Shown: piece after piece, positions 1-46,115 of the stretch
How the letters are laid out: each line of letters starts with the position of its first letter
Position numbering within the stretch: the stretch's first letter is position 1
Source of the DNA: Clostridia bacterium
Lineage (GTDB): Bacteria; Bacillota; Clostridia; Christensenellales; UBA3700
NCBI GenBank assembly: GCA_016287155.1
Contig: JAEEWC010000051.1
Coordinates: forward strand, 1-46,115
DNA length: 46,115 nt
Reading direction: 5' to 3'
Translations under genes and position numbers: made by a program
The notes under the pieces: model-generated
The model's input: only the letters and a program-made list of their open reading frames with translations
What the model was told of the DNA's origin: nothing
Databases searched by the model: none

Positions 1-49
1 GGCCAGAGCCAATGATTAAAATCTTTTTAATATCCTTTCTTTTTGCCAT
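1..49 (-). CDS. carB: Carbamoyl-phosphate synthase large subunit, N-terminal fragment
   Basis: Only the first 16 codons are in the window. They read MAKRKDIKKILIIGSG, which is the well-conserved beginning of the large (ammonia/ATP-using) subunit of carbamoyl-phosphate synthase, including the first strand and glycine turn of its ATP-grasp region. An AGGAGG ribosome site lies at 58-63, nine bases before the ATG. The gene follows pyrC by 32 bases on the same strand, so both belong to the pyrimidine operon and should share the attenuated leader upstream of pyrC. The small subunit gene carA is not visible between them. Confidence 0.88.
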   Translation of the reverse strand, partial: MAKRKDIKKILIIGSG

Positions 50-81
50 ATTAGTAGCCTCCTGAGCAAAAATTTATTTTT

Positions 82-1281
82 CTATTTTTTATATACGATA
101 TTACCTTCAAATACCGTAACTTGATTTTCACCTTTTACTTCACATCCAACAAATGGAGTTGCTTTTCCCATAGACAAGAAATCGTTTGGATCAATTTTAA
201 CGGCTTTATTTAGATCCCAAATGCTGTAATCTTGTCCAAGAGAGATGTTGAATCTATTTCTTGGATTTATAACTAAAAGGTCAATTAATTTTTCAAGTGT
301 AATAACGTTTTTTAATACTAAGTTTGTATATAGAACTTGGAAAGCATTCTCAATACCAACAATACCAAATGGACTCTTCTCAAGCCCCTTTGATTTTTCT
401 TCAGCTGAGTGTGGCGCATGATCTGTTGCGATACAATCTATTGTGCCATCTTTAATGCCCTTGATTAATGCTAATCTATCTTCAACGCTGCGAAGTGGTG
501 GATTCATTTTCCAAATACCATCTTCTTTTAGATTTGTTTCATCTAAAATAAGATAATGTGGAGCTGTCTCGCATGTTACATCTACGCCTTCAGCTTTTGC
601 CTTTCTTATAATCTCTACACTCTCTTTTGTAGATATATGACATACGTGGTATTTAGCGCCAGTTCTTTTTGCTATTTCACAATCTCTTGCAATTTGTTTA
701 TATTCAGATGCTGAGCAAATTCCTCTATGGTTATGTTCTTTTGCATATATACCATCGTGGATGTAACCACCCTTTAGGAGCTCGTTTACTTCACAGTGTG
801 CAACTATAATCTTGTCTAGCTCAACAGCCTTTTTCATAGCCTTTTCCATCATCTCGGCTCTTTGAAGACCACGTCCGTCATCAGAGAAAGCAACGACCTT
901 ATCTTTAAGTCCATCCATATCTGATAACTCTTCACCTTTTTCACCAACAGTGATTGCACCATAAGGTAGAACATCAATGATAGCATCTCTATCTATAATG
1001 TCTTGTTGAATCTTTAAATTTTCAATTGAATCTGGAACTGGATTTAAATTAGGCATTGTGCAAACTGCTGTGTATCCACCATGAGCTGCAGCCATTGCTC
1101 CCGTCTTAATTGTTTCCTTATATGAAAAACCTGGCTCTCTGAAATGAACATGCACATCACAAAAGCCAGGTAAAATTGTATATTGATTAGTGTTAAAATC
1201 TTTAAGCGCTTCATTACTCAAAAAATTATCTAAAATAATTTTTGCGTGAGATTCTGGTATACAGAAATTAGCTTTAATCAT
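82..1281 (-). CDS. pyrC: Dihydroorotase
   Basis: The 399-aa product is a class I dihydroorotase, the zinc enzyme that cyclises carbamoyl aspartate to dihydroorotate in pyrimidine synthesis. The signature DVHVHFREPG is at residues 42-51 and supplies two metal-binding histidines. Further conserved stretches are AHCEVNE near residue 160, HVCHIST near 214 and TDHAPH near 290, the last carrying the catalytic aspartate. Length is slightly short of the usual 420-430 aa but covers the whole fold. An AAGGAG site precedes the ATG by seven bases. carB follows directly, and the leader upstream carries a PyrR-type attenuator, so expression should fall when UMP is abundant. Confidence 0.95.
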   Translation of the reverse strand: MIKANFCIPESHAKIILDNFLSNEALKDFNTNQYTILPGFCDVHVHFREPGFSYKETIKTGAMAAAHGGYTAVCTMPNLNPVPDSIENLKIQQDIIDRDAIIDVLPYGAITVGEKGEELSDMDGLKDKVVAFSDDGRGLQRAEMMEKAMKKAVELDKIIVAHCEVNELLKGGYIHDGIYAKEHNHRGICSASEYKQIARDCEIAKRTGAKYHVCHISTKESVEIIRKAKAEGVDVTCETAPHYLILDETNLKEDGIWKMNPPLRSVEDRLALIKGIKDGTIDCIATDHAPHSAEEKSKGLEKSPFGIVGIENAFQVLYTNLVLKNVITLEKLIDLLVINPRNRFNISLGQDYSIWDLNKAVKIDPNDFLSMGKATPFVGCEVKGENQVTVFEGNIVYKK

Positions 1282-1315
1282 CCTTTGACTCCTTTTGGCA
1301 TCACAGTACCATTTA

Positions 1316-1402
1316 AAGAAAAATAAGTCTCATCTGTGCGACAAGACTTATACTAATTCAAGTATTAATATATTATTACCTTGTCGACTTCTCTGAATCA
1401 AC
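1316..1402 (-). promoter_or_regulatory. PyrR-type transcription attenuator in the pyrC leader
   Basis: Three mutually exclusive RNA pairings can be read on the minus strand. GUUGA and UCGAC (plus 1398-1402 and 1383-1387) form a hairpin with loop UUCAGAGAAG, close to the PyrR-binding loop consensus ARUCCNGNGAGGYU. AUAAGUCU and AGACUUAU (plus 1344-1351 and 1323-1330) form a terminator followed by UUUUCUUU. CGACAAG (plus 1380-1386) is exactly complementary to CUUGUCG (plus 1339-1345), so an antiterminator would break both other hairpins. This is the classic architecture of PyrR/UMP control in Bacillus pyr operons. The binding loop is imperfect, so the regulator identity is inferred. Confidence 0.75.
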
Positions 1403-1424
1403 TTAAAGATTTATCTTTGGTTGT

Positions 1425-1452
1425 ATTGTAGCATACTTTTTAATATATACAA
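1425..1452 (-). promoter_or_regulatory. Promoter of the pyrC-carB unit
   Basis: On the minus strand a -35 TTGTAT (plus 1447-1452) and a -10 TACAAT (plus 1425-1430) are separated by 16 bases. Transcription would start near 1418, just upstream of the attenuator. Confidence 0.55.
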
Positions 1453-1507
1453 AATGATTTTTAATAAATATTAATTATTCAATTAAATTGTATATATGCA
1501 AGATAAA

Positions 1508-3454
1508 TTATTTATTTATGATACTAAATAATGTCGCTTCATCTATTATTTCAATTCCAAGTTTTTGAGCCTTTTGAAGTTTTGAGCCAGCATCCTCTCC
1601 AGCAACAACTAAATTAACAGCTTTTGAAATGCTATCTGCACATTGACCACCGTTTTGTTCTATTAATTCTTTTGCTTGAGAACGCTTAAGTGTTGGAAGT
1701 GAGCCAGTTAAAACTACTACCTTGCCAGTAAGCACTCCTTCAACTTCTTGCTTTTCTTCAATTTGAACGCCAAGAGCTAATAATCTATCTACCTTTTCAT
1801 TATTCTTTTCATTTTGCCAAAAAGCAATATAGCCATCAGCCATGATTTCACCAAAATCATCAAGGGCTAATAAATCTTCTTTTGTAGCCTTTCTTGCAGC
1901 ATCTAAAGTTTTAAATCTATATGCTAATTGCTTTGCAGCCTTTTTACCAATATTTGGAATGCCTATTGCAAATAGAACTTTATCTAGTGTTGTTTGACGA
2001 GAATCATCAATAGCTTTAATAACGTTAGATATCTTTTTCTCTTTGAATGAATCAAGCCCTTCTAGATCCTCTTCTTTTAGAGCATATATATCTGCGTAAG
2101 ATTGAATCTTTCCTTCTTCGTATAGAAGCTCTAGCGTCTTTTCAGATAACCCTTCTATATCCATTGCTTCTCTAGATACAAAGTGAGACATTTGAGAAAT
2201 AATAGCTGGAGCACATTCTTTGTTTGTGCATTTAATAAATACTCCTTGTACTTCAACTGGAGAGCCACAAGCTGGACAAACTGAAGGTGGTATAACATCA
2301 ATAGAATTTTCTGTATGCTCTGCAATACCAGTAATTTCTGGTATTACATCGTTTGATCTACGAATAAATACACGAGAATTTATCTTTATATCTTTTCTCT
2401 TAATTTCTGAAATGTTAGATAGAGTAGCACGAGAAACAGTAACACCTGCTAAATCTACTGGATCTAAAACCGCAATTGGATTTAATTTACCTGTTCTAGA
2501 TACTTGCCATAAAACATCACGAAGAGTTGTTGTTACTTCTTCTGCTGGAAATTTAAATGCTATTGCCCATTTTGGGAATTTTTCTGTAAAGCCATAACTA
2601 TCTCTTAGTGCTGTATCATTAATTTTAATAACAGCTCCATCGATAAGAAAATCTAGATTAGGACGAACTGATAAGATATCGTCTAAGCCTTTTATGATGT
2701 CGTCTTTGTTATCGATTAATCTATAGAAAGGAGATGTTTTAAATTTTTGCTCTTTTAAAAAGCTTATCATCTCTTCGCCAGTTTTGAATTCTTTTCCTTC
2801 AATATAATTTACGTTATAGCAAATAACTTCAAGTTTTTTCTCAGCAGTTACTTTTGGATCTAAATTACGAATAGCACCAGCTACACCATTTCTTGCATTC
2901 TTAATTGGTGTTACACCTTCACGCTCGTTATATTTCTTTAATTCAGATAAAAGCATAATGCCTTCACCTTGAACTTCAACAGTATCTTTGTATTCAATAG
3001 ATAGAGGTACACAACGAATTGTTTTAACTTGCTCTGTTACATCTTCGCCTTCAATACCATTACCACGAGTGGCTGCTCTTACTAATTTACCATTTTCGTA
3101 AAGAAGGTTAATTGTTAGACCATCAAATTTATATTCAAGTGAACATAGTGGCATTTTATTGCGATTTGCTGCAATTAGTTTATCTAGCCAAGCTATCATG
3201 GCTTCCTTTGTTTGACACTTATCTAAAGAATATAGTCTACCTAAATGCTTTACTGTTTGGAATTTCTTTAAAACTACATCGCCAACACGCTTTGTAGGAG
3301 AATTGTCTAGAACTACGCCCGTTTGCTTTTCTAAAGCTAGTAATTCATCATATAACCTATCATATTCAACGTCAGATACCGTTGGGTTATCCAATGTGTA
3401 ATATTGGTAAGCATATTCGTTTAATTTTTCTACTAGTTCATGCATTCTATCCAT
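1508..3454 (-). CDS. ligA: NAD-dependent DNA ligase
   Basis: The 648-aa product is the bacterial NAD+-dependent ligase that seals nicks in replication and repair. The N-terminal Ia domain binds NMN (YxLxxPTVSDxEYD near residue 16-31). The adenylation lysine is K109 in the motif KFDG. The OB-fold, a four-cysteine zinc finger (CPACG...CTNKEC, about residues 393-415), helix-hairpin-helix repeats and a C-terminal BRCT domain from about residue 575 follow in the normal order. Length is typical. AGGTG precedes the ATG by six bases. It begins 12 bases after the pcrA stop, the usual pcrA-ligA repair operon of Firmicutes. No clear GC-rich terminator was seen between its stop and the pyrC promoter. Confidence 0.97.
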   Translation of the reverse strand: MDRMHELVEKLNEYAYQYYTLDNPTVSDVEYDRLYDELLALEKQTGVVLDNSPTKRVGDVVLKKFQTVKHLGRLYSLDKCQTKEAMIAWLDKLIAANRNKMPLCSLEYKFDGLTINLLYENGKLVRAATRGNGIEGEDVTEQVKTIRCVPLSIEYKDTVEVQGEGIMLLSELKKYNEREGVTPIKNARNGVAGAIRNLDPKVTAEKKLEVICYNVNYIEGKEFKTGEEMISFLKEQKFKTSPFYRLIDNKDDIIKGLDDILSVRPNLDFLIDGAVIKINDTALRDSYGFTEKFPKWAIAFKFPAEEVTTTLRDVLWQVSRTGKLNPIAVLDPVDLAGVTVSRATLSNISEIKRKDIKINSRVFIRRSNDVIPEITGIAEHTENSIDVIPPSVCPACGSPVEVQGVFIKCTNKECAPAIISQMSHFVSREAMDIEGLSEKTLELLYEEGKIQSYADIYALKEEDLEGLDSFKEKKISNVIKAIDDSRQTTLDKVLFAIGIPNIGKKAAKQLAYRFKTLDAARKATKEDLLALDDFGEIMADGYIAFWQNEKNNEKVDRLLALGVQIEEKQEVEGVLTGKVVVLTGSLPTLKRSQAKELIEQNGGQCADSISKAVNLVVAGEDAGSKLQKAQKLGIEIIDEATLFSIINK

Positions 3455-3466
3455 AATTCACCTATA

Positions 3467-5662
3467 TTATTTTACAACAGAAATAGGAGCTAAGCGAAGA
3501 TTAAATTTCTTAACGCCAAGTCCTTCAAATTTAATATCTGCGTTTTCCCCTGTTATTGCCAAGATTTCACCCTTTCCAAATTTAGTATGTTCAACTATTT
3601 GACCAACCCTAAATTGTGTTAAATCTTTATCCGAAACTGGCTTTATTTCTTTCTTTTCGGCAAAAGATGGTGTTGGTTTTGAAGCGAATGTTGATGTATA
3701 GCCATAAGATAATTTCTTCTTTGGATAAGATACATCGTCATCATCATATGTTGGGGTCTTTAACATATCTGCTTCTTTTAAGAATATTGATGGCGTTGTG
3801 AAATTCTTTTGGCCAAAACGATATCTTTGTTGTGCTTGAGTTAGATATAGTCTCTCTTTTGCACGAGTTATCGCTACATACATAATTCTTCTTTCTTCTT
3901 CAATTTCATCAGTTGTTGTATCCATACGTCTTATTGGGAAGATGCCATCCTCCAACCCAACTACAAAAACACATCTAAACTCTAATCCTTTAACACCATG
4001 AACGGTAGCGATTGTTAAAACATTGCCACCTAGCTTTTCTTGATCATCTTCAGAAGTTTGAAGTGTTACTGATTGCAAGAATTCGTCAAGTGTTGATTCA
4101 GGATTATCTTTAATGAAATTTTTAATAACTGTAATTAATTCAGATAAGTTATCTAATCTATCTTTATCTTCTTCTACATCAACATCATACATTGATGCAA
4201 AGTCGATTGTTTCATATACATAATCTATAAAGGAATCTAAATCCATTAAATCCCTTTTTGCATATAGATCATTAACTATTGCTGCAAAGTTCATAAGCTT
4301 GTTCTTTGTAACAGTAGTTAAATCTAATTTAGATAAATCTTGTAGACCGTCAAATAAGGTTATTTTTTTAGCATCGCAAGCTTCTTTGAACTTTTCGATA
4401 GCACTATCCCCGATTCCTCTTTTTGGAACGTTTATAACGCGAAGAATACTTTCCGAATCTTTAGGGTTAGTAACAATCTTTAAATATGCAAGAAAATCTT
4501 TTATTTCTTTTCTTTCATAGAATTTATGTCCACCAATTAAACGATATGGGATATTGTATAGATTACATTTTTCTTCAAAAGGTCTTGTTATTGATGATGT
4601 ACGAACTAGGATTGCAAAGTCCTTATCTTCATAATCCGAATTACGCTTAAGCATATTTATTTGAGATAGAACATAGTCAGCTTCTTCTAGCTCATCCCAT
4701 GCTTTTTTATATTCAACTTTAACGCCACCTTCTTTGTCCGTCCAAAGTTCTTTGCCCATTCTTTCTTTGTTGTTACGAATGACTTTATTAGCAACATCCA
4801 AAATTTGCTTTGTGGATCTATAGTTCCTATCTAGTTTGAAGATTTTACATCCTGGGAAATTCTCGACAAACTTTTTAATGTTTGTATAGTCGGCGCCACG
4901 CCATCCGTATATTGATTGATCGTCATCGCCTACTACAAATACGTTTGCGTATTTATATCCCAAAAGACGAAGTATCATATATTGAATCTTGTTTGTATCT
5001 TGAAATTCATCGACATGTATGTATTTATATCTTTCTTGATACTTCTCAAGAATGTCTTTTCTTTCAGCAAATAGCTTTAGAACTAAAAGCAATAAATCGT
5101 CAAAATCTAAAGCATTATTTCTAATTAATTCATCTTGATAATCTTGATATGCTTTTATGATTAATTGCCATCTCGGAATGCCTCTAATTTTAGATGCATA
5201 AGATTGAGGGTCAAAGCCATAGTTTTTGGCATAAGATATATGGCTTCTTATTTCTTTTATAATATTTTTCTTATCGTCATCAAGATTGTAGGCTTTTACT
5301 AACCTTGTAACAATCTTTGTTGAATCTTCATCATCATAGATTGAAAAGTTCTTTGTGTATACACCAAGTGCTTCAATATCTTGACGCAACACCTTTGTAC
5401 AGAATGAGTGGAATGTAGATATTTGTGCGCCACGAATACCAGTTACATTTTCTATTCTATCTTGCATTTCTTTAGCTGCTTTATTTGTGAATGTAATAGC
5501 TAAAATGCTATATGGAGATACTCCCTTTTCAATTAAATTAGCAATACGGTATGTCAAGACTCTTGTCTTGCCAGAACCAGCCCCTGCTAATACTAATACA
5601 GGGCCCTCTAGTGCATATACTGGTTTTAATTGCTGTTCATTTAATAAAGATTCGTAATCCAT
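3467..5662 (-). CDS. pcrA: ATP-dependent 3'-5' DNA helicase PcrA/UvrD
   Basis: The 731-aa product is a superfamily 1A helicase acting in nucleotide-excision repair, rolling-circle replication and removal of RNA polymerase or RecA filaments. It has the Q-motif LNEQQ (8-12), Walker A GAGSGKT (27-33), motif Ia TFTNKAA, motif II DEFQDTN, motif III GDDDQSIYGWRGA, motif IV YRS, motif V VHGVKGLEF and motif VI YVAITRAKERL. The C-terminal 50 residues (RVGQIVEHTKFGKGEI) form the PcrA-type Tudor-like RNA-polymerase-binding domain. ligA follows 12 bases on. The start sits only a few bases after a TATAAT box, so the mRNA may have almost no leader. Confidence 0.96.
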   Translation of the reverse strand: MDYESLLNEQQLKPVYALEGPVLVLAGAGSGKTRVLTYRIANLIEKGVSPYSILAITFTNKAAKEMQDRIENVTGIRGAQISTFHSFCTKVLRQDIEALGVYTKNFSIYDDEDSTKIVTRLVKAYNLDDDKKNIIKEIRSHISYAKNYGFDPQSYASKIRGIPRWQLIIKAYQDYQDELIRNNALDFDDLLLLVLKLFAERKDILEKYQERYKYIHVDEFQDTNKIQYMILRLLGYKYANVFVVGDDDQSIYGWRGADYTNIKKFVENFPGCKIFKLDRNYRSTKQILDVANKVIRNNKERMGKELWTDKEGGVKVEYKKAWDELEEADYVLSQINMLKRNSDYEDKDFAILVRTSSITRPFEEKCNLYNIPYRLIGGHKFYERKEIKDFLAYLKIVTNPKDSESILRVINVPKRGIGDSAIEKFKEACDAKKITLFDGLQDLSKLDLTTVTKNKLMNFAAIVNDLYAKRDLMDLDSFIDYVYETIDFASMYDVDVEEDKDRLDNLSELITVIKNFIKDNPESTLDEFLQSVTLQTSEDDQEKLGGNVLTIATVHGVKGLEFRCVFVVGLEDGIFPIRRMDTTTDEIEEERRIMYVAITRAKERLYLTQAQQRYRFGQKNFTTPSIFLKEADMLKTPTYDDDDVSYPKKKLSYGYTSTFASKPTPSFAEKKEIKPVSDKDLTQFRVGQIVEHTKFGKGEILAITGENADIKFEGLGVKKFNLRLAPISVVK

Positions 5663-5668
5663 GGGATT

Positions 5669-5674
5669 ATTATA
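5669..5674 (-). promoter_or_regulatory. Putative -10 box directly before pcrA
   Basis: Minus-strand TATAAT lies about six bases before the pcrA ATG, with only a weak TTTCAA-like -35. If used, transcription would begin at or next to the start codon, giving a leaderless message. No Shine-Dalgarno site is visible in the short gap, which agrees with that. Confidence 0.35.
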
Positions 5675-5693
5675 TCATAGATATAAGGATTTG

Positions 5694-5723
5694 AAATACG
5701 AAATATCTTTATTTCTCGTATTT
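5694..5723 (-). terminator. Weak hairpin at the end of the aldo/keto reductase gene
   Basis: Minus-strand AAATACG and CGTATTT pair (plus 5717-5723 and 5694-5700) around the stop codon of the reductase. The stem is AT-rich and there is no clean U tract after it, so it is at best a weak terminator separating the accessory block from pcrA. Confidence 0.3.
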
Positions 5724-6554
5724 TGGCTTAACTCTTTGCTCTAGCATTAAAGAGAATGCTGTTTGATGATCCTTTCTCTTACCATTATTTAAAGTAGCCA
5801 TTAAATCCATATCTTCTTTTGATAAAGTAAAATCAAAGATAGATATGTTTTCTATAATATGCTTTTCTGAACTGGATCCAGGGATTACTATAAAGCCCAT
5901 TTGTGTATGCCACTTTGTTACGATTTGACCTGGAGTTTTATTGTACTTCTTTGCTAGTGTTTGAACTTGATTACTATTTAATAATTCAAGTGTTCTCCCT
6001 CTACCACATAGTGGAGCCCAAGACATTAACTTAATGTCTTTAGCATCAAGAGTTTCTCTTAACTTTTCTTGTGGAAAGAATGGATGACATTCTACTTGGT
6101 TAACTTGTGGTAGGATATCAAATTCTTTTAATAGTGCTTCCATATATCTTCCTTCAAAATTAGAAACACCTATACTTCTAACAATACCTTTCTTATAAGC
6201 ATCAAGGATTAATCTATATACTTCTCTCCACTTTGGAGTTGGTCTATGAACAAATAGTAAATCTATATAATCTACACCTAATCTATCTAATGTATTTTGA
6301 ACTGCATTAGGATTATTATATTCAGAAGCCCAAATCTTTGTAGAGAGGAATAAATCTTCTCTTTTAATGCCACTATCTTTAATAGCTCTACCTACTGCTT
6401 TTTCGTTTCCATAGATATTAGCTGTATCTAGCATCTTATACCCATTTTTAAGTGCGATAAAAACGCTATTATATGCATCGTTTGGTTCTAATCTAAATGT
6501 GCCTAAACCTACATTTGGCATCTTAATACCATTGTTTAAAATCAGTTCTTCCAT
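5709..6554 (-). CDS. Aldo/keto reductase
   Basis: The 281-aa product is a single-domain TIM-barrel NADPH oxidoreductase of the aldo/keto reductase superfamily (AKR5-like diketogulonate/methylglyoxal reductase branch). The catalytic tetrad is intact: D43 and Y48 in LDTANIYGNE, K73 in STKIW and H103 in FVHRP. The cofactor-binding end shows VIPGSS and a following H. A longer reading frame begins with ATG at 6566 immediately after the stop of the LRR gene, but GGAG eight bases before the ATG at 6554 and the family's usual start (ILNNGxKMP) favour 6554. It is thus translationally coupled to the giant LRR gene. Its substrate, and whether it belongs functionally to the large operon, are unknown. Confidence 0.9.
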   Translation of the reverse strand: MEELILNNGIKMPNVGLGTFRLEPNDAYNSVFIALKNGYKMLDTANIYGNEKAVGRAIKDSGIKREDLFLSTKIWASEYNNPNAVQNTLDRLGVDYIDLLFVHRPTPKWREVYRLILDAYKKGIVRSIGVSNFEGRYMEALLKEFDILPQVNQVECHPFFPQEKLRETLDAKDIKLMSWAPLCGRGRTLELLNSNQVQTLAKKYNKTPGQIVTKWHTQMGFIVIPGSSSEKHIIENISIFDFTLSKEDMDLMATLNNGKRKDHQTAFSLMLEQRVKPKYEK

Positions 6555-6566
6555 AGTTAACTCCAT

Positions 6567-9500
6567 TTATGATTCGCGCTTTTTAGCTTTCTTGCTTTTT
6601 ACTTTCTTAACAATTAATACTACTATTCCAGCAATGGCGCCTGCGATTAGTATACAAATCACAACAAATGCTGCTGTATTATCTTCTGCATATTCTTTTA
6701 ATTCATCCGAAATATATTGAGCCGTAACCTTATTGTTTGTATTCCAGTTTCCATGCCAGTTAGCGTCGCTTAAACCTGTAGGCATTTTTATTGCAGTTAT
6801 ATTCTCATCAAACGCCTTTCGGCCTACGTATTGCAAGTCTTTATTTAATTCAACTTTAGAAAGATTTTTACAACCCATAAATGCTTTGTTATCGATTGTC
6901 TTTAGTGTTGATGGGAATTGCACCATTTTTAAATTATAGCAATTATAAAAAGCCTTTTCTCCAATCGTCTCCAATCCTTCATTAAAAATAATACTCGTTA
7001 ATGTACTATTATCTTGGAACAATGCTTCATCAATCTTTTTTAAACTACCTTTGATTGTGAAGTTTGTTATATATAAATTGCTTATATAATCTCTTGTTAA
7101 TGACGTTGCATCTATTACTTTCAATTCATTTATATACCAGCCTGATGTTTTAGCAAAATATTTTGAAATGTTATCATTTGAGTAATTATTTACTTTTTGA
7201 GATATAGTTAGAGTTGTTACGCTACAATTTGCAAATGCATTTTGTCCTATGTTAATAACTTTACTTAAATCTAAAGTTCTTAACGCAGTGCACCCATTAA
7301 AAGCATATTGCTCAATAGTAATATTTTGGCCCTCAATATTAATTGAACTTAATAATTTACAATTTTCAAAGCTATGGGCATAAATTGTACTCGAGTCAGC
7401 TTTGATATCTAAAGACTTAATAGCTGTAGCCGCAAACGAATACTCTTTATATTTTACACCTGCATACAACGAAACAATTTCAGTTAAATTTCCGCAGTTT
7501 TCAAATGCATGTTGAGGCACTTCTTTAAGTATATTCAAATTTACTTTTTTCAATTGAGAACAGTTTGCAAACGATCCTTCCCCAATAGTTTCAATAGTTG
7601 AATCTAAAGCGACCTCTTTTATCCCAGTAGCATTGAAAGCATTTGCTCCAATTGATTTAATACCTTCAAATTTATATTCTGTAAGATTATTACAACCATC
7701 AAAGAAGTTATCTGGAATCACTTTTTGCCCTATAGGATTGATTTTAATACTATTAGTCATCTTTCCCTGAGGCATTAAGTTTGTAATACTTTTAACCACT
7801 TCTGTATAAATGTTATATTGTGTTATTCCGCTACATCCTACAAAGATTTCTTTACCTAAATCGCTAGCATTTGAAGGAAGTGTTATTTTATTCAATCCGG
7901 TACAATCATTAAATGCATAATCACCAATTGTTTGCACAGCACTTGGAATAGAAATACTTGTTAAGCTTTTGCACCCCTTAAAAGCGGACTCGCCAATTGT
8001 TCTCACCGTATTTGGAATAGAAATACCTGTTAATGACGCACAATTAGAAAAAGCTTCTGCACATAATACGGTTGGATTATTAGTTACTTCTATTGTCTTA
8101 ACATTATTTGCAAAATATGTTCCGAATATACTTTCTATTCCATTTTCTAAAAGAGGAAGTTTAATGCTTTCTAAATTTCCAATTCCAGAAAATGCGCCTA
8201 TGCCAATTATTGTAACTATATTTGTCAAATTAATTGATTTAATTTGGCAGTTCTTAAACGCATAATCTCCAATCTTTGTAACATTTGACCCGATACTATT
8301 CAAAACTAGGCATCCACATCCATCGAATGCATGATCTCCAATGGTTTTTATACTAGAGTTAATACTATTCAAAGTAAGGCCGCTACAGCCATCAAATGCG
8401 TGCGCAGGAATAGATGTCAATCCTGAGTTTAAAGAGATACTACTTAATCCTGAACAACCCCAAAAAGCTCCCTCTCCAATACTATTCAAATATGCAATAA
8501 ACGCACCATTAGTTAGGTTTGAACATCCTTTAAATGCGTTATTGCCTACTGCATTTATAGTTCCGTTAATAGTTAGATTCTTCAAAGAAGAACAGCCTTC
8601 AAAATATGAATTTGGAATTGTTTGGGAATTTGCGTCCAATGTAATAGTAGTAATTTTTGAGACTAAGTCAGTTCCAAATATTTGCATTAAACTGTTTGCA
8701 AATACTTTAATTCTAATACTTGTAATTTTATTACATTCATAGAATGCATTTTCGCCGATATTTGTTATGGCTTCGTTTAATGCTAATTCCGAAAGATTAG
8801 AACAGCCCTTAAAAGCAGAATTAGGGATGCTTGTTAAGGAATTGCTAAACTCAACGCTTTCTAGGTTTTTACAGCCTTCAAATGCGCCTACACCTAAACT
8901 ATTTATTGTAGACAAGAATGAAAAATCCGCAATTGATGCACAACTTCTAAATGCACATTCGCCGATATTGCTTAAGTTGCTACTCAACGTAAGCGAAGAC
9001 AAATTTTCGCATCCATCAAAATAGTAATTTGGGATTGTGTTATTATTATCAGTTACAACTATAGTAGTAATTGTTTTGTATGCAGACAAGAACAAGGTTT
9101 TAATTGGATATTCCATTTTTTTAATTGTTGCATTTGCAACCTTTTCGCACCCATAAAACATTGAATCATCATATTGGGCTCCTGTCGTATTGATGCTAAC
9201 CGTAGACAAATTCGTGCAATAACTAAATGCTGCATATCCAATTGAAGTAATTGAACTTGGAATTGTAAGATTAGTTATTGCCCCACAACTAATAAAGGCG
9301 TGCGATCCAATCGATTTAATACCATCTCTTAGATTTAGCACTGATAGTGATTTGCAGTTTGAGAAAGCATTATCGCCTATATTTTGAAGTTTTGTCAAAG
9401 AATCTATTCCATTCCACTTTTGGCAATTATTAAAAGCATTTTCAGAAATGCTAACAACATTACCTATCCCCGTAATAGTAGTTAAATTTTTACATCCTGC

Positions 9501-12500
9501 AAAGAATGAAGGAGCGATGACATTTGGATTATTATTAATATTAATCGTACTAAATGTTGAAACACTTGAATCTCCAAATATATAAATCAGCGCATTATTT
9601 ACCATTGGCATTGTTAAAGTTGAAGTAAGGCCAACTGAATCAAAAGCTTCATTGCCAATTGATGTGATACTTGAGCTTATCTCAGTTAATGTTAAATTTG
9701 AACAACCATAAAACGCATATTCTGGAATCGCTGTAATTTGTGAATTTAAATTAAATGTATTAAGCCTTGAACAGTTGTAGAAAGATCCCATACCAATACT
9801 TGTTAAATTTGGAATAAACCCAAATGTTGTTAACGCATAACAATTCTTAAATGCATAATCGCCAACGCTATTTATCGAGCCCTCAATATTTAATGTTCTA
9901 AGTGATGTAAATCCTTCTAAGAAATGGGCTGGCACCCTTGTGTAACTCGTAGCTAATGTTACATTTTCAATGCGAGCTGCAACACTGTCTCCAAACAAGT
10001 CTTTTAAGCTTGACTGAATTGCAAATATTTCCAAATTTGTTAGATTAGAGCAATCTATAAATGCATCATTACCAATACTTGAAACATCTTGTTTTAAAAC
10101 TAATGTTGTTAACCATATACAACCATAGAATGTTTCTTCTGCGATACTAGAGACATTATTTAATGTAATTGTCTCTAAAGCTGCACATCCTCTTAAGGCT
10201 CCCTTTCCAATTGTTTGAGAATTACTTATAAATGAAAAATCTCTCAAACTTGAACAGTTCATAAAAGCATAATCGCCGACATGCGAAACATTTCCATTTA
10301 CATTAAGTGTTTGTAAATACGTACAATTTTTAAAAAACTCATTAGGGATTGTCCCGTTATAAACATTTAGATTAACTGACTTTATATTAGGTAATGCAAA
10401 AGAGTCAAACAAATATGATAACCCGCTTTCGTATCTTGAAGATATTGAGACAGCGCCCACACTATTGCAACTTCCAAAAACATTATTTCCAAATTCGATA
10501 TTATCACCAATAATATCAACACTATCAGCATTAGAACAGCCCCAAAATGCTTTTTCGCCTACGTTTACAGCATTAGATCCTAATGTGATAGAATTAATCA
10601 TTTTGCAGTTATAAAAGGCTTCTTTCTCTATATTAATAATCGCGCTAGTATCGATTCCTTCCAACTTGGTACAATTATAGAATGCAGAAGCTCCAACGCT
10701 TCTTATATTTGCAAAGCTTCCAATGCTTGTTAGATTTGAACATTTATAGAATGCTTTTTCGCCTACCGTCTCGATATTTGTATCCGTATTTAAAACAACT
10801 AAGGCGGTAAAACCATAGAAATATTCGTTTGGCACATTCTTTAATCCATAGATTGTTGCCCTAGCAATACTGCTGCTGTTTTTACTATCAAAAACATTAG
10901 ACAAAATGACGCCATCTAAATATGGCATCTTAATCTCTTTTAATGAGTTATTTGCGCCAAAAGCTTGATCTCCAATAGTTTTAACAGATGAAGGAATATC
11001 TATTGTGCTTATCCTAGAATTATTATAGAAGGCTTTCGCTCCTATTGATTCTAGCCCATCATTAAGCATTATTTGCGATAAATTAATACAGCCACTAAAA
11101 GCACTATTCCCGATGCTCTTTAATGCTATATTCGTACAATTAATACTACGTAAATTTTTACATCCTTCAAATCCACTATCGCCAACGCGAATCAAAGATC
11201 CATTAATTATTACGCTATCTAGGACCTCATCATTTGCAAAGCTTGAATTTCCTATTGTAACATTTTCCCCTGTTATTGTAATTGTTCTTAACTTTGGCAT
11301 ACCATCCGCAAAATCGTTTGGGATATTTGAATAATTATTTAAATATAAAGACTCAATTTTGCCAGCTGAACTTCCAAAAGTAGAATCGATAGAATTTACT
11401 GCATTGTCGTTTTGCAAAGTTAAAGTTGTAATATTACGGCATCCGCTAAACGCATCGTTGCTTACAGAAGTTAATGTCTTTGGTATTTCAATATTATTAA
11501 TTGATGTACAATTTGCGAATGCCTCGGATTTTATATTTGTAATTTCTTTACCGAAAGATATAGATTTTAGTTTCGAGCAATCGTAAAAAGCTTTTTCTCC
11601 AATATATGTAATTCTATCAGAATTCTCAATTATTGCTAGGTTTATACATTCTTCGAATGTATTATCTCCTATAATATAGTCTCTATCTCCTAGAACAACT
11701 AATCTCAAATTCCAACAATTTTTAAAGCTAGATTCTTCTATTGTTGCATTACTTTCTGTAAATACAATCTCCTGAACAGACTTATTCTTTTTAAATGTCT
11801 TCTTTGAAACCTCTTCAACACTTAAATCATCAATCTTTGCCGGGATTGTATATTTCAACTTTTCTTCATTGAACAAACCATCTATTATGATTGAGTTATT
11901 ATTCCCATAAATATAGTAATATGTATCATCATATCCATCATATCTATTGATGTAATATCCATACATCGAGAAGAATGTTATTGTCATCAATACATATACA
12001 GCAACTGTGCCCAACGAGTATTTAAACATCTTTGGACGCTTATATTTTTTCAAATTCCTATATATGCCAAGTCCACTTAACAATGCTATCACTGATAAAA
12101 CTGCAAATATTGTCAACAAATTAGATCTTTCCCACATCTCTTTTAACAACGTGAAATTATACTTTGCTGCAAAAGTTGTAAGAATAGTAAAAGTTATAAC
12201 GCCAACTGCACTTGGAGCATATTGCAATGTCATATCCATTGCTCTTCTCATTTTTATATTTTCATCTACGATTCTTTGGGCATGTTCTATAAAGGAAATT
12301 CTAAAAATATTATATAATTTGTTTAAATTATATTTATTATATTCTTCATATTCTTCTTCGTTTTGTATGCTTTGAATTACTTCTTTTTTTATCTCAAAAG
12401 AATAATTCTCTTTATTCAACTCTTTATTGAACAACTCAGACAAAACTTTACAATGAGAAAACAATGATAAGTGTCTATCCAAAAACAAACTATAGTACTT

Positions 12501-13307
12501 TAAAATATATTCTAATGCGCTAAGCTCCATTATTGGAGCCTCATCAGAATAATCCATTTCTAAAAAGTTCTCACTTTCTGCACCAATTGTTTTTAATAGA
12601 TCATTTATAGGCATACCTTTAACGCATATGTTTTTGGCAATAAAATTACGTGCCTTATCTAGCAAAGAAAATACTGTCTTTTGCTTTGGCTCTTCTAGTT
12701 GTAAAACGCGGCCTATACGTCTTAATAACGCATGAATTTTATACGCAAATATTCGCAACTTGATTAACCCAGCTTTTTCTTTATACTGATGCTGTGCATA
12801 CTTATCTTTGATAATATCGGCTTGTTCTTCCCAAGTTTGTACAAATTCCAATTCACTTACTTTTTCTTTATTTATAAATGAATTAACATCAGATACAAAC
12901 TTATTGAAATTAGCATATCTATATTTTTTATTTGTTGGAAGTTCGGCAAATTGCTCCTTTTGGCCACAAAAATTAACGCCTAAGTTAATCAAATCCATAA
13001 TTTTAATTTGATCCAATCTTGCTACGGATAGAATTGCTGAACTACTTAAAGCGTGTTTTGCAATGTTTTTATCTTTTTCTATAATAGATTTAAACCCTGT
13101 TAAATCTTTTTCGTCGATAGATATATCATAGCCCAAATTTTCTAATTGCAAATCTATTGAATCTACAGGGCGAATAAAACTATTAGGGATATAATCATCC
13201 TCGATTTTAAAATCTTCTATTAAGTACTTAAGAGGAATATCCTTCGGAGAAAGAGGATTAGCTCTTTCCGCACTGATATATCCAGGTTCTTTTTTCTTAC
13301 TAGCCAT
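6567..13307 (-). CDS. Giant membrane-anchored BspA-type leucine-rich-repeat surface protein
   Basis: This 2246-aa protein has four parts. Residues 1-365 form a helical, probably cytosolic domain that I do not recognise. Three membrane segments lie at about 366-385, 394-416 and 429-451. From about 495 to 2190 runs a BspA/LRR_5 solenoid with the recurrent pattern IGxxAFxxCxxLxxIxIPxSV. A final membrane helix at about 2209-2231 is followed by a basic tail ending KKAKKRES. The positive-inside rule puts both ends in the cytosol and the solenoid outside. There is no signal peptide or sortase motif. Such repeats usually bind host or bacterial surfaces. AAGGA overlaps the stop of the MBG gene seven bases upstream, so the two are co-translated. 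Confidence 0.85.
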   Translation of the reverse strand: MASKKKEPGYISAERANPLSPKDIPLKYLIEDFKIEDDYIPNSFIRPVDSIDLQLENLGYDISIDEKDLTGFKSIIEKDKNIAKHALSSSAILSVARLDQIKIMDLINLGVNFCGQKEQFAELPTNKKYRYANFNKFVSDVNSFINKEKVSELEFVQTWEEQADIIKDKYAQHQYKEKAGLIKLRIFAYKIHALLRRIGRVLQLEEPKQKTVFSLLDKARNFIAKNICVKGMPINDLLKTIGAESENFLEMDYSDEAPIMELSALEYILKYYSLFLDRHLSLFSHCKVLSELFNKELNKENYSFEIKKEVIQSIQNEEEYEEYNKYNLNKLYNIFRISFIEHAQRIVDENIKMRRAMDMTLQYAPSAVGVITFTILTTFAAKYNFTLLKEMWERSNLLTIFAVLSVIALLSGLGIYRNLKKYKRPKMFKYSLGTVAVYVLMTITFFSMYGYYINRYDGYDDTYYYIYGNNNSIIIDGLFNEEKLKYTIPAKIDDLSVEEVSKKTFKKNKSVQEIVFTESNATIEESSFKNCWNLRLVVLGDRDYIIGDNTFEECINLAIIENSDRITYIGEKAFYDCSKLKSISFGKEITNIKSEAFANCTSINNIEIPKTLTSVSNDAFSGCRNITTLTLQNDNAVNSIDSTFGSSAGKIESLYLNNYSNIPNDFADGMPKLRTITITGENVTIGNSSFANDEVLDSVIINGSLIRVGDSGFEGCKNLRSINCTNIALKSIGNSAFSGCINLSQIMLNDGLESIGAKAFYNNSRISTIDIPSSVKTIGDQAFGANNSLKEIKMPYLDGVILSNVFDSKNSSSIARATIYGLKNVPNEYFYGFTALVVLNTDTNIETVGEKAFYKCSNLTSIGSFANIRSVGASAFYNCTKLEGIDTSAIINIEKEAFYNCKMINSITLGSNAVNVGEKAFWGCSNADSVDIIGDNIEFGNNVFGSCNSVGAVSISSRYESGLSYLFDSFALPNIKSVNLNVYNGTIPNEFFKNCTYLQTLNVNGNVSHVGDYAFMNCSSLRDFSFISNSQTIGKGALRGCAALETITLNNVSSIAEETFYGCIWLTTLVLKQDVSSIGNDAFIDCSNLTNLEIFAIQSSLKDLFGDSVAARIENVTLATSYTRVPAHFLEGFTSLRTLNIEGSINSVGDYAFKNCYALTTFGFIPNLTSIGMGSFYNCSRLNTFNLNSQITAIPEYAFYGCSNLTLTEISSSITSIGNEAFDSVGLTSTLTMPMVNNALIYIFGDSSVSTFSTININNNPNVIAPSFFAGCKNLTTITGIGNVVSISENAFNNCQKWNGIDSLTKLQNIGDNAFSNCKSLSVLNLRDGIKSIGSHAFISCGAITNLTIPSSITSIGYAAFSYCTNLSTVSINTTGAQYDDSMFYGCEKVANATIKKMEYPIKTLFLSAYKTITTIVVTDNNNTIPNYYFDGCENLSSLTLSSNLSNIGECAFRSCASIADFSFLSTINSLGVGAFEGCKNLESVEFSNSLTSIPNSAFKGCSNLSELALNEAITNIGENAFYECNKITSIRIKVFANSLMQIFGTDLVSKITTITLDANSQTIPNSYFEGCSSLKNLTINGTINAVGNNAFKGCSNLTNGAFIAYLNSIGEGAFWGCSGLSSISLNSGLTSIPAHAFDGCSGLTLNSINSSIKTIGDHAFDGCGCLVLNSIGSNVTKIGDYAFKNCQIKSINLTNIVTIIGIGAFSGIGNLESIKLPLLENGIESIFGTYFANNVKTIEVTNNPTVLCAEAFSNCASLTGISIPNTVRTIGESAFKGCKSLTSISIPSAVQTIGDYAFNDCTGLNKITLPSNASDLGKEIFVGCSGITQYNIYTEVVKSITNLMPQGKMTNSIKINPIGQKVIPDNFFDGCNNLTEYKFEGIKSIGANAFNATGIKEVALDSTIETIGEGSFANCSQLKKVNLNILKEVPQHAFENCGNLTEIVSLYAGVKYKEYSFAATAIKSLDIKADSSTIYAHSFENCKLLSSINIEGQNITIEQYAFNGCTALRTLDLSKVINIGQNAFANCSVTTLTISQKVNNYSNDNISKYFAKTSGWYINELKVIDATSLTRDYISNLYITNFTIKGSLKKIDEALFQDNSTLTSIIFNEGLETIGEKAFYNCYNLKMVQFPSTLKTIDNKAFMGCKNLSKVELNKDLQYVGRKAFDENITAIKMPTGLSDANWHGNWNTNNKVTAQYISDELKEYAEDNTAAFVVICILIAGAIAGIVVLIVKKVKSKKAKKRES
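6737..11825 (-). repeat. Tandem LRR_5 coding repeats with a higher-order period
   Basis: About 70 leucine-rich units of roughly 22-24 residues are encoded. Every seven to eight units they are interrupted by a variant segment of the type LxxIFGxxxxxxITTI followed by IPNxYFxGCxxL. About ten such interruptions can be counted. DNA-level identity between units is low, so the array is old and not a recent slippage product. Confidence 0.75.
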
Positions 13308-13314
13308 TTATTCC

Positions 13315-16300
13315 TTAATCGATTACAAAGCTGCCCTTACGATCAACTTCTGCTAATACATATTTATTTGAATTTATTGTTATTGTATAGAAATATGTTC
13401 CAGCGGTTGCATAGTCAAAATCTATTATTTCATTTTCACATGCTTCTTCTGAATAATACTTAATCGTATAATCTATAGACTCATTCTCTACAACACCATC
13501 GAAAACCAACCCATTTGAATCTAATAAAGAATCTCTAATAAGAGTTATGGTTTTTGGTGTAATATTAAATGTTGATTCAAATGCAATATGGTAACATGGA
13601 TTAACATATAAATCTAATGAGATTCTATATTCACCAACATTATGTGCTTCATATTGCACTTCTATTATATTGTTATCACCGGAATCATTCTTTAATACTT
13701 GCAAATTTAAAACATTTCCGCTGCTTATAATTCCATTACGAAGATTAGTAAGATCTACGCCCTCAAAATGACTCTTTGTTACAAAGCCACTAATTTGCAC
13801 AGTCACTGTATGCGTACTTCCATCATAAACGACGCTATCTATTTCAGGATATGTTATTTGCATTCTTCGATATATCGTTCCAATCGCTGTTGTTGTATTA
13901 ATTGAATATTTATTTGAACTAATTTCTGTTACCGAGAAATTATAATCCCCAATATTTTTTGCTCTAAAGGTTAACATAATATAATTTGATTCTTTTTCTA
14001 GAGTAAAGATATTATTTGCCGTAAAAGAAGTAACGCTTATATCATTTATGTCATTCGTATCTATAAAGCCTGAAATCTTTAATGTAATGTCTTTATATGT
14101 ACCATCGTATTCATTATATTCATCATATTGCCATTCTGTATTAAGAACGCATGGCGTAATACTGAAATTAGACTCAACCGCACTTAATTCATAATTAGGC
14201 AAATTACTATTACTCTCTAAGGAAATAGTATAATCAGCTACATTTTTACATTTACAATAGAATTCTGCGTGGCCATCTACTAGCGCAACGTCAACAGTCT
14301 CTGCCCCAGTTACATTAAATCCATTTTGAATAGCGCTTAATCCTAAAGAATTTAAACCATCCACTTTATACGTTATTGAATGGTATAAACCGTCATATTC
14401 ATGAGATTCATTATCGCCTACTATATCAACGCTATCAGCGCTTAATTGTTGCTTATGAATTACTACTGTTTTACTGTAACTGCTCAAAGAATAGTCAGAA
14501 TCAAGACATCTACTAATTGCAAATGTATATTCTCCGGCATCCTTTATGCTAAATAATAGACATAGTTTGGTACTATTTTCAATTATTGTTTGAGTTGGAG
14601 CTAGAGTAAATGCTGAAGAGAACATAGATAGCGAAATATCATCTCCTGCTATAAAGCCAGATATCTCGAACTTAATATCATACGAAGAATTTACAAATGT
14701 ATATTCATCATATCCAACATAGTTAATTGTTAAACTCTTTGGTCTAATATAAATTCTCTTAACGCCACTTGAAGTGTAACTATAATTAGTATTACTAAAG
14801 CTATTTACCTCACAAGGGTAATAACTACTTTGTACATCTTTTGCCTTGAATACCAATTCTACATAGTTGCTATGTTTTCTAATCTCGCTGATAGTTCCGT
14901 ATCCCAAAGCAAATTGGCTTATCTCAACGTTATCAGCATCAGCACCTACAAAGCCCGAAATCATCAATGATATTTCATGATATTGATTGTCAAAATCGAA
15001 GACTTTAACATCCTCACTTATGATCCAATAATTCGTCAACTCGATTGCTGATATTTCAAAATTCGTTGAAATGCTAGGACAAGCATAATTCAATTGCACA
15101 GTATTTATTGGTAAAATTTGGATTGTCTCTTTATCAACATTTGTTTTAGCTATAGTATATACTAAATTACCATTTACAATTTTTGAAGAATAATTAGCAG
15201 ACGAATCGGTTTTGCGCATTACACTAAACATAGAATCTTTTGTTGTACCATTCAAATCTGCTGCACTTAAATTCTTTATTGTCACATCAAAGCTTTGTTC
15301 TGCTCCATTGTAGTTGAATGATGCGTTTCCAATCTCAACTTCTATTGCTCGTTTGTCTATACTAATAGAAGTTTCATATCTTGGCAAATAGTAATTGCTA
15401 GCCAAAGCGACATCCCCTAAGCCATAACAAATATAATCATATGAATGGCAATCTTTGTTTTTAAATATGATTATTACTGACCCAGCAGCTGATGAACGGT
15501 CGATTGTTATTGTCGCATTATTATTAAACCTAAAGAATGAATTTACAACATTATCTTCTTGCCCTTGAACAAAACCTCTAATGACTAATTTCTTCTCAAT
15601 ATCATATCCGGTATATGTATAATTTGTTGTATTTTCATCAACCCATTCTGCTGACAATTCTTTAGCAACTATACTCCAATTGCATTGATAATTGCTTGGC
15701 AATGCATAATTACAATTGCTTGGAAGAGAAAGCCTTGCAGTATATTGTCCGACTACTGTTGCAGAATTTTCAGAAATACTTGGGGTTAATACATCGCCTT
15801 CACATATTCCATCAACAGTATAATTTAAAGTTTTGCTTTCGCCACTATATACAAAACTGCGGTTTGTATCCCATGTTATTGATAAAGTTTTTTGCAAAAT
15901 TGTGATTCTATGTTCTACATCTGCAATACGATAATTAGATAAATTCTCGCTGTTTATTTTAAAACTGTAACTACCAACATCTTTTTTGCTATAAGAAAGT
16001 GTTACAATGCGTTCAGTTCCAGAATTATGAGAACTCATATCGCTAGGAGCAACATTTGTAACAAATGTTGAACTATCTATTAATGTGGCATCCTTCTCTA
16101 GCAATCCACTAATGCTTAAATTAGCAGTTCTTAGCGCGCCATTATATACTAATGAACTTCCACAATCCCAATATGTGATTAATTGCTTTTCATTAATTGT
16201 CCACGATGTAGATGTGTTAGCATTTAATTCATAGTTTTTATGAGAAAGCGATGCCGTTACAGAATAAGTCCCAGCATTTGTTTGCTTGTTGTTTGTATAT

Positions 16301-19300
16301 GATAAAACTACAGTATCTTTGCTGTTTGTTAATGCATTAGTGTATATCTTGCTTGTTATTACAGCTTCTCTTGTTTGCTCTTCTCCATTATATGTATAAT
16401 CAATAGTTCCCCAATCTAAAGAAATCTTAGTTCTATATACATAATATGTATACATTTTATTTACGTAGCTTGTAGCAAGCTCGTAATTTGAAGAATTGAA
16501 AGAATCTTTCAACCCAAGTATTTCAACTTCATATGTACCGGCATCAACTGCCTTATTGTTGATAGTATAATTTGTATAAGTATCTTGGCTTGATGCTCCT
16601 GTATTTGTATATATAATTGGCAAAGTAGTAAACAAATTACTATCTGCAGGCAAATAGCCTTTAACTTTCAAAGATAAACCAGTCAAATATTCCCCGTTAT
16701 AAGTAACAGTATCGTTTGAACTTTCTTTTTCTAAATAAATCTCAGCTCTATTAATAGTAAATACTTTTGACAATGCACTTGTAGTGCCAACTAACGTATA
16801 ATTTGAATTATCCGCAATAGATTCAACACTAATTGTATATACACCTGCATTCTTGGCTTTTGGAGAAGAAATTGTGCTTCCGTCGATGTATGCAGATCCT
16901 GAGCAACTATAATTAACATTTACTGCATCAGCTCCAATATTTGCGTAATTAATTTCAAAGCTATGAATTGTACCATCATAAGTATAGTTAGTTGCTGGCC
17001 ATGTCCAAGCTAATACTTTTGGATAAATTTCTACCTCTAAATGAGAATTTGCTAAAGATGTTCCATCAAAATCATAATTTGAATTTGTTACGCTATTAAC
17101 TATTAGAGAATAAGTCCCCGCATTTCTTGCATACAAGTAGAAAATACTCCTATTGGTGTCATATGTTCTATATTCGAAAGTTCCTCCTTGTGGTTTTGAA
17201 ATAGACAAATCCCCTATTCTAAAATTTCTTGCATACGTTGAATCGGCAAACCCACTCACAGTCAATTTAATACAATCAATATCATCTCCTGAATATACAT
17301 AATCAGATGAAGATGCACGAGCTAGAGCAAATGTTAGCACTCTTTTGTTAATTGTATAAGCTTTAGTCAAATTGTCTTCTGGAAGACAATAGTTAGAGTT
17401 GCTTAAGCTAACTAATCTTATGCTATAATTCCCCGCCTCTCTATAAGTATCGACTACCATTCCATTTTTATATACGGCATACGAGCCAGATACGGAATCA
17501 CCACTGCAAACATTTGAGAATGATGCAGTATCATTTTTATTACTTCCATCATAAGTAAATGTATTATTTGACCAAGTTACACCAACGACTCTTTTATTAA
17601 TAACCCAATTAAACATTTTAGTCGAATCATTAATTGCATAATTACTATTATTTAGATTTGTTATTGTAGCAATATATGTTCCTGCAGCATTAAGCCTATA
17701 GTTTGCCATATTACTAATAGTTGGAGTTAAAGAATCTTTCTCCCCGCTATCTTCTCTTACACACAATCCAGTAAATACAGGCTTAACCGAATGATAATTT
17801 TTATCATAAACAAAATCATTGTCCGTATATGCCTCTAATGTATCTCCATTAACCCAACTATTTGTAATTGTCTTTTGATTAATCGCGAAAGAGTAAGTTA
17901 GATTTTGAATAGTATAATTAGAGAAGGTATTTTTACCTTGAGCTATTGTATATGTAGTTGCATCAATTGCTTTAAATTTTACAACAATACAACCATTATC
18001 TATAACTACACCATTTACCATGGTTACTTTACTTGCTGGGGTGCAGTTATATGTAAAGAACGAATTATCTACTGAATTTAAATCATCTCTAAGTGGAGTA
18101 TTTACAAATCCATCATATCTAAACCCGAATTCATGATATTTACCATCATAAATAGTTGCCGGGCCATTATATTTAGACACAGTTATTGATTTTTTCGTTA
18201 TTTCCCAATTATAGTTGCACGTATCGTCAACCTTATAATTTGTATTAGTTGTTGAAATTGTTGCTGTATAATAACCTACATCAATAGCAGTCTCGTTATT
18301 ATATGCCAATGGGATTTCATCGTTACCACATCTATTTGTAACAGATGCAACAACACTATGATTAAAGCCATTATAGACTAAATTATCATCTGTGTCCGAT
18401 AAGTGCCATTCTAGTTTCAACAATCTAGGTTTAATATTAAATGTTGTACTACATTCTTTATCTTCATAGTTGTTTCTAAATTGTTCATTCCCAATTGAAT
18501 TAATTGAGACATTGTATGAATCTGCAGAAATGCCTTTAAAACTAATAACCCTACCATTTGTACTGTTATTAATTGTTGTTGATGTACATTTAGGATATGA
18601 TCCTGCGAACGTAGTAATGTTATTAATATCTCTTTGGTAAACATTTGAGATTGTTAATTGAAGAGCTTGTTCTAATCCGTTATAAGTAAACTCTTTTGTT
18701 CCCCACTCTACAGTATAACTAGCCTTGTTTATCTTTAGAGTTGAAGTCATATTCTCAGAGTTAAGAACATAATTATTATAATTAGAGACAATACTATTAA
18801 TAGTTGTTGTATATTCTCCAGCATCTATTGATGAAAAACCGATTGTTACCTTTCTATCATTATTGTCTATTAAACCTATAGAGCCATCACTAACATATGT
18901 CATTTTTTGCATAATGTTATTTCTTGTATATTGCTTAGCATCATCGTTAAAGAATCCAGTTAACGCTAGCTCCATTGCTTGAGATGCTCCATTATAAGTC
19001 AAAGTTTTGTTAGACCATTGAGCATTAATAACCGCTGGATTAATCTTAACCACTCGTGACGTTAATAATATTGTAGAAGCTTCATAGTTATTGTCATTAA
19101 AACCTAATATTTGTATATTGTAATCACCAACATTCTTTGCCTCAACTTTTACTTTCAATGCACCATCATTTGGTTTTTGTTCTGTCGTGAATACCAAGCT
19201 CGATGTATTTAATTGAAGACTATTATTTGCATTTTGAACGTCAGTTCTTGCTAGCCCAGAAATTGTAAAATCATATATTTGAGTCTCACCATTAAAGGTT

Positions 19301-21936
19301 TTGGTTGTAGCCGAATTCCAACTTATAGATAAATTCTTTTTAGTAATCGTCCAATCTTGAGATAGTTGAATTCCATCCTTAAATGTATAATCAGAATTGT
19401 TAATACCTGTAATACTTGTAGTATATGTGCCTACATTTTTTTGTCTATTATTATCGTAAATAAACGCTAGACTTGTGTCAGTAGGCGCACCGCCAACTAC
19501 AGATGGGGTGATACTGTGTTCCACAGCATCATACTCATAAGTTATTGTTTTCCAATCCACATCTATTGGCTTTTGATTAATTAACAGCGTTGATGGCAAT
19601 GTAATTGTTGTGTAATTATCAGCCTCAACCCCTACTTTTGAAAATACAAATTCAACATTATATAATCCTGCATGATAAGGCGATTGCGAAACAAATACAT
19701 TATTATGATTTACGTCATACTTTGATACAACTTTAATATCTGCTGGCAAAGTATGCGGATACGAATACAATACATTCGATCCATTATAAGTAACTACTCT
19801 TTGTGGCAATTCTTCTGTCATAGAATCAAACGTTAATGCTTTTTTATTAATTGTTATTGCATAGTTTTTGCTTGCAATCGCGCGCTCTCCTGTTGGAGCT
19901 GTCACGATTACTTTCAACAAATAATTACCAGATTGATTGTAATTTCTAAATGTATGATTAAATGTATAACTACTTGCATTATTAACAGTATGAGTATCAA
20001 CTATTGCAGAATATCCGCTATCATTAATTTTCTCTAAATTATATTGCAAAGAAACTCCAGTTTCTTTACAAGCATGAGAAGCAGTAGATTTAAATAATAT
20101 TGATTGACTCTCATCAAATGTAAATGTCAATCCACTTCCAGGATAAACTTGACTTCCAACTTGAGTAGTGCTCTCGTTTATTGTTGGCGCAGTTAAATTC
20201 CACTTTGGAGTTAATACTATTGTTTTTTCGCTTACATTTAATAAATCTGACGTTTTTTCAACAGCAGTGTCGCCGTAATACCAAGTTAAATTATCAAATC
20301 CAGCACGAGTAATATTTCCTCCAAATTTTTTTAACTTTGGAAAATATACAACTTCCCCGTCATTTGCTACATTAACGAAATCAATACTTGTAACTTTTTC
20401 GTTATATGGGAAATAATTACCCCAATCTAACTCAACAGTTTTAACTTCACTCCAATTTGCATACAATACAGTATCTCTTGCGAATGCAACAGTATTATTC
20501 CTTGTCAAAACTGTTTCCATTGTATATTCGCTGTCGCGATACCAACCTCTAAATACGCTACCAGGATTTGAAGTAAAGCCATCCCTTGCAAATTTATCAT
20601 TATTGTATATAATTGTGTCTTCGATGAATGAAGTTGCTTCTACGCCTAAATTTTTAAGCATTGACAAATTAACATATGCTTTATCTTTTGGAAGGATTAA
20701 ACTATCCAAATGAATATTACTATTTGTTTCGAAATCAATAATGATATTGTCTTTTTGATCTTCAACATTAAGTTGTGCTCTATTATCATAAGATATATGT
20801 CTATACTCATTGTACAAATTCAATGGTATGCTTACTTCAATATTATTGTACTGTTGATAATCTACCTTAATCGCAGTTTCTTCGCTTTCTAATATAAGTT
20901 TCTTTAATGATGGTGCTTTTATTGATTCCATGCTGAAGTCTTTATCAGAATAATAGTCAATGGTTTTTATTTTCTCACCGCTAATAGCATCTTTCCCTAT
21001 TGTTTCTACAGAGCTTGGGATAATTAAGGAATCAATATTGTTTAATGAAATAGCGTTCTTCTCAATAACTTTTACATTACTGTTTAAATTGCCGTTTTCA
21101 TCATATTCACCGATTTGCACGCTAGTAATGTTGCCACTATCATTAAGAGCATTGCTTAAAATACCTACGACTGGCTTATTGTTGTATGTTAAAGGAATTA
21201 CAATAGAATCATTAACGCCATAATATACCTTAGATACATAATAGCCATCTTCATATCCTTCGACATTCTCATAATATTCATAGCCTAGCAATCTATCTTG
21301 AGCAAAGATATAGTCGATTTGTGGAGGCAATTTAGATATACCTAAACTTACTCCTTCAATTGTACAAATAATCGCACAAACTATAATATATAGAATTGCT
21401 TTTCTTCTTTCTCTTCTATCTAGGCTGTTTTGCAATGACTTTTTGTCTTCTTCTGAGAAAGAATATTTATAATCAAAATTGCCAACCAATGGTAAACGTG
21501 TAGTCTTATCAACAAATAAACTAACCTTTCTTGAAATGAACAATAGGAAGAATATTGCAACAGCTTGCATGCCGCATAACAACAACAAGTCTGTTCTAAA
21601 TGCGTCAAAGGCAACACAACCTATAATAAATTGCAAAATTATTACTAGTTCCCACGCACCCGCAAAAATATATTCGGACATGATAAGTACTTTATTGTAA
21701 ATTCCTTTTCCGACAAAAACATACTTTAAAATTAACACGGCAATTTGTGCAATATTAATAAAAATTGAGAACCAATAAAAGACTTTTAGTGAAGTAGGAT
21801 TTCCTCTTTTATTCCCTAACGCAACTATAACAATAGAAATTGCCAAAATAAAGCAATAGCTAACAAGGGAACCTATAAAGTTCCATAATCTAGCCTTGTA
21901 TTGTTTATCCGGTACTACATTATACTTTGCGTCCAT
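13315..21936 (-). CDS. Giant multi-pass membrane protein with about 23 external MBG-like repeats
   Basis: The 2873-aa product begins with five membrane helices (about 20-40, 51-72, 86-110, 114-134, 180-200). Charged loops place the N-terminus and the DRRERRK loop inside and everything after residue 203 outside. Next come a short LRR_5-like stretch (250-350), two Listeria-Bacteroides/InlB-type modules (about 400-570, with RGWY and LYANW), and from about residue 700 to the end some 23 MBG/YDG-type beta-sandwich repeats with hallmarks TYNG or TYDG, AGxYT and NYxL. There is no sortase motif, cell-wall domain or C-terminal helix, so the five N-terminal helices are the only anchor. Known MBG proteins are surface or adhesin-like. 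It starts eight bases after the zinc-finger gene. Its membrane part may be a sensor or scaffold; that is inference. Confidence 0.85.
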   Translation of the reverse strand: MDAKYNVVPDKQYKARLWNFIGSLVSYCFILAISIVIVALGNKRGNPTSLKVFYWFSIFINIAQIAVLILKYVFVGKGIYNKVLIMSEYIFAGAWELVIILQFIIGCVAFDAFRTDLLLLCGMQAVAIFFLLFISRKVSLFVDKTTRLPLVGNFDYKYSFSEEDKKSLQNSLDRRERRKAILYIIVCAIICTIEGVSLGISKLPPQIDYIFAQDRLLGYEYYENVEGYEDGYYVSKVYYGVNDSIVIPLTYNNKPVVGILSNALNDSGNITSVQIGEYDENGNLNSNVKVIEKNAISLNNIDSLIIPSSVETIGKDAISGEKIKTIDYYSDKDFSMESIKAPSLKKLILESEETAIKVDYQQYNNIEVSIPLNLYNEYRHISYDNRAQLNVEDQKDNIIIDFETNSNIHLDSLILPKDKAYVNLSMLKNLGVEATSFIEDTIIYNNDKFARDGFTSNPGSVFRGWYRDSEYTMETVLTRNNTVAFARDTVLYANWSEVKTVELDWGNYFPYNEKVTSIDFVNVANDGEVVYFPKLKKFGGNITRAGFDNLTWYYGDTAVEKTSDLLNVSEKTIVLTPKWNLTAPTINESTTQVGSQVYPGSGLTFTFDESQSILFKSTASHACKETGVSLQYNLEKINDSGYSAIVDTHTVNNASSYTFNHTFRNYNQSGNYLLKVIVTAPTGERAIASKNYAITINKKALTFDSMTEELPQRVVTYNGSNVLYSYPHTLPADIKVVSKYDVNHNNVFVSQSPYHAGLYNVEFVFSKVGVEADNYTTITLPSTLLINQKPIDVDWKTITYEYDAVEHSITPSVVGGAPTDTSLAFIYDNNRQKNVGTYTTSITGINNSDYTFKDGIQLSQDWTITKKNLSISWNSATTKTFNGETQIYDFTISGLARTDVQNANNSLQLNTSSLVFTTEQKPNDGALKVKVEAKNVGDYNIQILGFNDNNYEASTILLTSRVVKINPAVINAQWSNKTLTYNGASQAMELALTGFFNDDAKQYTRNNIMQKMTYVSDGSIGLIDNNDRKVTIGFSSIDAGEYTTTINSIVSNYNNYVLNSENMTSTLKINKASYTVEWGTKEFTYNGLEQALQLTISNVYQRDINNITTFAGSYPKCTSTTINNSTNGRVISFKGISADSYNVSINSIGNEQFRNNYEDKECSTTFNIKPRLLKLEWHLSDTDDNLVYNGFNHSVVASVTNRCGNDEIPLAYNNETAIDVGYYTATISTTNTNYKVDDTCNYNWEITKKSITVSKYNGPATIYDGKYHEFGFRYDGFVNTPLRDDLNSVDNSFFTYNCTPASKVTMVNGVVIDNGCIVVKFKAIDATTYTIAQGKNTFSNYTIQNLTYSFAINQKTITNSWVNGDTLEAYTDNDFVYDKNYHSVKPVFTGLCVREDSGEKDSLTPTISNMANYRLNAAGTYIATITNLNNSNYAINDSTKMFNWVINKRVVGVTWSNNTFTYDGSNKNDTASFSNVCSGDSVSGSYAVYKNGMVVDTYREAGNYSIRLVSLSNSNYCLPEDNLTKAYTINKRVLTFALARASSSDYVYSGDDIDCIKLTVSGFADSTYARNFRIGDLSISKPQGGTFEYRTYDTNRSIFYLYARNAGTYSLIVNSVTNSNYDFDGTSLANSHLEVEIYPKVLAWTWPATNYTYDGTIHSFEINYANIGADAVNVNYSCSGSAYIDGSTISSPKAKNAGVYTISVESIADNSNYTLVGTTSALSKVFTINRAEIYLEKESSNDTVTYNGEYLTGLSLKVKGYLPADSNLFTTLPIIYTNTGASSQDTYTNYTINNKAVDAGTYEVEILGLKDSFNSSNYELATSYVNKMYTYYVYRTKISLDWGTIDYTYNGEEQTREAVITSKIYTNALTNSKDTVVLSYTNNKQTNAGTYSVTASLSHKNYELNANTSTSWTINEKQLITYWDCGSSLVYNGALRTANLSISGLLEKDATLIDSSTFVTNVAPSDMSSHNSGTERIVTLSYSKKDVGSYSFKINSENLSNYRIADVEHRITILQKTLSITWDTNRSFVYSGESKTLNYTVDGICEGDVLTPSISENSATVVGQYTARLSLPSNCNYALPSNYQCNWSIVAKELSAEWVDENTTNYTYTGYDIEKKLVIRGFVQGQEDNVVNSFFRFNNNATITIDRSSAAGSVIIIFKNKDCHSYDYICYGLGDVALASNYYLPRYETSISIDKRAIEVEIGNASFNYNGAEQSFDVTIKNLSAADLNGTTKDSMFSVMRKTDSSANYSSKIVNGNLVYTIAKTNVDKETIQILPINTVQLNYACPSISTNFEISAIELTNYWIISEDVKVFDFDNQYHEISLMISGFVGADADNVEISQFALGYGTISEIRKHSNYVELVFKAKDVQSSYYPCEVNSFSNTNYSYTSSGVKRIYIRPKSLTINYVGYDEYTFVNSSYDIKFEISGFIAGDDISLSMFSSAFTLAPTQTIIENSTKLCLLFSIKDAGEYTFAISRCLDSDYSLSSYSKTVVIHKQQLSADSVDIVGDNESHEYDGLYHSITYKVDGLNSLGLSAIQNGFNVTGAETVDVALVDGHAEFYCKCKNVADYTISLESNSNLPNYELSAVESNFSITPCVLNTEWQYDEYNEYDGTYKDITLKISGFIDTNDINDISVTSFTANNIFTLEKESNYIMLTFRAKNIGDYNFSVTEISSNKYSINTTTAIGTIYRRMQITYPEIDSVVYDGSTHTVTVQISGFVTKSHFEGVDLTNLRNGIISSGNVLNLQVLKNDSGDNNIIEVQYEAHNVGEYRISLDLYVNPCYHIAFESTFNITPKTITLIRDSLLDSNGLVFDGVVENESIDYTIKYYSEEACENEIIDFDYATAGTYFYTITINSNKYVLAEVDRKGSFVID
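13318..19840 (-). repeat. Tandem MBG-like coding repeats
   Basis: About 23 units of 80-115 codons, each beginning near a YNG, YDG or YSG turn and ending with NYxL and an INK-like linker. Units are divergent at DNA level. The core pattern is visible from residue about 700 to the C-terminus. Confidence 0.75.
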
Positions 21937-21944
21937 TATTCCTA

Positions 21945-23894
21945 CTATTTTATCAGTTTTTCAACTGCTTGTCTTATATATGATTTATAATCTATTTTAG
22001 ATAATTCTGAGGCATGTTCAAGTACTCTAACTACCTTGCCTTCTTCAATGTTTTCTTTAGATCTATAATAGATAACATTATCTTCAGCTCTACGCCAAAT
22101 TTTCAAAACTTTATTATTTGTAGTTGCAACATTACAACAGTTGCAAATATATTCATCTTCACTACCTGGGACCTTTATTGCATATGACTTATCTGAGTCA
22201 AAGAAATAATCTCCTCCGCAAGATTTACAAGTCTTTATATTTGAAGCTAATGTAATCTTTATATAATCAGCTGGGACATTTACAATTGCCCCTAATTCTT
22301 CTTTAAAACTCTCTAAGCAACCATATTCAACATAATCTTCTTTGAAATCATCATACTTTCCACTTGCATCTTCTAGCACGCCAAAGATAAAGTTGAATAA
22401 TTTATTCTCATCTCTATCGCCTTTACCATTTATTAACTTATCTCTATTTTTTCTATCCAAATTGTTTACTAGATATTTATATGAATACTTTGCAAAATCT
22501 GCATCAGTCGCAATTTCTTCTCCGGTTAAGCAATTAATAAATGAATACCTCTTTGTATCCCCTTTACTTTGAGCGCCAGTTAAGAAGTGTGATATTACTC
22601 TATCTTGTCCATCTGGATACATCTCATCATGAATCCAGCTTAGATATTCTTTACAATCACAATAATTAACAGTATCCTCAACCGTTGTTATGTTTCTTAA
22701 GAAATCTTTTTTTGATTGAGTATCTCTATTTATTTCATAACCTTTATCCAATAGGCCCTTTTGTTGTTTACCATCGCCTTTAATGTAAATGCTCTTCAAA
22801 TGCCATTTTCCACATCTCTTGCATTGCTTCATGCATTCATTACAGCCAATCGGATATAAAAACTTATCTTTGCCAATGTTAATCTTCAATTCCTTGTCTA
22901 TATGCAATTTCATTGGCTCTTTATTATTTTGAGCATTCGCCTTTGAGTCATTCTTACAAATTGGACAAGTAAATGAATTCTGAATACTTTCTTCTTCCTT
23001 TGCAAAGAATGGAGAATAATAAGTGATATATTCAGCATCCAAAAATTCTGACTCGTCAGCTCTTGGATTCTTTTTCTTAAACTCAACTTTAATTGGAGTC
23101 TTTAAATACTTAATACAATAAACAGCTTGAACTGTAATACGTTCAATATTTGAATCTTTTAAATAATATGCCTCTAGCGCATCTTCTAGATTCTTTTTAA
23201 AGTTTGGATCATATTCTTCTGTTTCTTCTTCAAGAGGAACTTTTCTATTATCAGCATTCTTTAATTTTTCTTGGAACTTCTTTTCATCAACGCTATCAAC
23301 TACATTATATTTATATTCGTTTTCGCCAATGTAAGTAGCATATACTAAGATATTCTTTGGCTCATCGTTTTCGTTAATAGATCTAAAGATACAGCTACAT
23401 CTATATACATAGTCTGCGGCAGCTGATTCTCCAGATATAATACTTACTTTAATTGAACCAATCTCTGGATCATTTTTATCTATAATGCTATCTGATATTG
23501 CTGATTCAATAGAATCTCTTGTATCATCGGCGATATTATCTAATTGAAGGTTTACTTCTTGCTTAAAGAAAGCAACTTCAGAATAGGCTTCCTCAAGTAG
23601 AACCTTTTTGTTACGTTCATTATCGATAATATCCCAACCATCAGAATCCTTTGCGCTATTAATACTATTGTAGAAGAAATAATTATACTTTTGAGCTTCG
23701 CCTTCTACTGGCTTATCGATTGAGTTATTTGTATTTAGGTTAGTATCAACAACTACATATTTTTTATCCTTAATTAATATTGCTGTACTATTTTCTTGTG
23801 GAAGATAATTTGGGATAGCAACCCCAGGACTTCTCTTTTCAGAATTGATAGTCTTTAATAGCTCGGCAATTTCAACTAAACTTGCATTATTCAT
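21945..23894 (-). CDS. Multi-zinc-finger protein coupled to the SNF2 helicase
   Basis: I do not recognise the family of this 649-aa protein. It has an acidic N-terminal half with no evident motif and several CxxC clusters: CPICK near residue 309, a dense CNECMKQCKRCGKWH near 349-363, CDC near 413, CKSCGG near 555 and CNCC near 585. These would build two or more zinc ribbons or treble clefs, suggesting nucleic-acid or protein binding. A longer frame starts at 23933, but GGAGG eight bases before the ATG at 23894 and the ATGAATAA overlap with the helicase stop favour this start. The 8-bp overlap implies translational coupling, so it is probably a partner of the helicase. No membrane segment is present. 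Confidence 0.75.
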   Translation of the reverse strand: MNNASLVEIAELLKTINSEKRSPGVAIPNYLPQENSTAILIKDKKYVVVDTNLNTNNSIDKPVEGEAQKYNYFFYNSINSAKDSDGWDIIDNERNKKVLLEEAYSEVAFFKQEVNLQLDNIADDTRDSIESAISDSIIDKNDPEIGSIKVSIISGESAAADYVYRCSCIFRSINENDEPKNILVYATYIGENEYKYNVVDSVDEKKFQEKLKNADNRKVPLEEETEEYDPNFKKNLEDALEAYYLKDSNIERITVQAVYCIKYLKTPIKVEFKKKNPRADESEFLDAEYITYYSPFFAKEEESIQNSFTCPICKNDSKANAQNNKEPMKLHIDKELKINIGKDKFLYPIGCNECMKQCKRCGKWHLKSIYIKGDGKQQKGLLDKGYEINRDTQSKKDFLRNITTVEDTVNYCDCKEYLSWIHDEMYPDGQDRVISHFLTGAQSKGDTKRYSFINCLTGEEIATDADFAKYSYKYLVNNLDRKNRDKLINGKGDRDENKLFNFIFGVLEDASGKYDDFKEDYVEYGCLESFKEELGAIVNVPADYIKITLASNIKTCKSCGGDYFFDSDKSYAIKVPGSEDEYICNCCNVATTNNKVLKIWRRAEDNVIYYRSKENIEEGKVVRVLEHASELSKIDYKSYIRQAVEKLIK

Positions 23895-26800
23895 TCTCAT
23901 CGCCTCCGCTAATAATCTTACTGAAGTCCTCAACTGTTAATTGTGATACAAACTTTGTCATATTATCTGCGTTGTTTCTAACAACTGAGCAGAAATATTC
24001 AAATAGATCAATAATAGGGGTCAACTTGTCTTTGATATGTTTTGTATATCTATTTAAAATCGGATTTGTAATATCTTGAATCTTACTTATATTAAGATAC
24101 GATTCATTCTCCAACTTTTCCTTTTGGTTAGAAAACGCTTTTTTAGCTTTTTCTAATTCTGCCAATATTGTAGACATTTCGTCTGTGTTATTCTTTTGCT
24201 TACGCTTTGATGTTGTTGTAATTTGCACACCACCATCGTATTTTTCAATTTGCTCTTCTTTGTTATATTCAATTAATGCTTTCAAGAATGATATCATCTT
24301 TGTGTAATATAGATTGATTTGCTTAATAAATACATTGATATCATTTGTAGTGTCTTTTTCTTTAATGTTACTTTGACCAACTTTCTCAGAATATGATTCC
24401 GCTATTTCTCCTAATTCATTAAACAAAACCACATCATCTTTTGTCGATTGTATATTTGCTAATAATTTTTGGACTATTGGCTCGCCTTTCTTTAAAAACG
24501 CAAAATATTTAATTTCATCTTGTTTTTGCGCTTCTGAAATATCAAACAATTCCTTAATGCCATTAAAGTATTCCATCTCTTTAGAATCACTAGCAAAATT
24601 CTCTTTAAAGATTTCGCACTTATCTAATAGTTCTTTACCATAAGCATAGAAGTTAGTAGCATCATAATCATACAAACTCTTGTATACTTTATCTATAGAT
24701 ATCATGATATCTTCAAAAGTAGCAGAATTCTCATGTCTACCAATAGGCATAGATACAATACCTGTTGTATCGCCCTTCCAGCTTGAGAATAATTCCAATT
24801 CAAATGCTAAGAATTCAACAATAAATCCACTTAAATCATTCAATGGTGCGAACGAAATAATCTTTAGATTAGGTTGCTCTACTGCGCTTAATTTAACTCT
24901 ATCGATTCTTCCGATTCTTTGTTCCATTTTTAATGGACAATACTTAATATCAAAGTTAATTAATATATCAGAAGTTTGTAAATCAACGCCTTCTTCGTAT
25001 TTATTAGGTTCGACTACAATAATGCAATTTTTATTATCTGTATTGGCTTTTGATAGGTCTTTAATATCCTTTCCTATAGACCAAGCATCTTGAGGATGAC
25101 GTCTATTATATACGCACAATGGCCAATGCTTAAATCTTGCAAAGTAATCTTTTTCAAAGTCTTTATCTTCTTTGAATTTTGTTGCTTTAAGAGTATTGTT
25201 ATCAAATAGTGGCCCTAGGGTTTCTTTATAATTCTTTAGCCATAAATCGTAATCGCTTTCAATTCTTAGCCAATCTAAAATAGCATCATAATTATCTATC
25301 TCTTCATTCTTTTCAGAGAACAATAATACCTTGCCTTTTATCTTGTTATCTTCTGTTACCTTTTCATCTGTTATTAGTTGTAATAACATATGTAGTTTGA
25401 AGTTTGTATAAGAAATCTCGCCAACAGATTTAGAATAAAACTCTTCTCTCTCTCCAGATAATTGATCGTTAATCCAATTGTAGATTTCATAAGCGTGTTG
25501 CTTTGGAATGAATGCTGATCTAATTGCTTTTAAATTCTTTTCATGTTCAACTCTAGCTGCTTCAATTGATGTTGTATCATCTTGGCTAAGGTTATCCATA
25601 TTATTATCATATTCATCATTTTCTCTTTTAATCTCTTCGATTAATGGATTCTCAACCATCTTATTAAACAATGAATAAGTGTCATCTTTTTCTACTTCAA
25701 TTTCTTCTCTTACATCTTCAACGAATTGGTCAAATACTTCTTTTTGTGTAACGTGATCACTAAACAGGCTAGCCTCTTTTACGTCAAGGTGATGTTGCTT
25801 ATGTTTATTAATTCTATCCATAAGCATATTGCCAACAACAATATCAAAAATCTTATCGTTTCTCTTTATGAAATAAACAATACCATTTCGCTTACTCCAT
25901 AAAGGAAGATTTTGATAACTAGACACTTTATTACCTAAAGACTTACTGATGTAACTTGTGTGCTTATCATCTAAGCAATATGTTTGGTGCCTTGTTGATC
26001 TAATACCCATGCCTTGATACATCTTCTTCCATGTAACAACACCTTCTGGGTCTTTTACTAATTCACCAATAGATTTAATAATCTTTTCTTTACCATTCTT
26101 GTCGACTTTTTTATATTTATCTTCAAACTCATCTCTTGATTTATTGAAGCATACTTCATCGAACAATTCTTCATTAAAGAATCTTTCTTCTCTAATAAAA
26201 TTAATTGCCGCTTCATAAATTGCTTCTAGTTTTACTTGATTATAATCATTCTTCTTCATATAAGAGATGAAATCTTTATGATTTGCGAATTTCTCTTTGA
26301 ACAAGAATACATATTTTATAATGATGTCTTCATATGTATAGAAATTCAATGCATACTTTCTATAATCCGGTTTTCCTTCTCTAATGATTATATCTACTAA
26401 TTCTGAAATCATTGAATCATCTAAGTTATATAATGCCTTTCTTATCAAAGCATATGAATCTTTACTTTCTGTTAATAACTTCAAAAGATAGAAGTCAATC
26501 ATATCAGACTTAATTGGAGTAGCTGTCATAAAGATTTTTCTATAAGCTCTATTAGCTAAAGCGCTTACCTTTGGATACATACTATCTTTGTTTATAAAAT
26601 AGTAATCATCGAATAATGGGAATACGAAATAATCATTAAACACAGCCATATCAAAAGGCAATTTAACTTTGTCCGAGAATTCATTTCCTGCTAATGTTCT
26701 ATTATTCTCATTTCTTGTAATTGTCTTTGGCATTGGAAGCTTATAGCTTACATTAATATAATCATGTGCTTCATCTATAATTAGAGTTTCATATGACATA

Positions 26801-28056
26801 TCAATCAAGAAATCTATAACGCAATACCCTTTGTATTCAACATTTTCGATAGGATTCTTAGATAACACATCTCTATATTCAACACTAATTCTATGCTTTA
26901 AAAGAGGATATTTTGGATCATCTTTTTCAGTTACAACCTTACTTACAATTAATACAGCAAATAATCTCTTAACTTCACGTGCAATTCTTTTAAATATTGC
27001 ATTAATACTACTTTCATGAAGTGCCTTTTTTAGAGCCCCAATATTCTCTAGTAAATATATACCTCTTTTTCTCTTGATATAATCAAACTGTGTATAAATG
27101 CTATTCTTTAAAACATCGGCGTTAAACAGTGCATTAAATACACGCTCTGCATATTTGTCTTCATTGTCTTTAAATTTAATAATATCTAATGCTCTATCTA
27201 CGATGTAGTAATACTCCCCATCTTCATCAAAAAAATAATCATTGATACTTATACCATCTTCTAAGTCTAATTCTTTATGTATTGCTTTTACTGTCTCCAC
27301 AATAACTGGTCTTACTACTTCCATTAATATTTGATACTTTAAAGCATTATTGTTTGTGAATTTAAACTTATATGGGCTTGCCAATTCATGAATTTTCTCA
27401 ATCAATGTACTTTTATATTCTTTTAGGATACTGCTAATTACTTTTACAGATTTTGAAGTTACAGTATCATCAAGCGTTGGAATATCATCTTTTGACTTTC
27501 TACAAGAATCAAATGCTGAATAAAAAACTGCATATAAGTCATCCAAACTCTTAATTGCAAAAACTCTTGGCATTGTTTCTGGCATAGCTTGAACATTCTT
27601 CTTGCCCTTATCAATAGCAAATCTTTCATAGAAATTTCTAATACCGAATTTTCTAGCAAGTTCCTTCTGCCATTTCTCTGCCATATTTTCATTTGGAACT
27701 AAAATTAATAATGAATTTAATTCTTTCCTATAAGCAAGTTCGCTTATAATCATTCCAGCTTCGATAGTCTTTCCCATTCCTACTTGGTCTGACAAAATAC
27801 CACATTTACTGAAACGATATATGAAATCTTTTACGGCTTTGTTTTGGTATGAAAAAGCACTAGAGCCGGCTTCTCTCCATTCTCCAGAAATACCAAGGGA
27901 GATATAGTCTTCACTTTCAAGTTTTGCCTTTGGCTCTTCCTCTCCAGCTTTAATGACTTTATCTATTAACGCCCTTTTATTATCGCTTAGTTTTGAATTA
28001 TTGCTTCGAATAGATTTAATACTACTTTCGATGCTGTCATTCAAGATTATTTCCAT
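23887..28056 (-). CDS. SNF2/RapA-like superfamily 2 helicase or translocase
   Basis: The 1389-aa protein is a SNF2-family ATP-dependent DNA translocase. A Q-motif-like YQ is at 70-71, Walker A SDQVGMGKT at 89-97, DEAH at 428-431, motif III MTATPIKSD near 510, motif V EEGVDLQTSDI near 1020 and motif VI QRIGRIDR near 1045. Two features are unusual: about 330 residues of extra helical sequence between motifs I and II, and more than 400 between motif III and the second RecA lobe. The last 300 residues are coiled-coil-rich. Long helicases of this type occur in phage-defence systems such as DISARM, but also as RNA-polymerase recycling factors (RapA). It starts 13 bases after the TIR gene and overlaps the zinc-finger gene by eight bases. 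No nuclease domain was recognised. Confidence 0.88.
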   Translation of the reverse strand: MEIILNDSIESSIKSIRSNNSKLSDNKRALIDKVIKAGEEEPKAKLESEDYISLGISGEWREAGSSAFSYQNKAVKDFIYRFSKCGILSDQVGMGKTIEAGMIISELAYRKELNSLLILVPNENMAEKWQKELARKFGIRNFYERFAIDKGKKNVQAMPETMPRVFAIKSLDDLYAVFYSAFDSCRKSKDDIPTLDDTVTSKSVKVISSILKEYKSTLIEKIHELASPYKFKFTNNNALKYQILMEVVRPVIVETVKAIHKELDLEDGISINDYFFDEDGEYYYIVDRALDIIKFKDNEDKYAERVFNALFNADVLKNSIYTQFDYIKRKRGIYLLENIGALKKALHESSINAIFKRIAREVKRLFAVLIVSKVVTEKDDPKYPLLKHRISVEYRDVLSKNPIENVEYKGYCVIDFLIDMSYETLIIDEAHDYINVSYKLPMPKTITRNENNRTLAGNEFSDKVKLPFDMAVFNDYFVFPLFDDYYFINKDSMYPKVSALANRAYRKIFMTATPIKSDMIDFYLLKLLTESKDSYALIRKALYNLDDSMISELVDIIIREGKPDYRKYALNFYTYEDIIIKYVFLFKEKFANHKDFISYMKKNDYNQVKLEAIYEAAINFIREERFFNEELFDEVCFNKSRDEFEDKYKKVDKNGKEKIIKSIGELVKDPEGVVTWKKMYQGMGIRSTRHQTYCLDDKHTSYISKSLGNKVSSYQNLPLWSKRNGIVYFIKRNDKIFDIVVGNMLMDRINKHKQHHLDVKEASLFSDHVTQKEVFDQFVEDVREEIEVEKDDTYSLFNKMVENPLIEEIKRENDEYDNNMDNLSQDDTTSIEAARVEHEKNLKAIRSAFIPKQHAYEIYNWINDQLSGEREEFYSKSVGEISYTNFKLHMLLQLITDEKVTEDNKIKGKVLLFSEKNEEIDNYDAILDWLRIESDYDLWLKNYKETLGPLFDNNTLKATKFKEDKDFEKDYFARFKHWPLCVYNRRHPQDAWSIGKDIKDLSKANTDNKNCIIVVEPNKYEEGVDLQTSDILINFDIKYCPLKMEQRIGRIDRVKLSAVEQPNLKIISFAPLNDLSGFIVEFLAFELELFSSWKGDTTGIVSMPIGRHENSATFEDIMISIDKVYKSLYDYDATNFYAYGKELLDKCEIFKENFASDSKEMEYFNGIKELFDISEAQKQDEIKYFAFLKKGEPIVQKLLANIQSTKDDVVLFNELGEIAESYSEKVGQSNIKEKDTTNDINVFIKQINLYYTKMISFLKALIEYNKEEQIEKYDGGVQITTTSKRKQKNNTDEMSTILAELEKAKKAFSNQKEKLENESYLNISKIQDITNPILNRYTKHIKDKLTPIIDLFEYFCSVVRNNADNMTKFVSQLTVEDFSKIISGGDENE

Positions 28057-28069
28057 ACCTTATATATCC

Positions 28070-29932
28070 TTAATCTCTAAATCTTACCCACATTGCAGGC
28101 CTTACGCCTAATTTAAACACAGAAGATGCTCTATTTAAACAACCATACTGGTCTATACATTTCACTTCGTCTTTACCGCTTGAATCTGGACTTCTCAGCC
28201 ACCACCATTGAGCATTCTCTTTATCAAAATCAATGCTTTGTGGCAAGCCTTCTTCTTCAAATGCGATTCTACTGCCTTCAAATGACAAATATACTTCTAC
28301 CTCATTCTCGCTTAACAAGAAAATCTTATCGTATGTGTTTTCACATAAATATTTATTTGCTTTTTTCGTATATAAAGAATCTCTTGAATTGTCTACTTCC
28401 ATCTCAACAATTTGACTTTGCTCATCTTTATCAAAGCTATTCAATAAGAAGCTATGATTTAACCAATAATGCAAATTCGAATGGCTGTAGTTATTATCTT
28501 CGCGTTCATCATATTGGAATTGCTCAATAATCTTATCGCATATAACTAGTGACAATCCGTCTTTCTTATAAAGTGTTTTCCAATATAATTCTTTATTTCT
28601 ATAATTGCCTAATGGTCTTTTTTCACCTAGCCCTATATATATTTTTTGTTCTTCTTCTGAAATGTCATCAAACAAGAAATAATATTCTTGTCTAATTCTA
28701 TTTTTATCTTTTGTCAATCTCATAAGATTCTTCTTGATTGACATTATTTCATCATTTCTTTCTTGCTTGCCCTTTAATTTCGCTTTTAAATAATATTCCC
28801 ATAAAACCGCATCTTTTGGATAAATATCAAGTTGTTCATCGATAACTTGGATTGCCTTTTCGTATGATTTTCTATATTCTAGTAACCCTTCTATTTGATC
28901 TAGTTTTTGATAATAATCTTGAGAACGCGAATCTCTTTTTGTAACGACAATTGGGTTGTTTCTTATATTACGTGCTTCTATGATAGCAGCGCTAATTAAT
29001 TTTGCTAAGTCTTTATAATTATCTTTTTCAAAGCCATCAATCCAGTTTCTACCATCAGTAAACACTTTGGTTTCTGGGTCTGGTTCAACATTATCTAATC
29101 TATAAGTGATTCTTATTGCTTTTGGATTATGTTTTAAAACGTGACGAATTTCTTCATTACAATCTTTACTCTCTAAAGAGTCTTTTGACATTAGATATAA
29201 AAATACTGGGCAATGCTCTATGGCTGGCTTAATTCTTTCCCAATATAAACTCTTATCTGTTGATGCCTTTTCTAAGTTACGCTCACTATACCAACATAAA
29301 ATGTCGTTGTATTTTGTTTCAATATAATCAGCGATTTCTTTTGCCTTATTCTTTTCTCTACTGCTAAAGCAAATAAATACTTTTTTATCGTAGTAGATGT
29401 ATTTATTCTTTTCGATTTCTCTTGCTCTAAATGCAGCATCTAGTTTTTCTTTATAGCTATTGTATACACCTTGAGCCATAAAGAATTTTTCAATAGCAAC
29501 TCTTACCTCAATATCTGGGAATAATAAAAGTAATGTTGCTATTTCTTTTACTTCATCTAAAGTCAAAATAGTATCTGATAAATTTGCTAGAGTTCTTTCG
29601 TATGCTTGATAGTTATTCGTTAATTTATAATCAGATAATGCATATACAAAATTTGCAAAAGCATTTTCAGGATCATATCCTTTAATTTGAGTAGTAATGA
29701 CCTTTAGGTTATCGAAGTCAATTAAGTCGCTATGCTTTCTATTTAATGCGTCCTTGATAGTTTTCTTGAAGTTATCAATTTGCTCTTTCTTTAATTTCTC
29801 TGCGCCTTCTTTTATCTTTGCATATTCATCAACAGTTAAATGCGCACCACAAACTTCACATACATAGAATGTATCTCTAAAAATTAGACTCGATTCGCCA
29901 CATCTTGGACATTTAACTACTTCTAGTTTCAT
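28070..29932 (-). CDS. Zinc ribbon-TIR-DUF6273 protein
   Basis: The 620-aa protein has a zinc ribbon at residues 8-28 (CPRCG...CEVCG), a helical linker, a TIR domain at about 183-320 and a C-terminal DUF6273-like domain at about 420-620. The TIR begins KKVFICFSSREKNKAKEIADYIE, has a WYSERNL box and ends in a helix after RNWIDGF. Its CNEEI segment (E260/E261) sits where the catalytic glutamate of NAD-cleaving TIR enzymes is found. The C-terminal WWLRSP...GVRPAMW pattern is the DUF6273 signature, common next to surface and LRR proteins in gut Firmicutes. TIR enzymes in bacteria make signal nucleotides or deplete NAD in defence (Thoeris and others). Activity here is inferred. It is 12 bases downstream of the AAA+ gene. 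Confidence 0.85.
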   Translation of the reverse strand: MKLEVVKCPRCGESSLIFRDTFYVCEVCGAHLTVDEYAKIKEGAEKLKKEQIDNFKKTIKDALNRKHSDLIDFDNLKVITTQIKGYDPENAFANFVYALSDYKLTNNYQAYERTLANLSDTILTLDEVKEIATLLLLFPDIEVRVAIEKFFMAQGVYNSYKEKLDAAFRAREIEKNKYIYYDKKVFICFSSREKNKAKEIADYIETKYNDILCWYSERNLEKASTDKSLYWERIKPAIEHCPVFLYLMSKDSLESKDCNEEIRHVLKHNPKAIRITYRLDNVEPDPETKVFTDGRNWIDGFEKDNYKDLAKLISAAIIEARNIRNNPIVVTKRDSRSQDYYQKLDQIEGLLEYRKSYEKAIQVIDEQLDIYPKDAVLWEYYLKAKLKGKQERNDEIMSIKKNLMRLTKDKNRIRQEYYFLFDDISEEEQKIYIGLGEKRPLGNYRNKELYWKTLYKKDGLSLVICDKIIEQFQYDEREDNNYSHSNLHYWLNHSFLLNSFDKDEQSQIVEMEVDNSRDSLYTKKANKYLCENTYDKIFLLSENEVEVYLSFEGSRIAFEEEGLPQSIDFDKENAQWWWLRSPDSSGKDEVKCIDQYGCLNRASSVFKLGVRPAMWVRFRD

Positions 29933-29944
29933 AAACCCTCTAAA

Positions 29945-31117
29945 CTACGCTTCCATAAACCATGCATCTGGATCTGGATTTGTATCTATCCCTTCTAGCC
30001 CTTCTAAATCACAAACTTTGATTGTAGATAATTCTTCATCAGTTGGATCTTGTATTTCTGAAACGCGGATAGATTGATTTTGCACAATTGTTTCAAACAA
30101 GTTTCTAACATCACGTGCATTGCCAAAATTCTTATCTCTATTTTCGTATTTATTATTTAAATAATTAACCATTAAATCTTCTGCGTCAGGTTCAAGAATA
30201 AACTGACTCTTACTACACATGCGTTTAAATATATTAAACATTTCTTGGCCTGTATAATCTTCGAAGTTAATGTATGTTTTAAATCTTGATCTTAAGCCTG
30301 GATTTGAATCGATGAAATCTTTCATTAATTCATTATACCCAGCAACGATTACAACTAATTCGTTTCTATGATCTTCCATCGCCTTTAGAATAGTATCTAT
30401 TGCTTCTTGTCCAAAATCACGTCCACCATTACCATTTAATGTATAGGCTTCATCAATAAACAAAACGCCACCTAGAGCCTCTTCTATTCGCTTTGCTGTC
30501 TTTTCTGCTGTTTGGCCAACATAACCTGCAACCAACTTTGATCTATCTACTTCAACTAATTGTCCCGTCTCAACTATATCTAAAGCAGCATAAATTTTGC
30601 CCATCAAACGAGCAACTGTAGTTTTTCCTGTTCCTGGATTTCCAGTAAATACCATATGATAAGACATATCTGGAACCGGTAATCCTCTTTCTTTCTTTAC
30701 CTTAAATACTTTAATTTGTTTTACAAATGCATTGACTTGTTGCTTTACTACATTCAAGCCCTCAAGACTATTCAATTCTGCTAAAACTTCATCTAAGTTT
30801 GGCTTAACAACTGGCTTTGATTTAGGCTCCTCTTTAGTACGTGTATTCTTAGGTTCAATTGGAGGATTAGATGGAACTGGTTTTGCACAGCCTATTTTAA
30901 ATCTACAAAACTCCAACTTCTTCTCGAGTTTATCAAAATTGCTCTTCATTAAAGCAACTTTTTTCAAGTCAGAAGAAGTACTTGCAATGGACTTACAAAG
31001 ATCCATTGCTTGTTCTATTGATTGTATTGCTGAAGTATAATCCCCAGCAGTCATTTCTATATCTATCCTCTTATTTAGTCGGATAAATTGGTCTTCCATA
31101 GCATATGCTGCCATCAT
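29945..31117 (-). CDS. CbxX/CfqX-type AAA+ ATPase with helical MIT/TPR-like N-terminus
   Basis: The 390-aa protein has one AAA+ module at about 105-385 of the CbxX/CfqX (SpoVK, EccA) class: Walker A GNPGTGKT at 159-166, Walker B VLFIDEA at 218-224, the pore-type GYVGQT at 198-203 and arginine-finger candidates R276 and R278 in GLRSRF. Residues 8-76 form a three-helix bundle with a GDYTSAIQSIEQA turn that resembles an MIT domain, the adaptor by which Vps4 ATPases grip ESCRT-III tails. EccA-type TPRs are an alternative. A proline-rich linker (78-104) joins the two. The start codon abuts the stop of the ESCRT-III-like gene (TAAATG), so the two are co-translated and probably act together as substrate and disassembly motor. 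That pairing is inference. Confidence 0.85.
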   Translation of the reverse strand: MMAAYAMEDQFIRLNKRIDIEMTAGDYTSAIQSIEQAMDLCKSIASTSSDLKKVALMKSNFDKLEKKLEFCRFKIGCAKPVPSNPPIEPKNTRTKEEPKSKPVVKPNLDEVLAELNSLEGLNVVKQQVNAFVKQIKVFKVKKERGLPVPDMSYHMVFTGNPGTGKTTVARLMGKIYAALDIVETGQLVEVDRSKLVAGYVGQTAEKTAKRIEEALGGVLFIDEAYTLNGNGGRDFGQEAIDTILKAMEDHRNELVVIVAGYNELMKDFIDSNPGLRSRFKTYINFEDYTGQEMFNIFKRMCSKSQFILEPDAEDLMVNYLNNKYENRDKNFGNARDVRNLFETIVQNQSIRVSEIQDPTDEELSTIKVCDLEGLEGIDTNPDPDAWFMEA

Positions 31118-31690
31118 TTACCCCCAATTACTAACGTCAGCCAAGCCTGCTGCTTCAGTTGTATCTTTATCAGCTTGTTCTATTTCATCTTCAATTTGTT
31201 TTGCTAATTCTTCATCTATCTCTTGGTTCGTAGAAGAATCAACTTTATTGATTGATGCATTTACTGAGCTAAACATAGTATCCATCTTCTCAAACTTCTT
31301 TGAGAACTTATTATTAAATGACTTTAATTCGCCTAAAATACCTTTAACTTCTGAAGACATATTCACTTTTCCAACTTCTTTCATGACTTCGCCTATAGTT
31401 TTATATAGGTCCATTTTCATAAAAGCTTCATCAATCATAAATTTAAATTGTTCTAACTTGTTTAGGATTTCTGTTGTCTTATGTCTAAAGATTAATTGTT
31501 GTCTTAAAGTTTCCATTAATCTTTTAACTTCTAAATTATCCCCTTGTTTTTTAGATAAAGTGATTTTTTGTTTTAGTGCATCAATTTTTTCATCATATAT
31601 TGAAATATGATTATTGATAGAATCACTTACCATATCAAACTTAACATCTATTTGAACCTTATTTGGAGTTTTATTCTTCTTATCAAACAT
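31118..31690 (-). CDS. ESCRT-III/PspA-shaped helical protein
   Basis: The 190-aa protein is almost all helix. The first half is basic (long helices around ALKQKITLSKKQGDNLEVK and FRHKTTEILNKLEQFKFMID) and the last third is strongly acidic (QEIDEELAKQIEDEIEQADKD). Size, charge polarity and the acidic C-terminal helix match the ESCRT-III/Snf7/PspA superfamily, whose members coat and constrict membranes, but no diagnostic motif proves it. It carries no membrane segment or enzyme motif. It is directly followed by the AAA+ gene and preceded by another coiled-coil gene and an SPFH gene. That context is reminiscent of the B. subtilis PspA operon (ydjFGHI) and of Snf7-Vps4 pairs. Confidence 0.7.
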   Translation of the reverse strand: MFDKKNKTPNKVQIDVKFDMVSDSINNHISIYDEKIDALKQKITLSKKQGDNLEVKRLMETLRQQLIFRHKTTEILNKLEQFKFMIDEAFMKMDLYKTIGEVMKEVGKVNMSSEVKGILGELKSFNNKFSKKFEKMDTMFSSVNASINKVDSSTNQEIDEELAKQIEDEIEQADKDTTEAAGLADVSNWG

Positions 31691-31701
31691 AATATTCCCT
31701 C

Positions 31702-32616
31702 TTATATCTCCATGTTTTGAACGTCAATTCCGCTACTTTGATTTGTAACAGTTGTTACATCGCTAACTTCTAAACCTTGATTTCTTACAGTAGTGTTTGC
31801 TTCTTCAAGTTTTCCAGCCATTTTTGTAACTTGCTTTTGCTTTGTATTTTGAACCATTGTATCTTCTAATACTTTACCGAATTGATCAACAATTTCATCA
31901 GGCAAATATGTTTCTTGATTTCTTTCAATGTTTGAAACAAGTGTTGTGTAATTTGCAATTTGCAAATCTAAAGCATCTTGCTTCTTTTGTAATTCATCTT
32001 TTTCTGCTTTGATTTGAAGCATTTGCTTTCCAATAATTTCTTGTTGTGCTTTGCCTAAAGATAGAGCTTCTTCTTTAAGTTGTGTAAATGTTTCAACTTT
32101 CAATTTGATTTGGTTGTTAATATTCTCTCTATTAACTTTAAATGTCATTAAATCAAGTTTGTTCTTTAGATAATTTCTATCTTCATAATATTTGTATGTA
32201 ACCATACTTCTTTGATTAGCAAAGTGGTCAATTTCATTAATAGCTGAAGATATACCATAGAAGTTTTCTTGATTGCAATATAAAACTAATTGCTCTACAT
32301 ACTTTAAGATAAAACCATCAATAGCATAAACTGCTCTTGCGTTTTGATCTACAGAACCTGTTTTAATATTTTGCATAATAGCTCTAACACGATCTGCTTG
32401 TTCATAATATTTAGTTTGAGAAATCTTGTTATATGCTATATTTAGACTATTCAATATTTCATGCTTTTGCTTTTCAATATCGTAAATAGCTCTTCTCTTT
32501 GCTCTATTCTCTTCACGAGACAATTCTCTATCATCAGTCTTTTTGATTTCAACACCAAAAATTCCATTCATTTCTTCTTTTGTTACAGGCTTTTCTTTCT
32601 TTTTGAACCATAGCAT
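31702..32616 (-). CDS. Coiled-coil protein of the SPFH/AAA+ cluster
   Basis: I do not recognise the family of this 304-aa protein. It is nearly all helical, begins MLWFKKKEKPVTKEEM with a short basic or amphipathic N-terminus that could touch the membrane, and has a long coiled coil at about 165-235 (LKEEALSLGKAQQEIIGKQM and onward). The C-terminal 40 residues are polar and T/V/N-rich. It may be a second ESCRT-III/PspA-like subunit; the length is somewhat greater than PspA (about 220 aa). It lies between the SPFH gene (13 bases) and the ESCRT-III-like gene (11 bases), so a structural partner role is likely. Confidence 0.7.
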   Translation of the reverse strand: MLWFKKKEKPVTKEEMNGIFGVEIKKTDDRELSREENRAKRRAIYDIEKQKHEILNSLNIAYNKISQTKYYEQADRVRAIMQNIKTGSVDQNARAVYAIDGFILKYVEQLVLYCNQENFYGISSAINEIDHFANQRSMVTYKYYEDRNYLKNKLDLMTFKVNRENINNQIKLKVETFTQLKEEALSLGKAQQEIIGKQMLQIKAEKDELQKKQDALDLQIANYTTLVSNIERNQETYLPDEIVDQFGKVLEDTMVQNTKQKQVTKMAGKLEEANTTVRNQGLEVSDVTTVTNQSSGIDVQNMEI

Positions 32617-32629
32617 AATTTAATTCCTC

Positions 32630-33568
32630 CTATTGTTTAGTTCCACATACTGAGCAAAATGCTGCACTCTTTGGAAGCTTAGCACCACAATTTGGGCAGT
32701 ACTTATCTGTAATATTTATTGGGGCTTTTGCATTTCCGTTTGTTGTTAATGTTGTGTCTACGACTTTTTCTTCAAATTGCGAACGATTTATTCTTGCCAA
32801 ATCTAATTCATGTTGAAGTGCTTTATCTTGTTCAGCTTGTCTTCTAGCATATTCCTTTTCATCTTTTTGACCTTCTAAATCATCTATTGCATATTTATTA
32901 ATAATATCTAAAACTTTTGTAATTGTTTCATCTGTTTCATCAACAGTATTTACGTGCATAGCAATAGAGTTTGGTTGAAGAGTTAATCCAATTTTTGATA
33001 AAACTCCTAATGTTTTTCTTGAACCCTTGAAAACGTCTTTAGCAACTTCACCTAATTTTGCATGCAAATCATTTTCTGTTGTTTCTGGAGTAATTATTTT
33101 CTTTATAGCATCTGAAATTTCATCGCCTAACATTTGTCTATATTTAGTATTAATTTCAGCTTGCAAATCAGCCTTTGTAAGAGTTTTATCGAAAGCTTCT
33201 ATTAGTAATTCATAATCAGTTACCATTACTTCAATAGAACCAACAACTGCGAATTTTAATTTTGCAGCAGGTAAATAACTCAAAGCGCATGTATGTTGAC
33301 CGGCGAAGAATTTAATCAAGATTGTATTAAACATCTTATCTGGGTATAGATAGCAATCTACAACATCCTTTCTATTTCCGCCTAGCATATCTGCATCTAA
33401 GTGATACGCATTTGGGCTTCCTTGATACTTCATTCCGCCAACAAATGCAACAGATCCACTCTTAACATATAGATCTATGTCTGACTTTTTTAGTTTAATT
33501 TCTGTTTTTTCAACAAGCACATCTTTGCTTGATAGACCAACTTTAATGCTTTGTGTAAATAAACCCAT
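32630..33568 (-). CDS. SPFH (YdjI/virion-core-like) protein with C-terminal zinc ribbon
   Basis: The 312-aa protein has an SPFH/band-7-like domain of the YdjI type over about residues 20-230, a charged coiled segment at 230-275 and a C-terminal zinc ribbon CPNCGAKLP...CSVCGTKQ at about 290-312. SPFH proteins assemble into membrane-associated cages and recruit partners. YdjI is encoded beside PspA in B. subtilis. There is no transmembrane helix, so membrane contact would be peripheral or through partners. It is the first structural gene after the regulator, two bases from its stop, and the two share a similar ribbon (CPxCGxK). Confidence 0.82.
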   Translation of the reverse strand: MGLFTQSIKVGLSSKDVLVEKTEIKLKKSDIDLYVKSGSVAFVGGMKYQGSPNAYHLDADMLGGNRKDVVDCYLYPDKMFNTILIKFFAGQHTCALSYLPAAKLKFAVVGSIEVMVTDYELLIEAFDKTLTKADLQAEINTKYRQMLGDEISDAIKKIITPETTENDLHAKLGEVAKDVFKGSRKTLGVLSKIGLTLQPNSIAMHVNTVDETDETITKVLDIINKYAIDDLEGQKDEKEYARRQAEQDKALQHELDLARINRSQFEEKVVDTTLTTNGNAKAPINITDKYCPNCGAKLPKSAAFCSVCGTKQ

Positions 33569-33570
33569 AA

Positions 33571-33933
33571 TTATATATTCTCCTTTTTGTCACATAATGA
33601 AACTTTTTTTCCGCATACCGGGCAATATTGTACCCCTTTAGGAAGTCTTTCTCCACATTGTTTACATTTCACAATTGCACCTAAATCTTCAGCTTCATAC
33701 ATATCCTCAGCTTCTACATTTGAAGATTTATAATTTTTCCCCGTAATTAAATAATCTAAAGAAACATCTAAAGCTTCAGCTAAAGTAGATAAGATACTAA
33801 AATCTGGATTCCCATCATTTTGCTCCCACTTGCTTACGGCTCTATCCGTAACATTCAATTTTTCGGCTAACTGTAATTGAGTAAGATTTAATTCTTTTCT
33901 TCGTTTTTTTATACGATCCCCTATTGTTATCAC
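33571..33933 (-). CDS. XRE-family regulator with C-terminal zinc ribbon
   Basis: The 120-aa protein has a Cro/CI-type helix-turn-helix at about residues 5-62 (LTQLQLAEKLNVTDRAVSKWE) and a zinc ribbon CKQCGERLPKGVQYCPVCGKK near 90-112. The frame extends to an ATG at 33954, but AAGGAG lies inside that extension, seven bases before GTG at 33933, and the domain begins right after it; GTG is therefore chosen. It heads the 27-kb block, and the inverted repeat AAACTC-N11-GAGTTT next to the promoter is a likely autoregulatory operator. The ribbon could sense metal or redox state or bind the zinc-ribbon partners encoded downstream. Confidence 0.88.
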   Translation of the reverse strand: MITIGDRIKKRRKELNLTQLQLAEKLNVTDRAVSKWEQNDGNPDFSILSTLAEALDVSLDYLITGKNYKSSNVEAEDMYEAEDLGAIVKCKQCGERLPKGVQYCPVCGKKVSLCDKKENI

Positions 33934-33990
33934 AATAAATCTCCTTATTTGCATTAATACTTCACCGTTCTCAAAGGTAGCATTTTAGCA

Positions 33991-34019
33991 AAACTCCACT
34001 ATCCGTTGAGTTTATTATA
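33991..34019 (-). promoter_or_regulatory. Promoter and putative operator of the 27-kb block
   Basis: Minus-strand TGTTATAAT (plus 34014-34022) is an extended -10 element; the -35 is poor. Immediately downstream, overlapping the expected transcription start, is a perfect inverted repeat AAACTC/GAGTTT with an 11-base spacer (33991-33996 and 34008-34013). An XRE dimer bound there would block initiation. No other promoter is obvious in the ten downstream genes, which are separated by 13 bases or less. Confidence 0.6.
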
Positions 34020-34183
34020 ACACCAATATATATTCATTAAAAGACTATTTTTAATCTTTTATTAAGTTTTTACTTAAATCTGAAATATCATCAATTAAAC
34101 CAATTTAAAATTTTGATTATGAAATGACTATAAATTACTAATTTATATGACGTTTTATTTTTTAATTTACAATAGAAATATGT

Positions 34184-34897
34184 CTATTTCTTATTTAGAA
34201 TAAATGTACACTTTGGATAATTAGAACACCCTAAGAATTTTCCATATTTCCCTTCTCTCTCCACAAGCTTACCTCCACATCTTGGGCATATACCTTTCTC
34301 TAATTCTTTTTGTGTTTGTTTAATAATCCTAACATGTTCTTTATTTGATATTTTACTTGATGCATTCATCAATTTTTCATAAATTTCATCCATTTCTTCA
34401 GTTGAAAGATATGTACCATCATCAAATTTTTTCAAATAATATTTCAAATCATCAAGATTAACAACATTATCGCAATCAATTTTGTCCGCATTATTCTGTA
34501 CCATTACAACAAGAGAATTTACATGATATTTTTTGCCTATCACATTGCTAATATGATATACATGCGACTTGTTTTGCTTTAGCGGGTTAGTTAATTGATT
34601 CTTTTCTCCGTTAAATAAAACTTGAACCCACTTATCTTGGAATTCATTACCCAAAATCCATCCTATATAATTCTTTGTTTCTATGCAGAAAATACCATTA
34701 TGTCTTATTTCGATATGATCTATTTGATGAGTTTTATTATTACTATCTACAAGGATTAAATTATCTATATATCTATGTTCAACCTTACCAAACAAAATAG
34801 GATTCAATTTCTTATCTACTTTAGCTTCTCCAATTTTGCCCTTTTGCATATTGATTAAATCTTTCTTATATTCATTTATTATTTTAATTAGTCCCAT
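34184..34897 (-). CDS. NERD-domain protein with topoisomerase-type zinc finger
   Basis: The 237-aa protein has a NERD (nuclease-related) domain at about 17-130: GKIGEAKVD gives the first acidic residue, QIDHI the aspartate and IETKN the E-x-K pair of the PD-(D/E)XK fold. The C-terminal four-cysteine finger (CPRCGGKLVEREGKYGKFLGC then CTFI) is the topoisomerase I type that binds single-stranded DNA. NERD-topo-zinc proteins are thought to process DNA, but no precise role is established. AGGTG stands five bases before the ATG, and the perfect palindrome TTACATTAATGTAA is just upstream. It follows the PD-(D/E)XK gene by 58 bases and probably shares its promoter. Confidence 0.87.
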   Translation of the reverse strand: MGLIKIINEYKKDLINMQKGKIGEAKVDKKLNPILFGKVEHRYIDNLILVDSNNKTHQIDHIEIRHNGIFCIETKNYIGWILGNEFQDKWVQVLFNGEKNQLTNPLKQNKSHVYHISNVIGKKYHVNSLVVMVQNNADKIDCDNVVNLDDLKYYLKKFDDGTYLSTEEMDEIYEKLMNASSKISNKEHVRIIKQTQKELEKGICPRCGGKLVEREGKYGKFLGCSNYPKCTFILNKK

Positions 34898-34907
34898 AAT
34901 TCACCTA

Positions 34908-34921
34908 TTACATTAATGTAA
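34908..34921. promoter_or_regulatory. 14-bp palindrome upstream of the NERD gene
   Basis: TTACATTAATGTAA is a perfect palindrome ten bases before the NERD start codon, just outside its ribosome site. It could be an operator or an RNA hairpin affecting translation. Being AT-rich, it could also be chance. Confidence 0.35.
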
Positions 34922-34955
34922 CACTTTGCGTATAACTTTCATTTATTCATCCTAA

Positions 34956-35888
34956 TTATAGAGGAAAAACCGAATAACCAGAATCTCCAATTTTTAATGC
35001 AATGTTAGTCATTTCAACAACCTGATTTACTATATATCTAACATTGCTTTCTTGACTTTCAAAAGATTGAGTAAAGTTCACTTTTTTATCATCTGGCAAA
35101 TAATACTTAAGCATTAAGCCGCCACTAGTTGAGTCTTCAAAATGATAATCAGTAATATCTACATTTATCTCTTTAAAAACTTCTATAACTTCATTTCTAC
35201 GTCTTGCCATTTTTGAAAACTGGAAATCAATTGTATTTTGATCAGACTTATAGCACACTCCAAGCCCACTGACATTTGTTCCAAATTCTGGCCATAAAGC
35301 TGAACTGCCTCTTGATTTCTTTACACGATTAAACTTTAAGAAATTATAATCTATGTTTATTAAATCAATTAAACTATCCCAAAACGCGGTAACTTCCTTG
35401 TTCTCAATAGTATTACTGCGCTTTCTTACATTACACGATGCTTTAAACACTTCTCTGTCTAGGGAATCAACACATAATTTTTCTAAATCATTGTGAGATA
35501 TCCTCAAATCGTATTTTTCATTTGTTTTATAATCATTTGGGGCACATAAAACAACGAAGTGCTTTTCGAATCCCTCTTCGACTTTCAACAATTCAGCCCT
35601 TTTATCATATCTATCTCTTTGTTGAGGTTGAGCATCGGCGTTAATTTTGTCTTCAACAAATATGGCAAACTTTTTGCCATCATCTTTTTGAAAAATAAAA
35701 ACTATATCTGACTCCCCATATTTGCCTGGCTCTTCTTCTTGGACTAAAGAATGAAACGTTTTAACTAATTGCCCTGACATATTTACTTTATCAAAAAATA
35801 GTTCTTGCACAAATTTAGATTTTTGCATTTCTCTCATTATTGCAAAATCCGTATCTCTTTCTTCAATATAAGCCAATTTGTATTCCAT
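34956..35888 (-). CDS. PD-(D/E)XK nuclease-family protein (PDDEXK_4-like)
   Basis: The 310-aa protein has a PD-(D/E)XK core near residues 50-95: the aspartate is in GESDIVFIF and the E-x-K pair in FVEDKINADAQPQQRDRY, where the QxxRY helix is typical of the PDDEXK_4 family. The rest is mixed and of unknown role. An in-frame start at 35924 exists, but GAGAGGGA five to six bases before the ATG at 35888 fits better. Members are often found in defence islands and phage-related loci. NERD follows. A promoter with -10 TATAAT (plus 35930-35935) is placed well for it. Confidence 0.78.
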   Translation of the reverse strand: MEYKLAYIEERDTDFAIMREMQKSKFVQELFFDKVNMSGQLVKTFHSLVQEEEPGKYGESDIVFIFQKDDGKKFAIFVEDKINADAQPQQRDRYDKRAELLKVEEGFEKHFVVLCAPNDYKTNEKYDLRISHNDLEKLCVDSLDREVFKASCNVRKRSNTIENKEVTAFWDSLIDLINIDYNFLKFNRVKKSRGSSALWPEFGTNVSGLGVCYKSDQNTIDFQFSKMARRRNEVIEVFKEINVDITDYHFEDSTSGGLMLKYYLPDDKKVNFTQSFESQESNVRYIVNQVVEMTNIALKIGDSGYSVFPL

Positions 35889-35929
35889 TCTAATCCCTCT
35901 CAAAACCTCACATAATTTTACCAATTCAT

Positions 35930-35935
35930 ATTATA
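35930..35935 (-). promoter_or_regulatory. -10 box of the nuclease-NERD unit
   Basis: Minus-strand TATAAT lies about 42 bases before the nuclease start. A TTGTAT 19 bases further up is a possible but over-spaced -35. Confidence 0.4.
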
Positions 35936-35990
35936 CAACACATAACTATAAGCTATACAAAATATAATAAATATTAGTGTTTAATTCTCT

Positions 35991-36073
35991 CGTGGCCCGC
36001 CACAGGTAAGTTATACGAACCCTAAAATTAGTAGTTGGTTATTGACCAAAAACATCCTAGGAAAACGTATAAC
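35991..36073. other. Foldable intergenic segment
   Basis: Between the nuclease promoter and the terminator at 36096 there is no gene. The segment holds a GTGGC-CC-GCCAC hairpin near 35992-36003, a TTGGT/ACCAA hairpin at 36035-36049, and a long-range GTTATACG/CGTATAAC pair (36010-36017 and 36066-36073) enclosing the latter. It could be a small structured RNA or a recombination site. No known family was recognised. Confidence 0.35.
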
Positions 36074-36095
36074 AATTACCAGAAAATAGAAAATA

Positions 36096-36116
36096 TGGCA
36101 ATACTATGTATTGCCA
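36096..36116. terminator. Bidirectional terminator
   Basis: TGGCAATAC-TAT-GTATTGCCA is a perfect 9-bp stem. On the minus strand it is followed by TATTTTCTATTTT and would end the RNase III/118-aa unit; on the plus strand it is followed by CTTTTCTTTT. Confidence 0.7.
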
Positions 36117-36158
36117 CTTTTCTTTTATAACTCTCTCAAATATAAACTTGAACAATTA

Positions 36159-36515
36159 TTACCATCGTGTATGAGTTAAATGCCACATCCCGCAATTAGA
36201 ACACTTATAAACATACAAAGTAACTCCTTTTTCTTCTTTTATAATGTCAGCTCTTCTTCGAGCATCTGCCTCTGTTGGATATTTATCTTTATAATGTCCA
36301 CTAGAATCTAGGCATGTGCTTCTTTCGTTGTGTGTATTTCTATCGGCTCTTCCTAAATGAAAATACCCACATTTATTACATTGATATGGCTCTAACTTAA
36401 AATTAAATCTTGAATATCTATTTTGATAATTTGCGGCATCTCTCGCTTCCTTTATATTTTGATATGAAGTTAAAGGGCCGTTTTGTCCTGTACAAGTATT
36501 ACTTTTAAAACTCAT
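36159..36515 (-). CDS. Small protein with two CxxC...H zinc motifs
   Basis: I do not recognise the family. The 118-aa protein carries two copies of one motif, CNKCGYFHLG near residue 51 and CSNCGMWHLTH near 107, each likely binding zinc with additional H or C residues. The stretch in between is charged and partly helical (TEADARRRADIIKEEK). It is 22 bases downstream of the RNase III-type gene and precedes a strong terminator, so the two form a unit. Proteins with CxxCGxxHL ribbons are usual nucleic-acid accessories; a role in dsRNA processing is inference. The ribosome site is poor. Confidence 0.65.
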   Translation of the reverse strand: MSFKSNTCTGQNGPLTSYQNIKEARDAANYQNRYSRFNFKLEPYQCNKCGYFHLGRADRNTHNERSTCLDSSGHYKDKYPTEADARRRADIIKEEKGVTLYVYKCSNCGMWHLTHTRW

Positions 36516-36537
36516 ATTAATGCACTCTTACCCTTTA

Positions 36538-37623
36538 TTAATCATCAAAATAAGTGTCATAATAGTCATCGTCATCATCATAATCGTAATTATCATCTTC
36601 ATCAGACTCGACATCATAATCCATTAAATACAAAAGCATTTCATATGCTGATGCCTTTTGAGCTTCTTTTTTCTTACTATCGTTATTAATAAATGATTCG
36701 TCTACGCCATCTATAGATATTTCACATGACCATACTTGATTCCCATTATCATCATATTCTTGATTGTATTCATAATTTGGCTTATTAATTAAACCTTTTT
36801 GAACCAATTCATTAATTTGACGTAGAGATTCTTCATAGCTAGGTTCTCCTACAGCTTCTTCAAACTCGTTAGTTATATATCCTTCATCTTGCAATTTGCA
36901 ATACATGTCTTCTGCTGCAACCATTCTCGCCTTTGCTTTACTTTTGCCTTCACCATAGCCCTCATAATTACAATCATCTAACTCAACTCTAACTATGCAA
37001 CTATATCCATCATATCTTTCATCGTATTTATACTCAGGTAATTCGTATCCACTTTTTTGGCACCATGTTTGAAGTAAGCCAACATAATTTTCATCTTCAT
37101 CGTCTTCGCCATTAAAATAAGCATCAAAATCAATCATTGTTTTTACAACGTCTGTAATGGTGTCCATATCATAATTGCAATCAACAGTTACCGCACCAAC
37201 AATTGCTTCAAATAAATCTTCTTTAACGGAATCTTGGTCTTGGATATTCTGACTTATATCACCTTTTCCCATAATCAATTCTGTATTAAATCCCAATCGA
37301 TCCATACATTGTGCTAAAGCTTTCTTTTGAACCAAATCTTTTTTGATATCAGTAAACTTACCTTCTGAATACTTTGTCTTAAAATAACTTGGATTTGTTA
37401 ATTTAAATTCTTGCCATTGTTTATCAACAGTAATGCGGCCAAATCTTTCCATCATTATTCTAATGACTGCTAGATCAAGCGCTTTATCGCCAATAAATTC
37501 TAGGACTTCGTTGTTTTGTCCACCTTTTTCTTCTGAATAACTTCTTCTTACAAATGCTTGTTGAAGTAAATCACCATTTGAAAATGTGTACCCAATTGTG
37601 TTTTCAATTTTGCTAACATTCAT
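36538..37623 (-). CDS. RNase III-family protein with two dsRNA-binding domains and an acidic tail
   Basis: The 361-aa protein has an RNase III domain at about 1-165 with intact catalytic signatures: NEVLEFIGDKALDL (E39, E42, D46) and VKEDLFEAIVGA (D136, E139). Two double-stranded RNA-binding-like domains follow at about 183-255 and 262-340, and the last 20 residues are nearly all D and Y. Housekeeping bacterial RNase III is about 230 aa with one dsRBD, so this is a distinct accessory type. GGAGG eight bases before the ATG at 37623 sets the start; an earlier TTG in frame overlaps that site. The leader carries a terminator-like hairpin. It may process or destroy foreign dsRNA. Confidence 0.85.
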   Translation of the reverse strand: MNVSKIENTIGYTFSNGDLLQQAFVRRSYSEEKGGQNNEVLEFIGDKALDLAVIRIMMERFGRITVDKQWQEFKLTNPSYFKTKYSEGKFTDIKKDLVQKKALAQCMDRLGFNTELIMGKGDISQNIQDQDSVKEDLFEAIVGAVTVDCNYDMDTITDVVKTMIDFDAYFNGEDDEDENYVGLLQTWCQKSGYELPEYKYDERYDGYSCIVRVELDDCNYEGYGEGKSKAKARMVAAEDMYCKLQDEGYITNEFEEAVGEPSYEESLRQINELVQKGLINKPNYEYNQEYDDNGNQVWSCEISIDGVDESFINNDSKKKEAQKASAYEMLLYLMDYDVESDEDDNYDYDDDDDYYDTYFDD

Positions 37624-37659
37624 AGTTAGATCCTCCAAAAAATTATTTGCATTGGAGAA

Positions 37660-37717
37660 ATAAAAAAATTAGACACAATGAAGCCACTCTCCCTATGAGC
37701 TTACCGTTAATGTCTAA
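37660..37717 (-). terminator. Terminator-like hairpin in the RNase III leader
   Basis: On the minus strand TTAGACA and TGTCTAA pair (plus 37711-37717 and 37669-37675) and are followed by TTTTTTTATTT. Inside, AAGC and GCTT form a second short stem around CATAGGGAGAG. It lies between the promoter at 37842 and the gene at 37623, so it is either an attenuator or the end of a separate RNA of about 175 nt. Confidence 0.6.
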
Positions 37718-37796
37718 TTAATCAAATATTAAATATAAATCAAGTTTATTTATTAATTGTCTCTTTCAAAACTTTTAACAAATACCATTGTTTTAT

Positions 37797-37871
37797 AGTC
37801 AGCATTTAAATAATTGACATTTATTTCTCTATGCTGACTGAATTATAACACATCAATTCTATTTTTGTCTA
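37797..37871 (-). promoter_or_regulatory. Promoter with inverted repeat upstream of the RNase III unit
   Basis: Minus-strand TAGACA (-35, plus 37866-37871) and TATAAT (-10, plus 37842-37847, with an upstream TG) are 18 bases apart. AGTCAGCAT and ATGCTGACT (37797-37805 and 37831-37839) form a perfect 9-bp inverted repeat at and after the expected start. It could be an operator or a 5' hairpin in the RNA. Confidence 0.55.
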
Positions 37872-37971
37872 TAAGAGCTTTATTATCTTATGTCTTTCCC
37901 TATTAACGCGAATTTGCCAAATAAAAAAGCAAATATAATCAGAAAAAATGATAGTTCTGCGTTATAAGCAC

Positions 37972-38424
37972 TTAATCGTTATCGTTTAATTCGTTATGTA
38001 TCCAAGACACCCAACTTGCTACTGTTTGCGCTCTTCTCTTAAACATTTCCTCACTATTAAATGAAACCGTCTTTTTCATGATATCTATTATTTCTTCCTT
38101 CGATAATTTGATACCTAAACGCTTCTCTGTTATATAAATTGTTCCAAACACTTCATTGCTAAGAATTAATCGAATCAACTCAATTCTTTGCTGTATTAAA
38201 TCATATTCTCTAATTTTTTTGCCCAGTTCTGTAAATTTTCTTCCTTCAATAAGCCCTAAATATGCTGCAGCTGATAAGTAATAATTAACTTGCCTATCTG
38301 TAATCTCACCAAGTTGAATGCTTATTTTTATGTTTGATTGTAAATCTTCTTCATCATCAATTTTTAGTAGCGAGATAACTTTTTCAAAATCATCCGCTTG
38401 AGGAAATGGGATCGTATTATCCAT
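37972..38424 (-). CDS. Helical, winged-helix-like protein of the methylase operon
   Basis: The 150-aa protein has the pattern of a winged-helix module: IQLGEITDRQVNYYLSAAAY and LGLIEGRKFTELGKKI near residues 36-70, followed by helices to YITEKRLGIKLSKEEI and a final SWVSWIHNEL. Such modules occur as specificity or DNA-binding parts of restriction systems (DUF7226-type). I cannot assign it firmly. Its ATG lies in ATGGATAA, an 8-bp overlap with the methylase stop, so the two are co-translated. No nuclease motif is visible. Confidence 0.72.
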   Translation of the reverse strand: MDNTIPFPQADDFEKVISLLKIDDEEDLQSNIKISIQLGEITDRQVNYYLSAAAYLGLIEGRKFTELGKKIREYDLIQQRIELIRLILSNEVFGTIYITEKRLGIKLSKEEIIDIMKKTVSFNSEEMFKRRAQTVASWVSWIHNELNDND

Positions 38425-39244
38425 GAATTATTACCTCCATTGCTTTTTTTCTTTCTTTGCCATCACAACTGATAAATCTATTTGCCTCGATATGCTCTAT
38501 AATATAGCGATTGTCTCTAAATAAGTTATTTACAAATTTAGTATCGTTATTACTAATAATTACTTTTACACCTCTATCTATCAACGCATCAGCAACTTCC
38601 TTAAGTCTTTCTAAATCTTTTCTACTAAAGCCATTGCCTGTATATGTAGTAAAGCCAGAACTATCATAATCATAAGGAGGATCAAAATAAACCAAATCGC
38701 CAGCAACAGCACCATTTACTGAATCCGCAAAGTCGCCACAAGTAATTTGTATATTGTTATCTCTAAAATAGTTGCTTAATGCTAATATTCTATCAACCAT
38801 TGCTATTTCGGGATTTGAATAACGTCCCATTGGAACATTAAAATACCCATTCTTGTTCTCGCGATACAACCCGTTATAACAGGTCCTATTTAAATATATA
38901 AATCGTGCAGCACGGATAATTTTTGATTTTCTTGTGTAATTAGGGTCTCTATCTAACGCTCTAATCTCATAATAAAACTCTTTTGAATGATTCTTTGCAT
39001 AAGACTTTAATCTATTAATAAGAGCTTGTGGTTCATCTCTAATGACTTCGTACGTATTGATTAACTCTGAATTGTAGTCGTTAATCACACAACGTGGCAA
39101 CTCCATTGAAAAGCACAAAGAGCCTCCTCCAATGAAAGGCTCATAATAAGTGCCATTTGCACGCAATTCATCAATTTCAATATAATCCTTGATTCTTTTT
39201 AATAGCTGACGCTTTCCGCCAGCCCATTTTAAAATAGGCTCCAC
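38417..39244 (-). CDS. D12-class (Dam-type) adenine-N6 DNA methyltransferase
   Basis: The 275-aa enzyme transfers a methyl group from S-adenosylmethionine to adenine in DNA. It has the D12/alpha-class order: SAM-binding KWAGGK at 6-11 and FIGGGSL near 40, an inserted target-recognition region with NRTCYNGLYRENKNGYFNVP, and the catalytic DPPY at 188-191. This class includes Dam and DpnM, which methylate GATC, but the target here cannot be read from sequence. The start is GTG in TAGTG, sharing one base with the stop of the nuclease-DGQHR gene. With its neighbours it looks like the modification half of a restriction system. Confidence 0.9.
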   Translation of the reverse strand: MEPILKWAGGKRQLLKRIKDYIEIDELRANGTYYEPFIGGGSLCFSMELPRCVINDYNSELINTYEVIRDEPQALINRLKSYAKNHSKEFYYEIRALDRDPNYTRKSKIIRAARFIYLNRTCYNGLYRENKNGYFNVPMGRYSNPEIAMVDRILALSNYFRDNNIQITCGDFADSVNGAVAGDLVYFDPPYDYDSSGFTTYTGNGFSRKDLERLKEVADALIDRGVKVIISNNDTKFVNNLFRDNRYIIEHIEANRFISCDGKERKKAMEVIIHG

Positions 39245-41475
39245 TATTCATCTCCTATAAACTTCTCATAAAGATCATCTATAGTTTTTCTATCTTGCTT
39301 GGTGATAGCCCTTTCTTTTTCTGCATCAGTTTTTACCATAGATAATGTCATTAAAGCTTTAACCGCCTCCACTTGGTTTGAGAATGCAGTTGCAAACTTG
39401 TCCTTAAAGAATTCTGTCCAATTAGATTTATACTTTACGATTTCATATATATCTTTGAATTCCAAGAAATCAAATTGTGATTTTGTGGAGTCCTCAAAAG
39501 ATTGCAATACTATTCTTTCTTTGATATTTACTGGAATATTATTCTTTAACCAATCATTAACGTTTGCAAAAGCATCTTTGATCCATCCCAAGAACAAATC
39601 ACCCATTTTGCTTATTTTATAAATGACATCGGAATTATAACTTCTTTCAGATTCTTCAACAATTTCCTCAATCCTTTCAGAAGTAAACTCTGGGCACGCA
39701 CGATGCAATGCAACAATAAGAGTTGTTCTAACAATCTTTTTGCCCGGTTCACCTATAGAACGCATCGCTTTAATCTCTTCTTCGCTCATATTTAAAAGAG
39801 CGTCGCATAAAGCCAAATAGAATGGCTCACATTTCTTAACAAACTCATCGGCATCATTGATAACAGTTATATTATCTCTCTTGCAAATCAAATCAACTAT
39901 TTCGCCGAATATTGTAATCAGTCCATATATTCCAATGTTAGTGGTGATATAGCCCTTTCCGTTTTTGTTCCATTCGTCTGCACAATAATCTTTTACATAA
40001 TCAAAAGACTTTACTAAGAACCTGAATACTATTTCATGCGTTTTATCATTATCATTCTTGTCGAAATATCCTGGCACAGTGATATCGTTTGAATTCTTTT
40101 TATATTCATTAAAGAAACTCGTTTTCAAAAGTGCTGCCTTAATAAATTCATTAGTTACAGTTCTAATTTCGTTACCAGAGTTCTCGCCCAAGATAACTCT
40201 TCCATATAACGGAGAACGAGAATCTTCTCCCAATTTTTCAGCAAGAGAAAGTACTACTGCCGTCTTTCTGTCACTTGCCTTTTCTGCATTCCATAATAAA
40301 TCCATATTTAATGTATTTCTTAATGTCTTAGATACTTTCTTTTGCTTTTCATTGATATCCATAAACATTTTAACTTGCAAATTCTTATCTAAATTCACAA
40401 ACGCTACTACCGGAATACTGTCTTTGCCTTCATAATTGCTACCTGAATATCCATATAGTCTATGTTGACCATCAATAACATATGCCGTTTGATACTTTCT
40501 TGGCAAATGCAATACACCTATTTTTGATCTCGTATTCTCAAATTTGTTTTTATCGAAGCTGAAAGATAATTCTGATTCTTTAACATCCAATGAGATAATG
40601 ATGGAATTTGGGAAATAACCACCATCGTTTATAAATTTCCTTATATCATTTAATCTATCTTTTTTTATAAGTCTTTGATATGCTGGCATTAGATCGTGAT
40701 TAGCATTATTTCTATGCAAAATATACGCTATCTTAAGTAGTTTTTCTGGTTCTATTGTGAATGCATAATATGTTAAGCCACCCATTTGACTTTTAATAGC
40801 AGGGACATCTACGTCTAAACCCTTTATGTCTTGCTTTGCGAACAAATTGCCAAGTAATTGATACTTTGCAGCTGCCCCCAAATGCTCTACTAGTTGATGG
40901 TAATAATCAACTGTATCATAATCAAAATAAACAAATCCTTTTAAGTCTTTAATCTTTTCTTGATCTTTATCTCCCAAAACATAATTTTTTGTTGCAAAAA
41001 TTGTTTTAAATTTTAAACCTGGATATTTTTTTGATAATTCTATTTTGGCCTTTGGGAAATTGCTATCCATAGATTCAAGTTCTGTCTTAAAAGATGTTTT
41101 TGTACCCAATGTGCTTGCTGCTTTACACTCAACAAGTAAACATGTCTCATCATCTATGGCGACAATATCTATTTGCTTTGTTAGATCTGGATTATCACTT
41201 GAAATACTAACCTTAAATTGATTGTTTTTGTTTAGCACTTTAAAGCCCATCTTTTTTAATATGCACCAAACTTCATTCTCGAATTGTTCCCCAACAGGCT
41301 TTTCTTTTCGCAATACTGTTGTATTTTTATTCTCTTTTTTGATTTCCCAGCCTTGCGCTAGCCTAGCTTCAACTAAACTTTTATCAACTGTTTCTTCGAT
41401 ATATTTATTTGATCTAAGTTTATATGCTTCTTCTAATTCTTGTCCTTCAACCAATAAATCCCATGATGTAGCCAT
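39244..41475 (-). CDS. PD-(D/E)XK nuclease-DGQHR (DndB-like) fusion
   Basis: The 743-aa protein has an N-terminal PD-(D/E)XK-like segment with QIDIVAIDDETCLLVECKAA (D103, E116, K118), resembling Mrr-type restriction nucleases, and a DGQHR domain centred on VIDGQHRLYGYSG (335-339). DGQHR is the hallmark of DndB, the regulator of phosphorothioate modification, and of ParB/Srx-like DNA-binding proteins. The C-terminal 350 residues are helical with FMDINEKQKKVSK (DndB-typical) near 375. ATG follows GGGAG by eight bases. No dnd sulfur genes are nearby. With the methylase directly after, the protein may be the restriction or host-protection component. Confidence 0.85.
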   Translation of the reverse strand: MATSWDLLVEGQELEEAYKLRSNKYIEETVDKSLVEARLAQGWEIKKENKNTTVLRKEKPVGEQFENEVWCILKKMGFKVLNKNNQFKVSISSDNPDLTKQIDIVAIDDETCLLVECKAASTLGTKTSFKTELESMDSNFPKAKIELSKKYPGLKFKTIFATKNYVLGDKDQEKIKDLKGFVYFDYDTVDYYHQLVEHLGAAAKYQLLGNLFAKQDIKGLDVDVPAIKSQMGGLTYYAFTIEPEKLLKIAYILHRNNANHDLMPAYQRLIKKDRLNDIRKFINDGGYFPNSIIISLDVKESELSFSFDKNKFENTRSKIGVLHLPRKYQTAYVIDGQHRLYGYSGSNYEGKDSIPVVAFVNLDKNLQVKMFMDINEKQKKVSKTLRNTLNMDLLWNAEKASDRKTAVVLSLAEKLGEDSRSPLYGRVILGENSGNEIRTVTNEFIKAALLKTSFFNEYKKNSNDITVPGYFDKNDNDKTHEIVFRFLVKSFDYVKDYCADEWNKNGKGYITTNIGIYGLITIFGEIVDLICKRDNITVINDADEFVKKCEPFYLALCDALLNMSEEEIKAMRSIGEPGKKIVRTTLIVALHRACPEFTSERIEEIVEESERSYNSDVIYKISKMGDLFLGWIKDAFANVNDWLKNNIPVNIKERIVLQSFEDSTKSQFDFLEFKDIYEIVKYKSNWTEFFKDKFATAFSNQVEAVKALMTLSMVKTDAEKERAITKQDRKTIDDLYEKFIGDE

Positions 41476-41506
41476 AGTTATCTCCCTAATAATAAATTAC
41501 GCATAA

Positions 41507-41551
41507 ATTATATCATGCACGCATATTATATAACAATACCAAAAACGTCAA
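41507..41551 (-). promoter_or_regulatory. Promoter region of the DGQHR-methylase operon
   Basis: Minus-strand TATAAT boxes at plus 41507-41512 and 41525-41530 lie 35-55 bases before the start codon. TTGACG (plus 41546-41551) is a good -35, 15 bases before the upstream box or 17 bases before the overlapping TAATAT. Confidence 0.5.
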
Positions 41552-41656
41552 CATCCACAACAAGTGCTAGACTTTATAACCTAATGAATTAAAAGTGGTA
41601 ATGAGACGTGTGCTTATCTTGATACAAGTATATGCAATTGGTTAAGAAATTAAATC

Positions 41657-41723
41657 TGGACATCGCAGTTGTTGATGGGTGCGGCTGCATGGCCGCTATC
41701 CCGCTTGGCCAAATTGCAGTCCA
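41657..41723. other. GC-rich segment able to form a long hairpin
   Basis: On the plus strand TGGAC pairs with GTCCA (41657-41661 and 41719-41723), GCAGTT with AATTGC via one G-U (41665-41670 and 41712-41717), and the core is GGG-t-GCGGC / GCCGC-ta-CCC (41677-41685 and 41692-41702) with loop TGCATG. GC content is far above the surroundings. It may be a structured RNA, a mobile-element end or a protein-binding site. The family is unknown. Confidence 0.45.
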
Positions 41724-41828
41724 CATATCCCCCATATTCAATCTTGCTTGTATGTTATCAGAAATCCTTAATTCTTCTTTCCCGAAAAGTCTTCACATAG
41801 TACTTTTGTATTCTTAGGCTTTAGCAAC

Positions 41829-41859
41829 AAAAAACTGGTACATTATTATCCATTACCAG
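41829..41859 (-). terminator. Rho-independent terminator after the NPNN-repeat gene
   Basis: Minus-strand CTGGTA and TACCAG (plus 41854-41859 and 41835-41840) form the stem, followed by TTTTTTG. Confidence 0.7.
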
Positions 41860-41880
41860 CTTTATTAATAAATTTTACTA

Positions 41881-42063
41881 TTATTTGTTCTTATTGTTAT
41901 TTTGGTTATCTTGATATCCTTGATAACTAGAATTATTAGGATTGCATTGATTAGCATGATTATCTAGATCATCCCAATAAGCTTGATTGTTTGGATTGTG
42001 TTGATTTGCATATGCATCTAATTGTTGTTGTGTATGTGTATAACTTGACACTCCCTTTCCCAT
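41881..42063 (-). CDS. Small Asn/Gln-rich protein with NPNN repeats
   Basis: The 60-aa product contains two copies of a unit of about 21 residues, YANQHNPNNQAYWDDLDNH and HANQCNPNNSSYQGYQDNQ, ending in NNNKNK. AGGAGGTGA four to five bases before the ATG is one of the strongest ribosome sites in the window, and a good terminator follows, so it is a real gene. Similar small ANQxNPNNxxY proteins are widespread in Firmicutes but have no known function. It is hydrophilic, with no signal or membrane segment. Confidence 0.8.
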   Translation of the reverse strand: MGKGVSSYTHTQQQLDAYANQHNPNNQAYWDDLDNHANQCNPNNSSYQGYQDNQNNNKNK

Positions 42064-42127
42064 GTTCTCACCTCCTACACATATGTTACCAATGTTAGAC
42101 GAATCGCAAAATGTACCAGTAGTTCAA

Positions 42128-43126
42128 TTAATCCATCTCATCATAAACTGATAAGCCAAGCGGGTTTTCTTCGATATCAATTAAATCTTTCATTGGCCTA
42201 ACAAAATAATCATCATAATTCCACTGAGCTTCAAAGTAGTCCTCTTCAAAGACTTTTAAACAGTATTCTTTAAAAAATGCAATACAACCATTAATTGTTT
42301 CCTCTATTAGTCCTTCAGAAAACTTAACATAATATATTCCCAAATCTCCACCAACATATTTCCTATTAATCAATACGTCTGGCCTATATGCTTTTAGATC
42401 ATCATATGTGCTTTCTGTATTATGCTTTATAAAATGCCAAATTAGATAAGCGGTATTATAATACTTATAATTATCAAATAATAATACATTTTGATTCTTT
42501 GGAGCACCAGCACCATATAGCAAATTTCTATTATACTTTTTTACATCAATATTGTGTCTCTTTAGAATCTTAATCGAAGCGGCCTCCATTCTCGAAACAA
42601 ATTGATGAAAAAACTGGCCATATATGCTACGCTCAATTTTCCCAACCGTATATGCATATTTTTGTTTGTTTTTATAATTCATATCTCTTGCCCAAGCGTT
42701 TGCTCCATTTGCGCCTCTTATGCCGCAATTTAACATATAGTCGTCACCGGGTGATAATTCTTTTGGCTTTACAATTGTTCGTACTGCATCTTTCATTTTC
42801 TTTAGTGTTTCTTGCCATTCGTTGGAACAATCTTTCAATTCATCAACAACATAATTCACTGTGTAATCTCTATAATGCTCTTTTTGTGGGTAAAAATAAT
42901 GCGTTTTCCTTAAATTAATAACACTTAAAATATTTTCATCCAAAGATTGTACATTTTTTTGATATCTTATTGGATCTATCCTATATCGTTCTTTCCCATC
43001 TTTGCTATATTTAAACACTCCATAATAGCGTGTGTCCTTTAATCCGCAACCTCTCCAACCAAATCGCGCATCTAAATTCCTATATAAATTCTTATTAACG
43101 TTTTTTGTTTTTCTTTCTTTCTTCAT
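42128..43126 (-). CDS. Orphan hypothetical protein
   Basis: I do not recognise this 332-aa protein. It is rich in K, Y and N. It starts with a basic segment (MKKERKTKNVNKNLYRNL) and contains the sequences GGDLGIYYVKFSEGLIEETI near residue 263 and RGANGANAWARDM near 142. There is no membrane segment and no obvious catalytic motif. GGAG six bases before the ATG supports the start. A hairpin lies 17 bases upstream. The NPNN-repeat gene follows by 64 bases. The aromatic and basic composition would suit a nucleic-acid-binding protein, which is a guess. Confidence 0.65.
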   Translation of the reverse strand: MKKERKTKNVNKNLYRNLDARFGWRGCGLKDTRYYGVFKYSKDGKERYRIDPIRYQKNVQSLDENILSVINLRKTHYFYPQKEHYRDYTVNYVVDELKDCSNEWQETLKKMKDAVRTIVKPKELSPGDDYMLNCGIRGANGANAWARDMNYKNKQKYAYTVGKIERSIYGQFFHQFVSRMEAASIKILKRHNIDVKKYNRNLLYGAGAPKNQNVLLFDNYKYYNTAYLIWHFIKHNTESTYDDLKAYRPDVLINRKYVGGDLGIYYVKFSEGLIEETINGCIAFFKEYCLKVFEEDYFEAQWNYDDYFVRPMKDLIDIEENPLGLSVYDEMD

Positions 43127-43493
43127 ATATTACTCCATAAATAAGGCACCTTATCACTAAAGTGCCTTACCGCTTGATTGATTACCAAGCTTTCACATAA
43201 GACACAAATACCACGCCAACATCCACCTATATATTGACGATATATTTCATCTATGAAAGTCTCGACGTTAATACTACTATGTGGGAATGCATTTGCATTG
43301 CGACATAATAGCTCAACCAGTGAAAGAATCGTATATCATATATAGATTTTCGTTCATAGGCATATGCGTTTCAGAACCTAAACGCAAATCTTATGTACCC
43401 CTAATTATAAACTATTAAGGAGGTATCATCAATATAGTAATATGTTTATTGAGTTTTAACTATGTACTAATAGTACAAAAAAAATGATGGCAC
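43127..43493. other. Gene-free interval with several hairpins
   Basis: This 367-base stretch has no coding frame with a ribosome site upstream of a useful start. It has TAAGGCAC/GTGCCTTA (43142-43149 and 43162-43169), TTTCAT/ATGAAA (43245-43250 and 43253-43258), a bulged CTATGT...ACATAATAG arm around AATGCA-TT-TGCATT (43277-43311), and GCGTTT/AAACGC (43366-43371 and 43380-43385). Four hairpins in 250 bases suggest a structured RNA or the leader of the 332-aa gene. Confidence 0.4.
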
Positions 43494-43718
43494 CTAGCTT
43501 GCTAGGATGTCATCTGTGTGAACATTAAGTAATAACGCCAAGTTATACAAGTTCTCATGATTAGGAAGTTTAGTTCCTCTTGTCCATTCATATATTACTC
43601 GAGGAGATTCTAATTCGAGAAAACCAGCAATGTCCTCATAAGTATAATGAGATGAAGCAATCAGACTATATAACTTGAGCCCTATTCTTTCTTTGTTCAA
43701 TTTCACTTTGTTAATCAT
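43494..43718 (-). CDS. Small XRE-type helix-turn-helix protein
   Basis: The 74-aa protein is little more than a helix-turn-helix: YTYEDIAGFLELESPRVIYEWTRGTKLPNHENLYNLALLLN is the Cro/CI pattern, with WTRG in place of the common WERG. GGAGG eight bases before the ATG fits. It probably represses its own promoter through the adjacent inverted repeat TTGAT-AATC-ATCAA at 43737-43750. Such small regulators often accompany mobile elements, and a recombinase remnant lies just upstream. Nothing else is encoded in the same unit. Confidence 0.85.
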   Translation of the reverse strand: MINKVKLNKERIGLKLYSLIASSHYTYEDIAGFLELESPRVIYEWTRGTKLPNHENLYNLALLLNVHTDDILAS

Positions 43719-43736
43719 ATTTTCGTACCTCCGTAA

Positions 43737-43784
43737 TTGATAATCATCAATACGTGCGAAATATTAATTAACATTATAATTATA
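43737..43784 (-). promoter_or_regulatory. Promoter and inverted repeat before the small XRE gene
   Basis: Minus-strand TGATATAAT (plus 43779-43787) is an extended -10 without a clear -35. TTGAT-AATC-ATCAA (43737-43750) is an inverted repeat just upstream of the ribosome site and a candidate operator. Confidence 0.45.
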
Positions 43785-43844
43785 TCACATATTAAAATAG
43801 TATGAGTATGTTATACATATAAATATGCATATTTATCAAATTTT

Positions 43845-44045
43845 ATATTAGGTGGGAAAGCATGTTGTGTATACTGCAAAACTATTTTAATTGGAGCTAC
43901 TTCTATAAATAAAATAGGCAAAATATATAAATACTACAAATGTAAAGAACGCGAAAAGAAAAGAAAATGCTCTTTTAAATCAATCCCTAAAAAATGCATC
44001 AAAGATATTGTTATGTCTGAATTACATAAATTTTCTCAGAAGTAA
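43845..44045 (+). pseudogene. Serine site-specific recombinase, zinc-ribbon remnant
   Basis: Plus-strand codons from 43851 read GGKACCVYCKTILIG and then GKIYKYYKCKEREKKRKC to a TAA at 44045. This is the zinc beta-ribbon of large serine recombinases: two CxxC pairs around the YYKC segment, and the following SIPKKCIKDIV helix. The N-terminal catalytic and recombinase domains are absent, with an in-frame stop not far upstream and no start codon, so it is a dead fragment of an integrase. It is one of very few plus-strand coding traces in the window and marks a former insertion. Confidence 0.75.
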
Positions 44046-44176
44046 CAATCAGAAATTACAATTTGTCGTGCAATTATGTAATCTTTTGTTCTATAGATTT
44101 TGTCAATGTTCCCTAGGATAAAATCGCATGGACTTACTGCCTTTTGGATCGCTTGTTCATCAAAATGCATACCCAT
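44036..44176 (-). CDS. 46-aa small ORF with strong ribosome site
   Basis: The frame encodes MGMHFDEQAIQKAVSPCDF and continues to DYIIARQIVISDCYF. AGGAGG precedes the ATG by eight bases, which is why I keep it. It resembles the first exposed part of small proteins carried by conjugative or phage elements, but I cannot name a family. It may be a truncated longer gene, since its stop overlaps the end of the serine-recombinase remnant by ten bases, as if an insertion or deletion had joined the two. Confidence 0.5.
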   Translation of the reverse strand: MGMHFDEQAIQKAVSPCDFILGNIDKIYRTKDYIIARQIVISDCYF

Positions 44177-44278
44177 TGATTTATCCTCCTAAATTTATTT
44201 GCTATAGCCACCTACGCAAATATCCATTTAACCGACCATATAGTCTTTTCATCTGATAATCTGTTACGTTCCAATATT

Positions 44279-44626
44279 TCATATTAACTTCGCTCTTAGG
44301 CCTACCTTGTATATAGTGTGATAGTAGATATTCAAAAGATCCATTGATGCATGCTCCATTACTTTGTCGTAATGGTATGCAAGTTTTAACTGCTCTTCGA
44401 AATCTTCTATTTGCTCATCATCTAGTACGCGGCGAGTCTCATAGCACTTCTTTATCTTTGCTAGGTCAATTTGTATTGCCGTATAGCTCTTTGCCTTTGT
44501 TAATGTTCTCCTTTGCTTTTGGCTATCTTGCCTTTCAGCACTTACAATATATGGCTTTTGATACGGATATTTCGTGGTAGTAACTAGGAAGAAAATAGGA
44601 AATAAAAGATAGAAAATAGATAACAA
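44279..44626 (-). CDS. Questionable 115-codon frame
   Basis: The frame would need a TTG start with no ribosome site. Its first 18 residues are hydrophobic, but they come from AT-rich sequence. From about residue 45 the product looks more natural (AKSYTAIQIDLAKIKKCYETRRVLDDEQIEDF), helical and charged, and could be the tail of a gene whose 5' end has been lost. It lies among mobile-element scars. I cannot assign a function. Confidence 0.3.
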   Translation of the reverse strand: MLSIFYLLFPIFFLVTTTKYPYQKPYIVSAERQDSQKQRRTLTKAKSYTAIQIDLAKIKKCYETRRVLDDEQIEDFEEQLKLAYHYDKVMEHASMDLLNIYYHTIYKVGLRAKLI

Positions 44627-44670
44627 ATAGGAAGAATATGTAAATTAATTAGGAAGTAGTTTTGGTCATA

Positions 44671-44697
44671 AAAAAAGTCAGGCTTTTAAACCTGACT
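44671..44697 (-). terminator. Rho-independent terminator after the 283-aa gene
   Basis: Minus-strand AGTCAGG and CCTGACT (plus 44691-44697 and 44676-44682) pair and are followed by TTTTTT. It lies 20 bases after the stop of the 283-aa gene. Confidence 0.8.
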
Positions 44698-44717
44698 CAC
44701 GTGAGTTTCAAATCAAA

Positions 44718-45569
44718 TTAATCGTAATCTACATTTATTGTAAACTCTGGCACTCCCCCAGCGCCATTATCTATAACACACACATTAATACTATTAATAC
44801 TTTTATCTTTGAGTTTTTCAGCTTCTCTATCGATACTCCTATTGTTCTCTATTAAATAACGAGTTGAGCTTAAACTATTCCCAGCGCATGACTCTCCTCG
44901 AATTGGAACATACACTTTACCATTCAACTTAAATATTGACAAGACATGGCACTTCCATAATCTCATAATATCAGCAGGTGAAGATATTTCAGGAACAGAA
45001 TCAGGAATCGCATCCTTAGCTTCAATTATTCCAACTTTTTCTAACCAATTTTCTTCCTCTAAGATTTTCAGGAAATCAACGTTTGCGAATTCGTCTCCGT
45101 TTAGATGATGTGTAACATCTAAAAATAATATTTCATTTTGCTGCTGACATATTAACAAATATGTATCACTTCTGTTTGAATGAAAATCACTTTTACAATC
45201 TGCAGTGGCCTCATTTAGGTGAAGATGCTTAATACCCCAATAATTCAACAGTTTATCGTCATTTGTTTTAAAAATAAATTTTGACAAATGTGAATTCATA
45301 TCCAAGCCATTCTCTAAATTATTCTTAAATAGTTCTACGAGTCCTCTTTTATCATCATCTAATTCTAAAAGATGACTATTCAAAACTGATGAATACGTTA
45401 CTTTATAATTTATAATTGGCAATCGCTTTTCTTTATAATCTTTAAAGCACAACATAGTAGTTTGGTATGAAGCATCTGAATTGATTTCATACTCATGAGC
45501 TATTAAATAATCAATTAATTCTTTGCAAACTTTTTCTTTTATTGACAATACAATTTCGGTTAATTCCAC
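44718..45569 (-). CDS. Orphan protein with an HLHL...FLDVTHH motif
   Basis: The 283-aa protein is not in a family I can name. Its middle has YWGIKHLHLNE near residue 111, RSDTYLLICQQQNEILFLDV near 133 and THHLNGDEF with LKILEEENW. An HLHL box followed by a short beta segment and FLDVxxH recurs in hypothetical proteins with toxin-like or enzyme folds, and the histidines could be catalytic. The C-terminus GGVPEFTINVDYD is beta-rich. The start is GTG with AAAGGAG ten bases before it. A strong terminator follows. It stands alone between transposon scars, so it may be a horizontally acquired defence or toxin gene; that is inference. Confidence 0.65.
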   Translation of the reverse strand: MELTEIVLSIKEKVCKELIDYLIAHEYEINSDASYQTTMLCFKDYKEKRLPIINYKVTYSSVLNSHLLELDDDKRGLVELFKNNLENGLDMNSHLSKFIFKTNDDKLLNYWGIKHLHLNEATADCKSDFHSNRSDTYLLICQQQNEILFLDVTHHLNGDEFANVDFLKILEEENWLEKVGIIEAKDAIPDSVPEISSPADIMRLWKCHVLSIFKLNGKVYVPIRGESCAGNSLSSTRYLIENNRSIDREAEKLKDKSINSINVCVIDNGAGGVPEFTINVDYD

Positions 45570-45658
45570 TTTTGTTCTACTCCTTTATTAAAATTGTAAT
45601 ATTTAGTTCTTAAATATAACAAAAATCTGCAAATATTTTTGGGGCTACAACATAAAAT

Positions 45659-45766
45659 TCAGCAGCCAACTTCTCTTGCAAGAGAAGTAATACTTATAGA
45701 TTCTTCTAGATACCTTTTTACTATTGCTATCTTTTCTTCTTTCGTAAACTTACTTCTTTTATCCAT
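45659..45766 (-). pseudogene. IS3-type transposase OrfA, N-terminal remnant
   Basis: The 35-codon frame reads MDKRSKFTKEEKIAIVKRY and then ITSLAREVGC before a TGA. This is the start of an IS3/IS150-like OrfA, whose helix-turn-helix continues beyond this point in complete elements. GGAGG seven bases before the ATG is still present. The rest of the element is missing. Upstream, the sequence from about 45818 (TGATACCTCC on the minus strand) looks like an IS terminus. Confidence 0.7.
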
Positions 45767-45770
45767 AAAA

Positions 45771-45816
45771 ATACCTCCAAAGCTTTTACTTTTTCAAGCG
45801 TCCACTTTGGAGGTAT
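45771..45816 (-). repeat. 12-bp inverted repeat covering the transposase ribosome site
   Basis: ATACCTCCAAAG (45771-45782) and CTTTGGAGGTAT (45805-45816) are perfect inverted repeats. In RNA made on the minus strand the 3' arm contains the GGAGG of the transposase gene, so a transcript entering from outside would hide the ribosome site. This is a known way for insertion sequences to limit activation by neighbouring promoters. Confidence 0.65.
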
Positions 45817-45857
45817 CATATCATTTTGCCGGCTCTGCCGAAATTTAAGCATTATGC

Positions 45858-46115
45858 TTATTTACTTATATCATCAATGATTCTATCAAATTCTTCTTTA
45901 GAATATGTATCATCAATGATTAAGCTATACCATGTATCTTTTTGTTTAGGGAAAGCAGATAAGTTAATTTGCTTATGCTTTTTCTTTAATTCATTTGCAT
46001 ACTTTGTATTCATCTTCGCAAGAAGAATCATAGTTCCATCGATTTCGTATACATATGCAAAGCATATCTTCTTACCATCTTTTTCTACATAGTGTGTATC
46101 TGCAAGAGGAAGACC
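45858..46115 (-). CDS. C-terminal part of an unrecognised protein
   Basis: The gene runs off the right edge; 85 residues are visible, from GLPLADTHYVEKDGKKICF to FDRIIDDISK. The sequence is compact alpha/beta, with FPKQKDTWYSLIIDDTYSKE near its end. It slightly resembles the C-terminus of YjbR/MmcQ (DUF419) proteins, which have a nucleic-acid-binding fold, but similarity is weak. Its stop is about 40 bases before the IS remnant end, so the element inserted behind an older chromosomal gene. Confidence 0.7.
   Translation of the reverse strand, partial: GLPLADTHYVEKDGKKICFAYVYEIDGTMILLAKMNTKYANELKKKHKQINLSAFPKQKDTWYSLIIDDTYSKEEFDRIIDDISK

What the first reader, a model, noticed from the sequence alone, without database searches (positions are those of the whole stretch)
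6567..34019. A 27-kb single-strand block joining a membrane-remodelling kit, TIR, SNF2 motor and two giant surface proteins
Ten genes are separated by -8 to 13 bases, with one visible promoter at the XRE end. Family knowledge gives SPFH and PspA/ESCRT-III proteins for membrane stress, TIR enzymes for NAD-based signalling, SNF2 translocases for DNA or RNA polymerase work, and LRR/MBG repeats for surface contact. I know of no described system with this combination. A plausible model is a surface-sensing envelope-stress or antiphage system in which the two membrane giants are sensors or effectors; this is inference.
Basis: partly seen in the sequence, partly recalled or inferred. Interest (0 to 1): 0.88.

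Follow-up and report, generated by a model that had tools for sequence, protein, structure and literature searches.

The report
Bacterial ESCRT-like membrane machine with TIR
A ten-gene block in a gut Christensenella-like bacterium is a diverged copy of an apparently undescribed bacterial relative of the ESCRT membrane-cutting machinery, linked in most relatives to an immune-type TIR protein that is sometimes fused to a leucine-rich-repeat surface domain, a pairing thought absent from bacteria.

Summary
The block is real: ten minus-strand genes (6567-33954) with gaps of -8 to +13 bases. No close copy of it was found in sampled relatives, but its core is one version of a conserved operon that I recovered at 41 loci, nearly all Christensenellales-type Clostridia MAGs. 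The conserved order is SPFH-zinc ribbon / small helical protein / two ESCRT-III-like proteins / AAA ATPase / zinc-ribbon TIR protein; 32 of 41 loci show all five main parts and 34 have the TIR. In relatives the ATPase is Vps4-like (MIT-like N-terminus, AAA_lid_3, Vps4_C), and one ESCRT-III-like protein matches the ESCRT-III of a Thermococcus ESCRT operon. Window protein P0005 folds, in prediction, like archaeal ESCRT-III (9 of the top 10 PDB hits are CdvB/CdvB2), and the window AAA groups with the CbbX half of the relatives' double AAAs. TIR and BspA-type LRR are fused in one chain in seven relatives. The SNF2 motor, its zinc partner and the MBG giant are private to this block; relatives carry BrxL or a trypsin-like protease instead. 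The host genome also carries the canonical version directly beside ftsZ. Published reviews say bacteria lack Vps4. The function (envelope surveillance or defence) is inferred, not shown.

The parts
33571..33954 (-). XRE-type HTH with C-terminal zinc ribbon (P0008), probable regulator; a relative (L121/L143) also starts with an XRE gene
   Evidence: Pfam HTH_3 9e-18, Zn_Ribbon_1 1.7e-6; L121/L143 order
32630..33568 (-). SPFH-like protein with C-terminal zinc ribbon (P0007)
   Evidence: Zn_Ribbon_1 2.9e-8; hhalign 96% to the relatives' SPFH family over residues 105-179; shuffle test weak, 63/2000; relatives in the same position hit Band_7_1 PF13421
31702..32616 (-). Coiled-coil/helical protein P0006, in the position of the relatives' first ESCRT-III-like protein (E3a)
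   Evidence: Position only; E3a profile match not significant
31118..31690 (-). ESCRT-III-like protein P0005, counterpart of the relatives' second ESCRT-III-like protein (E3b)
   Evidence: Pfam Snf7 0.0038; E3b HMM 23.2 bits, 1/2000 shuffles and 0/1000 block shuffles reach it, though hhalign gives only 2%; AF2 pLDDT 79; 9 of top 10 Foldseek PDB hits are archaeal ESCRT-III CdvB/CdvB2 or near, best E 0.036
29945..31117 (-). AAA ATPase P0004 (SpoVK/CbbX type, AAA_lid_6) with a helical N-terminus
   Evidence: Pfam AAA 1e-17, AAA_lid_6 3e-19; 58-65% identity to the CbbX half of the MIT+CbbX+Vps4 double AAAs of relatives, sister in tree; plasmid CbbX at most 53%; Walker A/B intact; MIT similarity of the N-terminus not significant
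28070..29932 (-). Zinc ribbon - TIR - DUF6273 protein (P0003), candidate signalling or NAD-cleaving effector
   Evidence: Pfam TIR_2 4.7e-13, DUF6273 1.9e-27; same architecture beside an SPFH gene in L123
23887..28056 (-). SNF2-type motor P0002 with large inserts; accessory, private to this block among loci seen
   Evidence: Pfam SNF2-rel_dom 6e-8, Helicase_C 2e-6; motifs GMGKT, DEAH, TATP, QRIGRIDR intact; no long homolog in 399 phylum genomes
21945..23894 (-). Cys-rich partner P0001 (five CxxC), overlaps the SNF2 gene by 8 bases
   Evidence: no family or homolog found
13315..21936 (-). 2873-aa membrane giant: about five N-terminal TM segments, MBG-like repeats; private to this block
   Evidence: TM; MBG_2 0.0028
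6567..13307 (-). 2246-aa BspA-type LRR giant with TM segments at 397-415 and 2215-2233; possible counterpart of the LRR part fused to TIR in relatives
   Evidence: LRR_5 1043 bits; TM; TIR-TM-LRR fusions in relatives

Best explanation
The block is a diverged variant of a bacterial ESCRT-like system that appears undescribed. Shown by computation: its SPFH / ESCRT-III-like / AAA / ZnR-TIR core corresponds to a conserved operon whose canonical form has a Vps4-like ATPase with an MIT-like N-terminus and an ESCRT-III-like protein homologous to that of an archaeal ESCRT operon. Inferred mechanism: the SPFH-zinc-ribbon protein marks a membrane patch; the ESCRT-III-like proteins polymerise there on damage or when the envelope is breached; the AAA ATPase remodels the polymer; the ZnR-TIR protein is recruited and activated by the assembly, or by the LRR/MBG ectodomains, and signals or cleaves NAD+; the SNF2 motor with its zinc partner (in relatives BrxL or a trypsin-like protease) is an exchangeable nucleic-acid- or protein-directed output. 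The most likely role is envelope surveillance and repair coupled to a defence-type effector.
For: 41 homologous loci found with the E3b alignment; same-strand order SPFH-P13-E3a-E3b-AAA-(ZnR-TIR) in most, all five main parts in 32 of 41, TIR in 34 of 41, several gaps cut by contig ends. The relatives' AAAs hit AAA and Vps4_C in 13/13. Their MIT-like N-termini match Vps4B MIT (0.018) and Chs1 MIT (0.0013) in PDB sequences, though a designed protein scores higher. E3b family HMM hits the ESCRT-III (Pfam Snf7 4e-4) of a Thermococcus plasmid operon with Vps4, kinase and PP2C, 57 bits, 0/2000 shuffles; the Vps4s align 33% over 393 aa, E 1e-50. 14 of 15 E3b C-termini carry an MIM1-like motif. Foldseek: E3b top 3 are CdvB/CdvB2; window P0005, 9 of top 10 CdvB/CdvB2. 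Window AAA sister to the operon AAAs. TIR-TM-LRR single chains. A published bacterial precedent for SPFH plus ESCRT-III cooperation is YdjI/PspA (PMC8581546).
Against: Foldseek E-values are individually weak (0.036-0.2) and helical hairpins attract spurious hits (BAR domains and designed bundles also appear). P0006 and the window AAA N-terminus are not significantly similar to E3a or MIT; P0005 to E3b is only 2% by hhalign; P0007 to SPFH is modest. The window AAA lacks the Vps4 half, so strict ESCRT membership fails for the window copy. In many relatives the TIR domain was found only with my own iterated profile, and only 12 of 37 TIR proteins show a simple W...E motif, so many may be inactive scaffolds. 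There is no evidence of phage or bacterial-plasmid carriage. No experiment. Nearly all genomes are MAGs.
Confidence: 0.6

Rival explanations
1. It is mainly a cell-division or membrane-trafficking device: an ESCRT-like machine that helps FtsZ in the final cut or makes vesicles, with TIR used only as a protein-protein interaction module.
For: The canonical operon sits beside ftsZ in the host (G000:C6) and in three relatives; archaeal ESCRT-III/Vps4 divides cells (PMC7615534); many relatives' TIR domains lack an obvious catalytic motif.
Against: The window copy is not near ftsZ but between R-M/nuclease-type genes and pcrA; most of the 41 loci show no ftsZ nearby; BrxL, SNF2, TIR and LRR are defence- or surface-type partners; the operon is patchy (19 of 181 order genomes), unlike a division gene.
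Confidence: 0.2
2. It is a PspA/YdjFGHI-type envelope-stress operon with unrelated defence and surface genes inserted downstream; the ten genes are not one system.
For: SPFH-zinc ribbon plus ESCRT-III-superfamily protein is the YdjI/PspA arrangement (PMC8581546, PMC11237479); SNF2/P0001/giants are absent from relatives; a defence-type cluster lies just upstream.
Against: No PspA-level match (TIGR02977 E 0.009, 15.8 bits against cut-off 243); no YdjG/YdjH; in relatives two E3 proteins plus an AAA; TIR retained in 34/41 loci and fused to TM/LRR in relatives.
Confidence: 0.15
3. It is an antiphage island in which the SNF2-P0001 pair is the working unit (DISARM/Dpd/BrxL-like) and the membrane module only a regulator.
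For: SNF2 resembles DrmD (98.9 bits) and DpdE (88.4 bits); BrxL ATPase (Pfam 6e-115) occupies the same region in relatives; neighbours include NERD, PD-(D/E)XK, D12 methylase and DndB/DpdB-like genes.
Against: Scores are far below the DrmD and DpdE cut-offs (610 and 500); no DISARM or Dpd partners in the block; BrxL in only 5 of 41 loci.
Confidence: 0.15

Closest known systems
Archaeal ESCRT 'main clade' systems (Makarova et al. 2024, PMC10936438), e.g. the Thermococcus peptonophilus plasmid operon
   Same: ESCRT-III and MIT-Vps4 homologs linked in one operon with further helical proteins; E3b and the AAA are detectable homologs by sequence
   Different: Bacterial; SPFH-zinc ribbon and ZnR-TIR/LRR instead of kinase/phosphatase and winged-helix proteins; the window copy has a CbbX-type AAA instead of Vps4
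Methanobacterial Meth_adaptin ESCRT loci (PMC10936438)
   Same: Vps4, ESCRT-III and an SPFH protein with coiled coil and zinc ribbon
   Different: No TIR, LRR, SNF2 or BrxL described there; adaptin-like proteins present there, none seen here
Bacillus subtilis pspA-ydjGHI (PMC8581546)
   Same: SPFH-zinc ribbon protein (YdjI) working with an ESCRT-III-superfamily protein (PspA) at the membrane
   Different: No AAA in the operon, no TIR, membrane anchors YdjG/YdjH absent here; P0005 is not PspA
TIR-based bacterial immunity (Thoeris ThsB and others) and animal Toll-like receptors
   Same: TIR; in seven relatives TIR and LRR in one chain, several with membrane helices between, recall the Toll-receptor part list
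   Different: No ThsA; ESCRT-like module attached; domain order reversed and LRRs of BspA type, so convergence is likely
DISARM DrmD / Dpd DpdE / BREX BrxL
   Same: SNF2 motor resembles DrmD and DpdE; relatives carry a BrxL-family ATPase
   Different: No other DISARM, Dpd or BREX component in the block

Membership tests
ESCRT (ESCRT-III + Vps4), window copy | ESCRT-III-fold protein | tested here: met
   P0005: AF2 pLDDT 79, 9 of top 10 PDB fold hits CdvB/CdvB2; Snf7 0.0038; E3b HMM 1/2000 shuffles. Single Foldseek E-values are weak.
ESCRT (ESCRT-III + Vps4), window copy | Vps4-type AAA (AAA_lid_3, Vps4_C) | tested here: not met
   P0004 has AAA + AAA_lid_6 only; it matches the CbbX half of the relatives' double AAAs
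ESCRT (ESCRT-III + Vps4), window copy | MIT domain on the AAA | tested here: inconclusive
   Helical N-terminus alignable but not above shuffles
ESCRT (ESCRT-III + Vps4), relatives' operon | Vps4-type AAA with MIT | tested here: met
   Vps4_C in 13/13; 33% identity to archaeal Vps4 over 393 aa including the N-terminus; MIT-like N-termini hit Vps4B/Chs1 MIT structures (modest E)
ESCRT (ESCRT-III + Vps4), relatives' operon | ESCRT-III homology and C-terminal MIT-interacting motif | tested here: met
   E3b to archaeal ESCRT-III 57 bits, 0/2000 shuffles; 14/15 C-termini match an MIM1-like pattern
ESCRT (ESCRT-III + Vps4) | ATP-driven remodelling or scission of membrane polymers | not testable with these tools
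   needs biochemistry
PspA / YdjFGHI envelope-stress system | PspA/IM30 protein above family cut-off | tested here: not met
   15.8 bits against cut-off 243
PspA / YdjFGHI envelope-stress system | SPFH-zinc ribbon partner (YdjI-like) | tested here: inconclusive
   hhalign 96% but shuffle test 63/2000
TIR NADase immunity | TIR domain | tested here: met
   TIR_2 4.7e-13
TIR NADase immunity | NAD+ cleavage or signal synthesis on infection | not testable with these tools
   needs biochemistry
DISARM | DrmD above cut-off plus DrmABC | tested here: not met
   98.9 bits against 610; no DrmABC among the block genes
BREX | BrxL with PglX/PglZ/BrxC | tested here: not met
   BrxL only in 5 of 41 relatives, none in window; no PglX/PglZ among the block genes

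The most novel reading that the evidence does not exclude
Some Clostridia possess a genuine ESCRT machine (two ESCRT-III-like proteins, MIT-Vps4, SPFH scaffold) whose job is to couple membrane breach to a TIR receptor or effector, in places a single TIR-transmembrane-LRR chain: a Toll-like, ESCRT-gated bacterial immune or envelope-surveillance system, with a chromosomal copy beside ftsZ and a diverged, re-armed copy (SNF2, LRR and MBG giants) in this window.
Probability: 0.4. Interest if true: 0.95.

Novelty: new variant of a known kind. Interest (0 to 1): 0.86.

Why it matters
Reviews state that bacteria lack a clear Vps4 homolog and that their ESCRT-III proteins are usually single (PMC7615534), and a 2024 survey places ESCRT in archaea and eukaryotes but not bacteria (PMC10936438). 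A bacterial operon with two ESCRT-III-like proteins, an MIT-Vps4 ATPase and an SPFH scaffold, located beside ftsZ in some genomes and linked to TIR/LRR receptors, would put those statements to a direct test. It also gives a handle on whether ESCRT took part in bacterial division, membrane repair or immunity, and on the old link between TIR and LRR.

Tried and rejected
Single-protein searches with window P0001, P0002, P0006 and P0007 in viral contigs, plasmids, phages and phylum genomes gave nothing informative; the break came through the Pfam Band_7_1 search, which exposed the host's second copy on contig C6. Plasmid AAA hits were generic CbbX/SpoVK without context. SNF2 hits in haloarchaeal plasmids belong to other DUF499/DUF1156-type loci. 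A first BLAST 'TIR' hit upstream of pcrA in the same-genus genome G222 proved to be DUF6273 only. P0006 as an E3a homolog and the window AAA N-terminus as MIT were tested and not supported. Viral or bacterial-plasmid carriage of the canonical operon was not found (only the archaeal plasmid homolog). Promoter/terminator scans were at chance level.
Full report
Observation. The window is the whole of contig C62 of a 1.26-Mb MAG. Pfam confirms the AAA, TIR, SNF2, LRR, XRE and zinc-ribbon calls. Snf7/PspA and MBG are weak, and SPFH is not recognised by Pfam in the window protein. The directon continues past the reported end into an aldo/keto reductase (gap 0), pcrA and ligA, and promoter-like sites are at chance level, so a single promoter is not shown.

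Rarity of the block as such. Window proteins have almost no close relatives: P0006 in 0 of 247 other order genomes and only marginal hits in 399 phylum genomes, P0007 in 0 of 299, P0003 in 0 of 249 others, P0002 only through its generic helicase motifs, P0001 nowhere in plasmids, phages or viral contigs. In the same-genus genomes G222 and G059 pcrA-ligA is present without the block, so the block was gained, or lost, at this site.

The key comparison. A profile search for Band_7_1 found a second SPFH locus in the host itself, on the 4-kb contig C6. It reads ftsZ - SPFH-ZnR - 117 aa - 208 aa - 195 aa - start of an AAA whose first 75 residues look like an MIT domain and whose AAA begins in Vps4 style. 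The same-genus genome G059 has the complete operon: SPFH, P13, E3a, E3b, MIT-Vps4, a BrxL ATPase (Pfam 6e-115) and a ZnR-TPR-TIR protein. All contain an AAA beside E3b (41/41); SPFH 37, E3a 39, TIR 34; all five together in 32, and several absences are contig ends. Thirteen have a double AAA (MIT + CbbX + Vps4). Nine have a zinc-ribbon trypsin-like protease, five BrxL. Of 37 TIR proteins, 30 have predicted membrane segments and seven carry BspA LRRs in the same chain. In a whole-genome sample of the order, E3b was found in 19 of 181 genomes and 13 of 94 genera. The loci were selected by E3b, so only the other genes' frequencies are informative.

Is it ESCRT? For the canonical operon the sequence evidence is good. 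Every AAA tested hits Vps4_C (13/13). The MIT-like N-termini match Vps4B and Chs1 MIT domains, at modest E-values. E3b finds, by plain tblastn, one protein in 7.3 Gb of plasmids: a Snf7-family protein in a Thermococcus plasmid operon with a Vps4, a kinase and a PP2C phosphatase, which fits the archaeal main-clade ESCRT loci described in PMC10936438. The E3b profile scores that protein at 57 bits (0 of 2000 shuffles), the E3a profile finds its neighbour more weakly (1e-4 in a seven-protein set), and the two Vps4s align over 393 residues (E 1e-50). 14 of 15 E3b tails end in a D/ExxLxxL motif like MIM1. The AF2 model of E3b (pLDDT 68) has the helix order expected of ESCRT-III and its best PDB matches are archaeal CdvB/CdvB2.

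Is the window block the same thing? For P0005, yes with fair confidence: E3b profile 23 bits (1/2000 shuffles), AF2 pLDDT 79, and nine of the ten best fold matches are CdvB/CdvB2, although hhalign was weak. For the AAA, yes: its CbbX domain is 58-65% identical to the CbbX half of the operon AAAs and sister to them, against at most 53% for plasmid CbbX proteins, so it belongs to the operon lineage but lacks the Vps4 half. For SPFH, probable. For TIR, the ZnR-TIR-DUF6273 architecture recurs beside an SPFH gene in L123. For P0006, position only. The window copy is therefore a diverged, re-armed variant and fails a strict ESCRT membership test (no Vps4).

How it probably works (inference). The SPFH patch recruits ESCRT-III-like polymers to stressed membrane, as YdjI does for PspA (PMC8581546); the AAA turns the polymer over; the TIR protein reads out the assembly. 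In relatives the readout is often one chain with TIR inside, membrane helices, and sometimes an LRR outside. In the window these functions are split between the soluble TIR protein and two membrane giants, and a SNF2/Cys-rich pair has taken the region where relatives have BrxL or a protease. The neighbouring NERD, PD-(D/E)XK, D12 methylase and DndB-like genes fit a defence island but prove nothing.

Literature. A 2023 review says bacteria lack a clear Vps4 homolog and that bacterial ESCRT-III proteins are often single (PMC7615534); the 2024 ESCRT survey puts ESCRT in archaea and eukaryotes, not bacteria (PMC10936438); a 2024 Psp survey notes Vps4-like transfers to bacteria in which snf7 is displaced by another gene, and no TIR-domain link (PMC11237479). 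Searches for ESCRT with TIR, BrxL-SPFH and Christensenellales-ESCRT returned nothing relevant. Only open-access papers could be searched, so prior description elsewhere cannot be excluded.

Noticed in passing
G000:C6 = L078 1-4014 (host genome), also L131, L132, L137: The canonical ESCRT-like operon lies next to ftsZ: directly in the host, L132 and L137, and about 3 kb downstream in L131. Bacterial ESCRT-III/Vps4 genes beside ftsZ raise the question of a role in division.
   Followed up: partly
L159, L166, L167, L168, L170, L171: Bacterial single-chain proteins joining ZnR-TIR with BspA-type LRRs, several with about three membrane helices between: the part list of a Toll-like receptor in reverse order.
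   Followed up: partly
L131 12081-13523, L132, L135, L137, L143: BrxL-family ATPase outside any visible BREX cluster, embedded in an ESCRT-like operon.
   Followed up: partly
L138 15711-19242 and similar sizes in L139, L144, L150-L154: A pair of ABC-exporter-like genes (one tested, Pfam ABC_membrane + ABC_tran) commonly follows the TIR gene.
   Followed up: no
L188 2017-7558 (Thermococcus peptonophilus plasmid): An archaeal ESCRT operon (Snf7-like, Vps4, kinase, PP2C) carried on a plasmid.
   Followed up: partly
L135 2583-18719: Vps4-like AAAs and ZnR-TIR genes on both sides of one SPFH/E3 operon; possible tandem systems. G095, G032 and G153 carry two or three E3b copies.
   Followed up: no
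window 34184-41475: Cluster of NERD-Top1 zinc ribbon, PD-(D/E)XK-like, RNase III, DUF7226, D12 methylase and DndB/DpdB-like genes on the same strand just upstream; looks like a defence island.
   Followed up: no
L089 3834-10487 (G316): SPFH-ZnR beside a 1547-aa protein that looks like an ESX/T7SS ATPase, another possible SPFH partner (from ORF reading).
   Followed up: no

Follow-up and report, generated by a model that had tools for sequence, protein, structure and literature searches.

A candidate ESCRT-III/MIT-ATPase system with a CbxX-type motor in a Clostridia bacterium

Introduction

ESCRT systems that combine ESCRT-III with Vps4 have been reported as confined to archaea and eukaryotes (PMC10936438, Makarova et al. 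2024). According to the main text of a survey of the PspA/Snf7 superfamily, bacterial genes of this superfamily adjoin AAA+ ATPases and band-7 proteins, the AAA+ partners being two-AAA proteins or members of transporter operons, and bacterial Vps4-like transfers are described without snf7 (Ravi et al. 2024, PMC11237479). Two abutting genes of a gut-type Clostridia bacterium, which encode a helical protein of 190 aa and an AAA+ ATPase of 390 aa, raise the question of whether a bacterium can possess an ESCRT-III/Vps4-like pair and, if so, whether the pair arose by convergence, as a preliminary description of this DNA proposed, or by descent. Here we analysed the whole stretch of 46,115 nucleotides that carries them (hereafter the window) together with related loci from other genomes.

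Results

A compact gene run on the minus strand

The pair belongs to a run extending from an HTH-zinc ribbon gene (33571-33954) to an SNF2-like helicase gene (23887-28056), with gaps of only 0-13 bp between the genes. The features are as follows.

33571..33954, minus strand: HTH_3 regulator with zinc ribbon, the run's first gene (Pfam HTH_3 E 9e-18, Zn_Ribbon_1 E 2e-6)
32630..33568, minus strand: SPFH/Band-7-like protein with C-terminal zinc ribbon, 312 aa (zinc ribbon Pfam E 3e-8; SPFH by profile)
31702..32616, minus strand: 304-aa helical/coiled-coil protein (position of ESC_B/p117 in relatives)
31118..31690, minus strand: ESCRT-III-like (Snf7-like) protein, 190 aa, basic N-terminal hairpin and acidic C-terminal helix (Pfam Snf7, family profile, hhalign, AF2/Foldseek)
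29945..31117, minus strand: AAA+ ATPase, 390 aa (ORF)
30893..31117, minus strand: MIT-like three-helix N-terminal domain of the ATPase, residues 1-75 (AF2, Foldseek, VIA)
29945..30802, minus strand: CbxX/SpoVK-type AAA+ core and lid, ATPase residues 106-390 (Pfam AAA and AAA_lid_6, TIGR02881)
28070..29932, minus strand: zinc ribbon, TIR and DUF6273 protein, 620 aa, 12 bp downstream of the ATPase (Pfam TIR_2 E 5e-13, DUF6273 E 2e-27)
23887..28056, minus strand: SNF2-like helicase, 1389 aa, the run's next gene (Pfam SNF2-rel_dom E 6e-8, Helicase_C E 2e-6)

The TAA stop codon of the 190-aa ORF (31118-31120) abuts the ATG of the ATPase gene (31115-31117), as the preliminary description had noted, and the two ORFs share a frame. 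As a query, the 312-aa protein matched only its own zinc ribbon and the residues adjoining it; against an SPFH profile without the zinc ribbon it gave an hhalign E of 7.5e-4 over 196 columns with a probability of 25%, which is only suggestive of an SPFH protein, and its positional counterparts in three related loci (L222, L136 and L219) pass Pfam Band_7_1. The 304-aa protein occupies the position of a 307-aa protein of L219, with which it shares 24% identity in a two-sequence alignment, and had no significant match to the ESC_B and p117 profiles of the related loci.

No homologue of the 1389-aa helicase was found in the other ESCRT-like loci, and its membership of the system is uncertain. Its gene overlaps that of a 662-aa protein with no significant Pfam or NCBIfam match (together 21945-28056), and the two are possibly a separate defence module. 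Elsewhere in the window, two giant ORFs (6567-21936) encode probable surface proteins, one of 2246 aa with LRR_5 repeats and one of 2873 aa with a weak MBG match. A protein that resembles Ribonuclease III and has dsRNA-binding motifs (two stretches; 36538-37638) is encoded near genes for a NERD protein (34184-34897) and for a protein weakly matching PD-(D/E)XK (34956-35924).

Related loci share the gene order and vary the motor

When genome contigs were scanned with a CbxX alignment, the best among the matches listed was L136 (65% core identity). Downstream of a TIR gene, this locus encodes an SPFH protein (Pfam Band_7_1), a protein of 109 aa, helical proteins of 197 and 188 aa, an ATPase and, after it, a trypsin-like protease. 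In the ATPase, a helical domain at the N-terminus is followed by a CbxX core and by a further AAA of the classical type. Searching relatives of the L136 genome with the 188-aa protein gave L219, in which two ESCRT-III-like genes are each followed by an MIT-like ATPase, the two ATPases being of different types (CbxX and RuvB); the RuvB-type protein, with its MIT-like N-terminus, also bears a weak TnsA-like match near the C-terminus (L219:7315-9489; E 8e-4). The genome of the window itself holds a further locus on contig C6, where Pfam MIT scored 30.7 bits in a six-frame search, over the cut-off of 30, and 28.3 by hmmscan. There (L222; G000:C6, 1-4014), ftsZ is followed by genes for an SPFH protein, proteins of 117, 208 and 195 aa, and an ATPase with MIT and classical AAA domains that is truncated by the contig end.

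With these loci and L240-L254, L260 and L261, 21 loci were compared, the 20 besides the window coming mostly from the same bacterial order. Their gene order is largely conserved (SPFH, p117, ESC_B, ESC_A, MIT-ATPase), an SPFH gene is present in most of them, and the MIT-ATPase gene directly follows the ESCRT-III-like gene (ESC_A) in 20 of 22 cases, the exceptions being L251 and L254. A profile of the ESCRT-III-like proteins found them in 15 of 119 relative genomes of the order and, class-wide, in 5 of 391 genomes, four of which belong to the window's order. In two small genomes that belong to one family, proteins of 1256 and 1222 aa (L260:9645-13415 and L261:2770-6438) are encoded directly downstream of the MIT-ATPase; neither matched the TIR profile.

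Behind the MIT domain, most loci encode one classical AAA; others encode two (L244), CbxX plus classical AAA (L136, L243 and L246), CbxX alone (the window and L219) or RuvB (L219). In a congeneric genome (L240:3822-14088), the order is mraW, ftsQ, ftsA, ftsZ, SPFH, p117, ESC_B, ESC_A, MIT-AAA-Vps4_C, BrxL, TIR, NrdR and DUF6273, and the ATPase matched AAA and Vps4_C (24.8 bits, over the cut-off of 21.3), with MIT at 24.6 bits, under the cut-off of 30. The classical AAA domains of the relatives have p97/Cdc48 as their best PDB matches; Pfam Vps4_C presumably matches p97 too, so these domains are of either Vps4 type or Cdc48-D2 type. The genomes, mostly in many contigs, are probably MAGs, and contamination is disfavoured for the standard version of the operon because the same operon adjoins ftsZ in several congeneric genomes.

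This location would also fit a division accessory, with the ESCRT-like system aiding FtsZ-based division and the window copy being a duplicate: the standard operon lies downstream of ftsZ in three congeneric genomes as well as in G000:C6, and the L240 operon sits among mraW, ftsQ, ftsA, ftsZ and nrdR. However, most other loci do not adjoin ftsZ, the distribution within the order is patchy, and no division gene was found in the scanned parts of the window, which together make a role in division unlikely; the frequent TIR and BrxL neighbours suggest, instead, mobile or defence-type cargo inserted after ftsZ.

TIR genes were present in 12 of 19 ESCRT-like loci and in none of 79 control CbxX loci; as the TIR profile had been built from six of the ESCRT-like loci, the comparison without those six is 6/13 against 0/79. 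BrxL (6/19 against 0/79) and a trypsin-like protease (7/19 against 1/79) were likewise recorded at these loci. The recurrence of TIR suggests, at the level of gene content, that the loci may have an immune or envelope-damage role. Among nine window proteins scanned with PADLOC, a ThsB-type TIR matched at an E of only 4e-6; ThsA had no match among these nine, and the ThsB plus ThsA combination of Thoeris was thus not found.

The 190-aa protein fits a Snf7-like family

The net charge of the 190-aa protein is +4 over residues 1-75, +3 over residues 76-150 and -11 over residues 151-190, which bears out the basic N-terminal and acidic C-terminal parts described earlier. AF2 on two sequences (pLDDT 77.6 for the 190-aa protein) predicted helices at 9-48, 52-106, 113-149 and 160-189. 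The protein thus has a hairpin and further helices with a basic N-terminus and an acidic C-terminus, a feature that is unspecific, as VIA ranked BAR domains first, above ESCRT-III chains (CHMP3 Z 8.7). Foldseek with the same model placed archaeal CdvB2 on top at an E of only 0.09 (all E >0.01), and we set aside both lists as proof of the fold. As a possible MIT-interacting motif at the C-terminus, an amphipathic helix, I[DE]xxLxx[LI], closes the sequence of most relatives; the window protein has EELAKQIEDEI.

Used directly as a query, the 190-aa protein retrieved no convincing relative from 391 genomes of the class or from plasmids, phages and viral contigs, because the sequence is too divergent; a SipB coiled coil (PDB phmmer, E 0.005) and other partial matches were taken as coiled-coil background. 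A family profile built without the window, by comparison, matched residues 19-180 with 19.9 bits (E 1.8e-6 when searched with the 67 window ORFs, and 2.7e-4 with 9,799 ORFs), which is beyond chance, since the highest score from 4,000 shuffled sequences was 12.9 bits. With the protein itself left out of the family, hhalign gave E 2.2e-5 over 150 columns with a probability of 76%.

The family of 20 members resembles ESCRT-III. Its profile matched CHMP2A (E 7.6e-5), Vps24 and CHMP3 in the PDB over most of the length of these proteins, followed by CdvB2 and CHMP1B; L250 scored over the Pfam Snf7 (PF03357) cut-off (34.0 against 27.3 bits), and the 191-aa protein of L219 fell just under it (26.3 bits). 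In most members the first 75 residues are basic and the last 50 acidic; L253 and L254 depart from this pattern. These results, together with the fit of the window protein to a family from which it was left out, sustain the earlier view of an ESCRT-III-like partner.

A divergent PspA, recruited by the SPFH protein and supplemented with an ATPase, would form an envelope-stress module like that of PspA and YdjI. The SPFH-zinc ribbon partner recalls B. subtilis YdjI, which places PspA on the membrane (PMC10936438), and the best NCBIfam match of the 190-aa protein was indeed PspA, a weak one (E 0.007; TIGR02977 at 16.1 bits against a cut-off of 242.95). However, its best Pfam match was Snf7 (17.4 bits, E 0.0037; cut-off 27.3), the PspA family was not among the Pfam matches of either the window protein or the 20-member family, of which 4 of 20 matched Snf7 at E 0.1 or better, and the PDB search with the family profile gave CHMP and Cdv proteins, with PspA/Vipp1 absent up to E 10. 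The partner, moreover, is an MIT-ATPase, and we regard such a module as distinctly improbable.

An MIT-like domain precedes a CbxX-type core

In the AF2 model from a single sequence, the ATPase begins with a three-helix bundle (4-24, 27-47 and 51-75; core pLDDT >90). Foldseek with these 75 residues alone returned MIT domains at ranks 1-11, that of Vps4 being the best, with every E >0.01, and in VIA the archaeal Vps4 MIT led (Z 13.4, 1.5 A, 75/75). At the sequence level, Pfam PF04212 (MIT) did not match the window ATPase, and its domain scored 3.3 bits against the MIT profile of the relatives, which is not significant. That 19-member profile matched the MIT domains of calpain-7, Vps4 and archaeal Vps4 as single stretches; consensus TPR designs matched it mainly over residues 14-41, repeatedly.

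The remainder of the ATPase is CbxX/SpoVK with AAA_lid_6 rather than a Vps4/Cdc48-type AAA with Vps4_C: SpoVK (TIGR02881, E 3e-83), EccA (6e-75) and CbbX (2e-66) all matched below their equivalog cut-offs, the lid matched AAA_lid_6 (Pfam, E 3e-19), and Walker A (GNPGTGKT) and Walker B (LFIDEA) are intact. The MIT-like bundle and the core of the CbxX rather than the Vps4 clade, both proposed at the outset, were thereby retained.

In a tree of CbxX cores, the window formed a clade with the cores of L136, L243 and L246 (support 100/99). The MIT identity of the window N-terminus is further supported by this grouping, because these three relatives are MIT-CbxX-classical AAA proteins. The CbxX core of L219 grouped apart from this clade and is likely a second recruitment. 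Neighbours of plasmid CbxX genes that were inspected included no evident helical partner.

A generic coiled-coil protein paired with a CbxX/EccA-type ATPase carrying a TPR N-terminus, that is, a chaperone/adaptor pair unrelated to ESCRT, would account for the nearness of the core to SpoVK/EccA, for the weak TPR sequence matches at the N-terminus, for the AIP TPR that VIA places within 1.5 of the best MIT (Z 11.9) and for the many CbxX ATPases of the class with unrelated N-termini, but it is quite unlikely in view of the MIT domains that fill the leading Foldseek ranks, the related loci with Pfam-recognised MIT, Snf7 and Vps4_C in the same gene order, and the grouping of the window core with the MIT-CbxX relatives. 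In addition, no ESX gene was found among the scanned neighbours, and hence not the TPR N-terminus with ESX/type VII locus by which EccA is recognized. In short, MIT ranks above TPR for the N-terminus and the partner family is ESCRT-III-like, rather than a confident TPR fold next to a protein of another fold, the outcome that the preliminary description had set against its own proposal.

Discussion

What found no support was the notion of a convergent ESCRT-III/Vps4 version. In related operons of this genome and this order, ESCRT-III-like genes of the same kind are paired with MIT plus Vps4/Cdc48-type ATPases, and the three MIT-CbxX-classical AAA relatives fall with the window core in one clade; because of both, descent with a motor swap is favoured, and a homologous ESCRT-III/MIT-ATPase system with an exchanged motor is the simpler reading.

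We proposed that the pair probably forms the central part of a bacterial machine for membrane remodelling, of ESCRT-III/MIT-ATPase type with a swapped CbxX motor, and that this machine may be tied to an immune or envelope-damage response. From the gene order, the predicted folds, the family relations and the recurrence of ESCRT-like loci, we infer the following course of polymerisation, tail binding and disassembly. Placed by the SPFH/zinc-ribbon protein at the inner face of the cell membrane, the 190-aa protein would assemble there into a polymer, whose C-terminal tail would be bound by the MIT domain of the ATPase. In this way the hexameric CbxX-type motor would be recruited to extract subunits, as with Vps4. 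This motor would be the swapped part, as in relatives the same MIT domain is followed by a Vps4/Cdc48-type motor or, within one protein, by CbxX and classical AAA. The TIR-DUF6273 protein of the same run may tie membrane remodelling to an immune or envelope-damage response. A broader reading, which we advance tentatively as possible but somewhat short of probable, is that a true ESCRT-III/Vps4 homologue exists in one bacterial order, diversified by motor swaps behind a constant MIT (Vps4/Cdc48-type, tandem, CbxX and RuvB) and wired to TIR immune effectors.

Compared with archaeal and eukaryotic ESCRT-III plus Vps4 (CdvB/CdvC; CHMP/Vps4), the window system is bacterial, has a CbxX-type motor and includes TIR/DUF6273 and HTH genes in its run, whereas an SPFH plus zinc-ribbon partner may be common to both, such partners having also been reported for archaeal Meth_adaptin ESCRT loci (PMC10936438). 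SpoVK, CbbX and EccA of the CbxX family share the AAA+ core and lid with the window ATPase, which differs in falling below every equivalog cut-off, in its MIT-like N-terminus and in its ESCRT-III-like partner. In B. subtilis PspA-YdjGHI, as in the window, an SPFH protein adjoins a protein of the ESCRT-III superfamily, but the family described here looks Snf7-like, not PspA-like, and we know of no MIT-ATPase in the B. subtilis system. Unlike the window system, the associations in the main text of Ravi et al. (PMC11237479) name neither an MIT plus CbxX ATPase nor a TIR-domain link, and the terms CbxX, CbbX and TIR domain are absent from that main text; among the main texts of the open-access literature, we found no published report of a bacterial ESCRT-III/MIT-CbxX system.

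If our reading is correct, the presence of ESCRT-III-like genes, MIT-ATPases and SPFH partners in a bacterial lineage would alter the map of ESCRT distribution and would raise the question of transfer versus deep ancestry, which could be addressed by a tree. A motor swap behind a constant MIT would mean that recruitment, and not the type of AAA+ core, is what is conserved, and the recurrent link with TIR genes provides a case in which a part of membrane remodelling in bacterial immunity can be tested.
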